A stretch of 64,000 nt of DNA, taken from assembly GCA_911728435.2 (NCBI GenBank), contig OU452209.1:10460869-10524868 (forward strand). Direction: 5' to 3'. This document shows, in pieces, positions 1-64,000 of this stretch. The notes under the pieces are model-generated. The model was not told the origin of the DNA. It was given only the letters and a program-made list of their open reading frames with translations, and searched no databases. How positions within the stretch are numbered: position 1 is the first letter of the stretch; each line of letters starts with the position of its first letter. The position numbers and the translations under genes were made by a program. The stretch is from Apoderus coryli. Taxonomy: Eukaryota > Arthropoda > Insecta > Coleoptera > Attelabidae.

Positions 1-109
1 TACGGATAAAAGATCACAATCTACACACAATAGAGAAGCTTTAATGACCTTGAAGCAGTACAAATGCTGGGTGAGCATTGAAATCCATCTCCTCTATCAT
101 GGAGCTTTT

Positions 110-162
110 TGTTGAAATAATGATGCCGGCACCTGCTAGACACCAGAAGACATTTTATTAAA
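110..162 (+). repeat. Partial copia-type LTR start (copy 1)
   Basis: The stretch starting TGTTGAAATAAT and reaching the CAGAAGACATT motif recurs, diverged, at 586-640, directly after a purine-rich tract that follows a copia RNase H remnant. The TG start and the position after that tract suggest both are starts of the same LTR. This copy may be the 5' LTR of an element that lost most of its interior, or a separate fragment. Confidence 0.4.
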
Positions 163-261
163 TACGTTAATTGTTAATATATGCAGGATGTTCGTAAAGT
201 AACGGAACGGGCCATTATTTTCAAAATGGTACAGTCGTACGTTCTACAACAGCCAGAATAA

Positions 262-564
262 ATGGCATTAGTAGATGCAACACAAGAAGCTCGTTGGCTC
301 AGAATGATGACTAATGAGTTAATTGAAAATTCAATAATATGGACGTATTGTGACAATCGAGTGCCATCGAATTGTCGAAGAGTTCATCGTACAACGCCAG
401 AACAAAACACACGTAATGTTTAACATCATTTCGTACGATAAGCAATAAAGAATGAGGAAATCGCTGTAATTAAAGGTCCTACTGATTTTTTAACAAAATC
501 GGTTTGTCGAGAAAAACATAAATGGTGTTGCGAACAAATGGCTTTACGAATATTTTCAAAATAA
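262..564 (+). pseudogene. Ty1/copia RNase H C-terminal remnant
   Basis: Translation from 262 gives a DATQEARWLRMMTNEL segment, then TYCDN, then HHFVR followed after a stop by AIKNEEIAVIKGPTDFLTKS and CREKHKWCCEQMAL. This order is the end of copia polyproteins: the ATQEA..WL block, the Y.CDN RNase H motif, the HHFVR segment and the D.LTK tail. At least two in-frame stops (after RNV and after HHFVR) break it and no upstream integrase or RT is present. It is a dead 3' fragment. A G-rich tract (581-585) and a putative LTR start (586) follow it, as expected for a polypurine tract. Confidence 0.65.
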
Positions 565-580
565 AAGTGCTTAATCCAGT

Positions 581-720
581 GGGGGTGTTGAAATAATAAT
601 GACGGCACTTGCTTCCTACCAGAAGACATTCTATTATGTCCTCATATGAGCTGCGCAAATTTAGTACTTTTATCACTTTTGAAGGGACAAAGTGCAGTAA
701 CTTTTGTTTAAGACACACTT
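581..720 (+). repeat. Putative copia polypurine tract and 3' LTR start
   Basis: GGGGG at 581-585 directly precedes TGTTGAAATAAT at 586, matching the 110-162 copy. The LTR end could not be located. Confidence 0.4.
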
Positions 721-1419
721 AACAGGGCATTAAATACCGTTTGTGTACTTCCGGCTTACTGCCTATTGCTTGGCAAACGAATCTGTGACAACGAAAGGAA
801 TGCGGACAAAAAAATCCTATATTGCCAAATTTAACTACAAAATATCACTAGTTCTCGAAAACAAGTAGTATTAACTTGAAAATCGATTTTTTACAATTAC
901 AAATAATAATAATAATAATGAAAAAAGCTCAACATTTTTAAGTGGTTGTTTGTTTTATTTCTATTTAATAACTAAAATTTTTACCACCGAATATTAAAAT
1001 AGGAAAAAGAAATTACGATAATGTGTAAAATCGACAATACCACGCGAAATAGGTGGTTAGAAGCCGCGTGAATGATCCTAATTGATGCGTAGACCCTCGC
1101 ACGTTTTGTCGCCATGCGGGTGTTCAAGTCGCAATTGGTGGAAACTGAGTTCTTCCCCGCAATTGTTGCCGCCCCTCGTTGTAATATTGAATCAGCCAGT
1201 GGCAGAGTGGTGTTATTATTTATACTTTTGTTGTCGTGTATGAGTTGCAATATTATCAAATATTATATCAAATTATTATTGTATATTTAGTGTTTTAAGT
1301 TCAAAACAAGTTTTTTTTGTTCAAAATTACAAAGTGTCCAAAAATCCTCAGAACAATAAATTTTTCAATACCGTTCTCGATATTTGATATTTCTAAAACT
1401 ATTAAGTCTCGTATATCAT
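721..1419. other. Unassigned non-coding DNA
   Basis: AT-rich sequence with a short AAT microsatellite near 902-918. A 92-codon minus-strand open frame (981-1259) resembles nothing recognised and is probably chance. Confidence 0.4.
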
Positions 1420-1423
1420 TTAA

Positions 1424-2958
1424 CCCATTAATTCCCAAGCTTGGAAAATCAAACAATTTCGGTGATTTTAGTTTATTTTATTATTAAACCTATGTCCAAA
1501 TAACTGTTTATCAAGTTAAAAAAAATACAAGTTTTTAGTTTTCTTACAAAAAAATGTTGCGTATACGCAACATTGGGATTTACGGTAAACAGATACTACT
1601 ACTACTTAGTGTGAAATATTTCAAAACAGTTTGTGTGAAGATGCACCTTACATTTAGCACACATGTATATTGTGTTGTTTTTACACTGTCGGCATCTTCT
1701 TCTTGCTTTGTTGTCTTTTGACCAATAGAGTTTTGTAGCTGGTAACGTATGGTATCCCGAAAAAAATGGGTATGCCGAAAAATCGCTTTAGGCTTGTTTT
1801 ATCAATATCAAATGAATGCCGATTATTGTCGTGAGCATATTTTCTTGTATAAGATATTATTTTTTCCCAAACTTCGTCACTGAAGTACAAGGAAAAAACT
1901 TCCAAAGGGCTTTTACCGCAAACTCTGTTTTCAATTTGTTCCAAGTTATTATTATCTTCATTATATGGTCCTGTTGTATATATTGGGGTCTCTTTTCTCC
2001 ACTTCGGTAGAGTTTTCTTCGACTTCATTTTTATATTTTTTTGCACATAGTTTTGCTTTTTTTGGAATTTGACGGTAAAGATTCATCATCTAAGGCTTCA
2101 GAAGTATCAGACAAATTTACGTGTATTTCGTAGGTCCCCGCAACATCTGGTAAATCTTCAACGTTCTCACATATATCTTCGTCAAGCTCCTCTTCGTCTG
2201 TAAGTGCATCTACGGGTGGCGGAATATATACTGCATCAACGGTATCAGTCTGCAGTAAATCCTCATCCTCCTCCAATGTAGCTAAAAGCTCAGCAGATGA
2301 CAAAGGCATTCTGTTTTTCTAAGACATCACTATAACCAAACAAATTATTTTAGACAAAAATTTAACAAACAGAACCATAATTATAACTTACTTCAAGTCA
2401 ATATTTTCCAGAGCTTCACTTTATATTTTATATATAATATAATTTTAAATCACAATAATTATAACTTAGTATCTTTGTTGACACTCACTAAGAAGAATCA
2501 CACACAAATAATGTAAGAAACAACATAAATGCTACCTAATTGTGGGTCAGCGAAGGGCGCGACATTATGGCGCCTTCTTACCGGAATTCCCAACGTTGCG
2601 TATACGCAACATTAGGAAAAATGATCCAATATGCAAAAACTATACATGTTTTCTAAAATATCATATAACGCCCTTTTTACTAAAGGTCATGGGAATCTAA
2701 ATCCATAATTTGAAATATCTCAGCCGTTTCTGTGTCAGACGAATAGATTGACGAATATATGAAATGATAAATCTCAAAATGTTCCGAGTTCATAAATTCG
2801 CACGAAATAAATATCTTGACTCTGTCGACTTATTTCTTAAAACGTAAAGTCTTTGTTCTATTTTGAAAAAATTGTAGCAACAAAAATGTATTACTGGCAC
2901 ATTGAAAAAAAAAATATTTAAAAAATGTTTCGTTTACGCAACGTTGGGGATTAATGGG
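1424..2958 (-). mobile_element. Non-autonomous piggyBac-family element with TTAA target duplication
   Basis: The element is bounded by TTAA on both sides (1420-1423 and 2959-2962). Its ends are inverted repeats: CCCATTAATTCCCAA at the left and TTGGGGATTAATGGG at the right. Subterminal copies of the perfect 16-nt palindrome GTTGCGTATACGCAAC occur at 1556-1571 and 2595-2610, with a diverged half near the right end. TTAA duplication and CCC..GGG ends are diagnostic of piggyBac. At about 1.5 kb it keeps only the N-terminal part of a transposase on the minus strand and lacks the catalytic DDD domain, so it would depend on transposase supplied from elsewhere. Confidence 0.85.
1681..2309 (-). pseudogene. 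piggyBac transposase, truncated N-terminal region
   Basis: The frame starting at 2309 encodes an acidic N-terminal segment beginning MPLSSAELLATLEEDED, rich in Asp/Glu, as in PGBD-type transposases. The overlapping frame 2046-1681 continues after a shift with PLEVFSLYFSDEVWEKIISYT and a following FGIPIFFGI segment. These match the start of the DDE_Tnp_1_7 region, where a P.D.F..FF.DE...I..ET pattern is usual. The reading frame ends before any catalytic aspartate. About 200 residues remain of the roughly 550-600 in a full transposase. It sits inside the TTAA-flanked element described at 1424-2958. Confidence 0.7.
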
Positions 2959-2962
2959 TTAA

Positions 2963-4139
2963 AAGGAACAAAAACATGCAATTTTAATGGCTAAAAAAAT
3001 CAGGCTAGTTCGGTTTAAAAAAAATCTCTTAGAACGCCTCCGTATATGTGCGAGTTAAACACAATAGAGTTAACTTACGCAAAACTTAAATTAAATATAT
3101 AAGAACCCGCAACACAACCGGAAATTTCAACCTAACTACATTAAAAGAAGTTTCTAATATCCAGTAATGATTGGAATAGTTTTTGCCGACATGTTAAAGA
3201 GTTGGAAGAAGAATTTCGGAGGAAATTGAGCACATTATAATAACTTTAGGACAAGATGGACGACAGCGAGACTGATGATGATGATGATGCTCAAGTTGAC
3301 GAAATCTAACAGATTGCCACCTTCTATAAAGTAATACTAATTATGATCGTTATATTTAATCGAAATATTTAAAACAGTTAATTATAGTTTCTAAACGTGA
3401 CTTAAAGCAACAAAAAGATCCATTAAGATTAAGTATTTTCGATAAGTTGTTTTAGAATGTTTTTATTTTTTATAAGAACAATTTATTTTCATTTTTGGTA
3501 TGCAAACTTTAGTACATATTTGAAATAAAATAAAGAAATAAATAAAATACTTCTTGGGTGTTATAGCTTAATAGCAGTAGGTGCTTTTACCAAACACGTG
3601 AAGAACTTTTCATTAATTTCAATTTTTTAGTAACACATAAATGTTTATTAATTATTACTAAACTTTTACAACGCACGCCGCTGGAAATTTTATGAATGAA
3701 ATCAGCCATGTTTTATTACAACTGCATTCCCCTTATCGACGCCGCGCTGTTACAGATCAATTTGCCAAACAATATAAGATTGTCACTATTTCTAAAATGT
3801 ATTTTTGGTTTCTGGACCGTCAGTAAATTTTTCTTTATTTAGCACTACTATAATTATATAATAATAGTTATTTTAAGTAAAGCACGTTTCAACTTGTATA
3901 ATATAAATCTCATACCTTTGCGATTTTATGAAGAAACATGCACCAATGAGGTTCAATTACTTCGACCATCATGTGATACTCCAAATTTTGAATACAATGT
4001 AACATTTTCTGGCGCAGTGCAAATGCTTCCCTATAGTGCAGAGCATCATGATGGTGGAATTTTTTAGCCACTACAAGAAAAATGAATTAAACTGTAACGC
4101 TTAACAGAACTGCTAACAATTTTAATTAAACTTAGGTCT
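2963..4139. other. AT-rich non-coding DNA with a possible TE C-terminal scrap
   Basis: No convincing gene. At about 3165-3308 (plus) two frames read FCRHVKELEEEF and an acidic tail MDDSETDDDDDAQVDEI before a stop. This resembles the C-terminal tail of some insect DDE-transposase proteins but is too short to assign. The remainder is A/T-rich. Confidence 0.3.
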
Positions 4140-4850
4140 TGTTTTTTTTCATTACATTACGCTGGTGTTGACCATTTCACTTACAAATTGCTTGACCAGT
4201 TTACCAGGGCTCCATTGGACCAATGTTGACGCCAACGCTTATGAGAATTACCCCGACTTATATGTGGCACTAGTATTCGATCGGTTAGCCCCAAGCATCT
4301 GACTTGATCCTGCGAACCGTTACTATTCAAGGTTGGCATAAGGTATATTGGCAAATCTAGCCTAATAATAGCACTGCGAGAGAGAGGGAGCCCCGCTAGG
4401 TAGTGCTGCAAGCGCCCTCTAGACTGGTGTTGACCTCGCAAGGGCAAACGATTAGTTTAGTAGGAGACCTCTGTTCTTCCATATAGATATCCCTTGAGAG
4501 CAGGCATGTAACGTGGCAAATCGCTTGAGGTGTCGGAATCAAATCCCCTGATTCTAGTATCCGAGACAATGGCATGTGCAGTGTAACCCAGCGGTCATGC
4601 AGCTGAGCAGGCGCTTAAGGTGTCGGAGACGTGGTTCATAACGGCCCTAGTATTAAGCGACTTGAGCCGGTGCCATCACAGAGGGCATATACTCTGTACA
4701 TTCGAGTTAAGTTGAGTCAGCCGATGGTCGAGGTTAACACTACACCGGCACTTGTCTGCGTTGGTGCGATAAGATGATAAACGCTGTAACAGATGCTAAG
4801 TCTGCGGTGGGTTAACGCGAGGCTTGAGACTAAACAACTAAGTTTATAAC
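4140..4850. other. GC-richer block of unknown origin
   Basis: This 0.7 kb is clearly richer in G+C than its surroundings. CTGGTGTTGACC occurs twice, near 4160 and near 4422, about 260 bp apart. An 88-codon minus-strand open frame (4181-4447) lies in it but encodes nothing recognised. It could be the untranslated part of a retroelement or a captured fragment; no function can be assigned. Confidence 0.3.
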
Positions 4851-5284
4851 ACTAATGGGTTATCCTACAAATTCCCCCAAAATCCTATACCAAAATTTAT
4901 CTCAATTGGTTGAAGCGTTTAGGCGCTATCGTGAAAGAATCCATCTAGAGACACATACAGAAAGACTTCCATCTGGAAAAGGTCTTAGTCGTCTTAGGGG
5001 ACTTCAAAATAGTTATATCCGTCTTTATCTCAAAAAATTTTTTTAGCGTGTCCACAATACTTTCCCTGGGCCGGGGTTTGAGGCTAGTAACGCATACACC
5101 AACGATTTCGCTTTGTACCACTTCACACCTCATTTGCCGTGTAGTTTCCTTAATCATTCTTTAAATCATGTATTACAGTCTACGTCTAGCACTGAGGAAA
5201 GCAGTGTATACAGTGTGGGTCGGGTGTAATCTATGCATTAAAATAATAAGAAAAAACTCAAATGTTGTTATCCAATCCAGCTGC

Positions 5285-6190
5285 TGAAGAATATCGTGAA
5301 CGATTTCCACATGAATGAACACCGAACAAAAAAGGCCTTCATCAAAGTTTTCAACAAAATCGCTTACAAGTGGCAATATAACATTCGAACGAACCATTCA
5401 AGAGGATTTAGAATAGAATATGTTGTAGATTTAGTGGAAGAAGATGCGACGACGAGCTCTCGAAGAACTGGAAATCAGTTGGGGATTCCCCAAAAAAAAG
5501 TGATCAATACGCTTACGAGCAATGCTTACCATGTACAGCGTGTACAAAATATTCAACCTGGAGACTGCCAAGCGTATGCAATTTTGTGAGATTTGTGGAT
5601 AATCAATGATCTTTTACCGCACATACTTTTTACTGACGAACCTACGTTCATCCGTGGCGGCATGAATAATACTCGAAACTCACATGTATGGTCGGACAAC
5701 AATCCTCACGCTATAGTCCAAAGTAAATTTCTACACAAATTCTCAGTAAAATCATCTTACAGGGGATCACTACTTACGTTTTTTAGAAAATTAATTCCAG
5801 GTACTACTGGACGATATTCGTTTAAACATCAGAATTGAAATGTATTATCAACACGACGGAGCGTCGGTCCATTTCGATCGTAGGGTTGAGCAACATTTGG
5901 ACGAAAGGTTTCCAGGACGTTGGATTAATCGCGGTGGTCCCATTAGTTGGCCACCTAGATCGCCAGACATCACCCCGGTGGACTACAATTTATGGGGTTG
6001 GTAAAAAACTGGAGCTTACAAGGTAAAAGTAGATACTAGGGATGCATTCGAAATGCTGCACTCAATAATAAAGAAAGAAACGAATCAATTAGAAGTTCAA
6101 CGCGCGCCCTTCGTAAACTTAAACGAAGCAGGAAATGTTTAGAAGTCAATGGCGGTATTTTTGAAAATTTACTAAACCAATGATTAATTT
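5285..6190 (+). pseudogene. IS630/Tc1-mariner-like transposase pseudogene (DUF4817-associated insect family)
   Basis: Successive frames encode, in order, a helix-turn-helix region (TSSRRTGNQLGIPQKKVINTL), the first catalytic region (HILFTDEPTFIRGGMNN then SHVWSDNNPHA), the second (MYYQHDGASVHFDRRV, equivalent to QHDGAPAHF) and the third (WPPRSPDITPVDYNLWGW). This matches the common arthropod transposase with the sequence order TDE, QHDGA.AHF, WPPRSPDLTPLDFFLWG. Several frameshifts and a stop after LWGW inactivate it. Other remnants of the same broad family lie at 21838-22083, 53430-53885, 54787-55461 and 62085-62430. Confidence 0.8.
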
Positions 6191-6351
6191 AAAAAAGTGT
6201 TAATGTTTGATATTTTGGTTTAACAATATTATTATTTTATTTAACGCTGTAACTTGAAAATAATTGAATATTGGTAAGATGTTGGTGGCGACATCTAGTG
6301 TGAGCAGCACGCAATATTCCCGGTGAATCAAAGTTCACAAACAATGGCCGG

Positions 6352-6765
6352 ACGAGAAGTAGGAACTTCATTATATCCTATTGCCAACACTAGATACGCC
6401 CGAATTCCCTGTCGGGAGGATTTATTACTGAATTGCTTGTTACATAATGTAACAAGACTTTAAGTTATGTTGGAGATTTGTTTCACACTACCATGCTTTC
6501 ACCAGACGGGCCGTTTCGTTGATCCACAGCTAGCACTAGCACGCTAGAATAAGCTCTTAGTAAATATTGGAAGTTGCCTGCCGATCACCACTGATAAGTT
6601 GTAGATCAACGAAACGGCCCGTCTGGTAGTGTGAAACAAACTTCCAACATAACTTAAAGGCTTGTTACATTATGTAACAAGCAATTGATTAATAAAGCCT
6701 CCCGCCAGGGAATTCGGGCGTATCTAGTGTTGGCAAAAGGATATAATGAAGTTCCTACTTCTCGT
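6352..6765. mobile_element. Foldback element with ~170-bp inverted arms
   Basis: The left arm starts ACGAGAAGTAGGAACTTCAT at 6352. The right arm ends with its reverse complement at 6765. Pairing continues through ACACTAGATACGCCCGAATTCCCTG, the CTTGTTACATAATGTAACAAG palindrome and CAGACGGGCCGTTTCGTTGA, with about 80 bp of unpaired centre (roughly 6524-6600). The arms differ by a few substitutions and a small insertion near 6492. No coding capacity. It is a foldback/MITE-type element; family unknown. Confidence 0.8.
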
Positions 6766-7119
6766 AAATATTTGTTTTTTTTCCAATTATATTTTAGCAT
6801 TTACTTATTTATTTGTTAATTACCTTTATTTGATTTCCACACTTGGCAAATCATTCTTTCAACATGTTTGCTGTAGAATAAATGCCGAAATATCATTTGG
6901 TAGCAAGCCAGCGACTTTTTGTTTAAAATCAGCGATAGAGGCCAATGAACTTCATAACTGAATGAGAACGATTCGATTAAAGATAGCTTCTTAACTTCTG
7001 TAGTATGATATTCTAAAAAACAAATATTATTAAATTATATTGCAAGGATCTAAAAGAATTAATGAACTATGTTTTTACTAAATTTAGATCATGAGAAAAT
7101 AAAAAGATTATAGTTGTAC

Positions 7120-7369
7120 CTTGTTCAGAATTCGTTTGTATACTGAGTATTTTAAACATTTGGAATTGTAAATTAAACGCCAACAATTCCGTCCGTAAAT
7201 CATCCTTGTAGGGATCATTAGTTGCACTTGATAATCGCAATGCCAAATCCATGAGAGATTCTAATCGACCTTGCACAACATCGGCTACATCCTTAGTTAA
7301 TTCCTTTTCACACAAGGTTAAAAACGTAACAATAAAATCACCTTGATCCAACAGAAAGTAATGCTTTAC
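7120..7369 (-). CDS. TUBGCP2: TUBGCP2 coding exon 10 (last in window)
   Basis: Acceptor TTTTTAG; donor AAG|GTACAA. 250 nt, ending in phase 1, so another exon must follow. It encodes VKHYFLLDQGDFIVTFLTLC, LRLSSATNDPYKDDLRTELL and KILSIQTNSEQ, matching the DQGDFF..F and DPFKDDLK blocks. The following WP.SLI....YQ..FRHLF exon was looked for and not seen before base 1. Confidence 0.93.
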
Positions 7370-10300
7370 CTAAAAATTGAATTCAACGTATTTGCTACAG
7401 CCATGAGATGAATGGAATATACACTACACCAGTGGTTCTCCACCTGGAGCATTAGGACTGCTCCGCGACTCATTATAGCCTCGTTAACCAGTAAGTGGAG
7501 ATAATATAGTGGACGGAAAGAGGCAATATGAGTTTCTAATTATAACACCAATAATTTAATTCCTCGCCTCGTCCGGGGCAGCGCTGTGTTAATTTGGTAG
7601 GATGTACCTCGCTTACAGTATGATCTAGAATGGACGTACGCGCGCCAGAATGTTGTAGAACAAACGACTATCCACTGGAAGTGTTCGAGAAAGAAGGCCA
7701 ACTATATATAATATATACGATTGGCCATCCACTTGGTAAAAGGGACATTTGGTAAAACGGACAGAACTCAGTTATGAAGTGAACAGTCAATAGTTGAGAA
7801 CAGTGTTGTGGCATATAAATAATAATGAAATAAATAGTAGACATAAATTGCACAAATAAATACAGTCATATTAGTGCATTAATGTTATTAGTTTGTTTAA
7901 GTGTTTAAGTAATGTATTTCTTCTGTATTTCCTCAGAGTTTCTTATAATATTGGCAAAAAATGCAATTATCATTATCTATAATCAATTATGTGCCCTGAA
8001 GAAAATTTAATCTCTTTACTATTGGTCAAAACGCGTTAAACAAGGTATTTTATTTAAAATTCAATATTAACTATTTTATATAAACTTACCGACCGTAACC
8101 GACCAATAAGATCTTTTTCCTTAATAACCAGATCCAAAAGAGTTTGACTAGCAAATTTGTACGCTTTTTCTATCGCTTCAATATAATGTTTCTCTTCAAT
8201 TTTATATTGAATGACTTGAACCTTATTCTTAACGGGTTTCCCTAAAAGAAACACACGGAAACTGCTTTCATTAATATTGTAATGAATATTTTAACATACA
8301 CAATTCGGCAAAAATGCAGACTACAAAAAGGAATATTAATTTTCGACAGTTTTAGCAAAAACATCTGTATGCTATTATAAATTTAGACGCACTGATGCCT
8401 GTTTGTGAATATAACCTAGCATAAATTGACGAATAGTTTGAAATCATAACTTACCACATTGTCTAATCACATTCAAATATTTCCCCGCCTTTAATATAAT
8501 ATCAGACACTGGTTCTAAAAATGTTGGAATTCTATCTCGACGTACAGAATATTTTTTATCCCAATAATCCGCTGAATAATCAACTGGCATATCTTCCTTT
8601 TGAATCACTTCGTTATCCTCAACGAGAAACTAAAAAGAAAAGACACTGCCATTGATTTCATGATGAGCCTCATCATCGACTGATGAAGAAGCAGGTGATG
8701 CGATTATATGACATTATTTTCAGCCAGAAGTAGCTGAAAATAATGAATGAAGATTCGGAGTAATAAATGAGTAAAACCCATTGTCAATGACACACATTTT
8801 AGGGAAAATTCTCCATGTGCGACTTATAATTCTCTGGCACTCGCCATGAATAAGAAATAAATTTATTATGTCAGCATTTGTATAAGTAGGATTAATATTA
8901 TCCATTTTTGAGACAATATTTGTTATGAATAAAATGGAATTAATACGTTGCCAAATATTTAATTGCAAATTCTCACTGACATTGACACACCACCATAGAA
9001 ACATAGTAGTACTTGATTAAACTTGGCCATCATGGCCAACTAACTAATGAATTATAAAACATGAAAGCGTTGATTGAAATATTTAATTTTACAACAGAAA
9101 AATTTTACACTGCCAATATCTCGAAAACTATAAATTTTTGAAACCTTTTAGACCTACCTAGAACCTTACAATTATTTTTAATGGTAAATTAGATAAAATT
9201 ATAAAAATTGGTACTTTTCATTTAAAAAATTGACTTTTTTTTAACTTAATTTGTATCAAACTTTTTAATCAAAACAACAAATGTTTTAAATAATTTCCAC
9301 AAAATTTATTACATAACACATGACAATCGAGGGGCCTGCAAGTAAAAGGGTTCAAGTCCACTTTTTGAAATAAATGCAAAATTCGCATGATACGGCGCCG
9401 AATTTTCTGATTTTTGAGCTGTGATTAACTTGATTGTTTGTGTTATATTCGTGGTTGGTGGATTCTGACTTTTGTTAGTGTGAACTGTGATAATCGTTAT
9501 TGTGATGTGGTGTCCCGTTGCAATAAAAACAACTAAATAGATAAGGAATGCCTACCTGTTTATCTTTATCTGAATAAAAATACGATAAGCGAACTTATAA
9601 ATAAACAGAAAACGTCGATACGGGGGTTAACATAAAAGTACAAATTTTGTCGTATTTGAGTACACGTCGAGTTATAATACTTACGACATGTCGCGTAAAC
9701 ATCCTTGTGGCGGATGTAAGGAGTTGATTCAGAAGAATCATTATAGCGTGAAGTGTGGTTCGACATGTGGAGCATGGTTCCATAGAAAATGCTCAAAAAT
9801 CTCGGACGATTTATTTAAAATGCTTGCGGATCCGAAATGGTCTGTGTCATGGTCTTGTGAGCCATGTGTGGAGGCTGAGATAAAAACTAAGCAGCGTTCA
9901 AGGCGAAGTGTAAACCTTCCTTCACTGTCTCATGACGGGGTGGAAATTTGTGCTCGTGGGTCTGGTTCTGGGGGATTGGCGAGTGACGGCTCCGGATTCA
10001 CGATTTCCGATATTATGGCCAAATTGACTGTAATTGAGAATTTGTACACGGACATTCATCACAAGTACGAGGAACAGATGAAGGTTAACGACGTTTTAAG
10101 GACAGAGTTGGCTTCTGTCAAGGCACAGTTGTCAGTGGCCATAGCTGGAGCCCGGGATACGGCTCCAGACGAGGGTGGTGATTTACTTTTGGAGCTTCAG
10201 AATCGCCAGGAACGTTCTAAGAATATTATGGTCTTTAATTTGGGCCAGACTGATAATGATTTGAGGGCGGTATCGGAGCTTTTCGAAGGATTGGTGGGAC

Positions 10301-13300
10301 AAGTGCCCAGGGTTGCTGCGGTGGTTAGGATTGGTAAGCCAAACTCTAGGAATGCTAGGCCTCTTAAGGTGTCCTTGGACTCTGCAGAAACTGCCAAGAA
10401 AATTATTTATAACAAAAAAAAGCTTCGGGACAAACATGTTTATCTTAACTTCGACCTGACACCTAAACAGCGCCAGATTGAGAGAGGTATTTTTGCGGAG
10501 TACAAGGAACGATTGCAGCATGGTGATGAGATTAGACTGAAGTATTCAAATGGGGTTCCAGTTATTACACCAAAAAACTAGGTTACCTACCGACGGCCTC
10601 GCGAACCTTTAACAAACAACTTTCCGTTTACTATCAAAACGTACGTGGACTGCGTACAAAATTGAGTAGGTTGTTGACAAGTGTGGCTGTCACATCTTAC
10701 GATATAATTGTTTTTACGGAGACCTGGCTGACCGACAGTATATCCGACGCTGAGCTTGGCATGCATGAGTACGTTGTGTACAGGACAGATCGTAGCTCAC
10801 TTAGCAGCGACTGTTCGCGTGGTGGCGGGGTTCTGGTGGCGGTTAGGACGACGATTTCAAGCTGTGTATTGAATTGTTCCAAAGTTATAGAGCAGATTTT
10901 CGTTAAGCTCAAGTGCGGTAAGCATAATGTTTTAATCGGTGCGGCTTACCTGCCGCCGGCCTCGGATGCGAGCAAGTACAAGATATTTAATTCAAATGTC
11001 GAGCTACATTCAAATCAAAATACTGTTACCGATATGTTATTATTAGGGGACTTTAATCTGCCCAGGGCCCGATGGATTGTTTATACCTATAGTTCCTCTG
11101 TAGTGCCGGACGACATAGCATCCCCGCGGGAGATTGAAATAATGTCCATCGTTTCCGAGATGTGTTGTTTTCATGGTCTGTTTCAGCTGAACATGTTCGC
11201 TGGTGGTGGTGGAGTAGTCTTGGACTTGGTTCTGTCTCGTGACTCTTCTATGCTTTTGTATTTAAATGATAGTCTTTCATTTTGTAGTAAGCAATTTCTC
11301 TCCATTTAAAGAGGTAATCCTTAATATTTTTTTACGAACCTTCATAATTTCATTAAATGGCAAAAAAAAAATAGAAATAAAGCTAGCTGATGTGCCTCTT
11401 ATTAGTTATTGAAAATTAAAGCCGCCCAATACAAAAACTTACCTTATTGGATTATATTCTGACCATTCACCACCTTTTTCATGAAAGCATATAATATCAC
11501 GATGGAGAAGCATAATAAGCAACAAACACAGACCATGACATTGAGCCAAAAAGAGCCAGTTTTAGATCAACCCCGACCAAGATCAGCTGATTCAGACGCG
11601 GAATAAGTTACCTACGTTTTAGAAATAAAGCTTATTTTAGTACACTTATTACACTTAAATCATTTTATCACCAAAATTTGTTAACATGCATAATTTTTGA
11701 AAAAACAATTACAAAACTCTTTTATCTTTGTAATGTTTTTTCGCCTTTAAATAAAACTCAAATATTGACACAGTTTTCTAAAATTATTCCTAGAATTTTG
11801 AAACTCAAGTTAACTTTAAGACCATTTATCTCAGAACTACCAAACATGCACTTAAACCCTTTTACTTCTAGGCCCCTCAATTGTTTCACCAACACAGTGG
11901 CTTCTTCAGATGTATGCATCTAAAAAGCAGCCATTAATATTTGATTTGAATTGGGTTTCTTGTAGAGAGAGGCTTAATTTATTGATGTTTGTTGATATTT
12001 TTATAATGATCAATAGAGTGAACCAAAACGAAGGATTCAAATTAAATCATGGATAGCCTTGACTTCTACCTGAATTCAACAAACATCTACTATAGTAAGC
12101 CTCTCTCTACAAGAAAACCAATTCAAATCAAATATTAAAGGCTGCTTTATAGGAAAAACTATAATTAAGTGTAGTCCTGTAAACGTCATTTTTGACGCAA
12201 AATTTATAATCGGTATGTCAAAATCGATTAAAACGGTATTATTTATACATTAAATTTGTCTAGAATTTTATGTAGAATTCAACAATGAAATAATATAGGG
12301 TGTCCCATTGGAAATAAGCACGCTCATGGGCGTTTGCAGAACAAGATCACTGGCCTTGACGCCCTTAGATTTCTATCTTTGGGGAAAAATCAAAAATTAG
12401 GCAGCGAATTATTCCAAGGGAAATGTTGGAGGAGGCAATTCAAAATGCTTTTGCCACAATAACCAACGTTGAGATGAGATGTGCACTAAATGCTGTCCGC
12501 AAACGTTGCCACATATGCATCAAAAATCATACTATGTAAATTTTCGGAATTGAAATCGCTTTACGTCCAGAGATTTTCTAATGGACGGTCATCGGGAGAC
12601 ACCCTGTATGTATTGTAATAGTAGGTAATAATAATGGAAATGTTGATTTAAATTAAATACTTATAACAAAATGAACAAAGTAAATTAAATATACATTTAC
12701 TTACTTCACCAATCGGATCCGAAATGATACCTCGATAAATCCACATGCCTAAAATTTTGAAATACGGTACACAAGCTGCTTCCATTAATTTCAAACATAA
12801 CTGTTGTCCTCTTTCTTGACCAATTGAACTTATAACACTATCATGTAGAAGACTTAAGACTTTTCCACCTTTAGCGCCTGACTGTAACAAATAAAACGCT
12901 AGAATGTACACATTCCGAAACATGTGTGATGATTCTTCAGAAATTTCGATAATGTCCTTACTAATGCAAATGTATGATATGGTTAATTGTAATTAATTTA
13001 TTTAAAACGCACCGTTTCGAGACAGACAGTTTTTTCCTCATTCTCAAGGGAACAAAATAGTAACTAATCAAAATAATTTAGTAATTCCTATCTGGCATGC
13101 GGCGCTCGATGTAATACTGGGCTTGCAATCACTGACAGTCTGGATCATCTGGCTGGGGTTCTCCAACGAAGAGACTGGCGACGGTTCGCGGAAAGGAGCA
13201 GATGCGCATTGCTTAATTTAGTAGATGCTATCGAAGTAAAACAGTTTCTATCATGCAACGGTCGATGTAATACTGGGCTTGCAATCACTGCCACTTAGGA

Positions 13301-16300
13301 TCATCTGGCTGGGGGCCGCCAACGAAGAGAATGGCAACGGTTGGTGGAAAGGAACGGATGAGCTTTGCTCTAAAACCCGAGATGGCTTTAAAAAAGGAAG
13401 TTAGTTTGGGAGACGAGCACAGCTCTGAATTGGCAACTATAAGTAGACCGTGGCAGAAGAAAAAGTTTCGCACATCATAGCCATCCCATGATGATCTATT
13501 GGGCGATTTTAACCTGCCGGGGGGTGTCTGGCTTGATAATCAAGACAGTTCCTGAGTGCTCCCTGACGAATCTGTTTATCCGCGTGGTGCTGAGATGTGG
13601 ACAGCGGTAACGGCCATGTGTAATTTTCATAATCTGCCTCAGTTGAATCAGATACCCGGCCGTCGTAGCCGTTTGCTCGAATTGTTGCTCACCTATAATA
13701 CTAATACCACTGTGGTTGAGGCGGAGGGTGTAATCATCCGCCAAGATTTGTTATCACCCGCCTTTTTCCTTTAGTATCGAGACGGGCGTTCGCAGGTATC
13801 CCCATTGTTCTCATTCAGAAAGATTTTATTGATTTTAAAAACGCCGACTTGAATATTGTGAACGACTATCTGGGTTACATTAACTGAAAACTGTTATTTG
13901 AGGATTTCACATCGGTGCCTTTTGGAGGTTTGTGAATTCGAGGAGGTAGTCCTCTGAACCTCCTTCTCTTTTGTCGTAGTAGGGTCTGAATTGTGACGCA
14001 AGGCAGACTTGTTTTGAGTCAGTTTGCAGCGATTTAAATTGGATTTCTCTGGCGATTTCGGGCATGGCAGCTCCTCACGCCTTTCTGGGTTTCGCGTATC
14101 CGCTGCGGATGTGTGTGGTGCTTGATTCATTACAAATGAGAAGGTCTGTCGGTCCAGACGCTCCCCGTTGTTACTGAGAGCGTGCTGTTTTTCTTTTGCC
14201 AAGCCCCTGCAGATTATTTTAACTGTTCGCTCGGCTCGGGTTGCATCCCCCTGTTGTTATGGAAGCAATTTGGTTTCCAATTCGGTAAGTCCACAGACCT
14301 CAATCTTCTGGAGTTCACGGACTTCTTGTGTCGGGCATTGGAGAGCGGTGATCAAGTTCATACAGACTTCTCCAAGGCTCCTGATCGCGTCAACCACGGG
14401 CTTCTCGTTCATAAGCTTGTCGAGGTGGCAGATTCCTTGCTTTCCTGGTTGGGGCGCTACCTGTCAAGTAGGACTCTGGTTGTTCGACAGAGCCAGACAC
14501 CCCCCGGCAGGTAATCCCAATATCTATTGAGCAATTTTAACCTGATCTCATCATTACTGCATTGGGAAAAGTAAATGAGAGTGAATCAACAGTTTCACTG
14601 AATATGACATAATGCTCCATAGGGGATCTATTAGGCAGGTAGAAACATCCCAGTATCACAACAGAACCCGCAGAGAACAGCGAGACAAAAACCTGCTCAA
14701 GAGTTTCCGGGCACTCGATCATACAACTAGGCAAGGCCTTGCGAACAGCTATGAAATAGCAGTAGGAGTCGTGTGTCGTGTGGTACATCATTTGAAAGTA
14801 CTTTTTATGCTCTTTACACCAATATCTTAATTTTGGAATTTGCCTCCATACTACTCGAGAAAATCGCGATTAAAATTTCACCAGTATATGCTCAAAGTAA
14901 TTCGCATAAGGGTTGTACTGCCCGCGTTGCATGCATACATGCGGGAAGTCCAGGGTTCAAATCCCTTTTGCCATTTCTTTAAATCGATATTTGGGTCTGT
15001 ACCTAGACGCTAGTAAGTTGTACGGGTTGCCTAAAACCAAAAAGGTTACACACTGTTGTCGCTTCGTTGCCGTTCCAGTTGTGTTGTGTTATTATATAGT
15101 CAGCGTTCGAAGTCAGGGTACATTTTTATTTTTACTGTCCCGGCCCAGCGAACGTGCTAAAAAAATTGAGATAAAGACGGAAACAGCCATTTTGAAGTAT
15201 CATGAGACAAAGAAGACCATTTCCAAATTCTGTTTCGTTACCTACGTCATATATTTTTAGATTACATTATATCTTTTGACGCTTGAAGATATTATGCAGA
15301 AGCTAACCATTCTACTCGAAAAATATGATCAGCAGTTGGAAATTAATAACTCCTTAAAACTTGAGATTGGTTCTTTGAATGAGCGTATCCAGACGCTTGA
15401 AAATAACTCAAATACAAACATGACACCTAACCTTGATGAAATTTATAAATGCAGCTTAACAATTACTCATGCTATTTATATTGCGTGTACGTGCCGCCTG
15501 ACGCAGGCATGCAGGCTTATAACGACCTATTTGAATATTTTGAATCAGTAACTTTTCTCTATCATTGTCCTTCCATTGTTGTGGGCGATTTCAACATTTC
15601 TCAGGAGCCTGGGTCGTATCTGATAAGTGCACAATCTTCACGAATTTGTTTCTTTCTTTAATCTGACACAATACAACAATGTTCGAAACTCAAATAATCG
15701 TCTTCTTGATGTGGTTCTATCAACCTTTCCCTGCGACATAATGGCTAGTTCTATGCCAATAGTTAAGGAGGACCCACATCATCCGACATTGAATATCGCA
15801 TTTTACGTTAAACCTAACTTATTATTTAAAAATTTTCGAATCAATCAGTTTTCTGAGAGGTACAATTTCCGTAAGGCAAATCTAAACCTAAGACACTCTA
15901 TTAAGATAAATATCGATGAATCTTATGAAGCATATCTCTTGCAGGTACAGGCCTCTATTCGAGATGACCCTAGAGAACTATGGAAATTTAATCAGAACAA
16001 AAAACGCAAATCTCGTATACCCAGTTTAATGCATCTCAGCTCAGGTGAATCCCTGTCAGGTCCGGATAGTACCGTCAATGCCTTCGCGGACTACTTTCAA
16101 AGTGTCTTTGTTCCCGCCACCGCATCTGCTCTAATCAATCCAGATGTTGGTGATGGCTCTATTACAGTGGACAGTATTACTTTTGATGACGTGCTAAAAG
16201 CTATGAGAAAGCTTAAACCCAAAATGACCTCAGGCTGCGACAACGTTCCTGCTTTCATTATTAGGGATTGTGCGTATGTGTTGGCTGAACATTATCCATT

Positions 16301-19300
16301 ATATTCAATTCAATTAAATACGTTTCCCATTGCTTGGACATTGGCGCGAGTTTGTCCTGTACATTAGTCGGGGGATCCCGATGTTATTACCAACTATCGT
16401 CCGATTTCTATCTGGTCTAACTTCGCAAAAGTATTCGAAATTATACTTCAAGACAAAATATTTCACCAAATAAAAAACTGCATCATCATTCAACATCACG
16501 GATTCTTCTATAAGCGCTCAACCATAACAAACTTGGTGGATTTTCTACAAACTACAATCCCGGCTCTTGGTCAGGGCAAACAGGTTGACACCATTTATAC
16601 CGACTTTTCAAAGGCTTTTGATCGTCTGGATCATAGCATAATAAAATATAAAATGTACAAGATTGGTTTTGGTGATAGGTTGGTGAGTTTTTTTGATTCC
16701 TATCTCTCTGACAGGAGCCAGTTCATCCAATATAACGGTTTTAGGTCTCGCCAGTTCTCTGTTACAAGTGGTGCTCCTCAAGGGAGCAATCTTGCTCCGT
16801 TAATCTTTGCTATATTCGTGAACGACATTGTCTCGAACATTTCGAATAACTCTCTTCTGTTTGCAGATGATTTGAAGGTATTCGAGCTATATGCGGTCCT
16901 GAGGACAGTCATGCTCTCCAGCAGGACTTAAATGTCCTAAATCAGTGGTGTACTGTCAACTGCTTACCCTTGAATATCGAAAAATGCAAGTACATGACAT
17001 TTTATAGAGGACTGGCACCCCATGAACATAATTATGAAATTAACAATACATCTTTGGAAAGATGCTCCGTGACAAAGGACCTCGGTGTCGTGGTTGATTC
17101 TGCACTTTCATTCAACCAACACATTATTGATATTTCTCGCGCCGCACTTAAGACACTGGGATTTGTCTTGAGGTCAACCTCAGGATTCCGTAACGTAACT
17201 CACGGATATTCATTTTAATGCTCCCCAATTTAATTCTCGGAACCCACAATTATTTCGACATCCACAGCTCCGATACAATCACGAAAATAAAGCCCCTGTA
17301 ACTAGAGCCTGCATATTGTGTGACAGTTTGTGCGTGCACAGACGTGGACTTTTTCAGCTGCAAACGGTACCTGTTCAAGTGTAAAGTGTCGGAATATTTG
17401 AGAACTGTAGATATTTGATTAGTTATGCTGAATTTGTTTGATATTTTGTTGACATGTATATATTATTAATTTATGCAAATATAAATCTTGTCTTGTACTT
17501 GGGCGCAAGCCTGTTAGACAATAAATATTATTATTATCTTGCTGGGAAAGTTTTGAGCTGATATAACCGATTTATTTTTTTGGTGGCGATAGGTCAGAGA
17601 TATCTGAAATTCATCAATTCATGAAGTAAATCATCAAATAAAGAACAAATGGAGAAATGATTTAAAATTTAATTTTTAGTAGTTACACTGGACGTCTCTC
17701 TCACAATAAGCTATCAACGAATATTTCTCTTACCTTGCTTATTATAAATGCAATATCAGAGGCAAGGCCCAGACTTTGTATATTTCGTTGGGCAAAGAAC
17801 CACATCTTTTGCAAATTTAGGCTCCCTGCACGTAATTCTGATTCTAGCTGAATGGTGAATAACTGCAACATAAATACAAAATTAAAATAAACACAAATGG
17901 TTTGTGCATATCGACCAAAATCGTAATGAAAATCAAATGGTGGTAAACAGTATTTATGTTGTTATGTTTGCTGACTCCTAATGCCGACAAAAACAAGCCC
18001 ATGAACTATCACAGAGGCTGTACTATATAATTCTAAATGATACAAAAACTTTGAATGTTTATTACGTGGAACAATGCAGTACATTAGACCCACAACGCTC
18101 TCGCGCTAATTCGTGCATTTTAGCGGGGCATATACGCTTAAAGGGTGTCAAATGTGCAAATTTCGACTGTTCACAAATGCAGCGGTCGCCCAAAAGGAGT
18201 CGTAACGCCAAAAAGCGTCGATAAAATCCATGTAATGATATTGAACGATCGATGATTAAAAGTGCCTGAGTTGGCTGAGGCTGTAGGCATGAATATTTGG
18301 ATATGAAAAACCTGTCAGCGAGATTGCTCACGATCGAGGAGTGTTTGGGGATGTTCAGCCGCAATCCAAACGCTTTTGCGTCGTTTCGTTACCGTAGATG
18401 AGAGACGGATCCATCACATCACACCAGAGACCAAGCAACAACCGAAACAGTGGGTTTCCGAAGAAGGCTGTCGGCCAACAAAGTCATGGCCACAGATTTC
18501 TGGTATTCGCGTAGGGACATTCATCTCGATTACTTGAAAAGGGCAAAACGATCCCAGGGAAATATTATTCACAGCTGTTTTGAAGCATAAATGCTCGAAT
18601 TTAGCGAAGCAAAAAGTGTTGTTTAATGAGCAAAATGCACAAGTACATACATGTGTAGTCACTATAGCAAACATTCATCAATTGGGCTACGAACTGCTAG
18701 CTAGCAGTTGTCGGAGGGGGCTAGATGAGCTCACCCACCATATTCTCCAGATCTAGCCCCCTCCGACAATTTCGTGTTTCCAATCCTGAAAAATTGGATG
18801 GGTAGTAGAAGATTCATGTCGAATGAAGAGGTCATCGTTGAAGCAAACGCTTATTTTGAGGGCCTTGAGGAATATTATTATTTAGAAGCAATACAAAAAT
18901 TAGAAACACTTTGGAGTAAATGTATCGGAGTAAAAGTAGAAAAATAAAATGATTTATGATTTTTAAAAATGTTGCTTCGAAAGTCACGGACGTATAAAAC
19001 CACCCTCGCATAGTTGGGTTATCTGAACAGACAATTTGGTCGGTAGATCATAATTTAACAAAAAATTGCTTAACCAAAAATAAAATCTTAATTACCATAT
19101 GTTCTTTAATAAGACCTTGCATAGCTTCAGCTAAAGCATTGTTCACTTGTCCAAATTCAAATCGTGTTTTTTCCTCTATGAATCTTTGTATAATTGAATA
19201 ATAACTGGCCAGCGGTAATATCTGCTTCACCAATTCTTGCAAACAAACCTAAAAGTAAACAACAAAATTCAATAACTCAATCTGTAATCGATTTCAAACA

Positions 19301-22300
19301 ATACAAAAAGTACTAACACTAATGCCAACATTTGGACTTTTATTAAAACCATCTTCAGAGTTCCTCAATTTAAAGATGAGACCACATAAATAGATTAGAG
19401 CTCATTATTTGGGTATTTCGCCACTATTTACAATTAATTCCTAAGCCTAAAGAAGCTAAGCGTCAATGAAATATTAGAATTATTAACATAATTCAAAAGA
19501 CTACATATTTTCAACTCAATGATCATTTTTATAATCAAGATGAGCATTCCAGTTAAGCGTTTTGTTAACCCTAAAAAAGAGGGATGAAGCCGTTCCGTCC
19601 TTTTCCGAGTAAAAGGTTTTGCAGGGATTTACAGCAGACATCTGCTCACGCTGACACCATCCCTGAGTCATATTCAGGGTAGCTTGAGTTCTAGAAGAAG
19701 CGATTCTTTCAGAACTTGATCTGGATAGTATTACCAGATCATCAGCATTAGCTTGAAATTCGACCCCATCCCGCTCCAGTCCTGTCAGCAGGTCGTCCAC
19801 CCCACCCTGTAGACAGCCTCTTGAGGTTCTATATCTAACAGTTTTCTTAGCATGGAGTCAATCTAACCAGTTATAGTTGGTTATATTCACTTTCCAGTCC
19901 TTGCTGATCCTATGGAGTCCGGTAGTGCGTTATCAAATGCTCATCATATGTCAAGAAATACGGCCATCGCAGTCTCTTCTATTAAGGGACTGAGTGATTT
20001 TTCCGACTAGGGTATTAAGTGGTATTTTAAATACCATAAACTTCAACTTTATCTGACTGCTTTACCTAGCAAAGACTATAACAATTACCTATGAAAATGT
20101 TCATATGTAAAATTTTGAAAATGTGTCTTTTTCAGATTCTTCCAGAATTACCTTTATTCGAATATTCCTGTTTATTGTGTTCATTGTTTGTAACGCTCAG
20201 ATTTTACAGTATTTTGTAAATGTACATAAAGCTCGTACACTCGCCAGAAAATGATACCAACTTCCTCCCAAGGACTGACCAGAATACCTTGGTGTTCAAC
20301 GCAGACGACAGCGCTCTGAGTGCCCGCAGCTGCAGTGCGGAATTGATTACAAGATATCTTCAGCGAGTAGCGGACAACTTATCAACTGGTGCACCAGGTG
20401 GATGACAAAGATTAATGCTGATAAGAGCACCGCGCTACTCATCAGAAGAAAAGTGCGCCCGACGACTTCGTCAACATCGAGGGTACTGCCATATAATCGC
20501 AGGACACTGCAAAGTACCTTAGGGTAACTTTGGACAGATCCCTGACATGGGACCGACCATCGAGAAGAACATCGCGAATGCAAAAGGCATCATTTCGAAG
20601 CTCTACCTGATGATCTGCAGAAGAAGCAAGATGCCTTTGCTTTGATTAAAACGTGCGACCTGCCTTGATCTATGTCAGTCCAGCATGGGGATACGCGGCA
20701 CCATCGTACCTGAAACGATTAGCGGCCACGCAGAATGAGGCAGAAGAACCGGGGTGCAGCATGGGTTGTGTCAAACGCACAGATCCGAAGGGACCTCAAA
20801 CTCGACTCCCTGGGGAAGTCATGAGGTTGAGAGCCCAGAAGGTCTTTGCAATGGCAGACACATGCAAACCCACTGCATCGCGAAGCAGTGAACTACAACG
20901 TAGAAGACGTTGCCAGGTGGTACCGGAGACCAAGGAGTCTACTCTGAAGAAGTAATCCCCAGCATGAAGACACCAATTGACATTTTTTATTTCAGCTGAA
21001 CTAATTAAATGTATGTTACAAAATGTTTTCTATTTCTAGGCACCACCAACAGAGGACTACAGCAAAAGAGAACAGAACATACGAGGACATGGAAAAGGGA
21101 TGGTTCCCGAGCAGAACAACAAAGGAGGGAGAGTTTTACAGGAGTAAAAGGCTACCACACTACCCAGGGAAGTGGTAACTAACCCTATGGGTGTCTTTCG
21201 GATTGCTCTTCCTTGGTCAAAACAAAAAAAAAAAAAAAGATGCAGTTTTAACTAAGCTTTAGTACACAAATGTTTACCAGCGAATTTAATCTGACAGAAA
21301 AGTTCTATTGACCTGAATTTTCATAGTTTTATTGATGAAAACCCTAATACACAGTGCGCGCATTTTGGACTGCGTACCCGGAATACGTTACAATACAATT
21401 ATCACACGTAATCAAACGAAAAATGTCATCAATGGTACTTACCGGCACATTATCGTTAATGTGAAAAGTTCGCGGACCATAATCGTCTCGTAATTCTTGT
21501 GGTTCAATGTAACATCCAGGCAAACCGATAAGTACATTTAGAAGATCTTCGATCAATATGGCCTCTTGTGATACTTCGGGTACTACAGCAATATTTGTCA
21601 TTAAATTGTGCATAGAAAAATCACATGACATGTTGGGCCGTCTCTGCACCCAGGAAGCGACAGATGGAGTAGTAGATATCGGCAGTGATGCTGACATGTT
21701 TAATATGGAACTGATATCACCAGCTGGAGTTTTTTTGATATTTTCTTTTAATCGGTTTCTTACCTAAAACATAAAATTTAACATTAACATTTTTTCTACG
21801 ACTCCAAAAGAATCATCGGGTTTTAAAAATGTATATTTCAGGAAGTATTAACGATATCATAGCATGTCAATAGACATATGTCCAAGCGATAGTTCAGAAC
21901 ATCCCATACACGCTGCAATGTGTGGCGATTGATACTGTGCCTGTTCTTCCAGTGATGTTGGCAGTGGTGATAGGTAAACCCTATTTTTAGTGTACCCCCA
22001 AGAAAAAAATCGTACGGTGCAATATCAGGCAATCTGGGAGACCACGCGAATAATACCAGTAGTCCAATGAGGCGGAGCACCATATTGTTGGAGTATAAAG
22101 TTATTAGAATCTTTTGTCAGTTGCGAAATTAACAATATCTGAAGCATATCTAGGTAGCATATACCAATGCACAAGTCAAGTTGACAGAGTATACCTATGG
22201 GAAAATACTATTTGTGATCATTCATTCATTTCATCAGCATTCACTCGCTAACGAGTATGAATTATTCCAACTCAGGGATTTCTGTTGTGAACTCAAAGAT

Positions 22301-25300
22301 GGCTAAACATAGCGATCCTCGAGCCGCAAACCTTGTCACAAAATTGACACATCTAATCACCACCATTTACCGGCTGTTGTAGGTGCGCTGCCCCATCCAT
22401 GCGTTCTCTCTCCTTTCGATGCTGTCTTTGCATCATCCTCATGTCGTCGCCGCTACTCTTCAAAAACTTCTTGATGACCGTCGTAAATGCCACGCCTCCA
22501 TCTCAGTCGATCGTTCGCGAACTGCGCCCAGTTGTTCTTCACATCTAAGCCACACTTCTTCATGTTGGTCTTGAGAACATCCTTGTACCTCTTTTCCTGC
22601 CCTCCCTGATTTCGTGAGCCGACCTTAAGCTATGAATAAATAATTCTCTTGGGAAGGCGTTCCGTTGGCATGAGGTTTACGTGACCAGTCCATCGCAGCT
22701 GGTCCCTCACAATCATCGCCTCATTGCTAGTTGAATCAGCTTCCTCCAGAACGCTGATGTTTATTCGTCGGTCCTGCCATTTGATTCCGAGAATTCTTCT
22801 AAGCCATCGTTGATGGTACTTCTCTAGGGCTTTTAAATGCCTCCGATACGTGGTCCAAGACTCCCAGCTATATGTAACGATAGGAACTACAATAGCATTA
22901 TACACTCGCAACTTAGTTCGAACGTCGATGTTATGATTATCAAAGACTCTCGTCCTCAGTCGGCCAAAAGATGCGCTTGCCCATCTTATACGATGCTGAG
23001 GTAAGAGAAACTCTCGATATTCTGATGTCTGCCTCCGTTAACTCGAATATGTGGTCGGACAGCTACAGTATTTGGTGCAGGCTAGTAGAGTATCTGTGTA
23101 TTCTTTATATTCAGTTCAAGCCCGCTACTCCTGTAAGCGCTGTTAAATGCATTTAGTGTATATTGAAGATCCTCCTCTGTATCAGCTAGGACAACGTTGT
23201 CATCCGCGTATTGAAGCTCGATGACTGATCTGGATACAATCTTCGTCCCAGCTTGCAATCTACGGAGGTTGAAGAGTCTAAAATCTGTAGACGATCTATA
23301 TTCCCCCGGTAGTTCATCCTTAACAAGTTGAATGACCGTTGAAGAATTTTGTTGGCAATTTTAGTTTTGTTTTTGGCTAGAGTCTTCAACATAAGTCTCT
23401 GCAACCGTAGATGATTGCCAACCCCCATCGTTTTAAAGTTAAAAGGTCTCCACCACTGTCAGCCAGCAATGTTCTGTTGACCTTCTAAAACAGCGGCTTG
23501 TATATTGATGTCCCTTTTCCAGCTGCAAGTAAGTTGCTATCACAGATGGTATTCTTCCAAAGCTATTTGAGACAACTTGACTTGTACCGGGGGGTCTGGT
23601 AAAGTTGGAGACCCACAGAATTTTATAACAATTTTTTTTCGTTAAAAGCTCTATTGTAATAGAACAGTTTAAAAAAAAAAAATATGGATAAAGCACTTTT
23701 GAAAGAAAAAAATGATTTTAAAAGTTGAATAAAACATGACATTCGCGCAACACAGTAGTAAAAATACCCTAATAACATTACACAGTATTTACAGTGGTGC
23801 CAAGTGGTTTTATTTTCACTGAGGTTTAAATTTACTGCACTATTATTATTGTTTAATCGTATTTTAAATGAAAGTAATCAAAAATTACCTATTTAAACAG
23901 GGTATCGTGCAGATATTTGCGCTATTATATTAGCGAACCGCGCACTAAGAGCGGATTCTAAAACCAAATATAACTCACCCAAACTAACCTAACTACCTAA
24001 CCTTAACCAACCCAATCTAACCACACTACCCCAACCGAATCCAATATAAATAACCCAGAGTAACTACCGTAACTCAAACTACTCAAATATAACTCACCCA
24101 CACTAACATAATCCAATCTAACAAAACTACCACAATATAACTCATCCAAACTAACCTAACGCAAACCAACCCAATCTTACAGGAAAAAGAATATTTGCTC
24201 GGCATACAAATTTGAACCACGCGAATATATTTGGCAACATCGCATGGTCGTCGCATAGAGCCTCTATATTCTTGGGTAAATGTAAATAAACAGTAACCCT
24301 ATTTTAATATTTTAGCAAATTTATTTTACTTAAAAAAGTGCTTTAATAGGGTCTGTGTGTCTTAAGTAGGAATTCTGTGGGTCCTCAAGTTTACTAAATA
24401 GAAGAATATCCTATAAATGCTTTATATAATTATGGGGTAATGGCGTTTTTTCTTCCAAAAGAAATCTTTAAGTATTATTTAATTAAGAACAAAAAACTAT
24501 ATGATCCATTGATCTTTTGGTTTAATTCATCTCTATTTAAGGTAAGCTTTATAAAAAGTTAAGAAAAAGTGTCAAATTCTGTGGGTCTCCAAGTTTACCA
24601 GAATGGCATTGGTACTATTATTTAAATAAAAAAACACAAGACGGTACTTACCAGCGGCAGAGATTCTTTAGTTAAATTTGTTTGCGGTAAGGATGGCTGA
24701 TGCTTCTTACATTTTAAGAGCATATTTTTTACATGAGTATCATTTGAAATATTGCTCAACAATTTAATAAATAAATTTAATGAATCCACACTAGAAAAAC
24801 AAAAAATAACTAAACTATCTAAACACAAATTATTTAAAGGGTTAGAACATCAAAAATAACTAATGCAACCCCTTCTCAAATTTAGGTCTATATTCTAAAT
24901 TTAATATGTAGGTACTAAGTAATTTGATTAAAATTGTTTTCAAATGTCACTTTAATTAAAATTGACTAAGTAATTTCAAAACCGATAATCAAAACCAGAA
25001 AACAAACCAGACTTACTTCTTTTCCTTTAAATCGTTATATTTAGCATAAAATGGGTCCATATTTTGTAATTTAGAGGCAATATGTTGTACATGGCCCTGT
25101 ACAGCTAAATGAGATGCCAAGCCAACATTATCACTACATAGATTTAAGCTTTTTTGTATATAATCCACCAGTTCTTCAGGATTGACTTTCCCTGAACCAC
25201 TAAAACCATTAAGTAGTTAATAGTTTTAATTATACAATGATAATAGTATCAATAAAATGTAACTCACCCTAATGAGTCTATGAGACTACTGATTATGTGG

Positions 25301-25320
25301 TTTAATTTGAATTCTCCCAT
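7120..25320 (-). CDS. TUBGCP2 (Grip84): Gamma-tubulin complex component 2 (GCP2), 10 exons, 3' part outside the window
   Basis: The minus strand carries ten exons (25268-25320, 25017-25199, 24652-24790, 21443-21763, 19096-19248, 17734-17862, 12705-12881, 8455-8629, 8090-8241, 7120-7369), all with GT/AG borders and matching phases, giving 577 codons plus one base. GCP2 is a core subunit of the gamma-tubulin small and ring complexes that nucleate microtubules at centrosomes. Diagnostic blocks include RFIEEKTRFEFGQVNNAL (exon 5), LSLLHDSVI and PYFKILGMWIYRGIISDP (exon 7), DYWDKKYSV and GKYLNVIRQCG (exon 8) and LLDQGDFIVTF (exon 10). They follow the GCP2 order through the N-terminal Spc97/98 (GRIP1) region. 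The gamma-tubulin-binding GRIP2 domain and C-terminus, roughly 280-300 residues, were not found between 1 and 7119 and must lie beyond the window. Introns are packed with TE remnants, yet no exon is damaged, which indicates a live gene. Confidence 0.95.
7370..8089. other. TUBGCP2 intron 9, unassigned sequence
   Basis: Contains no gene. A G+C-richer patch (about 7430-7660) with CGTACGCGCGCC near 7635 may be TE-derived but was not recognised. Confidence 0.4.
8090..8241 (-). CDS. TUBGCP2: TUBGCP2 coding exon 9
   Basis: Acceptor CTTTTAG, donor GTAAGT; 152 nt. It encodes KPVKNKVQVIQYKIEE then AIEKAYKFASQTLLDLVIKE and LIGRLRS, matching the IEKAF.YAS..LL..L..E block. Confidence 0.95.
8455..8629 (-). 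CDS. TUBGCP2: TUBGCP2 coding exon 8
   Basis: Acceptor TTTTTAG, donor GTAAGT; 175 nt, ends in phase 1. It encodes FLVEDNEVIQKED, DYWDKKYSVRRDRIPTFL and ILKAGKYLNVIRQC(G), a hallmark GCP segment. Confidence 0.95.
8800..8915 (-). pseudogene. Weak DUF4817-type helix-turn-helix fragment
   Basis: The minus strand reads MDNINPTYTNADIINLFLI followed by HGECQRIISRTWRIF. The pattern YTN.E...ML.IYGEC..N...A.RLY is the start of the arthropod DUF4817-associated transposases seen elsewhere in the window. Similarity is low beyond HGEC and the fragment lies in TUBGCP2 intron 7, so the call is tentative. Confidence 0.4.
9063..9400 (+). repeat. Dispersed repeat (copy 1 of 2, inverted)
   Basis: GAGGGGCCTGCAAGTAAAAG plus GGTTCAAGTCCA near 9329-9361 recurs on the other strand at about 11848-11884 as AGGGGCCTAGAAGTAAAAGG plus GTTTAAGTGCA, with weaker similarity in the adjoining A/T-rich sequence. 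It is a moderately old interspersed repeat of unknown class inside TUBGCP2 intron 7. Confidence 0.5.
9688..10581 (+). CDS. Non-LTR retrotransposon ORF1 (PHD-like finger plus coiled coil), CR1/Jockey group
   Basis: A 297-codon intact frame starts at an ATG (9688). Residues 5-60 form a Cys/His cluster, CGGCKELI, then VKCGSTCGAWFHRKCSKI, then WSCEPC, a PHD-type zinc finger of the kind found in CR1/BS-like ORF1 proteins. Residues about 110-155 are heptad-like (IMAKLTVIENLYTDIHHKYE). The C-terminal half (RSKNIMVFNLGQTDNDLRAV ... VVRIGKPN ... LKVSLDS) resembles the RRM-like part of ORF1 proteins. These proteins bind the element RNA and chaperone it. The frame is followed at once by an endonuclease frame, as in a complete element, but the partner is truncated. 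Confidence 0.8.
   Translation: MSRKHPCGGCKELIQKNHYSVKCGSTCGAWFHRKCSKISDDLFKMLADPKWSVSWSCEPCVEAEIKTKQRSRRSVNLPSLSHDGVEICARGSGSGGLASDGSGFTISDIMAKLTVIENLYTDIHHKYEEQMKVNDVLRTELASVKAQLSVAIAGARDTAPDEGGDLLLELQNRQERSKNIMVFNLGQTDNDLRAVSELFEGLVGQVPRVAAVVRIGKPNSRNARPLKVSLDSAETAKKIIYNKKKLRDKHVYLNFDLTPKQRQIERGIFAEYKERLQHGDEIRLKYSNGVPVITPKN
10590..11309 (+). pseudogene. Non-LTR retrotransposon ORF2, N-terminal AP-endonuclease domain only
   Basis: The open frame covering SVYYQNVRGLRTKLSRLL, YDIIVFTETWLTDS, YRTDRSSLSSDCSRGGGVL, LLLGDFNLP and LDLVLS follows the order of the apurinic/apyrimidinic endonuclease of CR1/Jockey elements: N of QNVRGL, E of FTETWL, and the GDFN pair. The frame ends at 11309, before the last catalytic histidine, and no reverse transcriptase follows in place. 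The annotated end is therefore a truncation. It directly follows ORF1 (9688-10581), so both come from one insertion in TUBGCP2 intron 7. Confidence 0.8.
11310..11925. repeat. Unassigned intronic DNA with copy 2 of the 9.3-kb repeat
   Basis: No gene. Around 11690-11895 the minus strand resembles the dispersed repeat at 9063-9400. Confidence 0.45.
11926..12147. mobile_element. Small foldback MITE
   Basis: The left arm (AGCAGCCATTAATATTTGAT ... TTGTAGAGAGAGGCTTA) and the right arm (TAAGCCTCTCTCTACAAG ... ATTAAAGGCTGCT) are reverse complements of about 50 bp. They enclose about 120 bp of non-coding sequence. Confidence 0.75.
12297..12608 (+). mobile_element. DUF4817/IS630-type element remnant with GGGTGTC termini
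   Basis: The left end is TAGGGTGTCCCATTGG and the right end CGGGAGACACCCTGTA, an inverted pair typical of this insect family. Internally, plus-strand traces such as LDFYLWG and a degenerate C-terminus remain, with no open frame. The right 60 bp (TCGCTTTACGTCC ... ATGGACGGTCA) match the right end of the MITE at 58061-58473. Confidence 0.65.
12705..12881 (-). CDS. TUBGCP2: TUBGCP2 coding exon 7
   Basis: Acceptor GTTACAG, donor GTAAGT; 177 nt, phase 0. It encodes SGAKGGKVLSLLHDS and PYFKILGMWIYRGIISDPIG, the canonical GCP2 LSLLHD and W.YRG.I.DP motifs. Confidence 0.95.
12930..13485. repeat. Imperfect tandem duplication in TUBGCP2 intron 6
   Basis: GTAATACTGGGCTTGCAATC, GGATCATCTGGCTGGGG and CCAACGAAGAGA occur at about 13109-13171 and again at 13268-13330, a period near 159 bp. 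Source not recognised; the G+C level suggests retroelement origin. Confidence 0.6.
13491..14520 (+). pseudogene. Non-LTR retrotransposon ORF2 fragments (endonuclease and RT)
   Basis: Broken plus-strand frames read LLGDFNLPGGVWLDNQDSS, then PRGAEMWTAVTAMCNFHNLP and QLNQIPGRRSRLLELLLT (endonuclease), KDFIDFKNADLNIVNDYLGY (linker) and finally HTDFSKAPDRVNHGLLVHKL with SWLGRYLSSRTLVVRQ (RT palm). The order is that of one CR1/Jockey ORF2, related to the 10.6-kb endonuclease. Stops and indels separate the segments and most of the RT is missing. Confidence 0.7.
14537..14791 (-). pseudogene. Non-LTR endonuclease fragment, minus strand
   Basis: An 84-codon frame reads FIAVRKALPSCMIECPETLE, then QVFVSLF and VVILGCFYLPNRSPMEHYVI. 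This is the central AP-endonuclease region (V.V.......LE.V.V.......V.....Y.PP) of a CR1/Jockey element related to its neighbours, inserted in the opposite orientation. Confidence 0.6.
14905..14985 (+). repeat. tRNA-like segment with B-box, possible SINE scrap
   Basis: AGGGTTCAAATCCCT near 14952-14966 fits a polymerase III B-box and T-arm. An upstream CATG..CATG hairpin sits where an anticodon arm would be. No acceptor stem or A-box could be closed, so it is not called as a tRNA. Confidence 0.25.
15276..17215 (+). pseudogene. Non-LTR retrotransposon (CR1/Jockey-like) ORF1 tail plus ORF2, decayed
   Basis: Order along the plus strand: an ORF1 coiled coil (KLTILLEKYDQQLEIN ... LNERIQTLEN, 15290-15420); endonuclease end (IVVGDFNIS, 15590); linker (RELWKFNQNKKRKSRIPSLM, 15970); RT fingers (KAMRKLKPKMTSGCDNVPAF, 16200); palm (YTDFSKAFDRLDHSI, 16600; SGAPQGSNLAPLIFAIFVND, 16770; the catalytic FADDLKVF, 16861); and thumb (SVTKDLGVVVDSALSFNQHI, 17070). 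Frameshifts separate the parts. The element lies in TUBGCP2 intron 6 and once encoded a target-primed reverse transcriptase; it is now inactive. Confidence 0.85.
17216..17545 (+). repeat. 3' UTR and tail of the preceding non-LTR element
   Basis: The sequence ends GGGCGCAAGCCTGTTAGACA followed by ATAAATATTATTATTAT, a short-repeat 3' tail typical of CR1-like elements. A related tail lies on the minus strand at 26816-27000 (CCTGTTAGACATTAAAGATT). Confidence 0.65.
17734..17862 (-). CDS. TUBGCP2: TUBGCP2 coding exon 6
   Basis: Acceptor TTGCAG, donor GTAAGA; 129 nt, phase 0. It encodes LFTIQLESELRAGSLNLQKM followed by WFFAQ, matching the L..LQKLWFYIQP block of GCP2. Confidence 0.9.
18090..18950 (+). 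pseudogene. mariner transposase pseudogene (mauritiana-like)
   Basis: Plus-strand pieces read CSGRPKGVVTPKSVDKIHVM (HTH linker), LRRFVTVDERRIHHITPETK and QQPKQWVSEEG (first catalytic block; the usual VDETW is here VDERR), GYELL, then HILQI..PPPT over the HPPYSPDLAPSDY site, and RFMSNEEVIVEANAYFEGLE then EYYYLEAIQKLETLWSKCI (C-terminus). Stops and frameshifts are frequent. A 19-bp inverted copy of the PDLAPSD codons interrupts the third catalytic site (see findings). It sits in TUBGCP2 intron 5. Confidence 0.85.
19096..19248 (-). CDS. TUBGCP2: TUBGCP2 coding exon 5
   Basis: Acceptor TTTTAG, donor GTAATT; 153 nt, phase 0. It encodes VCLQELVKQILPLASYYSII then RFIEEKTRFEFGQVNNAL, one of the most conserved GCP2 blocks. 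Confidence 0.93.
19516..19800 (-). pseudogene. Non-LTR RT fragment (ADDLVIL motif)
   Basis: A 94-codon minus-strand frame reads DDLLTGLERDGVEFQANADD, LVILSRS and QATLNMTQGWCQREQMSAVN. This is the RT catalytic strand (YADDLVI, with N for Y) followed by the W.......N..KT region of R1/Jockey-type elements. Only the palm core is present. Confidence 0.7.
20190..21240 (+). pseudogene. Jockey-clade RT C-terminal fragment with poly(A) tail
   Basis: The plus strand encodes NADDSALSARSCSAELITRY (FADDTAL equivalent), KINADKSTALLIRRKVR, RPALIYVSPAWGYAAPSYLK, RLAATQNE and VSNAQIRRDLKLDSL in shifting frames: the Jockey RT palm end, thumb and C-terminal region. A run of 15 A at 21224-21238 ends the element, as expected for a 5'-truncated Jockey insertion. 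It lies in TUBGCP2 intron 4 and is interrupted by several indels. Confidence 0.8.
21443..21763 (-). CDS. TUBGCP2: TUBGCP2 coding exon 4
   Basis: Acceptor GTTTTAG, donor GTAAGT; 321 nt, phase 0 at both ends. It includes PSVASWVQRRPNMSCDF, ILIEDLLNVLIGLPGCYIEP and GPRTFHINDNVP, equivalent to the W.Y.RP and VVEDLLYVLVG...Y blocks where the conserved GCP fold begins. Confidence 0.93.
21838..22083 (-). pseudogene. IS630-like transposase C-terminal fragment
   Basis: The minus strand reads WSPRLPDIAPYDFFLGGTLK followed by HTLQRVWDVLNYRLDICLLT. This corresponds to the last catalytic block (WPPRSPDL.PCDFFLWG..K) and C-terminal tail (L.RVW.E..YRLD.CR.T) of a common arthropod transposase. Only the C-terminal third remains, in TUBGCP2 intron 3. 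Confidence 0.75.
22370..23320 (-). pseudogene. RTE-clade non-LTR RT, C-terminal half, decayed
   Basis: On the minus strand near 23220-23100: VIELQYADDNVVLADTEEDL then QYTLNAFNSAYRSSGLELNI, the RT YADD strand and following helix. At 22911-22640: VVPIVTYSWESWTTYRRHLK, ALEKYHQRWLRRILGIKWQD and VRDQLRWTGHVNLMPTERLP, the C-terminal block of RTE/BovB elements (LLYGSETW ... HQRCLRRILGI.W.D ... RWVGHV.RM). The frame decays further to about 22370. It lies in TUBGCP2 intron 3. Confidence 0.85.
23950..24190 (+). repeat. Degenerate CCTAA-like (TTAGG-type) low-complexity repeat
   Basis: About 240 bp are almost free of G on the plus strand and full of CTAACC, CCTAAC and ACTAACCTAAC, with TATAACTCACCCA recurring. 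It may descend from an interstitial array of the insect telomeric unit or be an independent CA-rich repeat. It lies in TUBGCP2 intron 3. Confidence 0.45.
24191..24621. other. Unassigned intronic DNA
   Basis: AT-rich. A phrase of the type ATTCTGTGGGTC..CAAGTTTACCA occurs near 24369 and 24576 and, inverted, near 23600 (TGGTAAAGTTGGAGACCCAC), so a small dispersed repeat is present. No gene seen. Confidence 0.4.
24652..24790 (-). CDS. TUBGCP2: TUBGCP2 coding exon 3
   Basis: Acceptor TTCTAG, donor GTAAGT; 139 nt ending in phase 0. It encodes VDSLNLFIKLLSNISNDTHV, corresponding to the LDPLVYLLSKL segment of GCP2. Confidence 0.85.
25017..25199 (-). CDS. TUBGCP2: TUBGCP2 coding exon 2
   Basis: Acceptor TTTTAG before 25199, donor GTAAGT after 25017; 183 nt. 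It encodes GSGKVNPEELVDYIQKSLNL and ends PFYAKYNDLKEKN (last codon split), matching the GCP2 KYDELKSKN block. Confidence 0.85.
25268..25320 (-). CDS. TUBGCP2: TUBGCP2 coding exon 1 (start codon)
   Basis: ATG at 25320-25318 opens MGEFKLNHIISSLIDSLG. Donor GTGAGT at 25267; 53 nt, ending in phase 2. It resembles the short amphipathic GCP2 N-terminus. Confidence 0.85.
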
Positions 25321-26251
25321 TTCAACTTAGCGGCACAAAATTTAATTCAATCGTTTTCTGTATTATATAAATAATTAACGTTAAATTTAAAACAAATTCT
25401 CCGGTTGACCAAATTGTAAACAATAAAAGTAAATTTTGTTTACAAATGTCAATTATCAATTTTGTTTCACTTTAAAAGATCAATTGAAATTTCGTTTCGT
25501 TTTATGCAAAGGATTCTGCAAGTGACTCACCTCACTTTAATCATTTGGGGTTACCTTTCAAAGCGAAATATCAGCAATTTTCACTCACCTGTCTGTCTCG
25601 CCATGTCCTTTAACACAAGTTAACAGTTAACATACACACATAATATGTTACCTGTGGTTATTCTTTGGTAGTGATTGATCGGAACTTATAATGAACTAAA
25701 TATTTGGGGAAACCGAAAATAATCTATTTTGTGATTGTCTTTCACTTAACCTCGAAAAGTTGTGAAAACAACCAACTCTGCTCTGAAAACTGGAAAATTA
25801 TTTAAACTTATACATTGAATCAAAATCATATTCCAAGAATTCGAAATTATTATTTCTCAATATTCAATACTTTTAGAGGTTAACTGCTGAATTGTTGAAT
25901 AAACTAACCGTTACCTAGAGGCAGTGAAATGTATACTACGTAACTGGAATACTGGAATCTGGAATGGGCTCGAATAAGAATAAGGTGCAGCAGCATTGTG
26001 TCACATTTGTATGAGTGCGACACAATCATATGGACGGTATTCTGTTGCAGTCTGTTGCATATCTGTAAATGGCTGGTACATTATGGTTATATCAAATTCT
26101 ACGCTTTATTATATTCTTAGTGAATTGTTATCTGTAATAAATTTTGCATGTTAATAGTATGTTAGGTTTTGGACTAGAGATTAGTGTCTGGTATTTATAA
26201 ATATTCTATAGAAAAGTGCGTATAATGTAGGAATAACAAATAACAATTGTT
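25321..26251. promoter_or_regulatory. Shared intergenic region between TUBGCP2 and a THAP-type exon
   Basis: About 0.93 kb separates the TUBGCP2 start codon (minus) from the ATG of a THAP-like first exon (plus). It should contain TUBGCP2 promoter sequences and 5' UTR by position. No TATA box or initiator can be assigned with confidence. Confidence 0.4.
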
Positions 26252-26313
26252 ATGTATTGTTCATCAAATGGATGTAGTAATGGCCAAGGCGAAATACAAA
26301 CTACTTTTCATCG
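26252..26313 (+). CDS. THAP-domain first exon (zinc-finger N-terminus)
   Basis: ATG at 26252 opens MYCSSNGCSNGQGEIQTTFH plus R, then a strong donor TCG|GTAAGT at 26313/26314. The C.x4.C pair followed after a dozen residues by FHR is the beginning of a THAP C2CH zinc finger (C..x..C.N.......FH.FP). THAP proteins are DNA-binding, both host factors and P-element-type transposases use the fold. No following exon (FP....R..W) was recognised downstream, so it could be the start of a host gene running out of view or an orphan exon of a domesticated or mobile gene. Its divergent position beside TUBGCP2 favours a transcribed context. Confidence 0.5.
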
Positions 26314-26815
26314 GTAAGTTATTTATTTTATTGTTCAAAACAGAATATGCTTTTTAAAAGAAACTTAAAAGCCTGCTCGATTTCTCCGTTTACTCAGTGT
26401 GTTAGACAGAGAACGCATACCGTCCATGATATATCTCTACATGCCTCAGTTTTGTTGTGGTTCCCTTCCAGTTACATTTCACTGCCTAGAGGTTGATCAG
26501 TAAGCGACAGCAAGCATACATTAAAAAGCCAACGTGCCGAGCCAATCAGAGCATTTGGGGTGGGGCTTTCCTTGGCGCGCATTTGAATTTAACCGCTATT
26601 CAACTTATTATGAAACTGAAATTTAGTCGATATTTAATCGGAATGAGTTTTTCAGTAAAATAATTTAAATATTAATATGTATAAGGTATTCGCTAAGAAA
26701 GTCTGTTGAACTTTCCTTTGTAGTACCTAGGTATTTCTTGATATAGCTGAAAAACCTTCATTTTGATATATCGAAAAAACGATACTAAAATATCTATATT
26801 TATGTATAATTTGAA
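26314..26815. other. Unassigned
   Basis: No second THAP exon, RNA gene or repeat could be recognised in this AT-rich stretch. Confidence 0.4.
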
Positions 26816-27000
26816 GATAATAAATAAATAAATAAATCTTTAATGTCTAACAGGTTTACACCCAATTACAAGACAATTACAATGTATAAACTTAAAAATA
26901 ATAATTCTATGCAATTTATAGACTTAAATATAACACCAAATACACTAATTATTATTAATACAAAACCAAGAGTACGCTAAGCTGACAAGCCACGCCACCC
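26816..27000 (-). repeat. CR1-like element 3' tail, minus strand
   Basis: Read on the minus strand it ends CCTGTTAGACATTAAAGATT then TATTTATTTATTTATT, like the 3' end of the non-LTR element at 17490-17540. Only the tail is present. Confidence 0.6.
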
Positions 27001-27230
27001 CATATCTTGAGTAAAAAAAAAATCATTCCCTTCTCAACATGAATCTAAAAAATATAAGAATTATAAGTTTAAACTAATACTCTAATTTTAAAATCATATT
27101 ATCTATTACAGATAGGAAGTCAGGAAATAAAAAAGAGGCACATTATTCTCAATAGTTTATTTTTAGCTATATATATTAAATTATAAAACTTATTGATTTA
27201 TATTGTAAAACATGTTTTTATTTGCAGTTG

Positions 27231-27271
27231 TACTCCTGATGAAGCCGTGAATTACGTCGAAATATTGAGTA
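27231..27271 (+). ncRNA. Hammerhead-ribozyme-like motif HH1
   Basis: Stem I TACTC (27231-27235) pairs perfectly with GAGTA (27267-27271). Core CTGATGA 27236-27242, unpaired A 27243, stem II GCCGT/ACGTC with one mismatch around loop GAATT, GAA 27259-27261, then ATATT. It has the layout of a type-I hammerhead with a minimal stem III; the extra A before stem II is non-canonical. Confidence 0.55.
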
Positions 27272-28307
27272 AATAAAAATAGAAAAAAGAGCTATTTTTT
27301 ATTCACAGACCGCTTACTTGATAATTCCTTATAATAGAATTTATATTAAATTATACACAATGATAATAAATAATAATTACTATGAATATACAAATTAATA
27401 CAAATATACCACTACCATACAGACAAGGTGTTTCAAAAGAAATGCAAAAAATCATTAAGGGGTGATTCCTTGTTGAAAATAACGGATAGTTTGTCTTATA
27501 AAAAATCAGGTCAGAGCTTCACCCCTATGGAGTTACGGGACCGCAAATATGAAGGAAAATTTCAGGATATTTTTTTTTTAATTAAAGAAAAATAAGAAAA
27601 TGCTACAACTTTGAGGACGTATTACTGTAATTGAAATATTTTTTATTTTTAAAAAATAATGAGACGGTGAAAAAGATTTGTTTTCACGTAACTTTCAAAA
27701 AAATTGGGCTACAGCTCAGGAAAAATTGGTTGAAAATTGACCATAAATTTGCAAAATTATTTTCAATGTTTGTTTTTTTTTTGGTATGGCGCCAAACAAA
27801 CGAAAATCATAATATCAGGTGTATTGCCCGCATGCGCATAATATACAGGTTTTAATTGGCTCGGCACGTTGGCTTTTTAATGTATGCTCAAAAACAGTCC
27901 GAGATCAGACCTGTTCTGTAACAAACCAAACCCTCTAAAAACCTCCACCACTGGTGGCCAGCTAGTGCAATGCCCGACTAGTGCTGCCACCACACAAAAG
28001 CATCACTTGTTTTTGCAAGACGACGCCAAAAATAAAAAAAGATGCCGACGCGATACAGACACATAATAATATTTTCGTTGTTACTTATTTTTTATTCTGA
28101 TTAAAGTTATTTTTCTTTCTTTTACATTTTAAAGAAGTATATTCTTTCGGTGTAATAATAATTACTAACCCAACTACCCCTCACAGTTCAAGAAAACTCG
28201 AACATGTAAATTTGAACTGCGCACAGTTCCTGACAGTTCTAGAACAGTTCTTGTAAGAACCCGAATAAAGCTATTTGTCTAATTCCAAAGGTTAATACTA
28301 CCTATTA
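27272..28307. other. AT-rich intergenic DNA with MITE-like scraps
   Basis: AAGGTGTTTCAAAAGAAATG near 27426 resembles the terminus of a mariner-like MITE. Short open frames at 27631-27855 and 27884-28066 match nothing recognised. Confidence 0.35.
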
Positions 28308-28425
28308 TATACAGGGTGTCTCGCGGTGGATGGCGTATTAGATGTTTATGGAGAACTAGCAAACAACAGATTATTTAAAAGGATCAAGATTGGAATCACG
28401 AAAAAGTCGTGGAATTGATTTTTTA
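28308..28425 (+). mobile_element. IS630/mariner-type terminus fragment
   Basis: TACAGGGTGTCTCGCGGTGG starts like the GGGTGTC termini at 12297 and 58061, but no matching right end is present. Confidence 0.4.
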
Positions 28426-28429
28426 TTTT

Positions 28430-28588
28430 ATTTATTCTTTGCTCCTCAGAATGATAACAATATACAATATGACATGTCACATTATGGGATAGTCAATAAT
28501 ATTACATACAACACAAAAACAATAATATTCATACATAACCCGCTATAATTCGGGACTTAAAACTATTCATTAGTACAATTTAAAAACT
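28430..28588 (-). repeat. 3' tail of a non-LTR element, minus strand
   Basis: Read on the minus strand it ends GAGGAGCAAAGAATAAATAA, a short-repeat tail typical of CR1-like elements. It lies in line with the minus-strand pol at 31136-32422, separated from it by the AT-rich element 28589-31135, so the two may be parts of one interrupted element. Confidence 0.45.
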
Positions 28589-31135
28589 CCCCAACTAGCA
28601 ATTCGACATTCTTAAAGAACTAATATATTTTATAATTATTTTATTGCCGCTTAGTAAAAACTTTTTTGTTCTTTAAAGGTTCGTTTGGTGATAAAACTGC
28701 TGTGTTAAACTTTTCTGTGAGAAAAACTGTTTTAAGAACGTTTTTACAGCAAAATAATAAAATAGTTATAAAATATGATATCGTAACAGTTTTATAAACG
28801 TTTATAAAATATTTTTTATAGGACGAATTTGTTCCGAATGATAATTGGTTTTAAAAGCATTTTGCAAAAGTACTAGTCTGAATTAACTTGTTCCTTTAAA
28901 AACAATTATAAAATTATTCTGTTAAAGTACGTTTCGTAATAATAAAATAGTTTTTTTATTGTCGTTATTAAGAGCGATTTGTTTGCTGCAGCAAATTTGT
29001 GCGCAAATTAATAATTACAAAATTGTTTTTTAGTTATTTTATTAAAAACAATAAAAAAATAAATAACATAGTCTTATTTATTTTCAACTGATATTTATTG
29101 TTATATCATACACAGGTTTAAAATGTCCAAACGAAAAGCAGTTGTGCATTTAATAGAAAATTAATTACAATATTATAAATTATCAAAGGGAAAGCATTAG
29201 TGACTATAATAATGAGTAGGAAACTGTAATAGAATCTAATCAAATTAATGACAATTTATAAGACACCAAATATTTTGGAGACTGATAAATTCTCAGGAGG
29301 AATTATTACGAGATGGTGAGCGGGTAGCCGAAATAGAGAATTGGTGATCAATATCATGCTTCAAGCACAACAAGTGAGCTAGAAAAAAATGCAAAACTAA
29401 GAGAAAACATGGGCAGTATCAAATCATGTTCCGCATTTTTCCAGAAGAAGCTTTTTGCTATACTCAATAAACGCATGCCAAATTTTCTACCTCAAGATCC
29501 TCGAACTCTCTTAAAGACACTCAACAAACCGTTTTAATAACGGCAGTTATAACATACATACCTACATAACATAAACAAAGAGCTCAATTTAGGTTATGTT
29601 TAAATTACTCCCGTAAAAGCTAATAAGAGAGTAATTATAAAAGCATTTTGTTTTATAAGAACACATTAAAAGCTTTTATAAAACATATTATATTAAAGTT
29701 TGTTTTGTAAAACTCTGTTTACTATTTTATTATTATTCCAATATTGCGACGATGCGACACACGGCGGCGACTCACACAAACATCAAATTATCAAGCACGA
29801 ATACTTCAAGTAGACAGGAGTAGACTTGATTAATTTGTATACATTTTATCTTATATATTTTTTGCAGCACCTTTTAATTAAATTTTGATTTTTTAGAGCA
29901 TTTACATAAAAGCTTGTTTTAGTATGTTTCACTATTAATTTATTTTAAATAACGGCAAAGGATAACTAAATACATAAAACTTCAAGAAAAATACTTGTAA
30001 TTAGCTTCATTATTCATTATCAAGCTTAGTGAAATATATTTTACTTACTTTTTTACACCATAACTGGTTTATAAAAAATTCTTCACGTTTACATAAAACA
30101 TAGGTATCTACTTATATTTTGGCTAGTGTCCATATGATAGATATAAAAGAATCATATCATCATCATATCATTCTTATGCTATCAAAGGGGTTTCAGGTAA
30201 TATTAATTTTATATTACCCTTAAAATATAATGAGATTTGTTTTTTAACGAATACACCCCTGTATAAAACAATTCTGCAGTTATTTTATAATAGCTATCTA
30301 AACAGCATACTCGTCTGTGTTGAGATAATTTTGTTTTATAAGCATCGTATAAGGAAGAAGCCATTTTTGGTTTCTTTAAATTGTTAGCCATGTTGACCAA
30401 ACTTTTAAAATTAATATTTTTTATAATTTGTCAAATTATCTTAGCTAGTAAGGTATACAGAATCAGTCATTACATAATGAAAGATATACCAAAAGATTAT
30501 TTTCAACAATAAGTGACAATAAAAAAAATATTTTATATAATTTATAAAATCTAAATTCATTAATTTACATAATTCACGAGGCGCATTAAAATTTTAGTAA
30601 TAATATACAATATATTTAACAGTAAATTTTGTTTCGCAGCCAAATCTGCTCATGTGTGAATTTTATCTGACTTATTTTATTATTCATTATTGGGTATTAT
30701 AGCGTTTTATATTATTTTTACCTCCATGATTGTTCAGATTTTATTAATGTGTACCAACAACAATGCATAATAATTATAAAATAATTTTGTATAAAAAGGT
30801 ATTTTAAAAAAACGTTTTTATCCTTTAACTGTTGCCGCTGAGAGCAAAAATGTTGAAATTGAGGCTCTTATAAAAGATTTATAAAATATGTTTATAACAG
30901 TTTTATTTGATTTTTATTAAATATTTATAAACGTTCTAAAAACTATTGTATAATAGCAACAAGCAACATTTATAGAACCGTTAAAGAGTCGATTTGTTTT
31001 ATAAATCTGCGCCTTTTTCGTGTTTATAAGGCGCGTAAGAACGTTGTGAAAATGTTTATAAAACAATGGGTGTTTTATAAAATATATTTTATAAATGTTC
31101 TTACAGCAATTAAAAAAGTTAAATTGTCAGTTGGG
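28589..31135. mobile_element. AT-rich 2.5-kb element with TTTATAAAA-rich ends, probably a decayed DNA transposon
   Basis: Both ends are saturated with TTTATAAAAC and ACGTTTATAAAATA variants. Short candidate terminal inverted repeats are CCCAACTAGCAATT (left, from 28590) and AATTGTCAGTTGGG (right, to 31135). An internal plus-strand remnant near 29395-29536 reads KSCSAFFQKKLFAIL, NKRMPNFLPQDPRTLLKTL. The P.DPRTLL.TP pattern recurs in uncharacterised insect TE-associated proteins. The block separates the 3' end of a minus-strand RT frame from a matching tail, which suggests insertion into that retroelement. The class is not established. Confidence 0.45.
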
Positions 31136-32422
31136 TCGTCTACAGAATAAAAACATTTCTCTATAAAAAAGCTCCTCAGCTCCAGTTTCAATTTTTTGAT
31201 AGAAATGTTTTGAAACTTTTGTATTTTTAACATTTTATTGAAACATTTAACACCTATGTAGTTAGGGTTCTTTTGGCCAGTAGTTGATCTGGAGAATGGT
31301 AATACCAAGTTAGTTTTATTTCTAGTATTGTGACTATGTATATCTTCTGATTTAGGCAATATTTCATTTTGTTTTTTTATATGTATTATAAGTGAGTACA
31401 TGTATAGTGAAGGGAATGTCATTAACTTTAATTTTTTGAACTGGTCCTTACAGGAAGTAGTTTGAGGGATTCCCTGCATCGCTCTGATGATCCTTTTTTG
31501 AGTTCTGAACACCCTCGCAGTCCCAATCGCTCCCCCCCCCCAAAATATAACACCATACATTAAAGTAGACTGTATCAGACCAAAATATATCAATTTAAGA
31601 ATATCATTCGATACAGTATTTTTGATGTAGTTTATAAGAAATATGTAGCTGGACAATTTCTTTACTACAGCGTCTATATGCGTGCTCCAGGTCAATTTAT
31701 TGTCTGTATATATTCCCAAGAATTTGGTGCTACTGACCTGCTCAATAGATTTATCTTTGGCTCTTATTAAATAACTTCGGTCCATGTTCCTATTTGATAT
31801 GGAAATTGGGAGAAAGACAGTTTTTGATGCATTGAGTGCCAGTCCATTGTGTTCGCACCATCTGTGCATCGCGCCAGCTAGGGTATTAGCAGACCGTACC
31901 AACCCACTCTCATCCTCGGCTGAAACAAGGACACTTGTGTCATCCGCATAAAGAACGGACAGGCCAAAAACCGCCAAAACGTCCGGCAGGGTATTAATAA
32001 ATATATTAAATAAAGTTGGCGATAAACATGAGCCCTGTAGTATCCCATTGCTCACAATTCCCACCCCTGAACGAACGCCCGCAATCTCTACTTGCTGGGT
32101 ATGATGCATGAGATAACTTCCTATCCATTTAGACGTTGTTCCACGCACTCCAACATCCTCCAATTTTGAGAGCAGAAGCTTGTGACCTATTGTAAGTATC
32201 AAAAGCCTTGCTCAGATCAAAGAAAATACCCGCCACCATTTGCCTGTTATTAAGGGCATGAAACAAGTGACCAAAAGCCTGACTCAGAGCTGTCTCTGTT
32301 GACCGATTGCTTCGAAATCCATTTTGGCTGTGAGCAAGCAGTTTATGTTTTTCCAGATAATCATTAGGTCTATTGTTAAATAAAGATTCAAAGATTTTAC
32401 TGAACTGGTTTTGTAATGCCAA
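31136..32422 (-). pseudogene. Non-LTR retrotransposon RT (CR1/Daphne-like), frameshifted
   Basis: The minus strand encodes FESLFNNRPNDYLEKHKLLA, HSQNGFRSNRSTETALSQAF and GIFFDLSKAFDT (32422-32210), then after a frameshift LLLSKLEDVGVRGTTSKWIG, GILQGSCLSPTLFNIFIN and the catalytic VLYADDTSVLVS, followed by SSTKFLGIYTDNKLTWSTHI and the thumb. The C-terminal segment HNTRNKTNLVLP and SIKKLKLELRSFF is typical of insect CR1-relatives. The RT palm (D of FFDLSKAFD, YADD) is intact apart from the frameshift near 32210. The native C-terminus was cut by the AT-rich element whose border lies near 31135; the open frame continues into it to 31075 by chance. Confidence 0.85.
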
Positions 32423-34124
32423 AGGTCTGTAATTATTTATATCCCTCCCACACTGATTACTTTAATAATAAAATAATAAAATTATATTCGCACCAAAATC
32501 GCACCATTTATCTATTACAGGTTAAATCTATATATTTCAACTTTCAACTGTCATGTCAAAACAATACATATTAGGGATGGGTATTATGAAGTTATTATAA
32601 TAATAGTGATGATCTAACAGGTATAATCATTAAACTGTTTTTGTTGAAATTTTTTATCCAAATATGTATTTCTGACAGGTCGCAAAGATAAAGTAACTGC
32701 AAGCCTCTCCTCAATTGATATACATACTCTATAGTCTACGTTCTGTATTTCGCGACCCACTAAATTCAAAATAAATTCGAACGATTCTGCAACGTTCGCA
32801 AATGCACAGAGCGGCGCGGCTCGTTCCTGCGCGGTCGGTCTGGATGCACCTTAAGGAATTTTAAATTTCTCACAAATAGGTGGGTATAGGTACCTATATT
32901 TTAAATAAAGAAGTAGGTACCTAGGTAATGTAAAAAATTAAAAAACGAGAAATGCTTATTTATTTAATGATGGTCAATAAATTACTTTGTTAATGTAACT
33001 AGGTAGTGAATTTGATTTGTAAATTATCATTTAACTGGTGGTGAATTGAATTCGCAATTAATCAACAATTTCAGGAAATAAATAATGTGCAATACTTATA
33101 AAATACCTACATACATAGTAAGGAGACAAGGTGAGCATGTTTGAGAAAAATAATAACGCGGAAGACAAACACATGTTTGTATCACAGCTATATGTGTGTA
33201 TATTTGATAGGTATAGATGTATTTATATACACTGTGTCCCACACAATCGCATCGCATCAACGACAGATCCAGCGCGGCTGTTCGAATGGGGCCCTAGCAG
33301 AAAAAAAAACGATGTATTTTTATTTTTTAAACATATAAGTAGTTAAATGTTTATTATTTATTTCCAAATTATTTATAATTGACATTGGCAAAAAAAATAA
33401 CGTGCTCTAAACCGGGTACCTCACTAAGGCTATCGACAGGTTGTAACTCCGATTTAATTGGTCGTGCAGCTTTCGGGAAAATTTCAATTTGTCAAAATAA
33501 TTAATTTTTCTAAAGTATTTTTCAACCACCATCAATCATTTAAATTTTCCAAACAATCACTCCGTCTGTACGATATTACCAATTGACATACTTCTGAATT
33601 TTAAGATGCCAAACATTGAATGACTATGACAATAATAGCACAACAATTCTATGATTATTCTGTTATTTATTTTGCGTTTAAATAACAAATAATTGGACCC
33701 AATTCCAACAACAAATTATAAGGTGTACCATTAATTTTTTTTCCTTGCTTTACATATAACTACTTCAAAACTTAATATAATTACAAAAAAAAAATCAACT
33801 TCAATGATCTAATTATTATTTTAAAAATTGTTTACATTAATTTTTATTAATTTTATATTTACATATACACTCTGTCCAAGATAAGAATGGGATAGCATTG
33901 GAAACTGTAGGAGTTAAAAATTAGAGAAAAGTTGTACAATTTAAACACCTTTTAAATGGTGTTTTCAAAAAAAAAATGCGATTTTAGTTTTTATTTATTT
34001 CTGACATTATTTTTACAGATTGTTACGAATGTCATCACTTTCAACGTTAGATTTAGGTTAAAATTATTATTTTCATATATTTCATATCATTAGCTTATAT
34101 CAATACTTGTATTTTTTTTAAAGG
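32423..34124. other. Unassigned intergenic DNA
   Basis: AT-rich. Open frames at 33131-33346 (two overlapping, including IQRGCSNGALAEKK) look like a TE UTR scrap; otherwise nothing is seen. A TACACTCTGTCCAAG phrase near 33868 resembles a MITE terminus. Confidence 0.35.
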
Positions 34125-34230
34125 AGTAGTCCATTCTGAAGTGGAGTGAATGTATTGTAATAGGAAACAAAACGTCAAACTCCACGAAATCAATTTAATA
34201 CACTACACTTAATGTGTTAGGTCGATTAAA

Positions 34231-34276
34231 CTACCAAACATGTTTCGAAGCTCACTAGCTTCATCATCAGTGGCAA
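34231..34276 (-). ncRNA. Hammerhead-ribozyme-like motif HH2
   Basis: Minus strand: stem I TTGCCA/TGGTAG (two G-U pairs), CTGATGA, T, stem II GAAGC/GCTTC with loop TAGTGA, GAA, ACATGT, T. It is the mirror copy of HH3 in the opposite arm of the palindrome. Confidence 0.6.
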
Positions 34277-34489
34277 AATTTGTAGAGAAATTGTATTTTT
34301 GAAAGTATTACATCATTAGGAGTATTTTAAGAGTAATGTGTTGAAGTCTGAAAAAAGACACTGTTTTATAATTAATTACAATAATACAATTATATTATAA
34401 AAAAGTGTCTTTTTTCAGACTTCAACACATTACTCTTAAAATACTCCTAATGATGTAATACTTTCAAAAATACAATTTCTCTACAAATT

Positions 34490-34535
34490 TTGCCACTGAT
34501 GATGAAGCTAGTGAGCTTCGAAACATGTTTGGTAG
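34490..34535 (+). ncRNA. Hammerhead-ribozyme-like motif HH3
   Basis: Stem I TTGCCA (34490-34495) with TGGTAG (34530-34535), core CTGATGA 34496-34502, unpaired T, stem II GAAGC/GCTTC, GAA 34520-34522, ACATGT and a T at the expected cleavage position. Confidence 0.6.
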
Positions 34536-34852
34536 TTTAATCGACCTAACACATTAAGTGTAGTGTATTAAATTGATTTCGTGGAGTTTGACGTTTTATT
34601 TCCTATTACTTGTATTTTTTCTCTACTACCTGTGTCATTTATAAGTTAAACTTATAGGTACCTACCTACTATGTTTCTTTTTATTTGAAGTTGAAACTAT
34701 GATTCATGTATATCTATTTTAACTAAAATAATAATTCCGTATCGAGCAGGTAGACAGACACACGCGAATCGTTAGGAAAGCATTAATTTTGTAATAAAAC
34801 AAAGCATTATTAACTATCACTTAGTGCATTGAGTTTTGCCAGCTATATTCTT

Positions 34853-35070
34853 TTGTTTTGTCCTTGACACTGTTTTGTTGGTAATTGTTTTAGTTTTAAC
34901 ATCCTCATTTAATTTGCTTAGATAAGGTTTGTGACTGATGATGAAAGCATCGGCTTTCGAAAGATGTATCACTTAGGGTGATTTTTAGAGAATAAATTTG
35001 TGTAGGTGACGGCTTGTTTGCTTTGTTTTATTACATTGCACTCCACTGAGAGAATGGACTACTTCTTCAA
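34853..35070 (+). mobile_element. Hammerhead-bearing repeat unit (family shared with 62.7 kb)
   Basis: Contains GACACTGTTTTGTTGGTAAT, GTTTTAGTTTTAACATC, the HH4 motif, and ends TGCACTCCACTGAGAGAATG then GACTACTTCTTCAAG. The same components occur, inverted or rearranged, at 62672-63115, so this is one member of a short non-coding repeat family. Confidence 0.75.
34931..34972 (+). ncRNA. Hammerhead-ribozyme-like motif HH4
   Basis: Stem I GTGA/TCAC, CTGATGA 34935-34941, T, perfect 6-bp stem II GAAAGC/GCTTTC with loop ATCG, GAA 34959-34961, AGATGT, A, then the 3' strand of stem I. Confidence 0.6.
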
Positions 35071-35642
35071 GTTAAACATTAATTTTGTAATTTGTACTAT
35101 AGAAATAAGTGTTGAAAATAAATTTGGGTTTGATTATTATTGGGATTTAGTCGCCTTATTTAATACCAACCTAAATAAGATATAAAAAAATTAAAAGCAA
35201 TTTCTCATTGTTATTTTGTTGTATTCACCTATACCGTTTACAAAATTTTACTACGACGTTTCGTTTTTTAATTTAACCAAATTTGGTACAAACATACTAT
35301 TGGATATGACTAGGAACTGATTTTGGGACTCATAGGGCGTTGTTAAGGGGTATAAAAAGGATCAAAACTGGAAAAAAATCATATTTACCAAAAATGACGT
35401 GATTTTGACCTTAAAAGACTTCGATGTATAATTTATGTATACAGGGCGTCCGAATTGATTTGTAAAAGGAACCAAAAGCTAAATAAATGTAGGTATATTA
35501 AATTAAACGAAAAATGACATTAAATTCCTGTATATCTGACTATTTATATAAGAGCATGTGTTTCAGTTAGAATTTCGTTATATAAAGTGTGTCTTTGTGT
35601 GATAATTTTTTTGTACTTGGACATTGTTTTAAATAGAATTTA

Positions 35643-36771
35643 TGATGGAATCTAGTCTTTCAGGTAAGTTATGTTATATATAGTACATAAGTACACTTTT
35701 ATTTACTTTTCTTTTGTTAATAATCATATTTGACAAAAATAGTGTTTTTATGTCTTACTTTTTATAAGGAACTTAAAAAACCGTAAGAAATTTGTTATAT
35801 CTCCAAGCGAGTCCCAGCTATAATTTTTACTTTAGAATGAAGTATAGTTATCCTGCTTTCAAGCTCAATGAAATTCTCATCCGGTTTTGTCCGGTTTTTT
35901 AGTGAATTCGGCATTCTAATAATACGCTGTGTCCAAGAAATCATCACTATTTTTATGCACTATGTTCGAAATACATAATTAAAAAAATTTTGCAAATCGA
36001 AAATTATTTTGATATAAATTGTTTTTAAAACTATTATAGTTTATGTCTATTTTAATACAAAAATAGAGGTTGCCATATTTTTTGTCTCATTGGATTTAAT
36101 ATTCTTTAAAATCTAAAGTTGAAACTTCTCTAATAATAATAATAATACCTTATCAATAAAAGTGTTGGATATTTTTATTGCAAATATTCATTTAAAATAA
36201 AAAAAATGTTTTAACGTTTCGAATAGATTATAACATCATCAATATATCTTTTTTTATAGGCCCATTACTTGTGACTCTAATCACTAAAAGGGAGTTATTC
36301 AACATTATGCGAGAACAAACTGATATGGATATCCACGATTTTATTCTTCATCATCTGCAAAATCGATTCCATTATTCCGAAGAAGATATGAAAGACGTTA
36401 AAATAAAATTTTCTTATTTTAAATCCTAGATGAAACGCAAATGGACAGCTGATCACTATAACGCAAAAACGTTCTTAGCTAAAAAATACAAATTGGCTTG
36501 ACTACCCAAACTACCAAAGCAGGCTGCAGGTCGTCCAATAAAAGCATTTAAGCTTGCAAGTGATCGCACTAAGTTGCGAAAAACAGAACAGTTAAGAAGC
36601 AATGTAAGCTGCAGTGAGATTTTATTTGCTACACACAGTCAGCTCCAGTCTACAGGAAAAAGAGATGCCGCACAGGTTTTAAAAAATATTGCTAGCACTC
36701 CTACCCGTGGAAAAAATATTAAAAATCTTACACAACATAATCGAACGAAGAAGAAGATAAAGGCCAAATAA
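35643..36771 (+). pseudogene. Two-exon TE-like pseudogene with GRP.K.F motif
   Basis: Exon 1 (ATG at about 35643) reads MMESSLS and ends at a CAG|GTAAGT donor. Exon 2 starts after TTTTTTATAG near 36260 and continues in phase with GPLLVTLITKRELFNIMREQ, FHYSEEDMKDVKIKFSYFKS, a TAG, MKRKWTADHYNAKTFLAKKY, a TGA, then AAGRPIKAFKLASDRTKLRK, TEQLRSN and ASTPTRGKNIKN to a stop at about 36771. The GRP.K.F..S.R.K.RK...LR block and the SPTRA-like tail recall uncharacterised, TE-associated proteins I have seen in insects and cnidarians; no function is known to me. Two in-frame stops mark it as decayed, but the intron with good splice sites shows it was a spliced gene rather than a processed copy. Confidence 0.55.
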
Positions 36772-36779
36772 CTCCCCTA

Positions 36780-37380
36780 GCGGCTCTGATTATGTTTGCA
36801 TATTTTTTTGTTTAGAACTAAGCTAGTTATATGTTGGTGTCAGAATTGGAACACCCTGTATATGGCTAAATTTGTAAAAAAAAACGTAACTAATTTTCAA
36901 TTAATATCTTTCCCCTAGAATTTTTCTAAAGTGGTGAAAATGTTTGGTACACTTGTGGCCACAGATCTAAAACCTCGATTTTCTTCTAGATCTGTGCTTG
37001 TGGCGACCATCATTGTTCTTGTGCCACACTGTATATATATTTTAATTTAGTCTGCTGGTACTATGGCGACCATTTATCTTGTGCCACACTGTATACATAT
37101 TTTAAGTTTAGTAATGATTGTAAATAATGTACTTAAATATACGAAATTCATATTAAGTTCTGTAATTAAATATTTAATTTTGTAAATACCGTAACCAGTG
37201 TTTTAATCAAGTTACATACACGAAACACCCCAAATTACAAAAGACCCTGTTTGTTTTTTTTTAATAATCTATTTGATCCATATTTTTGATTATTATAAAA
37301 CTATTTTGTATTTAATATTTTCTCCTAGATGTTTTCTTGTTATATTTGCCAAGGACACCCTGTATATTTACGTTGTGTAA
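36780..37380. repeat. Intergenic DNA with a short duplicated segment
   Basis: TTGTGCCACACTGTATAYATA followed by TTTTAA occurs twice (about 37018 and 37078), with GGCGACCAT before each. Termini like ACACCCTGTATAT (36853) point to MITE debris. No gene. Confidence 0.5.
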
Positions 37381-37399
37381 GAAAACTTAGCTAATTTAT

Positions 37400-37720
37400 C
37401 AATTTTAGTAATTATACAACCAACCTTACTGTTAGAACCTGTTTTGCACTGAGTATCTTTCTTGTATAATTTTGTCTTGCTAAATTGGCCAAATACCCCA
37501 CTGTGCGCCGTCCGCCCAAGTTGGATATAATGTTTAGAATACGCAATTTAAATTTTAACTCCGATAATAATTTCACTTCATCTGGGAGCATGTCGTACAT
37601 AAGGGCCACATTGTAAGAGAAGCTCATCTCGAACTGAGCCGTCTTGTGTTTGGGCGGCGTTATAATAGATTTGTGTCTGAGATCCAAGTTGTGTACGTCA
37701 AAACGAAACTTGATATTCTG
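37400..37720 (-). pseudogene. Non-LTR retrotransposon C-terminal fragment
   Basis: A minus-strand frame reads DLRHKSIITPPKHKTAQFEM, SFSYNVALMYDMLPDEVK and LSELKFKLRI. It matches the C-terminal tail of many CR1/I-type ORF2 proteins (H.LR.K......P.HKT..F..SF.Y.....WN.LP..V). No RT remains. Confidence 0.65.
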
Positions 37721-38386
37721 GTATAAGTATGATGGTAGTTAAAAAAAAATTTGTAGCATCTAAACCGGCAGCATTTTGTTAAATTATTTATGTTTGTGAA
37801 CATAGCTTCATGGCGTCAAATGTATAAAATAAACAAAACAAACCACTGCAATAAATAAACAACTTTGATAGAACTATTTTCGGGTATTCCCTGTGGCCTG
37901 TGGTCATGAGTAGACTATACGTTAGTTTTTCTTTGTGATGACCAAAACAAAATGAATATCAAATAATTTAGGTTATGTTATGTTCTTGAGCTCTTGTTGT
38001 ATCATGCCCAAAAAGCCCGTTCAAGAGAATTACAAAATGATGATCGCTCCAAAAATCGCTACTGGATCAACTTTGTTGTGATGAACGCGACCAATTTCAT
38101 TTTGCTTGTACTCGTATCTTTGCAATATATAATACATCCGAGGAAAAGTATAATTTTGTCGCTACAGTTCATTGCAACAGATAATATATACAAGCCATGT
38201 TTTTTAAGTAAGTACCGTTTTGGAATTAAAAAAAGACGTGCAAAGATATCGCAATAATTTTATTTTTACATGAAAGCCTGTACCTTAATCTACTTTTCTA
38301 CGTAATTTCCGTGAATATTGAGGCACTTGTCATAACGTGGCACCAGTTTTTGAATACCCTCCTCATAAAATTCTGCTCCTGACTTG

Positions 38387-38737
38387 TTAACCACTGTATC
38401 GCAGATTGTTCAATGTCTCACAATAATTGATTGTCTCATTACGAGGGAGAAACTCCACTAGCAATACTCCTTTTCTGTCCCAAAAAACTGTGCACATGAT
38501 TTTCCGGGCAGAAATTGTTTGCTTAAACTTCACTCTTTTGGGTGATGATGAATGTCGCCATTCCATGGATTGTTGTTTCGATTCTGGTGTAACGTAGGCC
38601 ACCCATGTTTCGTCACCAGTAACAATTTGGTCTAAAAAATCTTCACCTTCATTGTGGTACCGCTCAAGGAAGTCAATGCACTGCCTGCATGACAATGCCC
38701 GTCCACATGTGGCTAATCGGACCAAAGATCTCATCAA
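38387..38737 (-). pseudogene. mariner transposase, left (minus) half
   Basis: Encodes CRQCIDFLERYHNEGEDFLD, QIVTGDETWVAYVTPESKQQ, SMEWRHSSSPKRVKFKQ and VLLVEFLPRNETINYCETLN. The first catalytic Asp is in TGDETW. The DNARPH and PDLAPSDYH blocks have been deleted between the NYCETLNN segment and the C-terminal tail. Confidence 0.8.
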
Positions 38738-38933
38738 ATCTTTTAAATGGAAAACTCTAGATCATCCTCCATACAGCCCTGATCTGGCGCCCAGCGACTA
38801 CCATTTGTTCCTGCACTTGAAGAAACACCTGGGTGGTCAGCGTCTTCAAGACGATAACGAAGTCAAAACATTTGTGATACATTGGTTAACAAGTCAGGCG
38901 GCAGAATTTTATGAGGAGGGTGCCACGTTATGA
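38652..38933 (+). pseudogene. mariner transposase, right (plus) half
   Basis: Encodes HDNARPHVANRTKDL (second Asp), LDHPPYSPDLAPSDYHLFLH (third Asp) and QAAEFYEEGATL. The N-terminal HTH and first Asp are absent. The sequence continues through a 3' UTR to the terminal repeat at 39060. Confidence 0.8.
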
Positions 38934-39060
38934 CAAGTGCCTCAATATTCACGGAAATTATGTAGAAAAGTAGATTAAGGTACAGGCTTTCATGTAAAAA
39001 TAAAATTATTGCGATATCTTTGTCTTTTTTTAATTCCAAAACGGTACTTACTTAAAAAAC

Positions 39061-39782
39061 ATGCCTCTACTTTCTTATTTAATATTCATTTAACAATCGT
39101 TTTTTTTTAAGTGCGTACATGTGTAATTTAATATAAAAAAGCTATACGATTATTAACAATTAGGAAGCATAATATCATCTTATTATTTTAATACTCTGTA
39201 TCTACAGGATATGGAAAATAACATCGTAGAAATAAAATAAATTAATTAATGGAGATCAAGGATAGGTAAGATATTTAGGCTTTAAATTCAGTCAAACTTT
39301 AGAAGATAATAAATGTGTTTGTAACCCTAATCATTAATTCTGGTTACAGAAATCCCTGTAGGTGAAGAACGGTTGTAACTAATTCCGAGGTGGCTTGAGA
39401 GATGTGCGAACTGTACGCGCCGAGTGAAAAGAGTCGTCAAACACTGGGACCCCTATATTATAGCGTATCGGGGCAACTTTGTGTTGGTGATTGTGCATGA
39501 AGAGGTCAGTGGCCTCTCGCGTAGCCGATATAGCGAATTGTTGTTAACTCGGCATATTACCAACGGAGATGTCGCCAAACACATGCCTTTACAAAACTAA
39601 AATCTGATGATGCCTTTATAAGACGAAACATGTAACTTTTTTTTTAAATTAAAAAAAAAACTCGTTATTGAAACTTGATTTTTTTTTCTATGAAGTTATC
39701 CGATTAGGCTAACTTTATTTAATAAGCTTTCCTGATTCTTAAACAAACTTTTCTAATAGTGCAGTGTATAAAAACTTTAAAT
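39061..39782. other. Region downstream of the THEM6-like gene
   Basis: Contains the HH5 motif (39598-39640) and otherwise non-coding DNA. The 3' UTR of the THEM6-like gene should occupy its right part; no polyadenylation site could be fixed. Confidence 0.4.
39598..39640 (+). ncRNA. Hammerhead-ribozyme-like motif HH5 (weaker)
   Basis: CTGATGA 39604-39610, T, stem II GCCTT/AAGAC (one mismatch), GAA, ACATGT, A. Flanking TAAAAT and ACTTTT pair poorly, so stem I is eroded. Confidence 0.4.
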
Positions 39783-40043
39783 CTAACCATTTCTTAAAGC
39801 TACACTAGATAACTCATTACACTCAATCCACTTTTTTAGTTCCTCAGGCATTTCAGGTTTGAAGCATTTGTTGTGTCCACTTTCTGGATCTTGACTTGAT
39901 TTAGTTAAAAGTTCTTTTATTACATTCTCAGCGTTACAATTCACTAAACGTGTTTTACACAGAACTATCGCATTCACGAATTTATCTTTTGGTGTGATGA
40001 ACCGGTGTTCCATGAAGATGTTCTGCTCGTCCCAGTACACTAT
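39783..40043 (-). CDS. THEM6: THEM6-like coding exon 3 (stop)
   Basis: Acceptor TTTATTGCAG before 40043, phase 0; 261 nt ending TAG at 39785-39783. It encodes IVYWDEQNIFMEHRFITPKD to SSVALRNG. Confidence 0.9.
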   Translation of the reverse strand: MVYWDEQNIFMEHRFITPKDKFVNAIVLCKTRLVNCNAENVIKELLTKSSQDPESGHNKCFKPEMPEELKKWIECNELSSVALRNG

Positions 40044-43000
40044 CTGCAATAAAGTTACACAATGAGTTGATATTCTCTGTAAAATGTCTTTTTTTTTCAT
40101 CCAACTCTACACAATTAAAAAGACAAGCTATTGGCCGCTCAGTTGCAGTCTTCAAGTTATACTACAAAAATTACTGTTATAAATTATACTAACTATGTAC
40201 ACAATGGTCTCATAACGATGTGAAATCTGAAGGCCTGGTCGTGGTAACTGAAAAACTGATTGCGTTGAATATAAAAATCCAATATTCTTTCCGTGTGCAA
40301 TCTGCTTAACATACCTTGCCACCAAACTACGGTGTTTAAGCGCGCCCTTTCTTATGTGGTTCCCAGTGTGTACAATTTGGAGATTAAAGAACAATTCCTG
40401 AATCTTAGTTACAGCTCTTTTTAAAAAAAAGTTAAAGGATCGGTTGCTCGTTAATAGTGGATGCTGGGGTCTATGTCTCGAAACAACTGACATTTGACAA
40501 AATCACTCGACCTTCGGTATAAAATGTGTCATTTAAAGATGACTGTTCTGTCATTTTGACAGCGATAAAAAAGGTGCACCGTTTTTTATCACCGATAAAA
40601 ACGCCTGTTCCTCGTAAGCGTCTACATCTAGTATGCTTACGTCCCTTTAATGTCTGTCCTGTCAGTTATTTAAGTATATTGTTGATAATTGATACTGAAA
40701 CATTACAACACCAAACCAAACAATTTATTACAATTGTGTATTTAATAACTGTTCATTTAAATAATTTAATTGTATCCATAAAGATAATACGATAGACACC
40801 GTGGGCAATATAATAAGCTTTGCAGACGATACTGCTGTTTTGTATAGTGACTCCAATTGGTCTATTTTGAAGGAAAAAGTTGAAACAGATTTCCAGAACA
40901 TTATTGAATATTTTAACTCCAAATCTCTCACTATTAATTTTGACAAGACACATTTTATGTGTTTTGCCTCATACATAAGTGGTCTTCCTGATTACGACCA
41001 GTTAAATCTTGTTACGTTTAAAATTTGTATATATTTCTATTTTCAGAAAAATAGGGAAATTATTTGTTGCTATGGAAACATTCACTGTTCTGTTATTAAT
41101 ATGTTTGGATTAAATGATATGTTTAATTGATTTTTGTAGATACATAATTTCTGACTATCCCTGTATGTGCTCTCGTAACCATCGGGTTTATACTTACCTG
41201 CACCAAAACACAAATGATTACGTGATTCAAATTTTAAATTGTTCTAATTAAAAAGGTAATAATACATCTCGCTCCATCTATTGTTAAATAGGCATAAAAT
41301 ATTTAAATTTATAAACAAACAAAATTTGTTGATAAGGGTACCTACAGTAGTAGAAATACATATTTATTGATTTTTCCTGTGCGCTATGTTAACTTCCCAG
41401 ATTTAAATGAAAGAGGGCATTCTTTCTTTGATTTAGAATTCATAATTGTTGTTTGGAGAATTATTTGAATTATGAAATAATTATTCATATTTATTTTTTT
41501 CTATAGCACATTGTGTTCTTAGTATATTAATTATCGTTTTTTTTTTTAGTTAATCATAATAAAATATATTTGTGTTAGTTCTCTTAACAATCGTTGGCGT
41601 GCTATCATCGAGAAATAATGTTAATTCTCCAGGTGTGAAAGAAGAAGAAAGGATTGTGTTGTGTAATAGACTGTATTGACGCTGGTTTTTATTTGACAAT
41701 GCTTTATTTACACTATAATACATCAAATCAAATGGTTTTCATACAAAAAATAAAATATAACGTCTTTGCTCTATAACGTTCTAAGAGAGAGTGATTGTGT
41801 TCATACGCGGACGCTTCACGATACACACACACGCACATACAAAGACACACAGTGGCGTAGCATACTGTACATACCCCCGCCCTTGGAAGTCCTAGCTTTC
41901 AACCGGTAGAGGGCACAGCTTGACCAATGCTCGTGATGTTACCCCATCGGCTGTTCTCAAAATCGCAACTCGTGGAACCCGATCGCGTCCAGGAACCAGC
42001 TCAGTGACGCGGGCCAGCCGCCATTTTGCAGGTGGCAGATTGTTGTCTTTGATTAGAACTAGTTGTCCAACGACTAACGTGCCTTGGGTCTTCTTCCAAC
42101 ATTGACGCTGTTGAAGTTCGCTGACGTACTCTTGGCTCCAACGACGCCAAAACTGTTCGTACAATCGCTGCAGCACTTGATAATGGGACAGGCGATTTTC
42201 GCTTATTGCAGGCACTGGTGACTCGGCTAGGTGCATTATGGGACGACCTATTAGGAAATGTGCGGGGCACAACGGTGTGAGGTCGTCAGGATTGGAACTC
42301 ATGGGGGAAATGGGACGGGAGTTCAGAATGGCTTCAATACGAATCAACAGGGTTTGATAATCGAAATAAAACAGAACATTATCTCCCAAAACGCGCTTTA
42401 AGTGATGTTTTAGGCTCTTAACCCCTGCCTCCCATATCCCACCGAAGTGAGGAGAATTAACCGGAATGAAGTGCCACTTAATGCCAATATTGGCAGTGTA
42501 TTCGCATATTTTAGGCGAATTTTGGTTTACAAAATCATGAAACTCTTTTATAGTCTTGTTGGCCTTAACAAAGTTAGAGCCGTTATCGGAGAAAATCTCG
42601 CGAGGTTGTCCGCGGCGTCCAATAAAACGGTGGAGGGCCTGTAAAAAATCTTCCGCGCTTAATGATAGAACCAATTCCAGATGAATTGCTCGAGTCGCAA
42701 AACACACGAAAAGGGCTACCCAACATTTTAACGGTTTACACCCCCGACCGCGTCTATCCTTCATCGTGAAGGGACCTGCGTAGTCAACACCAACGACAGA
42801 AAATGGAAAGGTGGGTTGCACGCGTGCTTTTGGTAAGTCACCCATGACGGGTTGAAGTTTTGGGGCGTTGTGTCTAGCGCATCTAACACAATTCTGGACG
42901 ATCTTACGAGCAAAACTTCTACCAGAAGTGGGCCACAGAGAATTCCTAAGCGAGGCCAATAATAATTGAGGACCGGCATGTAAGAGAACCCGATGTTCAT

Positions 43001-46000
43001 GCTCTCCTATAAGCGTCGTCAACCTGTGTTTATGAGACAACAATATAGGATGCTTTTTTTCGTAAGGAAAATCGGAATTCGTTAATCGTCCTCCGACGCG
43101 TATAATTCCGTCAGTGTCCAAAAATGGATGCAAACTTAATATGCTGCTAGTTGAATTTAATTCAAGACCTTTGCTGAGTTGAACAAAATCCGCCGCAAAA
43201 GACTCGGATTGAGACAATTTTGTTAACATTTTAGAGGCCGCGTTCAGTTCATCCACAGTTAAACAGGACAATGAACGTGATTGAGATTTGATTCGACAAT
43301 TTTTCAAGAATCTCAAAATGTATGCCATAGTACGTTTCAGTCTTTCGAAGTTTGAGAAACGTTCAAAGGGGAATCTAAAATTGGGAGCTGAAGCCACAAG
43401 ATTAGTAATTCGTTTCTCAGGCAAATCCCTTGACGAGAGGGCGATATTCGGCCATATCTTTGAATCACACAATAACCACTTGGGTCCGTAAAACCACATT
43501 TCGGATGCTAATAGCTTGCTAGGAGTTAGTCCTCGCGACACGATATCCGCAGGGTTATCTAAGGTAGGGACGTGCCTCCATTCAAAAGAATCGGTCAGTT
43601 TCTGAACTTCAGCAACCCTATTGGCAACGAACTGTTTGAGTGTATTGGGCTGTGTACGCAACCATCCGAGCACAATGGTTGAGTCCGTCCAACAGTAAAT
43701 ACCCGTGAACTTAACGTGAACTGATTTGACGACCTTAGCCATCAATTGGGCCAAAACCACCGCTGCGCATAGTTCTAACCTTGGCATGGATAACGATTTT
43801 ACCGGCGCAACCTTCGACTTTGCGCATAAGAGATTAGAAAATGTATTGTGTGAAGCGGTTTTGGATACGATGTAAATACAGGCTCCGTAACTAGCCTCTG
43901 AAGCATCTGAGAATCCATGTAAAGTGAGACTAATCGAACCCTCGCATGATACAGGACGCGGTATGGTCAAATTATTTAGATTGAACAGATCGGATGAAAA
44001 TTCTAACCACTTTTGCAGAATGTGGGTTGGCAATGGTTCATCCCACGTAAGATTTTCTGTCCAAAGTTTCTGTAAGAGAACTTTAGCAACGATTATACAA
44101 GGACTGAGTAAGCCCAAGGGATCAAATATGGTTGCGATCCGTGAGAGTAATACGCGTTTCGTGATAAAATCATGATCGTTTGTGGCCTTAATGGTGAAAG
44201 TAAGGATATCGCGCTCACTTTCCCATAATAGTCCCAACGTTTTAGTATCGTTTTGTTTATTAGCCGAAAACTCAAAGGTTTTAGACTCAGATTCGTTTAA
44301 TCCCAGGATTAGATTTTTGACATTGGATTTCCACTTTCGTAAGTCGAATCCATGATTCAGAAAAACGCGCGTTATATTGTCGCAAATATACCGTGCTTCT
44401 TCTTCCGTATCTACGCTTGTTAAGAGGTCATCAACGTACATATCCTCCCGAATAACTCTTGCTAAAGATGGATGATCGTATTGACATTCATTAGCTATCT
44501 CATGAAGACAACGAATAGCCAAAAAAGATGCCGCCGTGGTTCCGTACGTTACGGTATTGAGTTGAAACGTTTTGATTGGTTCGTTCGGATTAGGTCGCCA
44601 CACTATCTTTTGAAGATTCCGATGTTCAGGTGACATAGTGACCTGCCGATACATCATTTTGATGTCGCTCGATAATACTATTCGATGCATTCGAAAACGT
44701 AAAAGTATAGATAGTAAATCCTGTTGGATTATTGGTCCAGTCATTTGGATATCATTTAACGATATACCGGTAGACGTAGGAGATGAAGCGTTAAACACCA
44801 CGCGAAGTTTGGTGGTGGAACTAGATTCCTTCAATACCCCGTGATGAGGCATAAAATAACCCGAATCATCAGCATCAGGAACCTGACTAATATCAGTCAT
44901 ATGCCCTAACCGTTCGTACTCGTTTAAGAAATCGACATATAACGATCGCATCTTTTCATTGTTTATAAGTCGCCGTTCTAATGACAGAAAACGTTTGATA
45001 GCAACATCGCGTGAATCACCGAGTACCTCGGGGGAACGTTTGAGTGGAAGTGAGACAACAAATCTACCATCATTCGAAATGGATACGTTTTCAACGAAAT
45101 GTTTTTCGCACATCTGCTCCTCACAAGACATTGGAGTTTTTGTGTCAACTTCCTCAACCTCCCAGAATTTTTCGAGTTGTTGTTGCACCGAAGATTGAAT
45201 AAGATTACACTGGGATGTATCACCTGGGATAGATAAAGGCCCGGCCACTATCCAGCCCAATCGCGTGTTTTGTAAGAGAGAACCACAGGATCCTAAACTC
45301 CTCTGACCTACGGCTAAAATGTGCCAGAACGCATCGGCACCGATTAATAGATCTATTGCTTCTGGCGTATGAAAATTTGGATCCGCCAATTTTATGCTAA
45401 CGGGAATGTCAAACTTTGAGTGATTAAGTGCAGAATTCGGAACATCGGATGTTATTTTGTCTAACACAAAACATGACAGATTGAATGAAAAGGAGCTGTG
45501 AATGGAATTCACGTTTATTTCGCATTTGAAATTGGAATAAGTTAAACTGCTATTGATACCTGACACAGCTAATTGAACTTACGTTTTAGATAAACGCAAT
45601 TTTCTACACAGGTCCGACGTTATAAAACTAGACTGTGAGCCACAATCCAGTAGTGATCTGACCGTTACGAACTGCGTGTCGCTCGCATTAGCCCGGACCT
45701 GCACTTTGGCTGTGGAGAGTATAGCCTGTTGGGCTGTTGCCAAAGCACAATTGGTAGACTCCGTATGTGAATATGAACGTGTTTGAGGAGATTCCTCTTT
45801 CACATATTCGCGACTGTTCTCCGGGGCAAGTTTTGTGGCTTCCCCTGTATCATGTAATACGGTGTTGTGTTTGTTAGCACAAATTTTACATCCGGACCAT
45901 TTGCAGTCCTTTGACGTGTGACCTTGTTGCAAACAGTTTAAGCATAACCGTAAAGCTCGTACCTTTAATATGCGATCCTTTGTGGACAATTTCAAGAATT

Positions 46001-49000
46001 CTGTGCAACCGTATAGACGATGATCTTTTTTGCAATTATAACATGACGATTTAACCTTATAATTGCCACTCGCATTGGCATCGTTATTATTTGTCGTTAC
46101 AAGACCCCTGGAGTAGTTTCCTGATCTGCCAGACTTTTTCGCATCAGTAGGAACGTTATTTCCTCGTTTGTTATTTGACGTTTCAAACTTCATTTCGATC
46201 GTTTCTTGCACGACTGCGCGATTCTTAAGAAATTCTTTAAACTCGGTTAAAGTAGCCTTGTTGCGATTGGCTCTGGATCTTTCCCACTCCCGGGACGTTG
46301 TTTCATCCAACTTACTCGCAATTATGTAAATTATAATCGAATCCCACGAGTCAGTAGGTTCCCCTAATCTTTTTAATGTTTGCAAATGTTTAAAAAGTCG
46401 TTCGTAAAGATCTCGAAGTTTAGCAGAAGAGGGAACCACTATAGGTTCAATATTAAAAATGGCTTTCAAGTGATTTTGAACCAAAAGATGTTCATTATTA
46501 AAACGCTCGCAAAGGGTGGACCACGCAAGCTCATAGTTTTCCGACTCGAACTCGATTTCATCTATGACTTGCGGAGCGGTACCCGACAATGACGAATTAA
46601 GGTAATGGAACTTTTGCATGTTGTTGATATGTTGTTGTGTGTTGTTGTCAGTTTTTCTCATAAAATTACTGATTGGCAAAATTATTTCGTTACAAAAAAA
46701 AATTAATCCGATAAAAAAAAAGCTCTTGTGTTTTTACTGTTGACAAAAACAAATATGTCGAAATCAGCGATTACTTGGCAATACCATATAATATGTCTTA
46801 TATCGATTATTGCCTACATATGCAGATATATTAAAACTATGTGATATGCGTAAATTTCAAAGTTGCCAAAACTAAATATGCATACATGTATGTATTATAC
46901 TGCCTTCCCTAAACATAACTTTATAATTTCTTTAAAATGGCAATTGTATGACATTCAGTCATATTTGAATTTGCCATCTTGCATCTGCATAGCATCTAAT
47001 GCATTTCAAAGCGATATGCATAAAATATCAAAAATATTTGAAAAAGTTGCAACTTACTGCATGTTTCGCCCCATTAAACTTCTTCCAATTCTACGGAAAA
47101 ATTGCAAAAAACAATAGCAATTCGACTACTGAATTTATAATTGAGTTTAAAACTTTAAACTACTCTCCTAACTAGGAAAAACTGACATACATGGTTTTGC
47201 CATCTTTCCACAGGTACGTTCTTTCTATAATTGTTTGGTTTGTTTAATTGTTAATTAATTAATTAATTGATATTAACAGGATATTTTTAGCGAAGATAAT
47301 GTAAATACTTTTATATATTTTTTTATTATCGGGTTCTGCAACGTTCAACGTTCCTATACTTCATATTCAACTGTTTTTGAAATAAATAATTTCTTGTGAC
47401 CCAAAATAGGTATCAGGGAAATATTCACCTGATACACCGTTGAAATTTTGAAAGTAGTTGAATAATATCTTAGAAAAAAACAAATGTCTTCACAAATTGT
47501 CTCATAAAGTTACAGGGTGACACTCCGCTCATACCGGAGGTTGATACCAACTTTCTTATTTCAAATGGAAGACTGTATATAATTCGATTTTTCGATTCCA
47601 TATACAGGGTGTTAGTAAATAAGTGCGACAAACTCCAGGAGGTAATTCTGCATGAAAAAATAATGACCGTTTGCTATATACACATATGTCCGCAAATGCT
47701 TCGTTTTCTGAGATACGGGTTGTTAAAGTTTTTCTTAAAAACTGAAGATTTATTGATTGCTCTGAAACCGGTGGAGATATGAAACTCAAATTTAGTGGGT
47801 TTTAAGAGGTAGTTATTGCGCATTTTTTGGCGTGCAATTAAGAATTTTATATTAATCAGTGGCGCGCATACGGGTAATGATCTCAAATTTTTTAAAGAAA
47901 AAAATTGTACGCCACCGGAATTTTTCAAATGAAAAATCATTTTGGAATTCCTCGTTCAATTTGTGATAAAAAATCTCTCTTGCTTTTTTATCGTAGGGAA
48001 CATCGTTTTTGTGCAAACATAAAAATCTTTATTGCATGTCAAAAAATACGCAATAAGGACCTCTTAAAACCCACTAAATTTCATTTGCATATATCCACCG
48101 GTTGCAGAGCAATCAATAATCTTCAGTTTTTAAGCAAAACTTTGACGGTATCTCAGGAAACGAAGCATTTGCGGGCATGTGTTTATATAGCAAACTGTCA
48201 TTATTTTTTCATGCAGAATTACCTCCTGAAGTTTGTCGCACTTATTTACTAACACACTGTATATTTTGGAATATTTAGCTTGAATTGTTTTTGTATAAAT
48301 AATTTATTCTGAATTTGTTTTGGTCCAAAACAGGTCTTCGGAATATATTCGCCATTTCGTCACCTGAATAGACAGACTCTTGAAATATTGATGGTAGTCG
48401 AAAAATATCTTAGACTATTTCCCCGCGGCATAACTTGACAGCTGTTGTCACCACAAATTACAATACCTTTGATAAAAAGTAATTATGTTCTCATGAAATA
48501 GTCTTGTCAAATACCATTCAGGCATCTATTTTTTTTGTGAAAAAATTCGACAAACACAATGAAAAGTAATATTTTTTTAACAAAATGCATTCTTGCAGCT
48601 GCAAAAATCCTCATGTTTGACTCGGATTTTTGTTGCCACCAGCACTCATGATTCTTGTTAAAATATTACTTAGCAACGTATTTTTGCGATGAAAAATTAG
48701 ACGCCCTTATGATATGACCACAGTATAATAAATAATACAGTATTCTGACTTTCCGCTTGCGAGCCGTCCTGCGCATATCGTCGCGCATGCCGCCATTTAA
48801 CCCATAGCGTCACAATAATCGCATTGGCGTAGATAGACATTGTTCACTCCTGTGTTCAATATATAGTTCATTGTCGGCGTGTACGAGATAAATAAATATT
48901 GTGTTTGTAATCTAATTCTGTGTTTTTGGTATAGTGTTCGTGAGAATTAAAAGGATTTTATTTTTATTATTTATTAACGTATCTTATGATTAATACAATG

Positions 49001-52000
49001 AACAATCAGGGAGGGCTACAAAATGTTGTCCCAATAAGCGGTACACTTGCTCTAAACATTTTTTTCGCTTCCCCACAGATCCTGTTAGGTGAGTAATAAG
49101 TAAAAATAAAGATGATCGATAGATAATTTTACGTTTATAACAACTATTTGTATAACCGTAAAATTTATATTACGAAATGGCAGTATCTAATATGTTTTTA
49201 AACTAAATGAAAGTAAAACATAAACACAAGTTGTCTCGTGGCGAGATAGCATGATAACGTAATCAGCTAGGAGTTATATTATTGACAATATATATATGGC
49301 CCTTGTTTGACTAAAATTGATGAGAACAGGATTCAGTTGATGCAGAATTCAGGCACACGGCTTGTCTGTGAAATTCGTAGGGGTGAAAGAGGCTAAGCAA
49401 TAAGATTAAGGAAATCGGCTGGTTAAGAATGAAACAACGTCGGATTTTCATTCACTAATTTTGATTAATAAAAATCATCAGATGGAAATAGGCGGAATAC
49501 TTATATGAAAGATTCAAGTTCCGGGGATCGGAGTATGATGTAAATATTCCTCATAAAACTGTCATTACGCCACCGCTAGACTCAACATCAATCTTTGAGC
49601 GGTCATTTTCCTATACGGTTTCAAATTATTACAACGCTCTAGAATAGAATATAAAAAGTTCACAGGGGTTTTCGTCGAAGAGCGCTGGCTGACACGTAAT
49701 AGAACAAATTAATTTGTAAACATAAGCTACCTACTTAATTTGGCCAACGATGTAAAACTATTTTGAGATAGGTTTAACTTTAACTGCTTCAACTTTTATA
49801 AAAATGTCTTTTTTACTAATAAAAGTCTGTATTATTATTGTGTTTATTATTATTATTATTATTATTATTAAAAATCACCCAATTATGTCACCATTTAACT
49901 GATACCACCACTCAAGGCTGTTTTCAATCACTATGACACACCACAAATATTTCTGAAATTGACAGCGATATTATTATGTACTTAAATATTTTTTCAAAAA
50001 CGAAAATACAGTACTGTGGTTAGAAACCGAAAACTATAATTATTCTTAGTCAGAACCTGACTTGTAACCCAAAATGGCGGCGTCATACGTCACAGTTTAT
50101 TTCAAAATGCCAACGTGGAGACGGAGTGCTGTACTTATTAATGCTGTGATATTACTTTCAAAATAAGGTCTTACAGGTGTTTGCAAACTACTGTAGTATA
50201 ATCTCTTAGACAAGGAAATTCCTTGTCTAAGTGTAATCTACTAATAAAAAATAGGCACAAATGAATTTTCCCAAATGGGAGACTGTATATTATCTAATAT
50301 TGTCAAGGAAAATCAAATCCCCTTTCAAATCGTATGTCTTATTCCTATCCCTGAATGATAGGATTTTCCAAATAAAAGCAAATTTCTAGAAAAATGGATT
50401 ATTTCGGTATATTTTAATTAAGTAGCATGAAACGTCATTAAACGTCAGGAAAGATTAAAATCGTCCATAACTGATAAAAGGTTTGTCGTTTATGAACGAA
50501 AGTCTCGTGAAAATAATTAAAATGGAAGAAAATAATTACACCAGAAATCAAACACGACTGCTCCACGAAATATTTTCTTCAATTTATGTCATCAGAATAG
50601 TGTCAATTAGCCAGAGATGTTTCGGAATGTACATATTCCATCATCAGTGGCTTTACAATATATATTTTGAATGATAAACATATATATCATCTGGATCACC
50701 GAATACTTGTTCAAAAAGCTCGATCAATTCGGATTTGATGATGGTTTGAAGTCGATAATTACTTCATATCTTCAGAACAGACTCCAATATGTATATTATA
50801 ATGGCTATACGTCAAAGAGGTATTGGGCTTCCTCAGGCGTTCCGCAGGGATCCAATTTGGGTCCACTCCTTTTGTCTATTTTTATAAACGATCTAAATGA
50901 TTGTCTGTGGGTAAAGCGGCTTTTTTTGCCGGCGATTTTAAGTTGTTCGCCCCTATTACTTCTCACGTGGACTGTCTTCGGTTGCACGACGATTTGAGGG
51001 CTGTGGAACATTGGTGCAACGTTAATAAATTATCGCTCAACGAGAATAAATGCAAATGTACATTCACTAGAAGGAATAATATTATAAATTTTCTCTACAC
51101 GGTTGGTGGGACCGCACTGGCTAGGTGTCTGATTGTTGCTGACCTGGGCAACTGTGGCTGCCAGGACTGGTAAAGCTATGAAATCCTACGGTTTTATTGT
51201 GGGAAGCTGTAGAAGTTTTCATAGTATTGATGCGTTGAAAGTTTTGTATAACTCTTATGTGCGTTCGAAGCTAGAATATTGCTCCTTGATTTGGTATCCG
51301 ATCTATCAGATTCATGTGCAGAATGTTGAGAGTGTCCAAAGGAATTTTTTGAAATACCTTTCATTTAAGGCAGACGGTATGTATCCTGGATTGAATATTC
51401 GTTGTTGCTGAACAAGTTCGAATTCAAGAGTTTGGAGTTTAGAAGAATATTTTTTTCTCTAAAATTTTTATATGATCTTTTACATAATAGAATCGACTGT
51501 TCTGAAGGCCTGGCGCAAATAAATTTTTTGTACGACCGACCTTTTTTGATTGTTTACCGTGTCTGTCTTTATGACAGTAAGTGACATTTACTGGCTGACA
51601 ACCCAAACACGACGGTAAGTAATTCACTTACCGTTCTCTGAACGGTAAGTGAATTCACGACGGTATATCATTGCGCATTTATGCTGACGTCATTATTTTG
51701 ATTTTTAAATTGTATATTAAACGGCATTAGGTATGAACTTTTATAAGCATTTTCATACCGTTCTCTGGAATTATAGCAGCTATTCCAACATTCCATGCTT
51801 CATCAAGAGATTCACATTCAAAGTCACTCATTTTCAATAATAATATTTATTTAAATAAGTTTTGACAAATACATGACATAAAAAATACGATAACAATCAT
51901 AACAATAACAATTAGTTCCATGACAACGGTCAACTGCAACTTTGTAGAGGGTATTAGCTAACCTGAATTTGTATTTAATTGAAAATATTAATTATTAAAA

Positions 52001-55000
52001 ATAATAAAATTGCAATTTCAGCCATTTCGATCGTACAAAAAATAGTATAAGCATCTCAAACAGTAAGTAGTTTACCGATCTCCTCCAATTTTGGCGACTT
52101 CGCTACGCTCAGTCGCCAAACATTGTCGTCGGTCGGTAAACTACACTTACTGTTCTCAATACTTAATATACTATAAACGTGCCAAGTCTGGGCGCCTGCA
52201 ATCCTTTAACGTTCTACTGTCAGCGGCCTTGCACTAACTTATAAAATCGCCCGTATATGTCATGTGTAATAATTTTAATTTAATTTATGCTGACTGTGAC
52301 ATTTTTAATTGTTCAAAGGAAGCACTTAGGAGGGCTGCTCTGACTGTGCTTCGTAGTTTCTCTTTTTCCTTGTTAATTGTTTAATTAGTGTAGATCAATA
52401 ATGTTTTATTTTTAATTGAATACTTATTGTGTTCAATATGTACTTATAGTATTTTGTTTTTGATTTTTTTTGTGAAATTACCTATTGTATGATAATTTTG
52501 CTCTGTTAAGGGAGAAATCTGTTGAGCAATAAAAGCTATTATTATAAGAGATTCAAACATGTAGGTATATGTAAGACGTGTCAACAACTGGTATGGCTGT
52601 TAAATACATATTATTACCATACGTGTCTAACAAATATTTTAGTTTATGGGCTGAGAATAATTATTTGTTGTCTTTTTCATAATATTAAGTGAGATACATG
52701 TTCTACTTTTGTGTGTTTATATTATAGTAGATTTATAGCTGTAGGAAAGAAGTGTATGTTTTTAAAAGAAAGGGATAATACTTATTCTTGGATAGGCATA
52801 TAGAACGGATGCCATCATTGATATTATATTCTGATTTTATTAAATGATTTTTGTTTATTGGAAAATATAAAGTTATTATTGAAAATTTCTTGTTTTCTTA
52901 CATATACAGGGTGAGTTATTAGTGCGTCGAAGTTCGATATTACCTCAAAGATCAAGAATTTCACGCAAAAATAAGCAGCCAGGGTACCTCATCTCATCAG
53001 GGTGAACCAAACTTACGTTTTTTTAAATGGAAAGCCCTATTTATTATTCCACAATTTCATTGGTATAGACTTGACATTAACATACTAAAATTTTAGAAAA
53101 TTATACAGAGTGGTTCAAAAGTTACCACTAGTATTATATGCAAAAAATGACGAATTCTAAGGCCTCTGTGCTGGAACTGAAATAATTTAAACTCTGTTTC
53201 TTACGGGCATCACTTTTTGATAATTATCAACTTTTAGAAAAAGATAATTCTTAGTATATAGTGCAAAACCTGTGAGGGTGAGTTCAAACACAAATTTGCG
53301 TTTTACTCGAATTTTCTAAATGAGACACCTTGTATATAATATCAAAAACTGAAAGGAAAATTGATAAGCTTTCATTCTTATATAGCCTTTCTTATACCTA
53401 AAGCTATTAGTTTTTAAGATAGTTTCATTTATGAAATGTGGCTTCATCTCCAAACAACACAAAGTAAAAAAAATCTACCTGATTGTGAATTTGTTGTTGC
53501 GCCCATTGGCAGAACATAATTCGCCGGAGATAGTCATCGTCAGTTTGTTTTTATGTAGAATTCTTTTGACTGAATTTTGGCTTACCGATAGTTCCCGAGC
53601 AATTTCACGCGTGCTGATATGTGGATTTTCTATCACTTTTAACATTACATTCAATTAATTTTCATCATTCAAAACAGTTTTGGTCCTAGTTTGTTTTGGA
53701 TATTTTACTGATTCCGTGTTTCCAAAACGATTCATTAAGTATCCTTTCCATTGTTATATTTTCTGGTTGCCTTCGAGCAGGATATCTTACTTGGTAAATT
53801 CTTTGCGCAAGTAAAACATTTTGCATACATTCTCCCAATATCCAAATCATATCTATTACCTCATTGTTGGGAAAATTCATTTCAACCAAAATTTAATTAA
53901 GTAATTATTAATAAACTAATTGTTATATGTACTTAATAGAATACACTTTTGTAATAAATAGCTAATGATTAAATGTTACTGTCATTCGATCAAATCCTTG
54001 TTGATTTAGTTGATAAATATTCCAATTATATACCGGTTTTGATTACGATTATAAGTAAATAACTATTAAAAAATAGGTTGAATTTGAAAAATATTATTTT
54101 GGTGATCTTGTGTAATGTTTTTCAATAACAAATATCAAAAATGAAATTAGGTATATGAAAAATGATCACGTAAAGTCCAAATTTTATAATAGTTTTTTGT
54201 TTAAATGAAAATATCTTAAAAACTAAGAGCTTTAGATATAAGAAAGGCTATATAAGAATAAAAGCCTATCAATTTTCCTTTCAGTTTTTGATATTATTTA
54301 CAGCGTGTCTCATTTGGAAAATTCTATAATACTACTGGTAACTTTTGAACCACTGTGTATAAGTTTATAAAATTTTAGTATGAAAATGTTAAGTCTAAAC
54401 CAATGAAATTGTGGAATAATAAATAGGGCTTTCCAGTTAAAAAAACATAAGTTTGGTTCACCCTGATGAGATGAGCCACCCTGTACAAATAACAATAATT
54501 TTAAAATACGTATTTTATGACTGCCTACACACTGGCTGCTTAGTTTTGCGTGAAATTTTTGGTCTTTGAGGTAATATCGAACTTCGACGCACTAATAACT
54601 CACCCTGTATGTATATGATTTACAAATTTCTTAACTCATTTTGCAAGGTAAAATTTTACAATATTTATCTTATGTTTATTTTAAGTAGAATTTAATTGTG
54701 CTTTTGTACTTTCCATAGCTCTGAAGAAGAAATTAAATAAATTTCGAAAGCTGAAAGCTTGGCAGTTAAATAAGAGTTTTCTTTACACACAACCAAGGCA
54801 GACTCCCCAAAAACATTTTTCAAGATTTAATTATAACACTTGCCGAAAGATTGTTCAGCAAGGTCGCCCCACTGGACTATTTTCTTTGGGGCGAAATGGA
54901 ACGTTTGATCTATGCGACTCCTGTGCCGACAATGGAGGACCTAGTTCCTAGAGTTGTGGTGGCAGCAGAATTTATCGTGAACGATGCAGGCGTGTTTGCT

Positions 55001-58000
55001 CGGGTGCGCGAATCCTGGCTCGACAGGTGCAGAAAATGCATCGAAATGCATAATGAACACTTTGAGCATTTGCTCCACTATTAATAATAAATTATTTGTA
55101 AAAAAGCCTCCTTGTTTTTCTTTCTAACAATAATGAGCCTTTTAATAAAGTTTTTAATAAAAAATTTTTCTCGAAAACGGAGAGAGATACGAAAAAATAT
55201 CAAGTAACAAAAAAGTTGTACTTTTAACTGAGCTTTCTAAAAAAAATATAACATTTTCAAAAAGTCAGTAGCGTACATCTTTTTGTCATTTTTATTCGTG
55301 ACACTGTCCCCCGGGGCGCCACTAGAGGTCATAATTAACATTTAATTAGTGCTAACTGAGCGTCTTATTAAGCTTACATTACCAGCGAATTTCAAGAAAA
55401 TCTGTTAACGTGTCTTTGAGATATTGATAAAAAAAGGTTTTTTGAAAAAAACTTTGACACCCTGTATTTTGAAAACCATGCACTTCCGGACATCTGTCTC
55501 TTACATTTATGGAAAAAGGAAATCACACAATCAAAACACAAAAAAAAAAGATAATAAAAATAAAATAAATAAAAAAAAAGCAGACGTGTTTGATTTCTAG
55601 ATAAATCCCGCTCCTCTTAGATATGGATTACTTCAATAAATGTAGTTTTGATGAAATTATTTATTGTAAATTGTAGAAAAGACATTCAAAACGTTTCATG
55701 AAATGTGGCCTGATTTACAAAGAACGATGCAGTTTGCACAAATACAAAATCATTTCATAAATTATTAATATAGATTTAGCGAAGGCTATGACCTCAGATG
55801 AAGACAACCTAACGTTTTTAGCTACATTAACTTTGGTTGTTAATTAGATACGTTTCATTGACCTTTCTGCATGATTTTTTTATGATTTTGTCACAATATC
55901 CATGAATATTAAACAAGTTCACTAAAACTTCATTTAAATAATTATTTTCAAGACACTTTCGATAATATTAATAAACAACAAACATTTGAATAATAGTCAG
56001 GCAATAAATGTCTATTATTATAATTTTATTGTTTCGTGACGTTTAGTGACATTTCAGGATTACCTAATTAAAACAAATAGAAATAATTCAGTTTTTATAG
56101 AAACTTTCTTTTATTTCGAAAGCCTTACATTTAGGGATAGGAACATGGCATAATTTTCTTTCAGAATATTAGACAACATACAGGGTGTTCCATTTGATAA
56201 AATTGTCTTAAGCCTATTTTTGTTAGTAGATCACACTACAGTAGTTTACGACCAGCCGGTAACCTTATGAGTCAATCTGTGAAGGTAATTGATTCTTCTA
56301 AGATAAGGCTGAAGGACTTCGGTCTATGGCCTTTTGGAGTTTTGTACCAATAAATTACGTTTTATTATTATTTTTTCAAAGATATTTCTCAACTACCTTC
56401 AAAATTACACGGGTCTGTTTAATCAGGTGACGAAATGGTGAATGTTTTCCGGATATCTATTTTAGGTGAAACTAAATTATTTATTCCAAAAACATCAAAC
56501 AAAAATAAATTAAAGAAATAATCCATTTGATGCAGTGGAGTGTAGGTAATCTAATTAGTATGAAACAATTTAGTCGTCTCCACTAATAATTTTAAAAATC
56601 TTTATTCAAAGGGACATGTTTCGGAGTCCCACCTCCATCATCAGCCTTAAAATATCGCAACTATGGTGGAGTTAAATCCGCCCTATTAAGAGCTCTGTCT
56701 ATATGCGGATTTAACTCCACCCAAAATAGATATCCGGAAAACATTCACAATTTTGTCAGCTGGGACTCCGAAACATGTCCCTTTGAATAAAGATTTTTAA
56801 AATTATTAGTAGAGACGACGAAATTGTTTCATTGTAATTAAACAAAAATAAGATCACATTTAAAATTCATAGCTTAAAGGAGAAACTGACTTTTTAAAAA
56901 GAGTAACTTATTGTGAGTTTATTTTGACTTGGTTACGGTTGCTTCTTTTTAGACAATATTATTTGGTCAAACAAAGCGACATTTACGAAAAATAGGCTAT
57001 TTAATACCAAAAATTCAAAATATTGAATTGACTTAAATTCAGACGCAATGAGTGTGAGACGTATTCGAAAATTTAATCAATCAATCAGAAAATCGACACT
57101 TGCAGAATGCGAATGAGAAAATGCATAGACGTTCTAGGACAACAGTTTGAACAATTACTAAAATATTTTTTCCTCGTATTGTGTTGCTCGATTTTTTTTT
57201 GTTCGACTGAGAAATAAATACCCGATGAAATAAAATGTTCGATATCCGAAAATATTTTCAAAAGAAAGCTTTAAAATTATTTGATTGACAAGTGATATTA
57301 TAGTTTGTCAGAATTTTTCAATTCTTAAGTGTAAGACCCTATATATTTTTTCCTAATATTATAACCGAAATATTTTTTTTTCCTTCATCAACTTCGTGGG
57401 AACATACAAAGATTCGATAGCGCGTTATGTTTATATTAAATAAAAATAATGCAGCCTCAAGAGGTTTGTAAAGTAAACAAATAAATGGTTCTAGACGTCT
57501 GAGAATCACGTCTTTGTCTATGGGATTCATTTTCAATTTTATTTCCAAAGAGTTTACAACTATTCGAATATTAAAAACACTATTATCATGATCAACGTAA
57601 CTATCACTAAGTACCCCGATAAATAAAAGCTACATTGCTCACCTTCGTGGTAATTATGTACTTTTGAAACAGTTTGATATATTTTCTATATCTGATAGTA
57701 GTTGCTCCTAATACTATGGAACCACCTTGACTCTTAATGCACCGATACAATCCAGTTCTCATGTTGAAGTCCATTTTAGCGAAGTCCAACTCTCGAATAA
57801 ACCTGGCATTGTTCATATGTGTCCATAAGTTATCAATGTCACTTGGAAGGCAAATACCTATAAAAAATAGAGTAGAGTTTACATTACTTGTGACTCACAC
57901 CTCAAATAAATGTGAATTGACACTTCCTTTTGTGAATATGTTTACACTGGAGAAGATTTGCTTCTTCAGGCGTTGTTTGTATTAAGGGGGCAATGAGATT

Positions 58001-61000
58001 GTAGAAAAACATATTATAAATGCAAAAAAACAAATAAAGAGACCAAAGGTGTTTACCATACAGGGTATCTTACGGTGACCGTCTATTAGAAAACCTTGGG
58101 ACGAAAAGCGATTTAAATTCTGAAAATTTGCATGGTATGATTTTTGATTACGCATTTTTCAGCAGCATTTATCAGACTATTTTTTTAACAGTACACGTAA
58201 AAACACTATACGAGTATATATAAAATATAACATATACATATAATAATACAGAGAACATCTTTCTGAACACATAAAAATACCGCATCAAAAACATGAATAT
58301 TTAGTTTTCCTATTTTTTTTTCGTGTCGTAATAAGCCCATCGACCATCTTTAGTAATTGTTTCTTGTTGTTGCGTTGGAGCATCAACGGCGTCATCATAC
58401 CATGCAAAATTTCAGAATTTAAACCGCTTTACGTCCCGTGATGTTCAAATGGACGGTCACCTTGAGACACCCTGTAGTCTCAATATTTATTCATGAAATA
58501 TTTTTTTTTAATCTAAAATGCCGTGATTGAACAATTTCGCAAATCTATGACGGGTGTTGCGCTGTAAACGTTACTCTTTTGATGGTGATGCTGTCGTAGG
58601 CATAATGCAATTTTAGGCATATAGTCACTTGCCTAGGAATTTACTATGTGCCATGGTATATAGCAAAATATTTAACAACAAGAGTTGCCTATACCTGCAA
58701 CCGTCATTTGAGAAATGACGACTTTACATTCAGGCAGATGTTATTAGACTATACGCAATTTACAATGAGCACCGTTTTGCTATTTGCCTAGGCATTTACC
58801 ATTTGCCCAGCTCCACGTTGATCATTTGAGGAAGCAATGCGTCAGGCGTTTAGCGCGATTTTGAGGTTAACTGTTTATTAGTGTTGGTTTTACCCGTCTG
58901 AAGTCTCGGAGTTTTGGTGTATTTTGAAGCATGTTTTGTGATTTATTAACAATGTCTATACAGTTTCCCAAACTGAATCTGAGAAAAATCCGGCCGTTGG
59001 AGTGTCTGCGCGCAAATGCAAGAAGACTTGCAACATGAATGAATGAATCACTACGACCGACGATGTGATTAAAATAGTAAGGGCGGGACAGGAAAAACAA
59101 TGCCAAAAGTGAACCATGGAAACAACGAATGATATTACATGTAAAAATATGATTTAATAGACAGCAGAGGCACCACAAAAATTATTTTAAAGCAATCAGA
59201 CGATAACATTGTTTACGTGATTCCCATAGAAGAATTTTATCAAAAAATAAATGAAGCACATAAATCCACAGGCCACGGAGAAAGAGATAAAATTTTGCGT
59301 TTCCTGAAGTTACTTTCAAAAACTTGTTAAAAAAATCCTAACAGAGGATAATCCTTGTTGTTTTGTCGATGATAATAATCTTGTTTATTAGTTTGATGTG
59401 CCATATTTATTAAAATCCACTAGAAATAATATATTTTTATACATTTTTCATTTACCGGAAGAAAAAACAAACAAAAAATAAAATTGAAACCATATACCAG
59501 TACGATAAATCAAAAGACTCCTGATGAGTACATTTATCCCAACAGTTTTCAAAAATGCAACTATGCTGCTCAAGTACTTAGTCACAGCACCTCGGTAGCC
59601 TTAAATTCATTCGTAGACTTTAAATTATTACCATCTGATGCAGGGTCCCTCCTATATTTTAAATTCCAGTTGATGTCTTCAAAGGAAATCGAAAACAATT
59701 ATTTTTTTTCAGGGGATGATAACATGACACTTAAACCAAGACTGCAGATAATTTTTTTTTGGGCAAATTCGAAACTGTTCTGGAAATGCCAGGAATCCAA
59801 CACCCATTCCAATTCTGTAGAGCATTTAAAAAATGGTTTCGTTATCATCATGTTCTCATCTTAATAAATCCCGTAATTTTAAACAGTTTTATTACTTTTA
59901 CATTTCGTCGTACGTTTTAGTGTGACCCTCGAATAACAGATTTTGTCGCTTAAATAATTTACTGCTTGCAGCTGAAGTCGGCAAGGCTTTGATCGAACGA
60001 AAATAAAGGGCCGTACTAAAGTGATCCTTCTATGCCGTTATATGTTCGGTGCTATTATGTTCAAGGGCAGAAAAATATATCTCACCATCTCTATACGGCC
60101 CGGAACCAAAGCTATGAACTATATTTATTATTATTTATTTATGTACAACGAGTTAGACCCAGTACTTAGATTCTAAATTCTTTTCAGGTTGGTCTCAGCT
60201 CTTCTAATCTCCCTCTTCAAATTCTTAAAAATATTAATTCAAAAGAAGAATTAGATTAGCGAATTTTTGATTGATCCTCAACAAATTCAAAATTCAGGCG
60301 AATCAGATCAGAATTATTTTGCAGTATTACCTAAATACTGCTGAAGCAGTATCTGATCCTATTATTTTGAATGCAAACGAAAATAAAGGGCCGTCCCAAA
60401 GTGATCCTTCTATGCCGTTATATGTTCGGTGCTATTATGTTCAAGAGCAGAAAATATATCTCACCATCTCTATACGGCCCGGAACCAAAGCTATGAACTA
60501 TATTATTTTTTTCAGTTTATTTATTATTATGTATTTATGTACAACGGGTTAGACCCAGTACTTAGATTCTAAATTCTTTTCAGGTTGGTCTCAGCTCTTC
60601 TAATCTCCCTCTTCAAATTCTTAAAAATATTAATTCAAAAGAAGAATTAGATTAGCGAATTTTTGATTGATCCTCAACAAATTCAAAATTCAGGCGAATC
60701 AGATCAGAATTATTTTGCAGTATTACCTAAATACTGCTGAAGCAGTATCTGATCCTATTATTTTGAATGCAAACGAAAATAAAGGGCCGTCTCAAAGTGA
60801 TCCTTCTATACCGTTATATGTTCGGTGCTATTATGTTCAAGAGCAGAAAAATATATCTCACCATCTCTATACGGCCCGGAACCAAAGCTATGAACTATAT
60901 TATTTTTTTCAGTTTATTTATTATTATGTATTTATATACAACGGGTTAGACCCAGTACTTAGGTTCTAAATTCTTTTCAGGTTGGTCTCAGCTCTTCTAA

Positions 61001-61542
61001 TCTCGCTCTTCAAATTCTCAAAAATATTAATTCAAAAGGAGAATCAGATTATCGAATTTTTGATTGTTCCTCAACAAATTCAAGATTCAGGCGAATCAGA
61101 TCAGAATTATTTTGCAGTATTACCTAAATACTGCTGCCGCAGTATCTGATCCTATTATTTGAGAACACGATAATACTATGCTGTTTGCAAAAAAGAAAGC
61201 ACTGGGGCACACACGTGCGTATGAAATGTGTCCAAGTAACACATTTGTTATGCGGGATACCAGATAGTGATGTTGAGGAAAATGAAGCATTTGGCTCTAA
61301 TTTAATATGTTAATATGAATAAAATAAATCACAAAAAAATTGTTTTACTTAGGTTTAGTTTAAAGAGTTTAAAAAATTTTCTTACCCGTAATTTTAGTTT
61401 CACTCAAAATATGCACAAATTTTTTAAAAAATATTGACCAAATCACACACAACAATGTTCGCAGGAAATAATGCAATTCAAAAACAACATGAATTAATAA
61501 GAAAAAACTAATTCCACCAAGAAGTATTAAACAAATATCCAT
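39783..61542 (-). CDS. THEM6: THEM6-like protein (thioesterase superfamily member 6), 3 exons, complete
   Basis: Three minus-strand exons (61386-61542, 57643-57857, 39783-40043) join exactly in phase to encode 210 residues, the size of vertebrate THEM6. Residues 3-38 are strongly hydrophobic (MDICLILLGGISFFLLIHVV onward), a signal-anchor. Then LPSDIDNLWTHMNNARF, IRELDFAKMDFNMRTGLYRC and SIVLGATTIRYRK form the N-terminal hotdog half with the family hallmark HMNNARY.RE.DFAR. IVYWDEQNIFMEHRF and DKFVNAIVLCKT form the second half, and ELKKWIECNELSS is the terminal W...NE.SS block. THEM6 proteins are membrane-associated hotdog-fold proteins of uncertain substrate, linked to lipid metabolism. Intron 1 is 3.5 kb and intron 2 is 17.6 kb, the latter holding a BEL/Pao element and other TEs. 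Coding sequence is undamaged, so the gene is likely active. Confidence 0.9.
40044..40797. other. THEM6 intron 2, unassigned part
   Basis: A 113-codon minus-strand open frame (40152-40493) has no recognised similarity; nothing else is visible. Confidence 0.35.
40798..41025 (+). pseudogene. Non-LTR RT fragment (SFADDTAVLY)
   Basis: The frame NIISFADDTAVLYSDSNWSI, LKEKVETDFQNIIEYFNSKS, LTINFDKTHFMCFA carries the RT catalytic ADD strand and the following N..KT segment of CR1/Daphne-like elements. Only about 70 residues remain. Confidence 0.75.
41026..41600. other. THEM6 intron 2, unassigned part
   Basis: AT-rich sequence with nothing recognisable; part may belong to the BEL LTR, whose outer limit is unknown. 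Confidence 0.35.
41600..41871 (-). repeat. BEL/Pao 3' LTR (inner boundary at 41871; outer end uncertain)
   Basis: Twenty bases after the polyprotein stop (minus strand) lies the purine tract GGGCGGGGG, then TGTACAGTATGC starting at 41871, as expected for a polypurine tract and LTR start. No second LTR copy was found upstream of the gag remnant, so the outer boundary cannot be fixed by comparison. Confidence 0.5.
41892..46679 (-). pseudogene. BEL/Pao retrotransposon gag-pol polyprotein, nearly intact, one in-frame stop, N-terminally truncated
   Basis: A single minus-strand frame of about 1,595 codons is broken once by TAA (45581-45579) near the protease. Order: gag (QKFHYLNSSLSGTAPQVI, 46610), zinc knuckles (CYNCKKDHRLYGC, CLNCLQQGHTSKDC, 46050-45880), aspartic protease (LLDCGSQSSFITSDL, 45640), RT (SDIKMMYRQV 44680; DMYVDDLLTS 44430), RNase H (GFSDASEASYGACIY 43910; WTDSTIVLGWL 43690), integrase HHCC region (LHAGPQLLLASLR ... 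CVRCARHN 42880) and DDE (GVDYAGPF, FSDNGSNF, FGGIWEAGVKSLKHH), then the BEL tail AHFLIGRPIMHLAE. The YVDD and DDE residues are all present. The first ~150 gag residues and the 5' LTR are missing. It lies in THEM6 intron 2 in the same orientation as the gene. Confidence 0.93.
46680..47602. other. THEM6 intron 2, unassigned part
   Basis: Follows the truncation point of the BEL element; low-complexity A/T sequence, no LTR copy and no gene. TTAATTAATTAATTAATTGA near 47250 is a short simple repeat. Confidence 0.4.
47603..48262. mobile_element. Long-TIR foldback element (TACAGGGTGTTAGTAAATAA termini)
   Basis: The left end TACAGGGTGTTAGTAAATAA with GTGCGACAAACTCC is the reverse complement of the right end GTTTGTCGCACTTATTTACT plus AACACACTGTA. 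Pairing continues for about 300 bp per arm with scattered differences. Apparent open frames in the arms (47556-47789, 47905-48252) are mirror images of each other, not genes. Termini of the ACAGGGTG type are shared with the DUF4817 element family in this window. Confidence 0.8.
48263..48960. other. THEM6 intron 2, unassigned; possible LTR remnant on the right
   Basis: From about 48720 the base composition rises (CGAGCCGTCCTGCGCATATC, GTCGCGCATGCCGCC), then a run AATAAATATTGTGTTTGTAA, resembling the end of a retroelement LTR. Confidence 0.3.
48961..49095 (+). other. Short open segment after an LTR-like leader
   Basis: From ATG near 48987 the plus strand reads MINTMNNQGGLQNVVPISGT then LALNIFFASPQILLGE and a stop; a GTGAGT donor-like site also lies there. 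This could be the start of a Gypsy-type gag or an orphan exon. No continuation was found. Confidence 0.25.
49096..50608. other. THEM6 intron 2, unassigned, with a TTA microsatellite
   Basis: TTATTATTATTATTATTATT extends at about 49843-49870. A short perfect inverted repeat CTTAGACAAGGAAATTCCTTG..TAAG lies near 50206-50231. No gene. Confidence 0.45.
50609..50652 (-). ncRNA. Hammerhead-ribozyme-like motif HH6
   Basis: Minus strand: stem I AGCCA/TGGCT (perfect), CTGATGA, T, stem II GGAAT/ATTCC (perfect) with loop ATGTAC, GAA, ACATCT, C. Both helices differ in sequence from HH3 yet remain paired. Confidence 0.65.
50683..51590 (+). pseudogene. Non-LTR retrotransposon RT fragment (CR1-like)
   Basis: Plus-strand frames read LFKKLDQFGFDDGLKSIITS, YLQNRLQYVYYNGYTSKRYW, SSGVPQGSNLGPLLLSIFIN (RT palm), then AGDFKLFAPI (the ADDFKLF site, with the first D lost to G), NVNKLSLNENKCKCTFTRRN, YNSYVRSKLEYCSLIWYPIY and VESVQRNFLKYLSFK (thumb). 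Several frameshifts and the mutated catalytic strand show it is dead. Its 3' tail is probably at 52220-52551. Confidence 0.8.
51591..52219. repeat. Small inverted repeats downstream of the RT fragment
   Basis: TAAGTGAATTCAC occurs in hairpin form near 51605-51660 (TTCACTTACCGTTCTCTGAA, CGGTAAGTGAATTC). A second hairpin near 52060-52150 pairs AGTAAGTAGTTTACCGATC with GTCGGTAAACTACACTTACT. No gene. Confidence 0.5.
52220..52551 (+). repeat. Likely 3' UTR/tail of a CR1-like element
   Basis: Contains a G+C-richer UTR segment and ends GTTGAGCAATAAAAGCTATT followed by ATTATAA, a short-repeat tail typical of CR1 elements. Confidence 0.5.
52906..54608 (-). mobile_element. 1.7-kb DUF4817-family element with ~450-bp inverted ends
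   Basis: The left terminus ACAGGGTGAGTTATTAGTGC with GTCGAAGTTCGATATTACC is the reverse complement of the right terminus ending at 54608. The arms match over about 450 bp (52906-53420 against 54190-54608), with an inner block (TTGATAAGCTTTCATTCTTATATAGCC) mirrored at 54230-54280. The centre keeps minus-strand transposase N-terminal remnants only. It is therefore a non-autonomous, long-TIR derivative of the IS630-like family. Confidence 0.85.
53430..53885 (-). pseudogene. DUF4817-type transposase N-terminal HTH region
   Basis: The minus strand encodes MNFPNNEVIDMIWILGECMQ, NVLLAQRIYQVRYPARRQPE (first HTH: the YGEC..NA..A..LY..RYP.RR.P signature) and, after a frameshift, KVIENPHISTREIARELSVS and QNSVKRILHKNKL (second HTH: NP..STR.IA..L..S..SV.RIL). 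The catalytic domain is deleted. It lies in the centre of the long-TIR element 52906-54608. Confidence 0.75.
54717..54759 (+). ncRNA. Hammerhead-ribozyme-like motif HH9 (degenerate)
   Basis: Stem I AGCT/AGCT, CTGAAGA 54721-54727, unpaired A, perfect 6-bp stem II GAAATT/AATTTC, GAA 54746-54748, then a 7-nt spacer AGCTGAA before the stem I strand. Spacing is as in HH2-HH8, but the cleavage-site T is lost. Confidence 0.4.
54787..55461 (+). pseudogene. DUF4817-family transposase C-terminal fragment with terminal repeat
   Basis: The plus strand reads LAERLFSKVAPLDYFLWGEM, ERLIYATPVPTMEDLVPRVV, then FARVRESWLDRCRKCIEMHN and EHFEHLL. This is the last catalytic block (PLDYFLWG) and C-terminal tail (YATPV...EDL......RVR.S...RC..C....G.HFEHLL) of the IS630-like family. 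The terminus ACACCCTGTAT at about 55449-55459 fits its right inverted repeat. The upstream part is missing. Confidence 0.8.
55462..56544. other. THEM6 intron 2, unassigned part
   Basis: Starts with A-rich simple sequence (55480-55580). TACAGGGTGTTCCATTTGAT near 56179 looks like another lone MITE terminus. No gene. Confidence 0.4.
56545..56840. mobile_element. Palindromic element carrying hammerhead-like HH7
   Basis: The arm ATGAAACAATTTAGTCGTCT..CACTAATAATTTTAAAAATC, with TTTATTCAAAGGGACATGTTTCGGAGTCCC (56558-56630), is mirrored at about 56762-56834. GCAGTGGAGTG at its left recalls the termini of the 34-kb and 62.7-kb elements. The right arm has lost the CTGATGA part, so only the left arm holds a complete motif. 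Confidence 0.75.
56609..56648 (-). ncRNA. Hammerhead-ribozyme-like motif HH7 (GUC-type site)
   Basis: Minus strand: stem I AAGG/CCTT, CTGATGA, T, stem II GGAG/CTCC with loop GTGGGA, GAA, ACATGT, C. The triplet GTC at the predicted site is the canonical hammerhead cleavage triplet. Confidence 0.65.
56841..57642. other. THEM6 intron 2, right end
   Basis: A minus-strand open frame at 57339-57548 (LRRLEPFICLLYKPLEAALF) is unrecognised and is not a THEM6 exon, because exons 2 and 3 join in phase without it. Confidence 0.4.
57643..57857 (-). CDS. THEM6: THEM6-like coding exon 2
   Basis: Acceptor TTTATAG before 57857, donor AAG|GTGAGC after 57643; 215 nt. It encodes GICLPSDIDNLWTHMNNARF through FQKYIITTK, the most diagnostic part of the family. 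Confidence 0.92.
58061..58473. mobile_element. IS630/mariner-type MITE with GGGT(A/G)TC termini
   Basis: The left end TACAGGGTATCTTACGGTGA with CCGTCTATTAGAAAACC and the right end GGACGGTCACCTTGAGACAC plus CCTGTA are inverted. Subterminal TTTAAATTCTGAAAATTTGC and GCAAAATTTCAGAATTTAAA also pair. Non-coding; same subfamily as the remnant at 12297-12608. In THEM6 intron 1. Confidence 0.8.
58474..59189. other. THEM6 intron 1, unassigned part
   Basis: GCCTAGG..TTTAC and TTGCCTA motifs recur near 58630, 58688 and 58788. A 103-codon minus-strand open frame (58867-59178) is unrecognised. Confidence 0.35.
59190..59330 (+). pseudogene. KRBA2/Ginger-like integrase H2C2 zinc-binding fragment
   Basis: The plus strand reads IILKQSDDNIVYVIPIEEFY, QKINEAHKSTGHGERDKILR, FLK before decaying. 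The AH..TGHGGRD.....L pattern is the zinc-binding start of integrase cores in KRAB-A-domain-2-like/Ginger TE proteins. Only the first half of the finger remains. Confidence 0.45.
59484..59864 (+). other. 126-codon open frame of unknown origin
   Basis: The frame starts MKPYTSTINQKTPDEYIYPN and contains LPSDAGSLLYFKFQL. No motif was recognised. It lies between the integrase-like fragment and the tandem array, in the sense orientation of both, and may be part of the same decayed element or chance. Confidence 0.25.
59995..61160 (+). repeat. Tandem array of about three ~380/396-bp units
   Basis: ACGAAAATAAAGGGCCGT recurs with its aligned T at 60004, 60384 and 60780 (periods 380 and 396). Units share TATGTTCGGTGCTATTATGT, ATACGGCCCGGAACCAAAGC, GGTTGGTCTCAGCTCTTC and AATACTGCTGAAGCAGTA. 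The difference in period comes mainly from a TATTTTTTTCAGTTTA insertion in later units. The last copy is cut near 61150, and the first lacks its front part. Overlapping frames (60271-60552, 60667-60969) repeat the same unrecognised peptide and are unlikely to be genes. In THEM6 intron 1. Confidence 0.85.
61386..61542 (-). CDS. THEM6: THEM6-like coding exon 1
   Basis: ATG at 61542-61540 in the context GGAAAAATGG is the first in-frame ATG of the open frame, favoured over upstream non-ATG codons. It encodes the membrane anchor and ends ETKIT plus one base at donor ACGG|GTAAG (61386/61385). Confidence 0.85.
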
Positions 61543-62084
61543 TTTTCCAATATAATTACTATTCTCCACTAAATCACTTTTGTTAAATCTACACAAGTTT
61601 TTAGTTTATATTTTAATTTTATGTAAACAACATCTAACGAAAACAAGGATATTACACTGAATGTAGCATGTAATAATAATAAAGAAATTGTATATATTTT
61701 AATATTAGGAATGACTATTATGAATCATTGCTTATGTTAGGCTTTTATTGTTTTTGTTTACGCGTAAATTTTGTTAAACAAAGCGTGTTTTATTAATCAG
61801 AATTTCGCTCTTTCTACCTGTATCGATATAACTAACTAATATCACACACAGTAATAATTATTATTGTGGAAAGCTGGTCAGTTATTGCTTTGGATATTAT
61901 GCGACAAACTTGTATACTGTAGCGTAGCGCACTTGCCGTCATGAAATAATTGAAAAGTCAATACATTTTTGCTATAATGTCGCTCAAGGTAGGGCAATGG
62001 TTGGTGTCTAACCTGATGTAATTACATATTAATTATCTTAAAAAAAAACAAAACAAAATTCTACCTAACGAAACTCAGATATAG
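61543..62084. promoter_or_regulatory. Upstream region of the THEM6-like gene
   Basis: By position this holds the promoter and 5' UTR of the THEM6-like gene (minus). No motif can be assigned. Confidence 0.35.
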
Positions 62085-62430
62085 TTTATGCACGATGATG
62101 CTCTAGCGCATTTTAGTCGGGATGCCCGTAATTTTTTAACAGAGACATACGGAAATTGCTAGATTGGACGAGGTGGGCCTCACTTGTAGCCTACACGATC
62201 ACGGGATTTAAACCCACTGGATTTTTTCATGTGGGGCTACCTGACGTCCTTAGTTTACGCTACTCCTGTGGAAAATGTGGAGGACCTCATTATTGCTGAG
62301 TTTAGTTCCATTAGAAACGACATTGGTATTTTTTATAGGGTTCGTCAGTCAAAGAGAAGAAGATTAGATTCTTGTATCCGAGCAAAAGGCGGTCACTTCA
62401 ACAGTTTTTGTAATTTTTTGTATTAGATAT
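62085..62430 (+). pseudogene. DUF4817-family transposase C-terminal fragment
   Basis: Reads MHDDALAHFSRDARNFLTET (second catalytic block, QHDGAPAHF equivalent), then IGRGGPHL, RSRDLNPLDFFMWGYLTSLV (third block), YATPVENVEDLIIAEFSSIR and FYRVRQSKRRRLDSCIRAKG to a stop at 62426. Frameshifts lie between the second and third blocks. It is clearly the same family as 5285-6190 and 54787-55461. Confidence 0.85.
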
Positions 62431-62671
62431 AAATGTTAAGTTTATTTATTTATATCGGTAACCCAAATGTTAATGTTATTTTGAATTATTTGCAAAAAAC
62501 ATTTTATGTTGAAAAATGTTTTAAATTTTTATCTCGGAAACGAAGCATCATATGAAAATAATATGAGATAAAAAAGTTGTCTCTTTAATTGTTTTATCTC
62601 AAGACAATATCGAAATTAGATTACAATCAGTGGCGTACATTTTTTTGCCAATAATTTATATTAAACTTGAA

Positions 62672-63115
62672 GAAGTAGTCCATTCTCTCAGTGGAGTGCA
62701 ATGTATTAAATCAAAGCAAACAAAAGTCACCTCCACAAATTTATTCATCCAAAAATCACTCTATGTGAAACATATTTCGAAAACAGTAGCTTTCATCATC
62801 AGTCACAAACTTACCAAAAAACAGTCTTAACCATCTCGGAGCAAACATTCAATTTTTTTTCTTGGTGCGGAGGAACACCCAATTGCTATTATAGGGGTGA
62901 AATTTTAGTTTTTTAAACTTGTATATATTAAATTATATTGTTTTGTCCTTTTTTAATATAGACAAGTTAAAAAAAAATAAAAAATACTAACTAAAATTTC
63001 ACCCCTATATTAGCAATTGGGTGTTCCTTCGCACGAAGTAAAAAATTGAATGTTTGCTCCGCCATGTTTCAGTTTAAGACACTGTTTTTTGGTAAGTGTT
63101 TTAGTTTTAACATCT
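62672..63115. mobile_element. Palindromic hammerhead-bearing element
   Basis: GAAGTAGTCCATTCTCTCAG with TGGAGTGCAATGTA (left) matches the end of the unit at 34853-35070. The HH8 motif follows. From 62820 to 63075 the sequence folds back: GGAGCAAACATTCAATTTTT and CACCCAATTGCTATTATAGG are mirrored by CCTATATTAGCAATTGGGTG and AATTGAATGTTTGCTCC. The right arm stops at TTTTAACATC before an HH motif. Confidence 0.8.
62764..62807 (-). ncRNA. Hammerhead-ribozyme-like motif HH8
   Basis: Minus strand: stem I TGTGA/TCACA (perfect), CTGATGA, T, stem II GAAAG/TTTTC (one G-T), GAA, ATATGT, T. Stem I again differs in sequence from the other copies while staying paired. Confidence 0.6.
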
Positions 63116-63830
63116 ATATAATAATAATCTATTTATTCGCAATCCGTACAATACAAAATGACAATGTAAAAATAATAATTATATATGTAAAGATTACGAA
63201 AAGGGTTAGAAGGCAGCAAAGCTGATAACTTATTCTAACCCAGATGACTAAAACTAAAAAAATTTCTCATCTTCTAAATCATATTGAAATTATCCTATAC
63301 CTGAAGTACATGAAATGAAAAAAAAAAATAAATAAAAAAAATTTGACAACAGTCCACTCCTCTTCCTCCCATTGGACATCTTAATATATTTTCTATATAA
63401 TATATATATTTTAAATTTGATAACAATAATAAACTTATTTTACAAAGAAAACTAAAACAAAAAAAAATCAAGATGGAACATAATGAGATACACATACTAA
63501 TTGAAGTTTTTCTTTTATGTCAATCACATTCGCTCTAGAAGAAAAGCTCTATAGGAGTCCTGAAACAGGCATAACGAAGTAACTTTAGGCGTGAGGGTAG
63601 ATTATTATACACTGGGTAGATGTTGAAAGAAAATGATCTAAGAAACGCTCCGGTGAGGCGGCGGAGACAAAAGACCCCTAAACATAAGATTTAAGGTGTG
63701 GACATCAGATCTGAAAGTAATTTTATTATACAAATATAGGGGACTCTTAGATGTTATGATGGAATGGTATAAGCAAGCCGAGTGAAATCTCCGATTTTCC
63801 ATGTTTAACCACTTAGCAGATTTAAGTTTG
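63110..63830 (-). pseudogene. Non-LTR element C-terminal coding remnant and 3' tail
   Basis: Minus-strand traces near 63690-63530 (RSFSFNIYPVYNNLPSRLKL, with stops) resemble the C-terminal end of CR1/I-type ORF2. The minus strand then ends GTACGGATTGCGAATAAATA plus GATTATTATT at about 63115, a typical short-repeat tail. Confidence 0.5.
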
Positions 63831-64000
63831 TGTGAGACTATATATCTAATCTAACTTTCTAATTTCAATTTATTTAAGAACTTTTCACAGTTTTTGTAAT
63901 TTTTTGTGTGGTATAAATGTTAATTTTATTTATTTATTATCAAATGAATTTGTGTCCGTAAATATAAATGAAAAATAATTACGCTACGCCACAAAATTAT
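63831..64000. other. Unassigned window end
   Basis: GTTTTTGTAATTTTTTGT at 63890 repeats the sequence after the transposase fragment at 62405-62445, so a second scrap of that 3' UTR is present. Confidence 0.45.

Follow-up and report, generated by a model that had tools for sequence, protein, structure and literature searches.

Six of nine motifs in the window are well-formed hammerheads

Does a 64,000-nt stretch of the Apoderus coryli genome (the window) encode a family of hammerhead ribozymes, and what kind of element would carry them? The first-pass annotation listed nine motifs, HH1 to HH9, as one family, and all nine are present as quoted, on the strands and at the positions given. In HH2, HH3, HH4, HH6, HH7 and HH8, we observed CTGATGA followed by a single extra T, stem II and GAA, and stem III is minimal and ACATGT-like; this fits the type I plan of a CUGANGA/GAA core, two helices (stems I and II) and open ends in stem I. 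According to the available excerpts of PMC10085705, hammerhead cores tolerate no insertion beyond one or two bases, and the single extra T before stem II stays within this limit. Judged from sequence, the six are well-formed type I hammerheads and predicted self-cleaving RNAs.

We scanned with a strict descriptor that required CTGANGA, at most one extra base, a stem II of ≥3 bp, GAA, a spacer and a stem I of ≥4 bp; it recovered these six motifs and HH9, that is, seven of the nine. We also trained a covariance model, R1, on HH2, HH4, HH6, HH7 and HH8 and ran it on the window and 17 loci from elsewhere in the genome; in the window, it recovered its five training copies together with HH3, whose sequence is that of HH2. 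The family of nine therefore reduces to six good members. HH5 (39598-39640, + strand) is a decayed hammerhead with an R1 E-value of 0.0012; the weak stem I ascribed to it corresponds to one mismatch, stem II is also mismatched once, and no GTGGAG-type box was found downstream. HH9 (54717-54759, + strand) is doubtful, with a CTGAAGA core, an R1 E-value of 0.016 and none of the common downstream features described below, and was dropped as a pseudo-LTR copy for its lack of pseudo-LTR features. HH1 (27231-27271, + strand), which has a mismatch in stem II, is unsupported and was dropped as a family member, because a search of the window with R1 gave no match to it at E ≤ 5. The extra base had been described as T or A; it is T in all six good motifs, whereas the A belongs to HH1.

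Copies of the extra-T form recur in sampled regions of the genome

The assembly comprises 428 Mb in 129 contigs and contains a BEL/Pao element (Peptidase_A17) and other reverse transcriptase pieces. We fetched 22 loci by region (L005-L017 and L021-L029), 16 of which were placed blind (L007-L009, L011-L014, L017 and L022-L029; 10 kb each, 160 kb). Outside the blind counts are the window flanks (L005, L006), three loci around matches to the Rfam model RF00163 (L010, L015 and L016, which overlap L002, L004 and L003, respectively) and L021 (2 kb). R1 detected held-out copies at L009:2649-2695 (E 1.8e-9) and L012:8242-8286 (E 1.4e-7), with further matches at L009:1811-1856 (E 8e-6) and L012:8614-8658 (E 6e-4). 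At E ≤ 0.05, there were nine matches in 6/16 blind samples, or ~1 per 18 kb; very roughly, and with a wide error, the genome would hold ~20,000 R1-type copies.

Of the two kinds of covariance search proposed in the first-pass annotation, that with our own model, R1, finds held-out copies; the Rfam 15 hammerhead models gave no match, either in the window (E ≤ 10) or in six loci (E ≤ 1). Routine annotation would miss the extra-T form because Rfam 15 did not reach it in the window. RF00163 does detect the other, canonical hammerhead family in the same genome, in a search that scored the best 73 of 52198 candidates, so that its count is a minimum. Hammerheads of a separate, retrozyme-like family (L001-L004, L008) are without the extra T. 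Rfam matches such as WsnRNA46 and MIR530 sit on long palindromes, fall below the gathering cut-offs, and were rejected.

Stem pairing is retained while stem sequences change

The stems had been described as covarying, and both the window set and the held-out copies bear this out. For eight copies (six from the window, including HH5, and two from elsewhere), 95.7% of 69 cells are standard pairs, and both sides have changed in 7/9 pairs; sliding the partner reduced pairing to 27-46%. For nine held-out copies, two of which are the arms of one L012 palindrome and whose alignment was fitted to the model, 87.5% of 80 cells are paired, compared with 34-42% when the partner was slid, and both sides have changed in 8/9 pairs. 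Pairing in the held-out copies is higher for stem II (95.5% of cells) than for stem I (77.8%), and the number of further pair types among them is unremarkable, being reached in 140/500 shuffles. The core CTGATGA, GAA and A15.1/U16.1 remain constant while the stem letters vary. The earlier claim of RNA-level selection holds for the source elements but not for the window copies themselves: because the latter are mostly truncated inserts, the covariation is a record of selection on the elements from which they derive.

A shared unit downstream of the ribozyme ends just inside a reading frame

Homology between copies extends beyond the ribozyme, through a spacer, GTGGAG, ~45 nt and CTCCACT, to ATG-GAY-TAY-TTY, the start of a frame reading M-D-Y-F-F-K, and similarity is lost directly past this frame start. 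The codons differ synonymously between copies (GAC/GAT, TAC/TAT, TTC/TTT). A GTGGAG-like box is found in 12/16 copies and is absent from the other four; the ATGGAY-TAY start is found in 8/16 copies, 80-103 nt downstream of the ribozyme. Using a loose pattern, we found an upstream box at 13/22 ATGGAYTAY sites in the fetched sequence, and all but one of these 13 (L015:6924) have an MDYFFK-like continuation. The common unit has the look of an insertion boundary that the copies share and that lies just within an ORF, and the copies have the pseudo-LTR expected of Penelope-like elements, one that carries the first ORF codons in direct or inverted orientation.

Direct repeats define the ends of inserts

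HH2 (34231-34276, - strand) and HH3 (34490-34535, + strand) had been called mirror copies; they form an inverted pair with 216-nt arms that are 99% complementary and 21 nt apart. This head-to-head pseudo-LTR pair makes up a 489-bp insert (34118-34606) flanked by the 14-nt direct repeat TACTTGTATTTTTT at 34104-34117 and 34607-34620, a repeat that was equalled in 6/4000 random placements of the same search size. In the HH2 copy, the frame start reads ATGGACTACTCCTTTAA (34118-34134, - strand) and terminates at the direct repeat. By the hammerhead rule, which we used to place all predicted cut sites, HH2 would be cut between 34237 and 34236, and HH3 between 34529 and 34530. HH4 (34931-34972, + strand; predicted cut between 34968 and 34969) lies in a 281-bp insert with a single pseudo-LTR (34796-35076, + strand) that ends with the MDYFFK frame start (35054-35076, + strand); the insert is flanked by the 15-nt direct repeat CATTAATTTTGTAAT at 34781-34795 and 35077-35091 (equalled in 47/4000 random placements). 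HH7 (56609-56648, - strand; predicted cut between 56613 and 56612) lies with a partial palindrome in a 331-bp pseudo-LTR insert (56509-56839, - strand) flanked by the 12-nt direct repeat AAACAAAAATAA at 56497-56508 and 56840-56851 (equalled in 34/4000). The HH2/3, HH4 and HH7 inserts have short target duplications of Penelope type.

No direct repeat around HH8 or HH6 was accepted after the random-placement control. HH8 (62764-62807, - strand; predicted cut between 62769 and 62768) and its downstream pseudo-LTR (62653-62810, - strand) are 88% identical to their HH4 counterpart over 159 nt, and a palindrome (62809-63097) lies immediately 5' of the ribozyme. HH6 (50609-50652, - strand; predicted cut between 50614 and 50613) is followed by a GTGGAG box at a distance of 42 nt; its ATGGAC, 140 nt away, reads differently. 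A pseudo-LTR remnant without a ribozyme, consisting of a CTCC box and an MDYFNK frame start, is found at 55591-55640 (+ strand). Outside the window, L012 contains a second head-to-head pair, flanked on either side by TAAATAATTTTA (equalled by chance in 115/1500 placements). Most of the copies are 5'-truncated inserts that retain a single pseudo-LTR, or two in head-to-head inverted arrangement, and break off a few codons inside the next frame.

Ribozymes adjoin endonuclease-like frames

At L009, an insert (2544-3587, - strand) is bounded by TTATATCTGATTTT and TTATATCTGCTTTT; its parts follow one another as an inverted piece of pseudo-LTR, a frame that carries AYVGQTGRSFLTRIKEH and stops at 3148, a ribozyme-bearing pseudo-LTR and the start ATGGATTACTTC. 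Its direct repeat (2530/3588) is weak, with a chance of 20/150 placements, yet it is located where the inverted piece ends. First direct-repeat candidates at L009 2483/2768 and for L005 were discarded after the random-placement control. A frame in L022 containing KYIGQSGRKISIRVKEH shares homology with its L009 counterpart (39% over 100 aa, E 1e-23); it has an early stop and lies upstream of, and on the same strand as, a ribozyme (3887-3929) with GAC instead of GAA in its core. A second L022 frame (8270-8893) is related to both of these endonuclease-like frames and matches Pfam GIY-YIG (PF01541) with an E-value of 0.0026 and 18.5 bits, under the curated cut-off of 22.6; the L009 and L022 frames that adjoin T-insert ribozymes had no match to any GIY-YIG model in Pfam. 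A second hammerhead variant, TGTC-CTGAGGA-T-GACTT-AATAA-AAGTC-GAA-ACGTC-GACA, lies 488 nt past the 8270-8893 frame, and the repeat that follows this frame also lies, as an inverted copy, in front of it. In this element, as in L009, the inverted copy breaks off within ribozyme stem II. The two L022 inserts share the build of L009, and two putative Penelope-like groups each bear an extra-T hammerhead.

A reverse transcriptase-looking stretch (L022:2457-2906), which resembles the Penelope RT end, had no match to RVT_1, and no RT domain was confirmed by a family model. For the L009 frame, PHROGs and NCBIfam searches gave no match, a comparison with solved structures gave a single unrelated match (E 0.54), and the viral collection contained no relative; its predicted structure, with a pLDDT of 35, was set aside. 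No intact element was seen in the window or the fetched loci. A foldback DNA transposon had been considered as the origin of the palindromes and was abandoned given the frame start and the endonuclease linkage.

Weighing the alternatives

We put at about 0.9 the probability of our explanation as a whole, in which the ribozymes reside in the pseudo-LTRs of Penelope-like elements and would serve in processing of the element RNA. The reading of the motifs as type I hammerheads with a minimal stem III, of the sort known from such elements, was right for the six good motifs, which are tied to Penelope-like elements by the frame start, the pseudo-LTR layout, the direct repeats and the GIY-YIG-like frames. 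We consider it very unlikely that the copies are instead retrozymes of non-autonomous type, in which small ribozyme units in tandem are propagated via circular RNAs that arise from double self-cleavage. Retrozymes are known from insects (PMC7229834, in excerpt), and the small size of the inserts (281-489 nt), their type I hammerheads and the lack of an ORF in the window copies are all consistent with this view. However, the window contains no direct tandem of the extra-T form, and hammerhead tandems of ~170-400 nt, as expected for retrozymes, were not found; members of the sole same-strand pair (L009) are ~840 nt apart, with the second lying outside the insert. Moreover, the copies stop at an ORF start, endonuclease frames are linked to them, and the genome already contains a distinct, retrozyme-like hammerhead family.

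We judge it very improbable that a simple hairpin (stem I, AUG/CAU and stem II) is what has been conserved, serving transcription, protein binding or RT priming, with a non-catalytic core. Neither the monomeric nor the dimeric hammerhead was the most stable fold in any of eight sequences, and the lowest-energy fold was a long hairpin in 8/8. Since the eight include a canonical control hammerhead, which folds in the same wrong way, the energy test does not discriminate between the two readings. Excerpts of PMC11167929 report that ribozyme mutants still insert, as a plain hairpin would allow, and that cleavage requires protein. By contrast, a non-catalytic core does not account for the constancy of CTGATGA, GAA and A15.1/U16.1 alongside changing stems. 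Chance matches in AT-rich DNA may apply to HH1 and HH9, and an exact-letter scan of viral contigs did return three loci, of which two lie within long open frames of unrelated genes and have broken pairs. As a general account, chance is scarcely credible: dinucleotide shuffles of the window (n=60) gave a mean of 0.017 descriptor matches and none with CTGATGA, the 160-kb sample gave eight descriptor matches (all hammerhead families pooled) compared with two in 20 shuffles, and R1 has matches among held-out copies. For the six good copies, a chance origin is excluded.

Discussion

A transcript of an intact Penelope-like element, reading pseudo-LTR, ORF, pseudo-LTR, would have two ribozymes aboard. 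The palindromic stem III strand (ACAUGU) may pair the two ribozymes into a double hammerhead. It would cut on the 5' side of the stem I 3' strand, and unit-length RNA could thereby be freed from tandem or read-through transcripts. Five of seven sequences have a fully self-complementary stem III strand, and a double hammerhead is therefore possible; the window copies have a short, open stem I. All five bounded inserts (direct repeats good in three, weak in two) span the predicted cut site, indicating that their templates were uncut there, with the proviso that bounded inserts were found through intact ribozymes, an approach that would miss copies beginning at the cut. Because these five inserts run across the cut site, a different role can be envisaged, although we regard it as unlikely: the extra U and the palindromic stem III would leave a lone ribozyme inactive, with activity arising only through pairing of two pseudo-LTRs on the same transcript, such that cleavage would compete with insertion and limit copying rather than make 5' ends.

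Penelope-like elements with minimal type I hammerheads were reportedly described by Cervera and de la Pena in 2014 and by Lunse, Weinberg and Breaker in 2017. Hammerheads of these elements are thus already published, and the window form belongs to a known kind. One extra core base, between A9 and stem II, is also said to occur in a viroid ribozyme, the hammerhead of chrysanthemum chlorotic mottle viroid (De la Pena and Flores, 2001). In excerpts of PMC7761336, Penelope-like elements are described as bearing minimal type I hammerheads that lack loop-loop tertiary contacts and possibly cut as dimers, and the role of these hammerheads is termed a mystery. The published forms (PMC7761336, PMC6155905 and PMC11167929, each in excerpt) share with those of A. 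coryli the type I topology, minimal stem III, pseudo-LTR location and possible dimer action; the A. coryli form differs in the extra T between CTGATGA and stem II, a comparison that relies on secondary descriptions of the published forms. The position of the frame start past the ribozyme also differs from that in the Anolis element PAc, where it is at stem II (PMC11167929, in excerpt). The layout matches that of rotifer Penelope elements: in Adineta vaga elements such as Pen2a, pseudo-LTRs likewise carry the first ORF codons, and head-to-head inverted pseudo-LTRs, junction palindromes and short target duplications are described (PMC3846280, in excerpt). The word ribozyme is absent from that text, and the inserts in A. 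coryli, unlike those elements, are mostly reduced to pseudo-LTRs. Animal non-LTR retrozymes likewise have type I hammerheads within short genomic repeats; however, excerpts of PMC7229834 describe tandem units and circular RNAs, whereas the form described here is dispersed and linked to endonuclease frames.

Points of possible interest are the extra T, the second variant behind another putative Penelope-type endonuclease, and the coexistence of a separate retrozyme-like family that lacks the extra T. Overall, A. coryli offers many natural variants with retained pairing and definable insert ends, such that counting could settle how ribozyme integrity, cut site and the ends of insertions relate to one another.

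Junctions and surroundings of the pseudo-LTR pieces

We examined the ends of the inverted pseudo-LTR pieces, the end repeats of Penelope-like elements that carry hammerhead ribozymes (loci designated L are other loci of the same genome, with local coordinates). The pieces at L009 (about 3500-3587) and L022:8190-8266 both end within ribozyme stem II and not at the predicted cut site, and the boundary of the inverted piece at window position 62809 is the 5' edge of the HH8 ribozyme, again not the predicted cut site. In the head-to-head pseudo-LTR pair of L012, the arm at 8614-8658(+) lacks about 20 nt, from the predicted cut site into the spacer, that are present in the other arm. Directly upstream of the Penelope-like insert in L009 are minus-strand stretches (3611-5272) that we take to resemble cyclin; the insert may be located within or next to a host gene.

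Other features of the window

A BEL/Pao element at 41892-46679(-) contains a 1224-aa open frame with Peptidase_A17, RVT_1 and integrase. Matches to 4HBT_2 lie at 39786-40106(-), with a score just below the cut-off, and at 57610-57894(-), and the two stretches cover different parts of the profile. Three tandem repeat units, spaced 396-397 nt apart, occupy 60122-61214; a strict hammerhead descriptor scan of the window found no hammerhead in this repeat.

Other hammerhead forms and endonuclease-related frames

A canonical type I hammerhead family lacking the extra T, separate from the T-insert form, occurs in L001-L004 and L008, with the stem III strand ACGGCCGT. Its members, which received RF00163 scores in the Rfam model search of the genome, are arranged as direct repeats (476 nt) and inverted repeats (in L008, 8762-8805(-), 9238-9281(-) and 9533-9576(+)), and the family is retrozyme-like. 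We also observed a second hammerhead variant, with CTGAGGA plus T and with ACGT replacing ACATGT, at L022:9384-9422(+), L023:9092-9130(+) and, as an inverted pair of two copies, L016:4507-4545(-) and about 4977(+). In L022, a putative GIY-YIG-type endonuclease frame is followed by this variant. Frames related to the putative L022:8270-8893 endonuclease are present at L029:9447-9999, L023:7291-7692 and L007:2-395, and elements with an endonuclease of this type therefore seem to be common in the Apoderus coryli genome.
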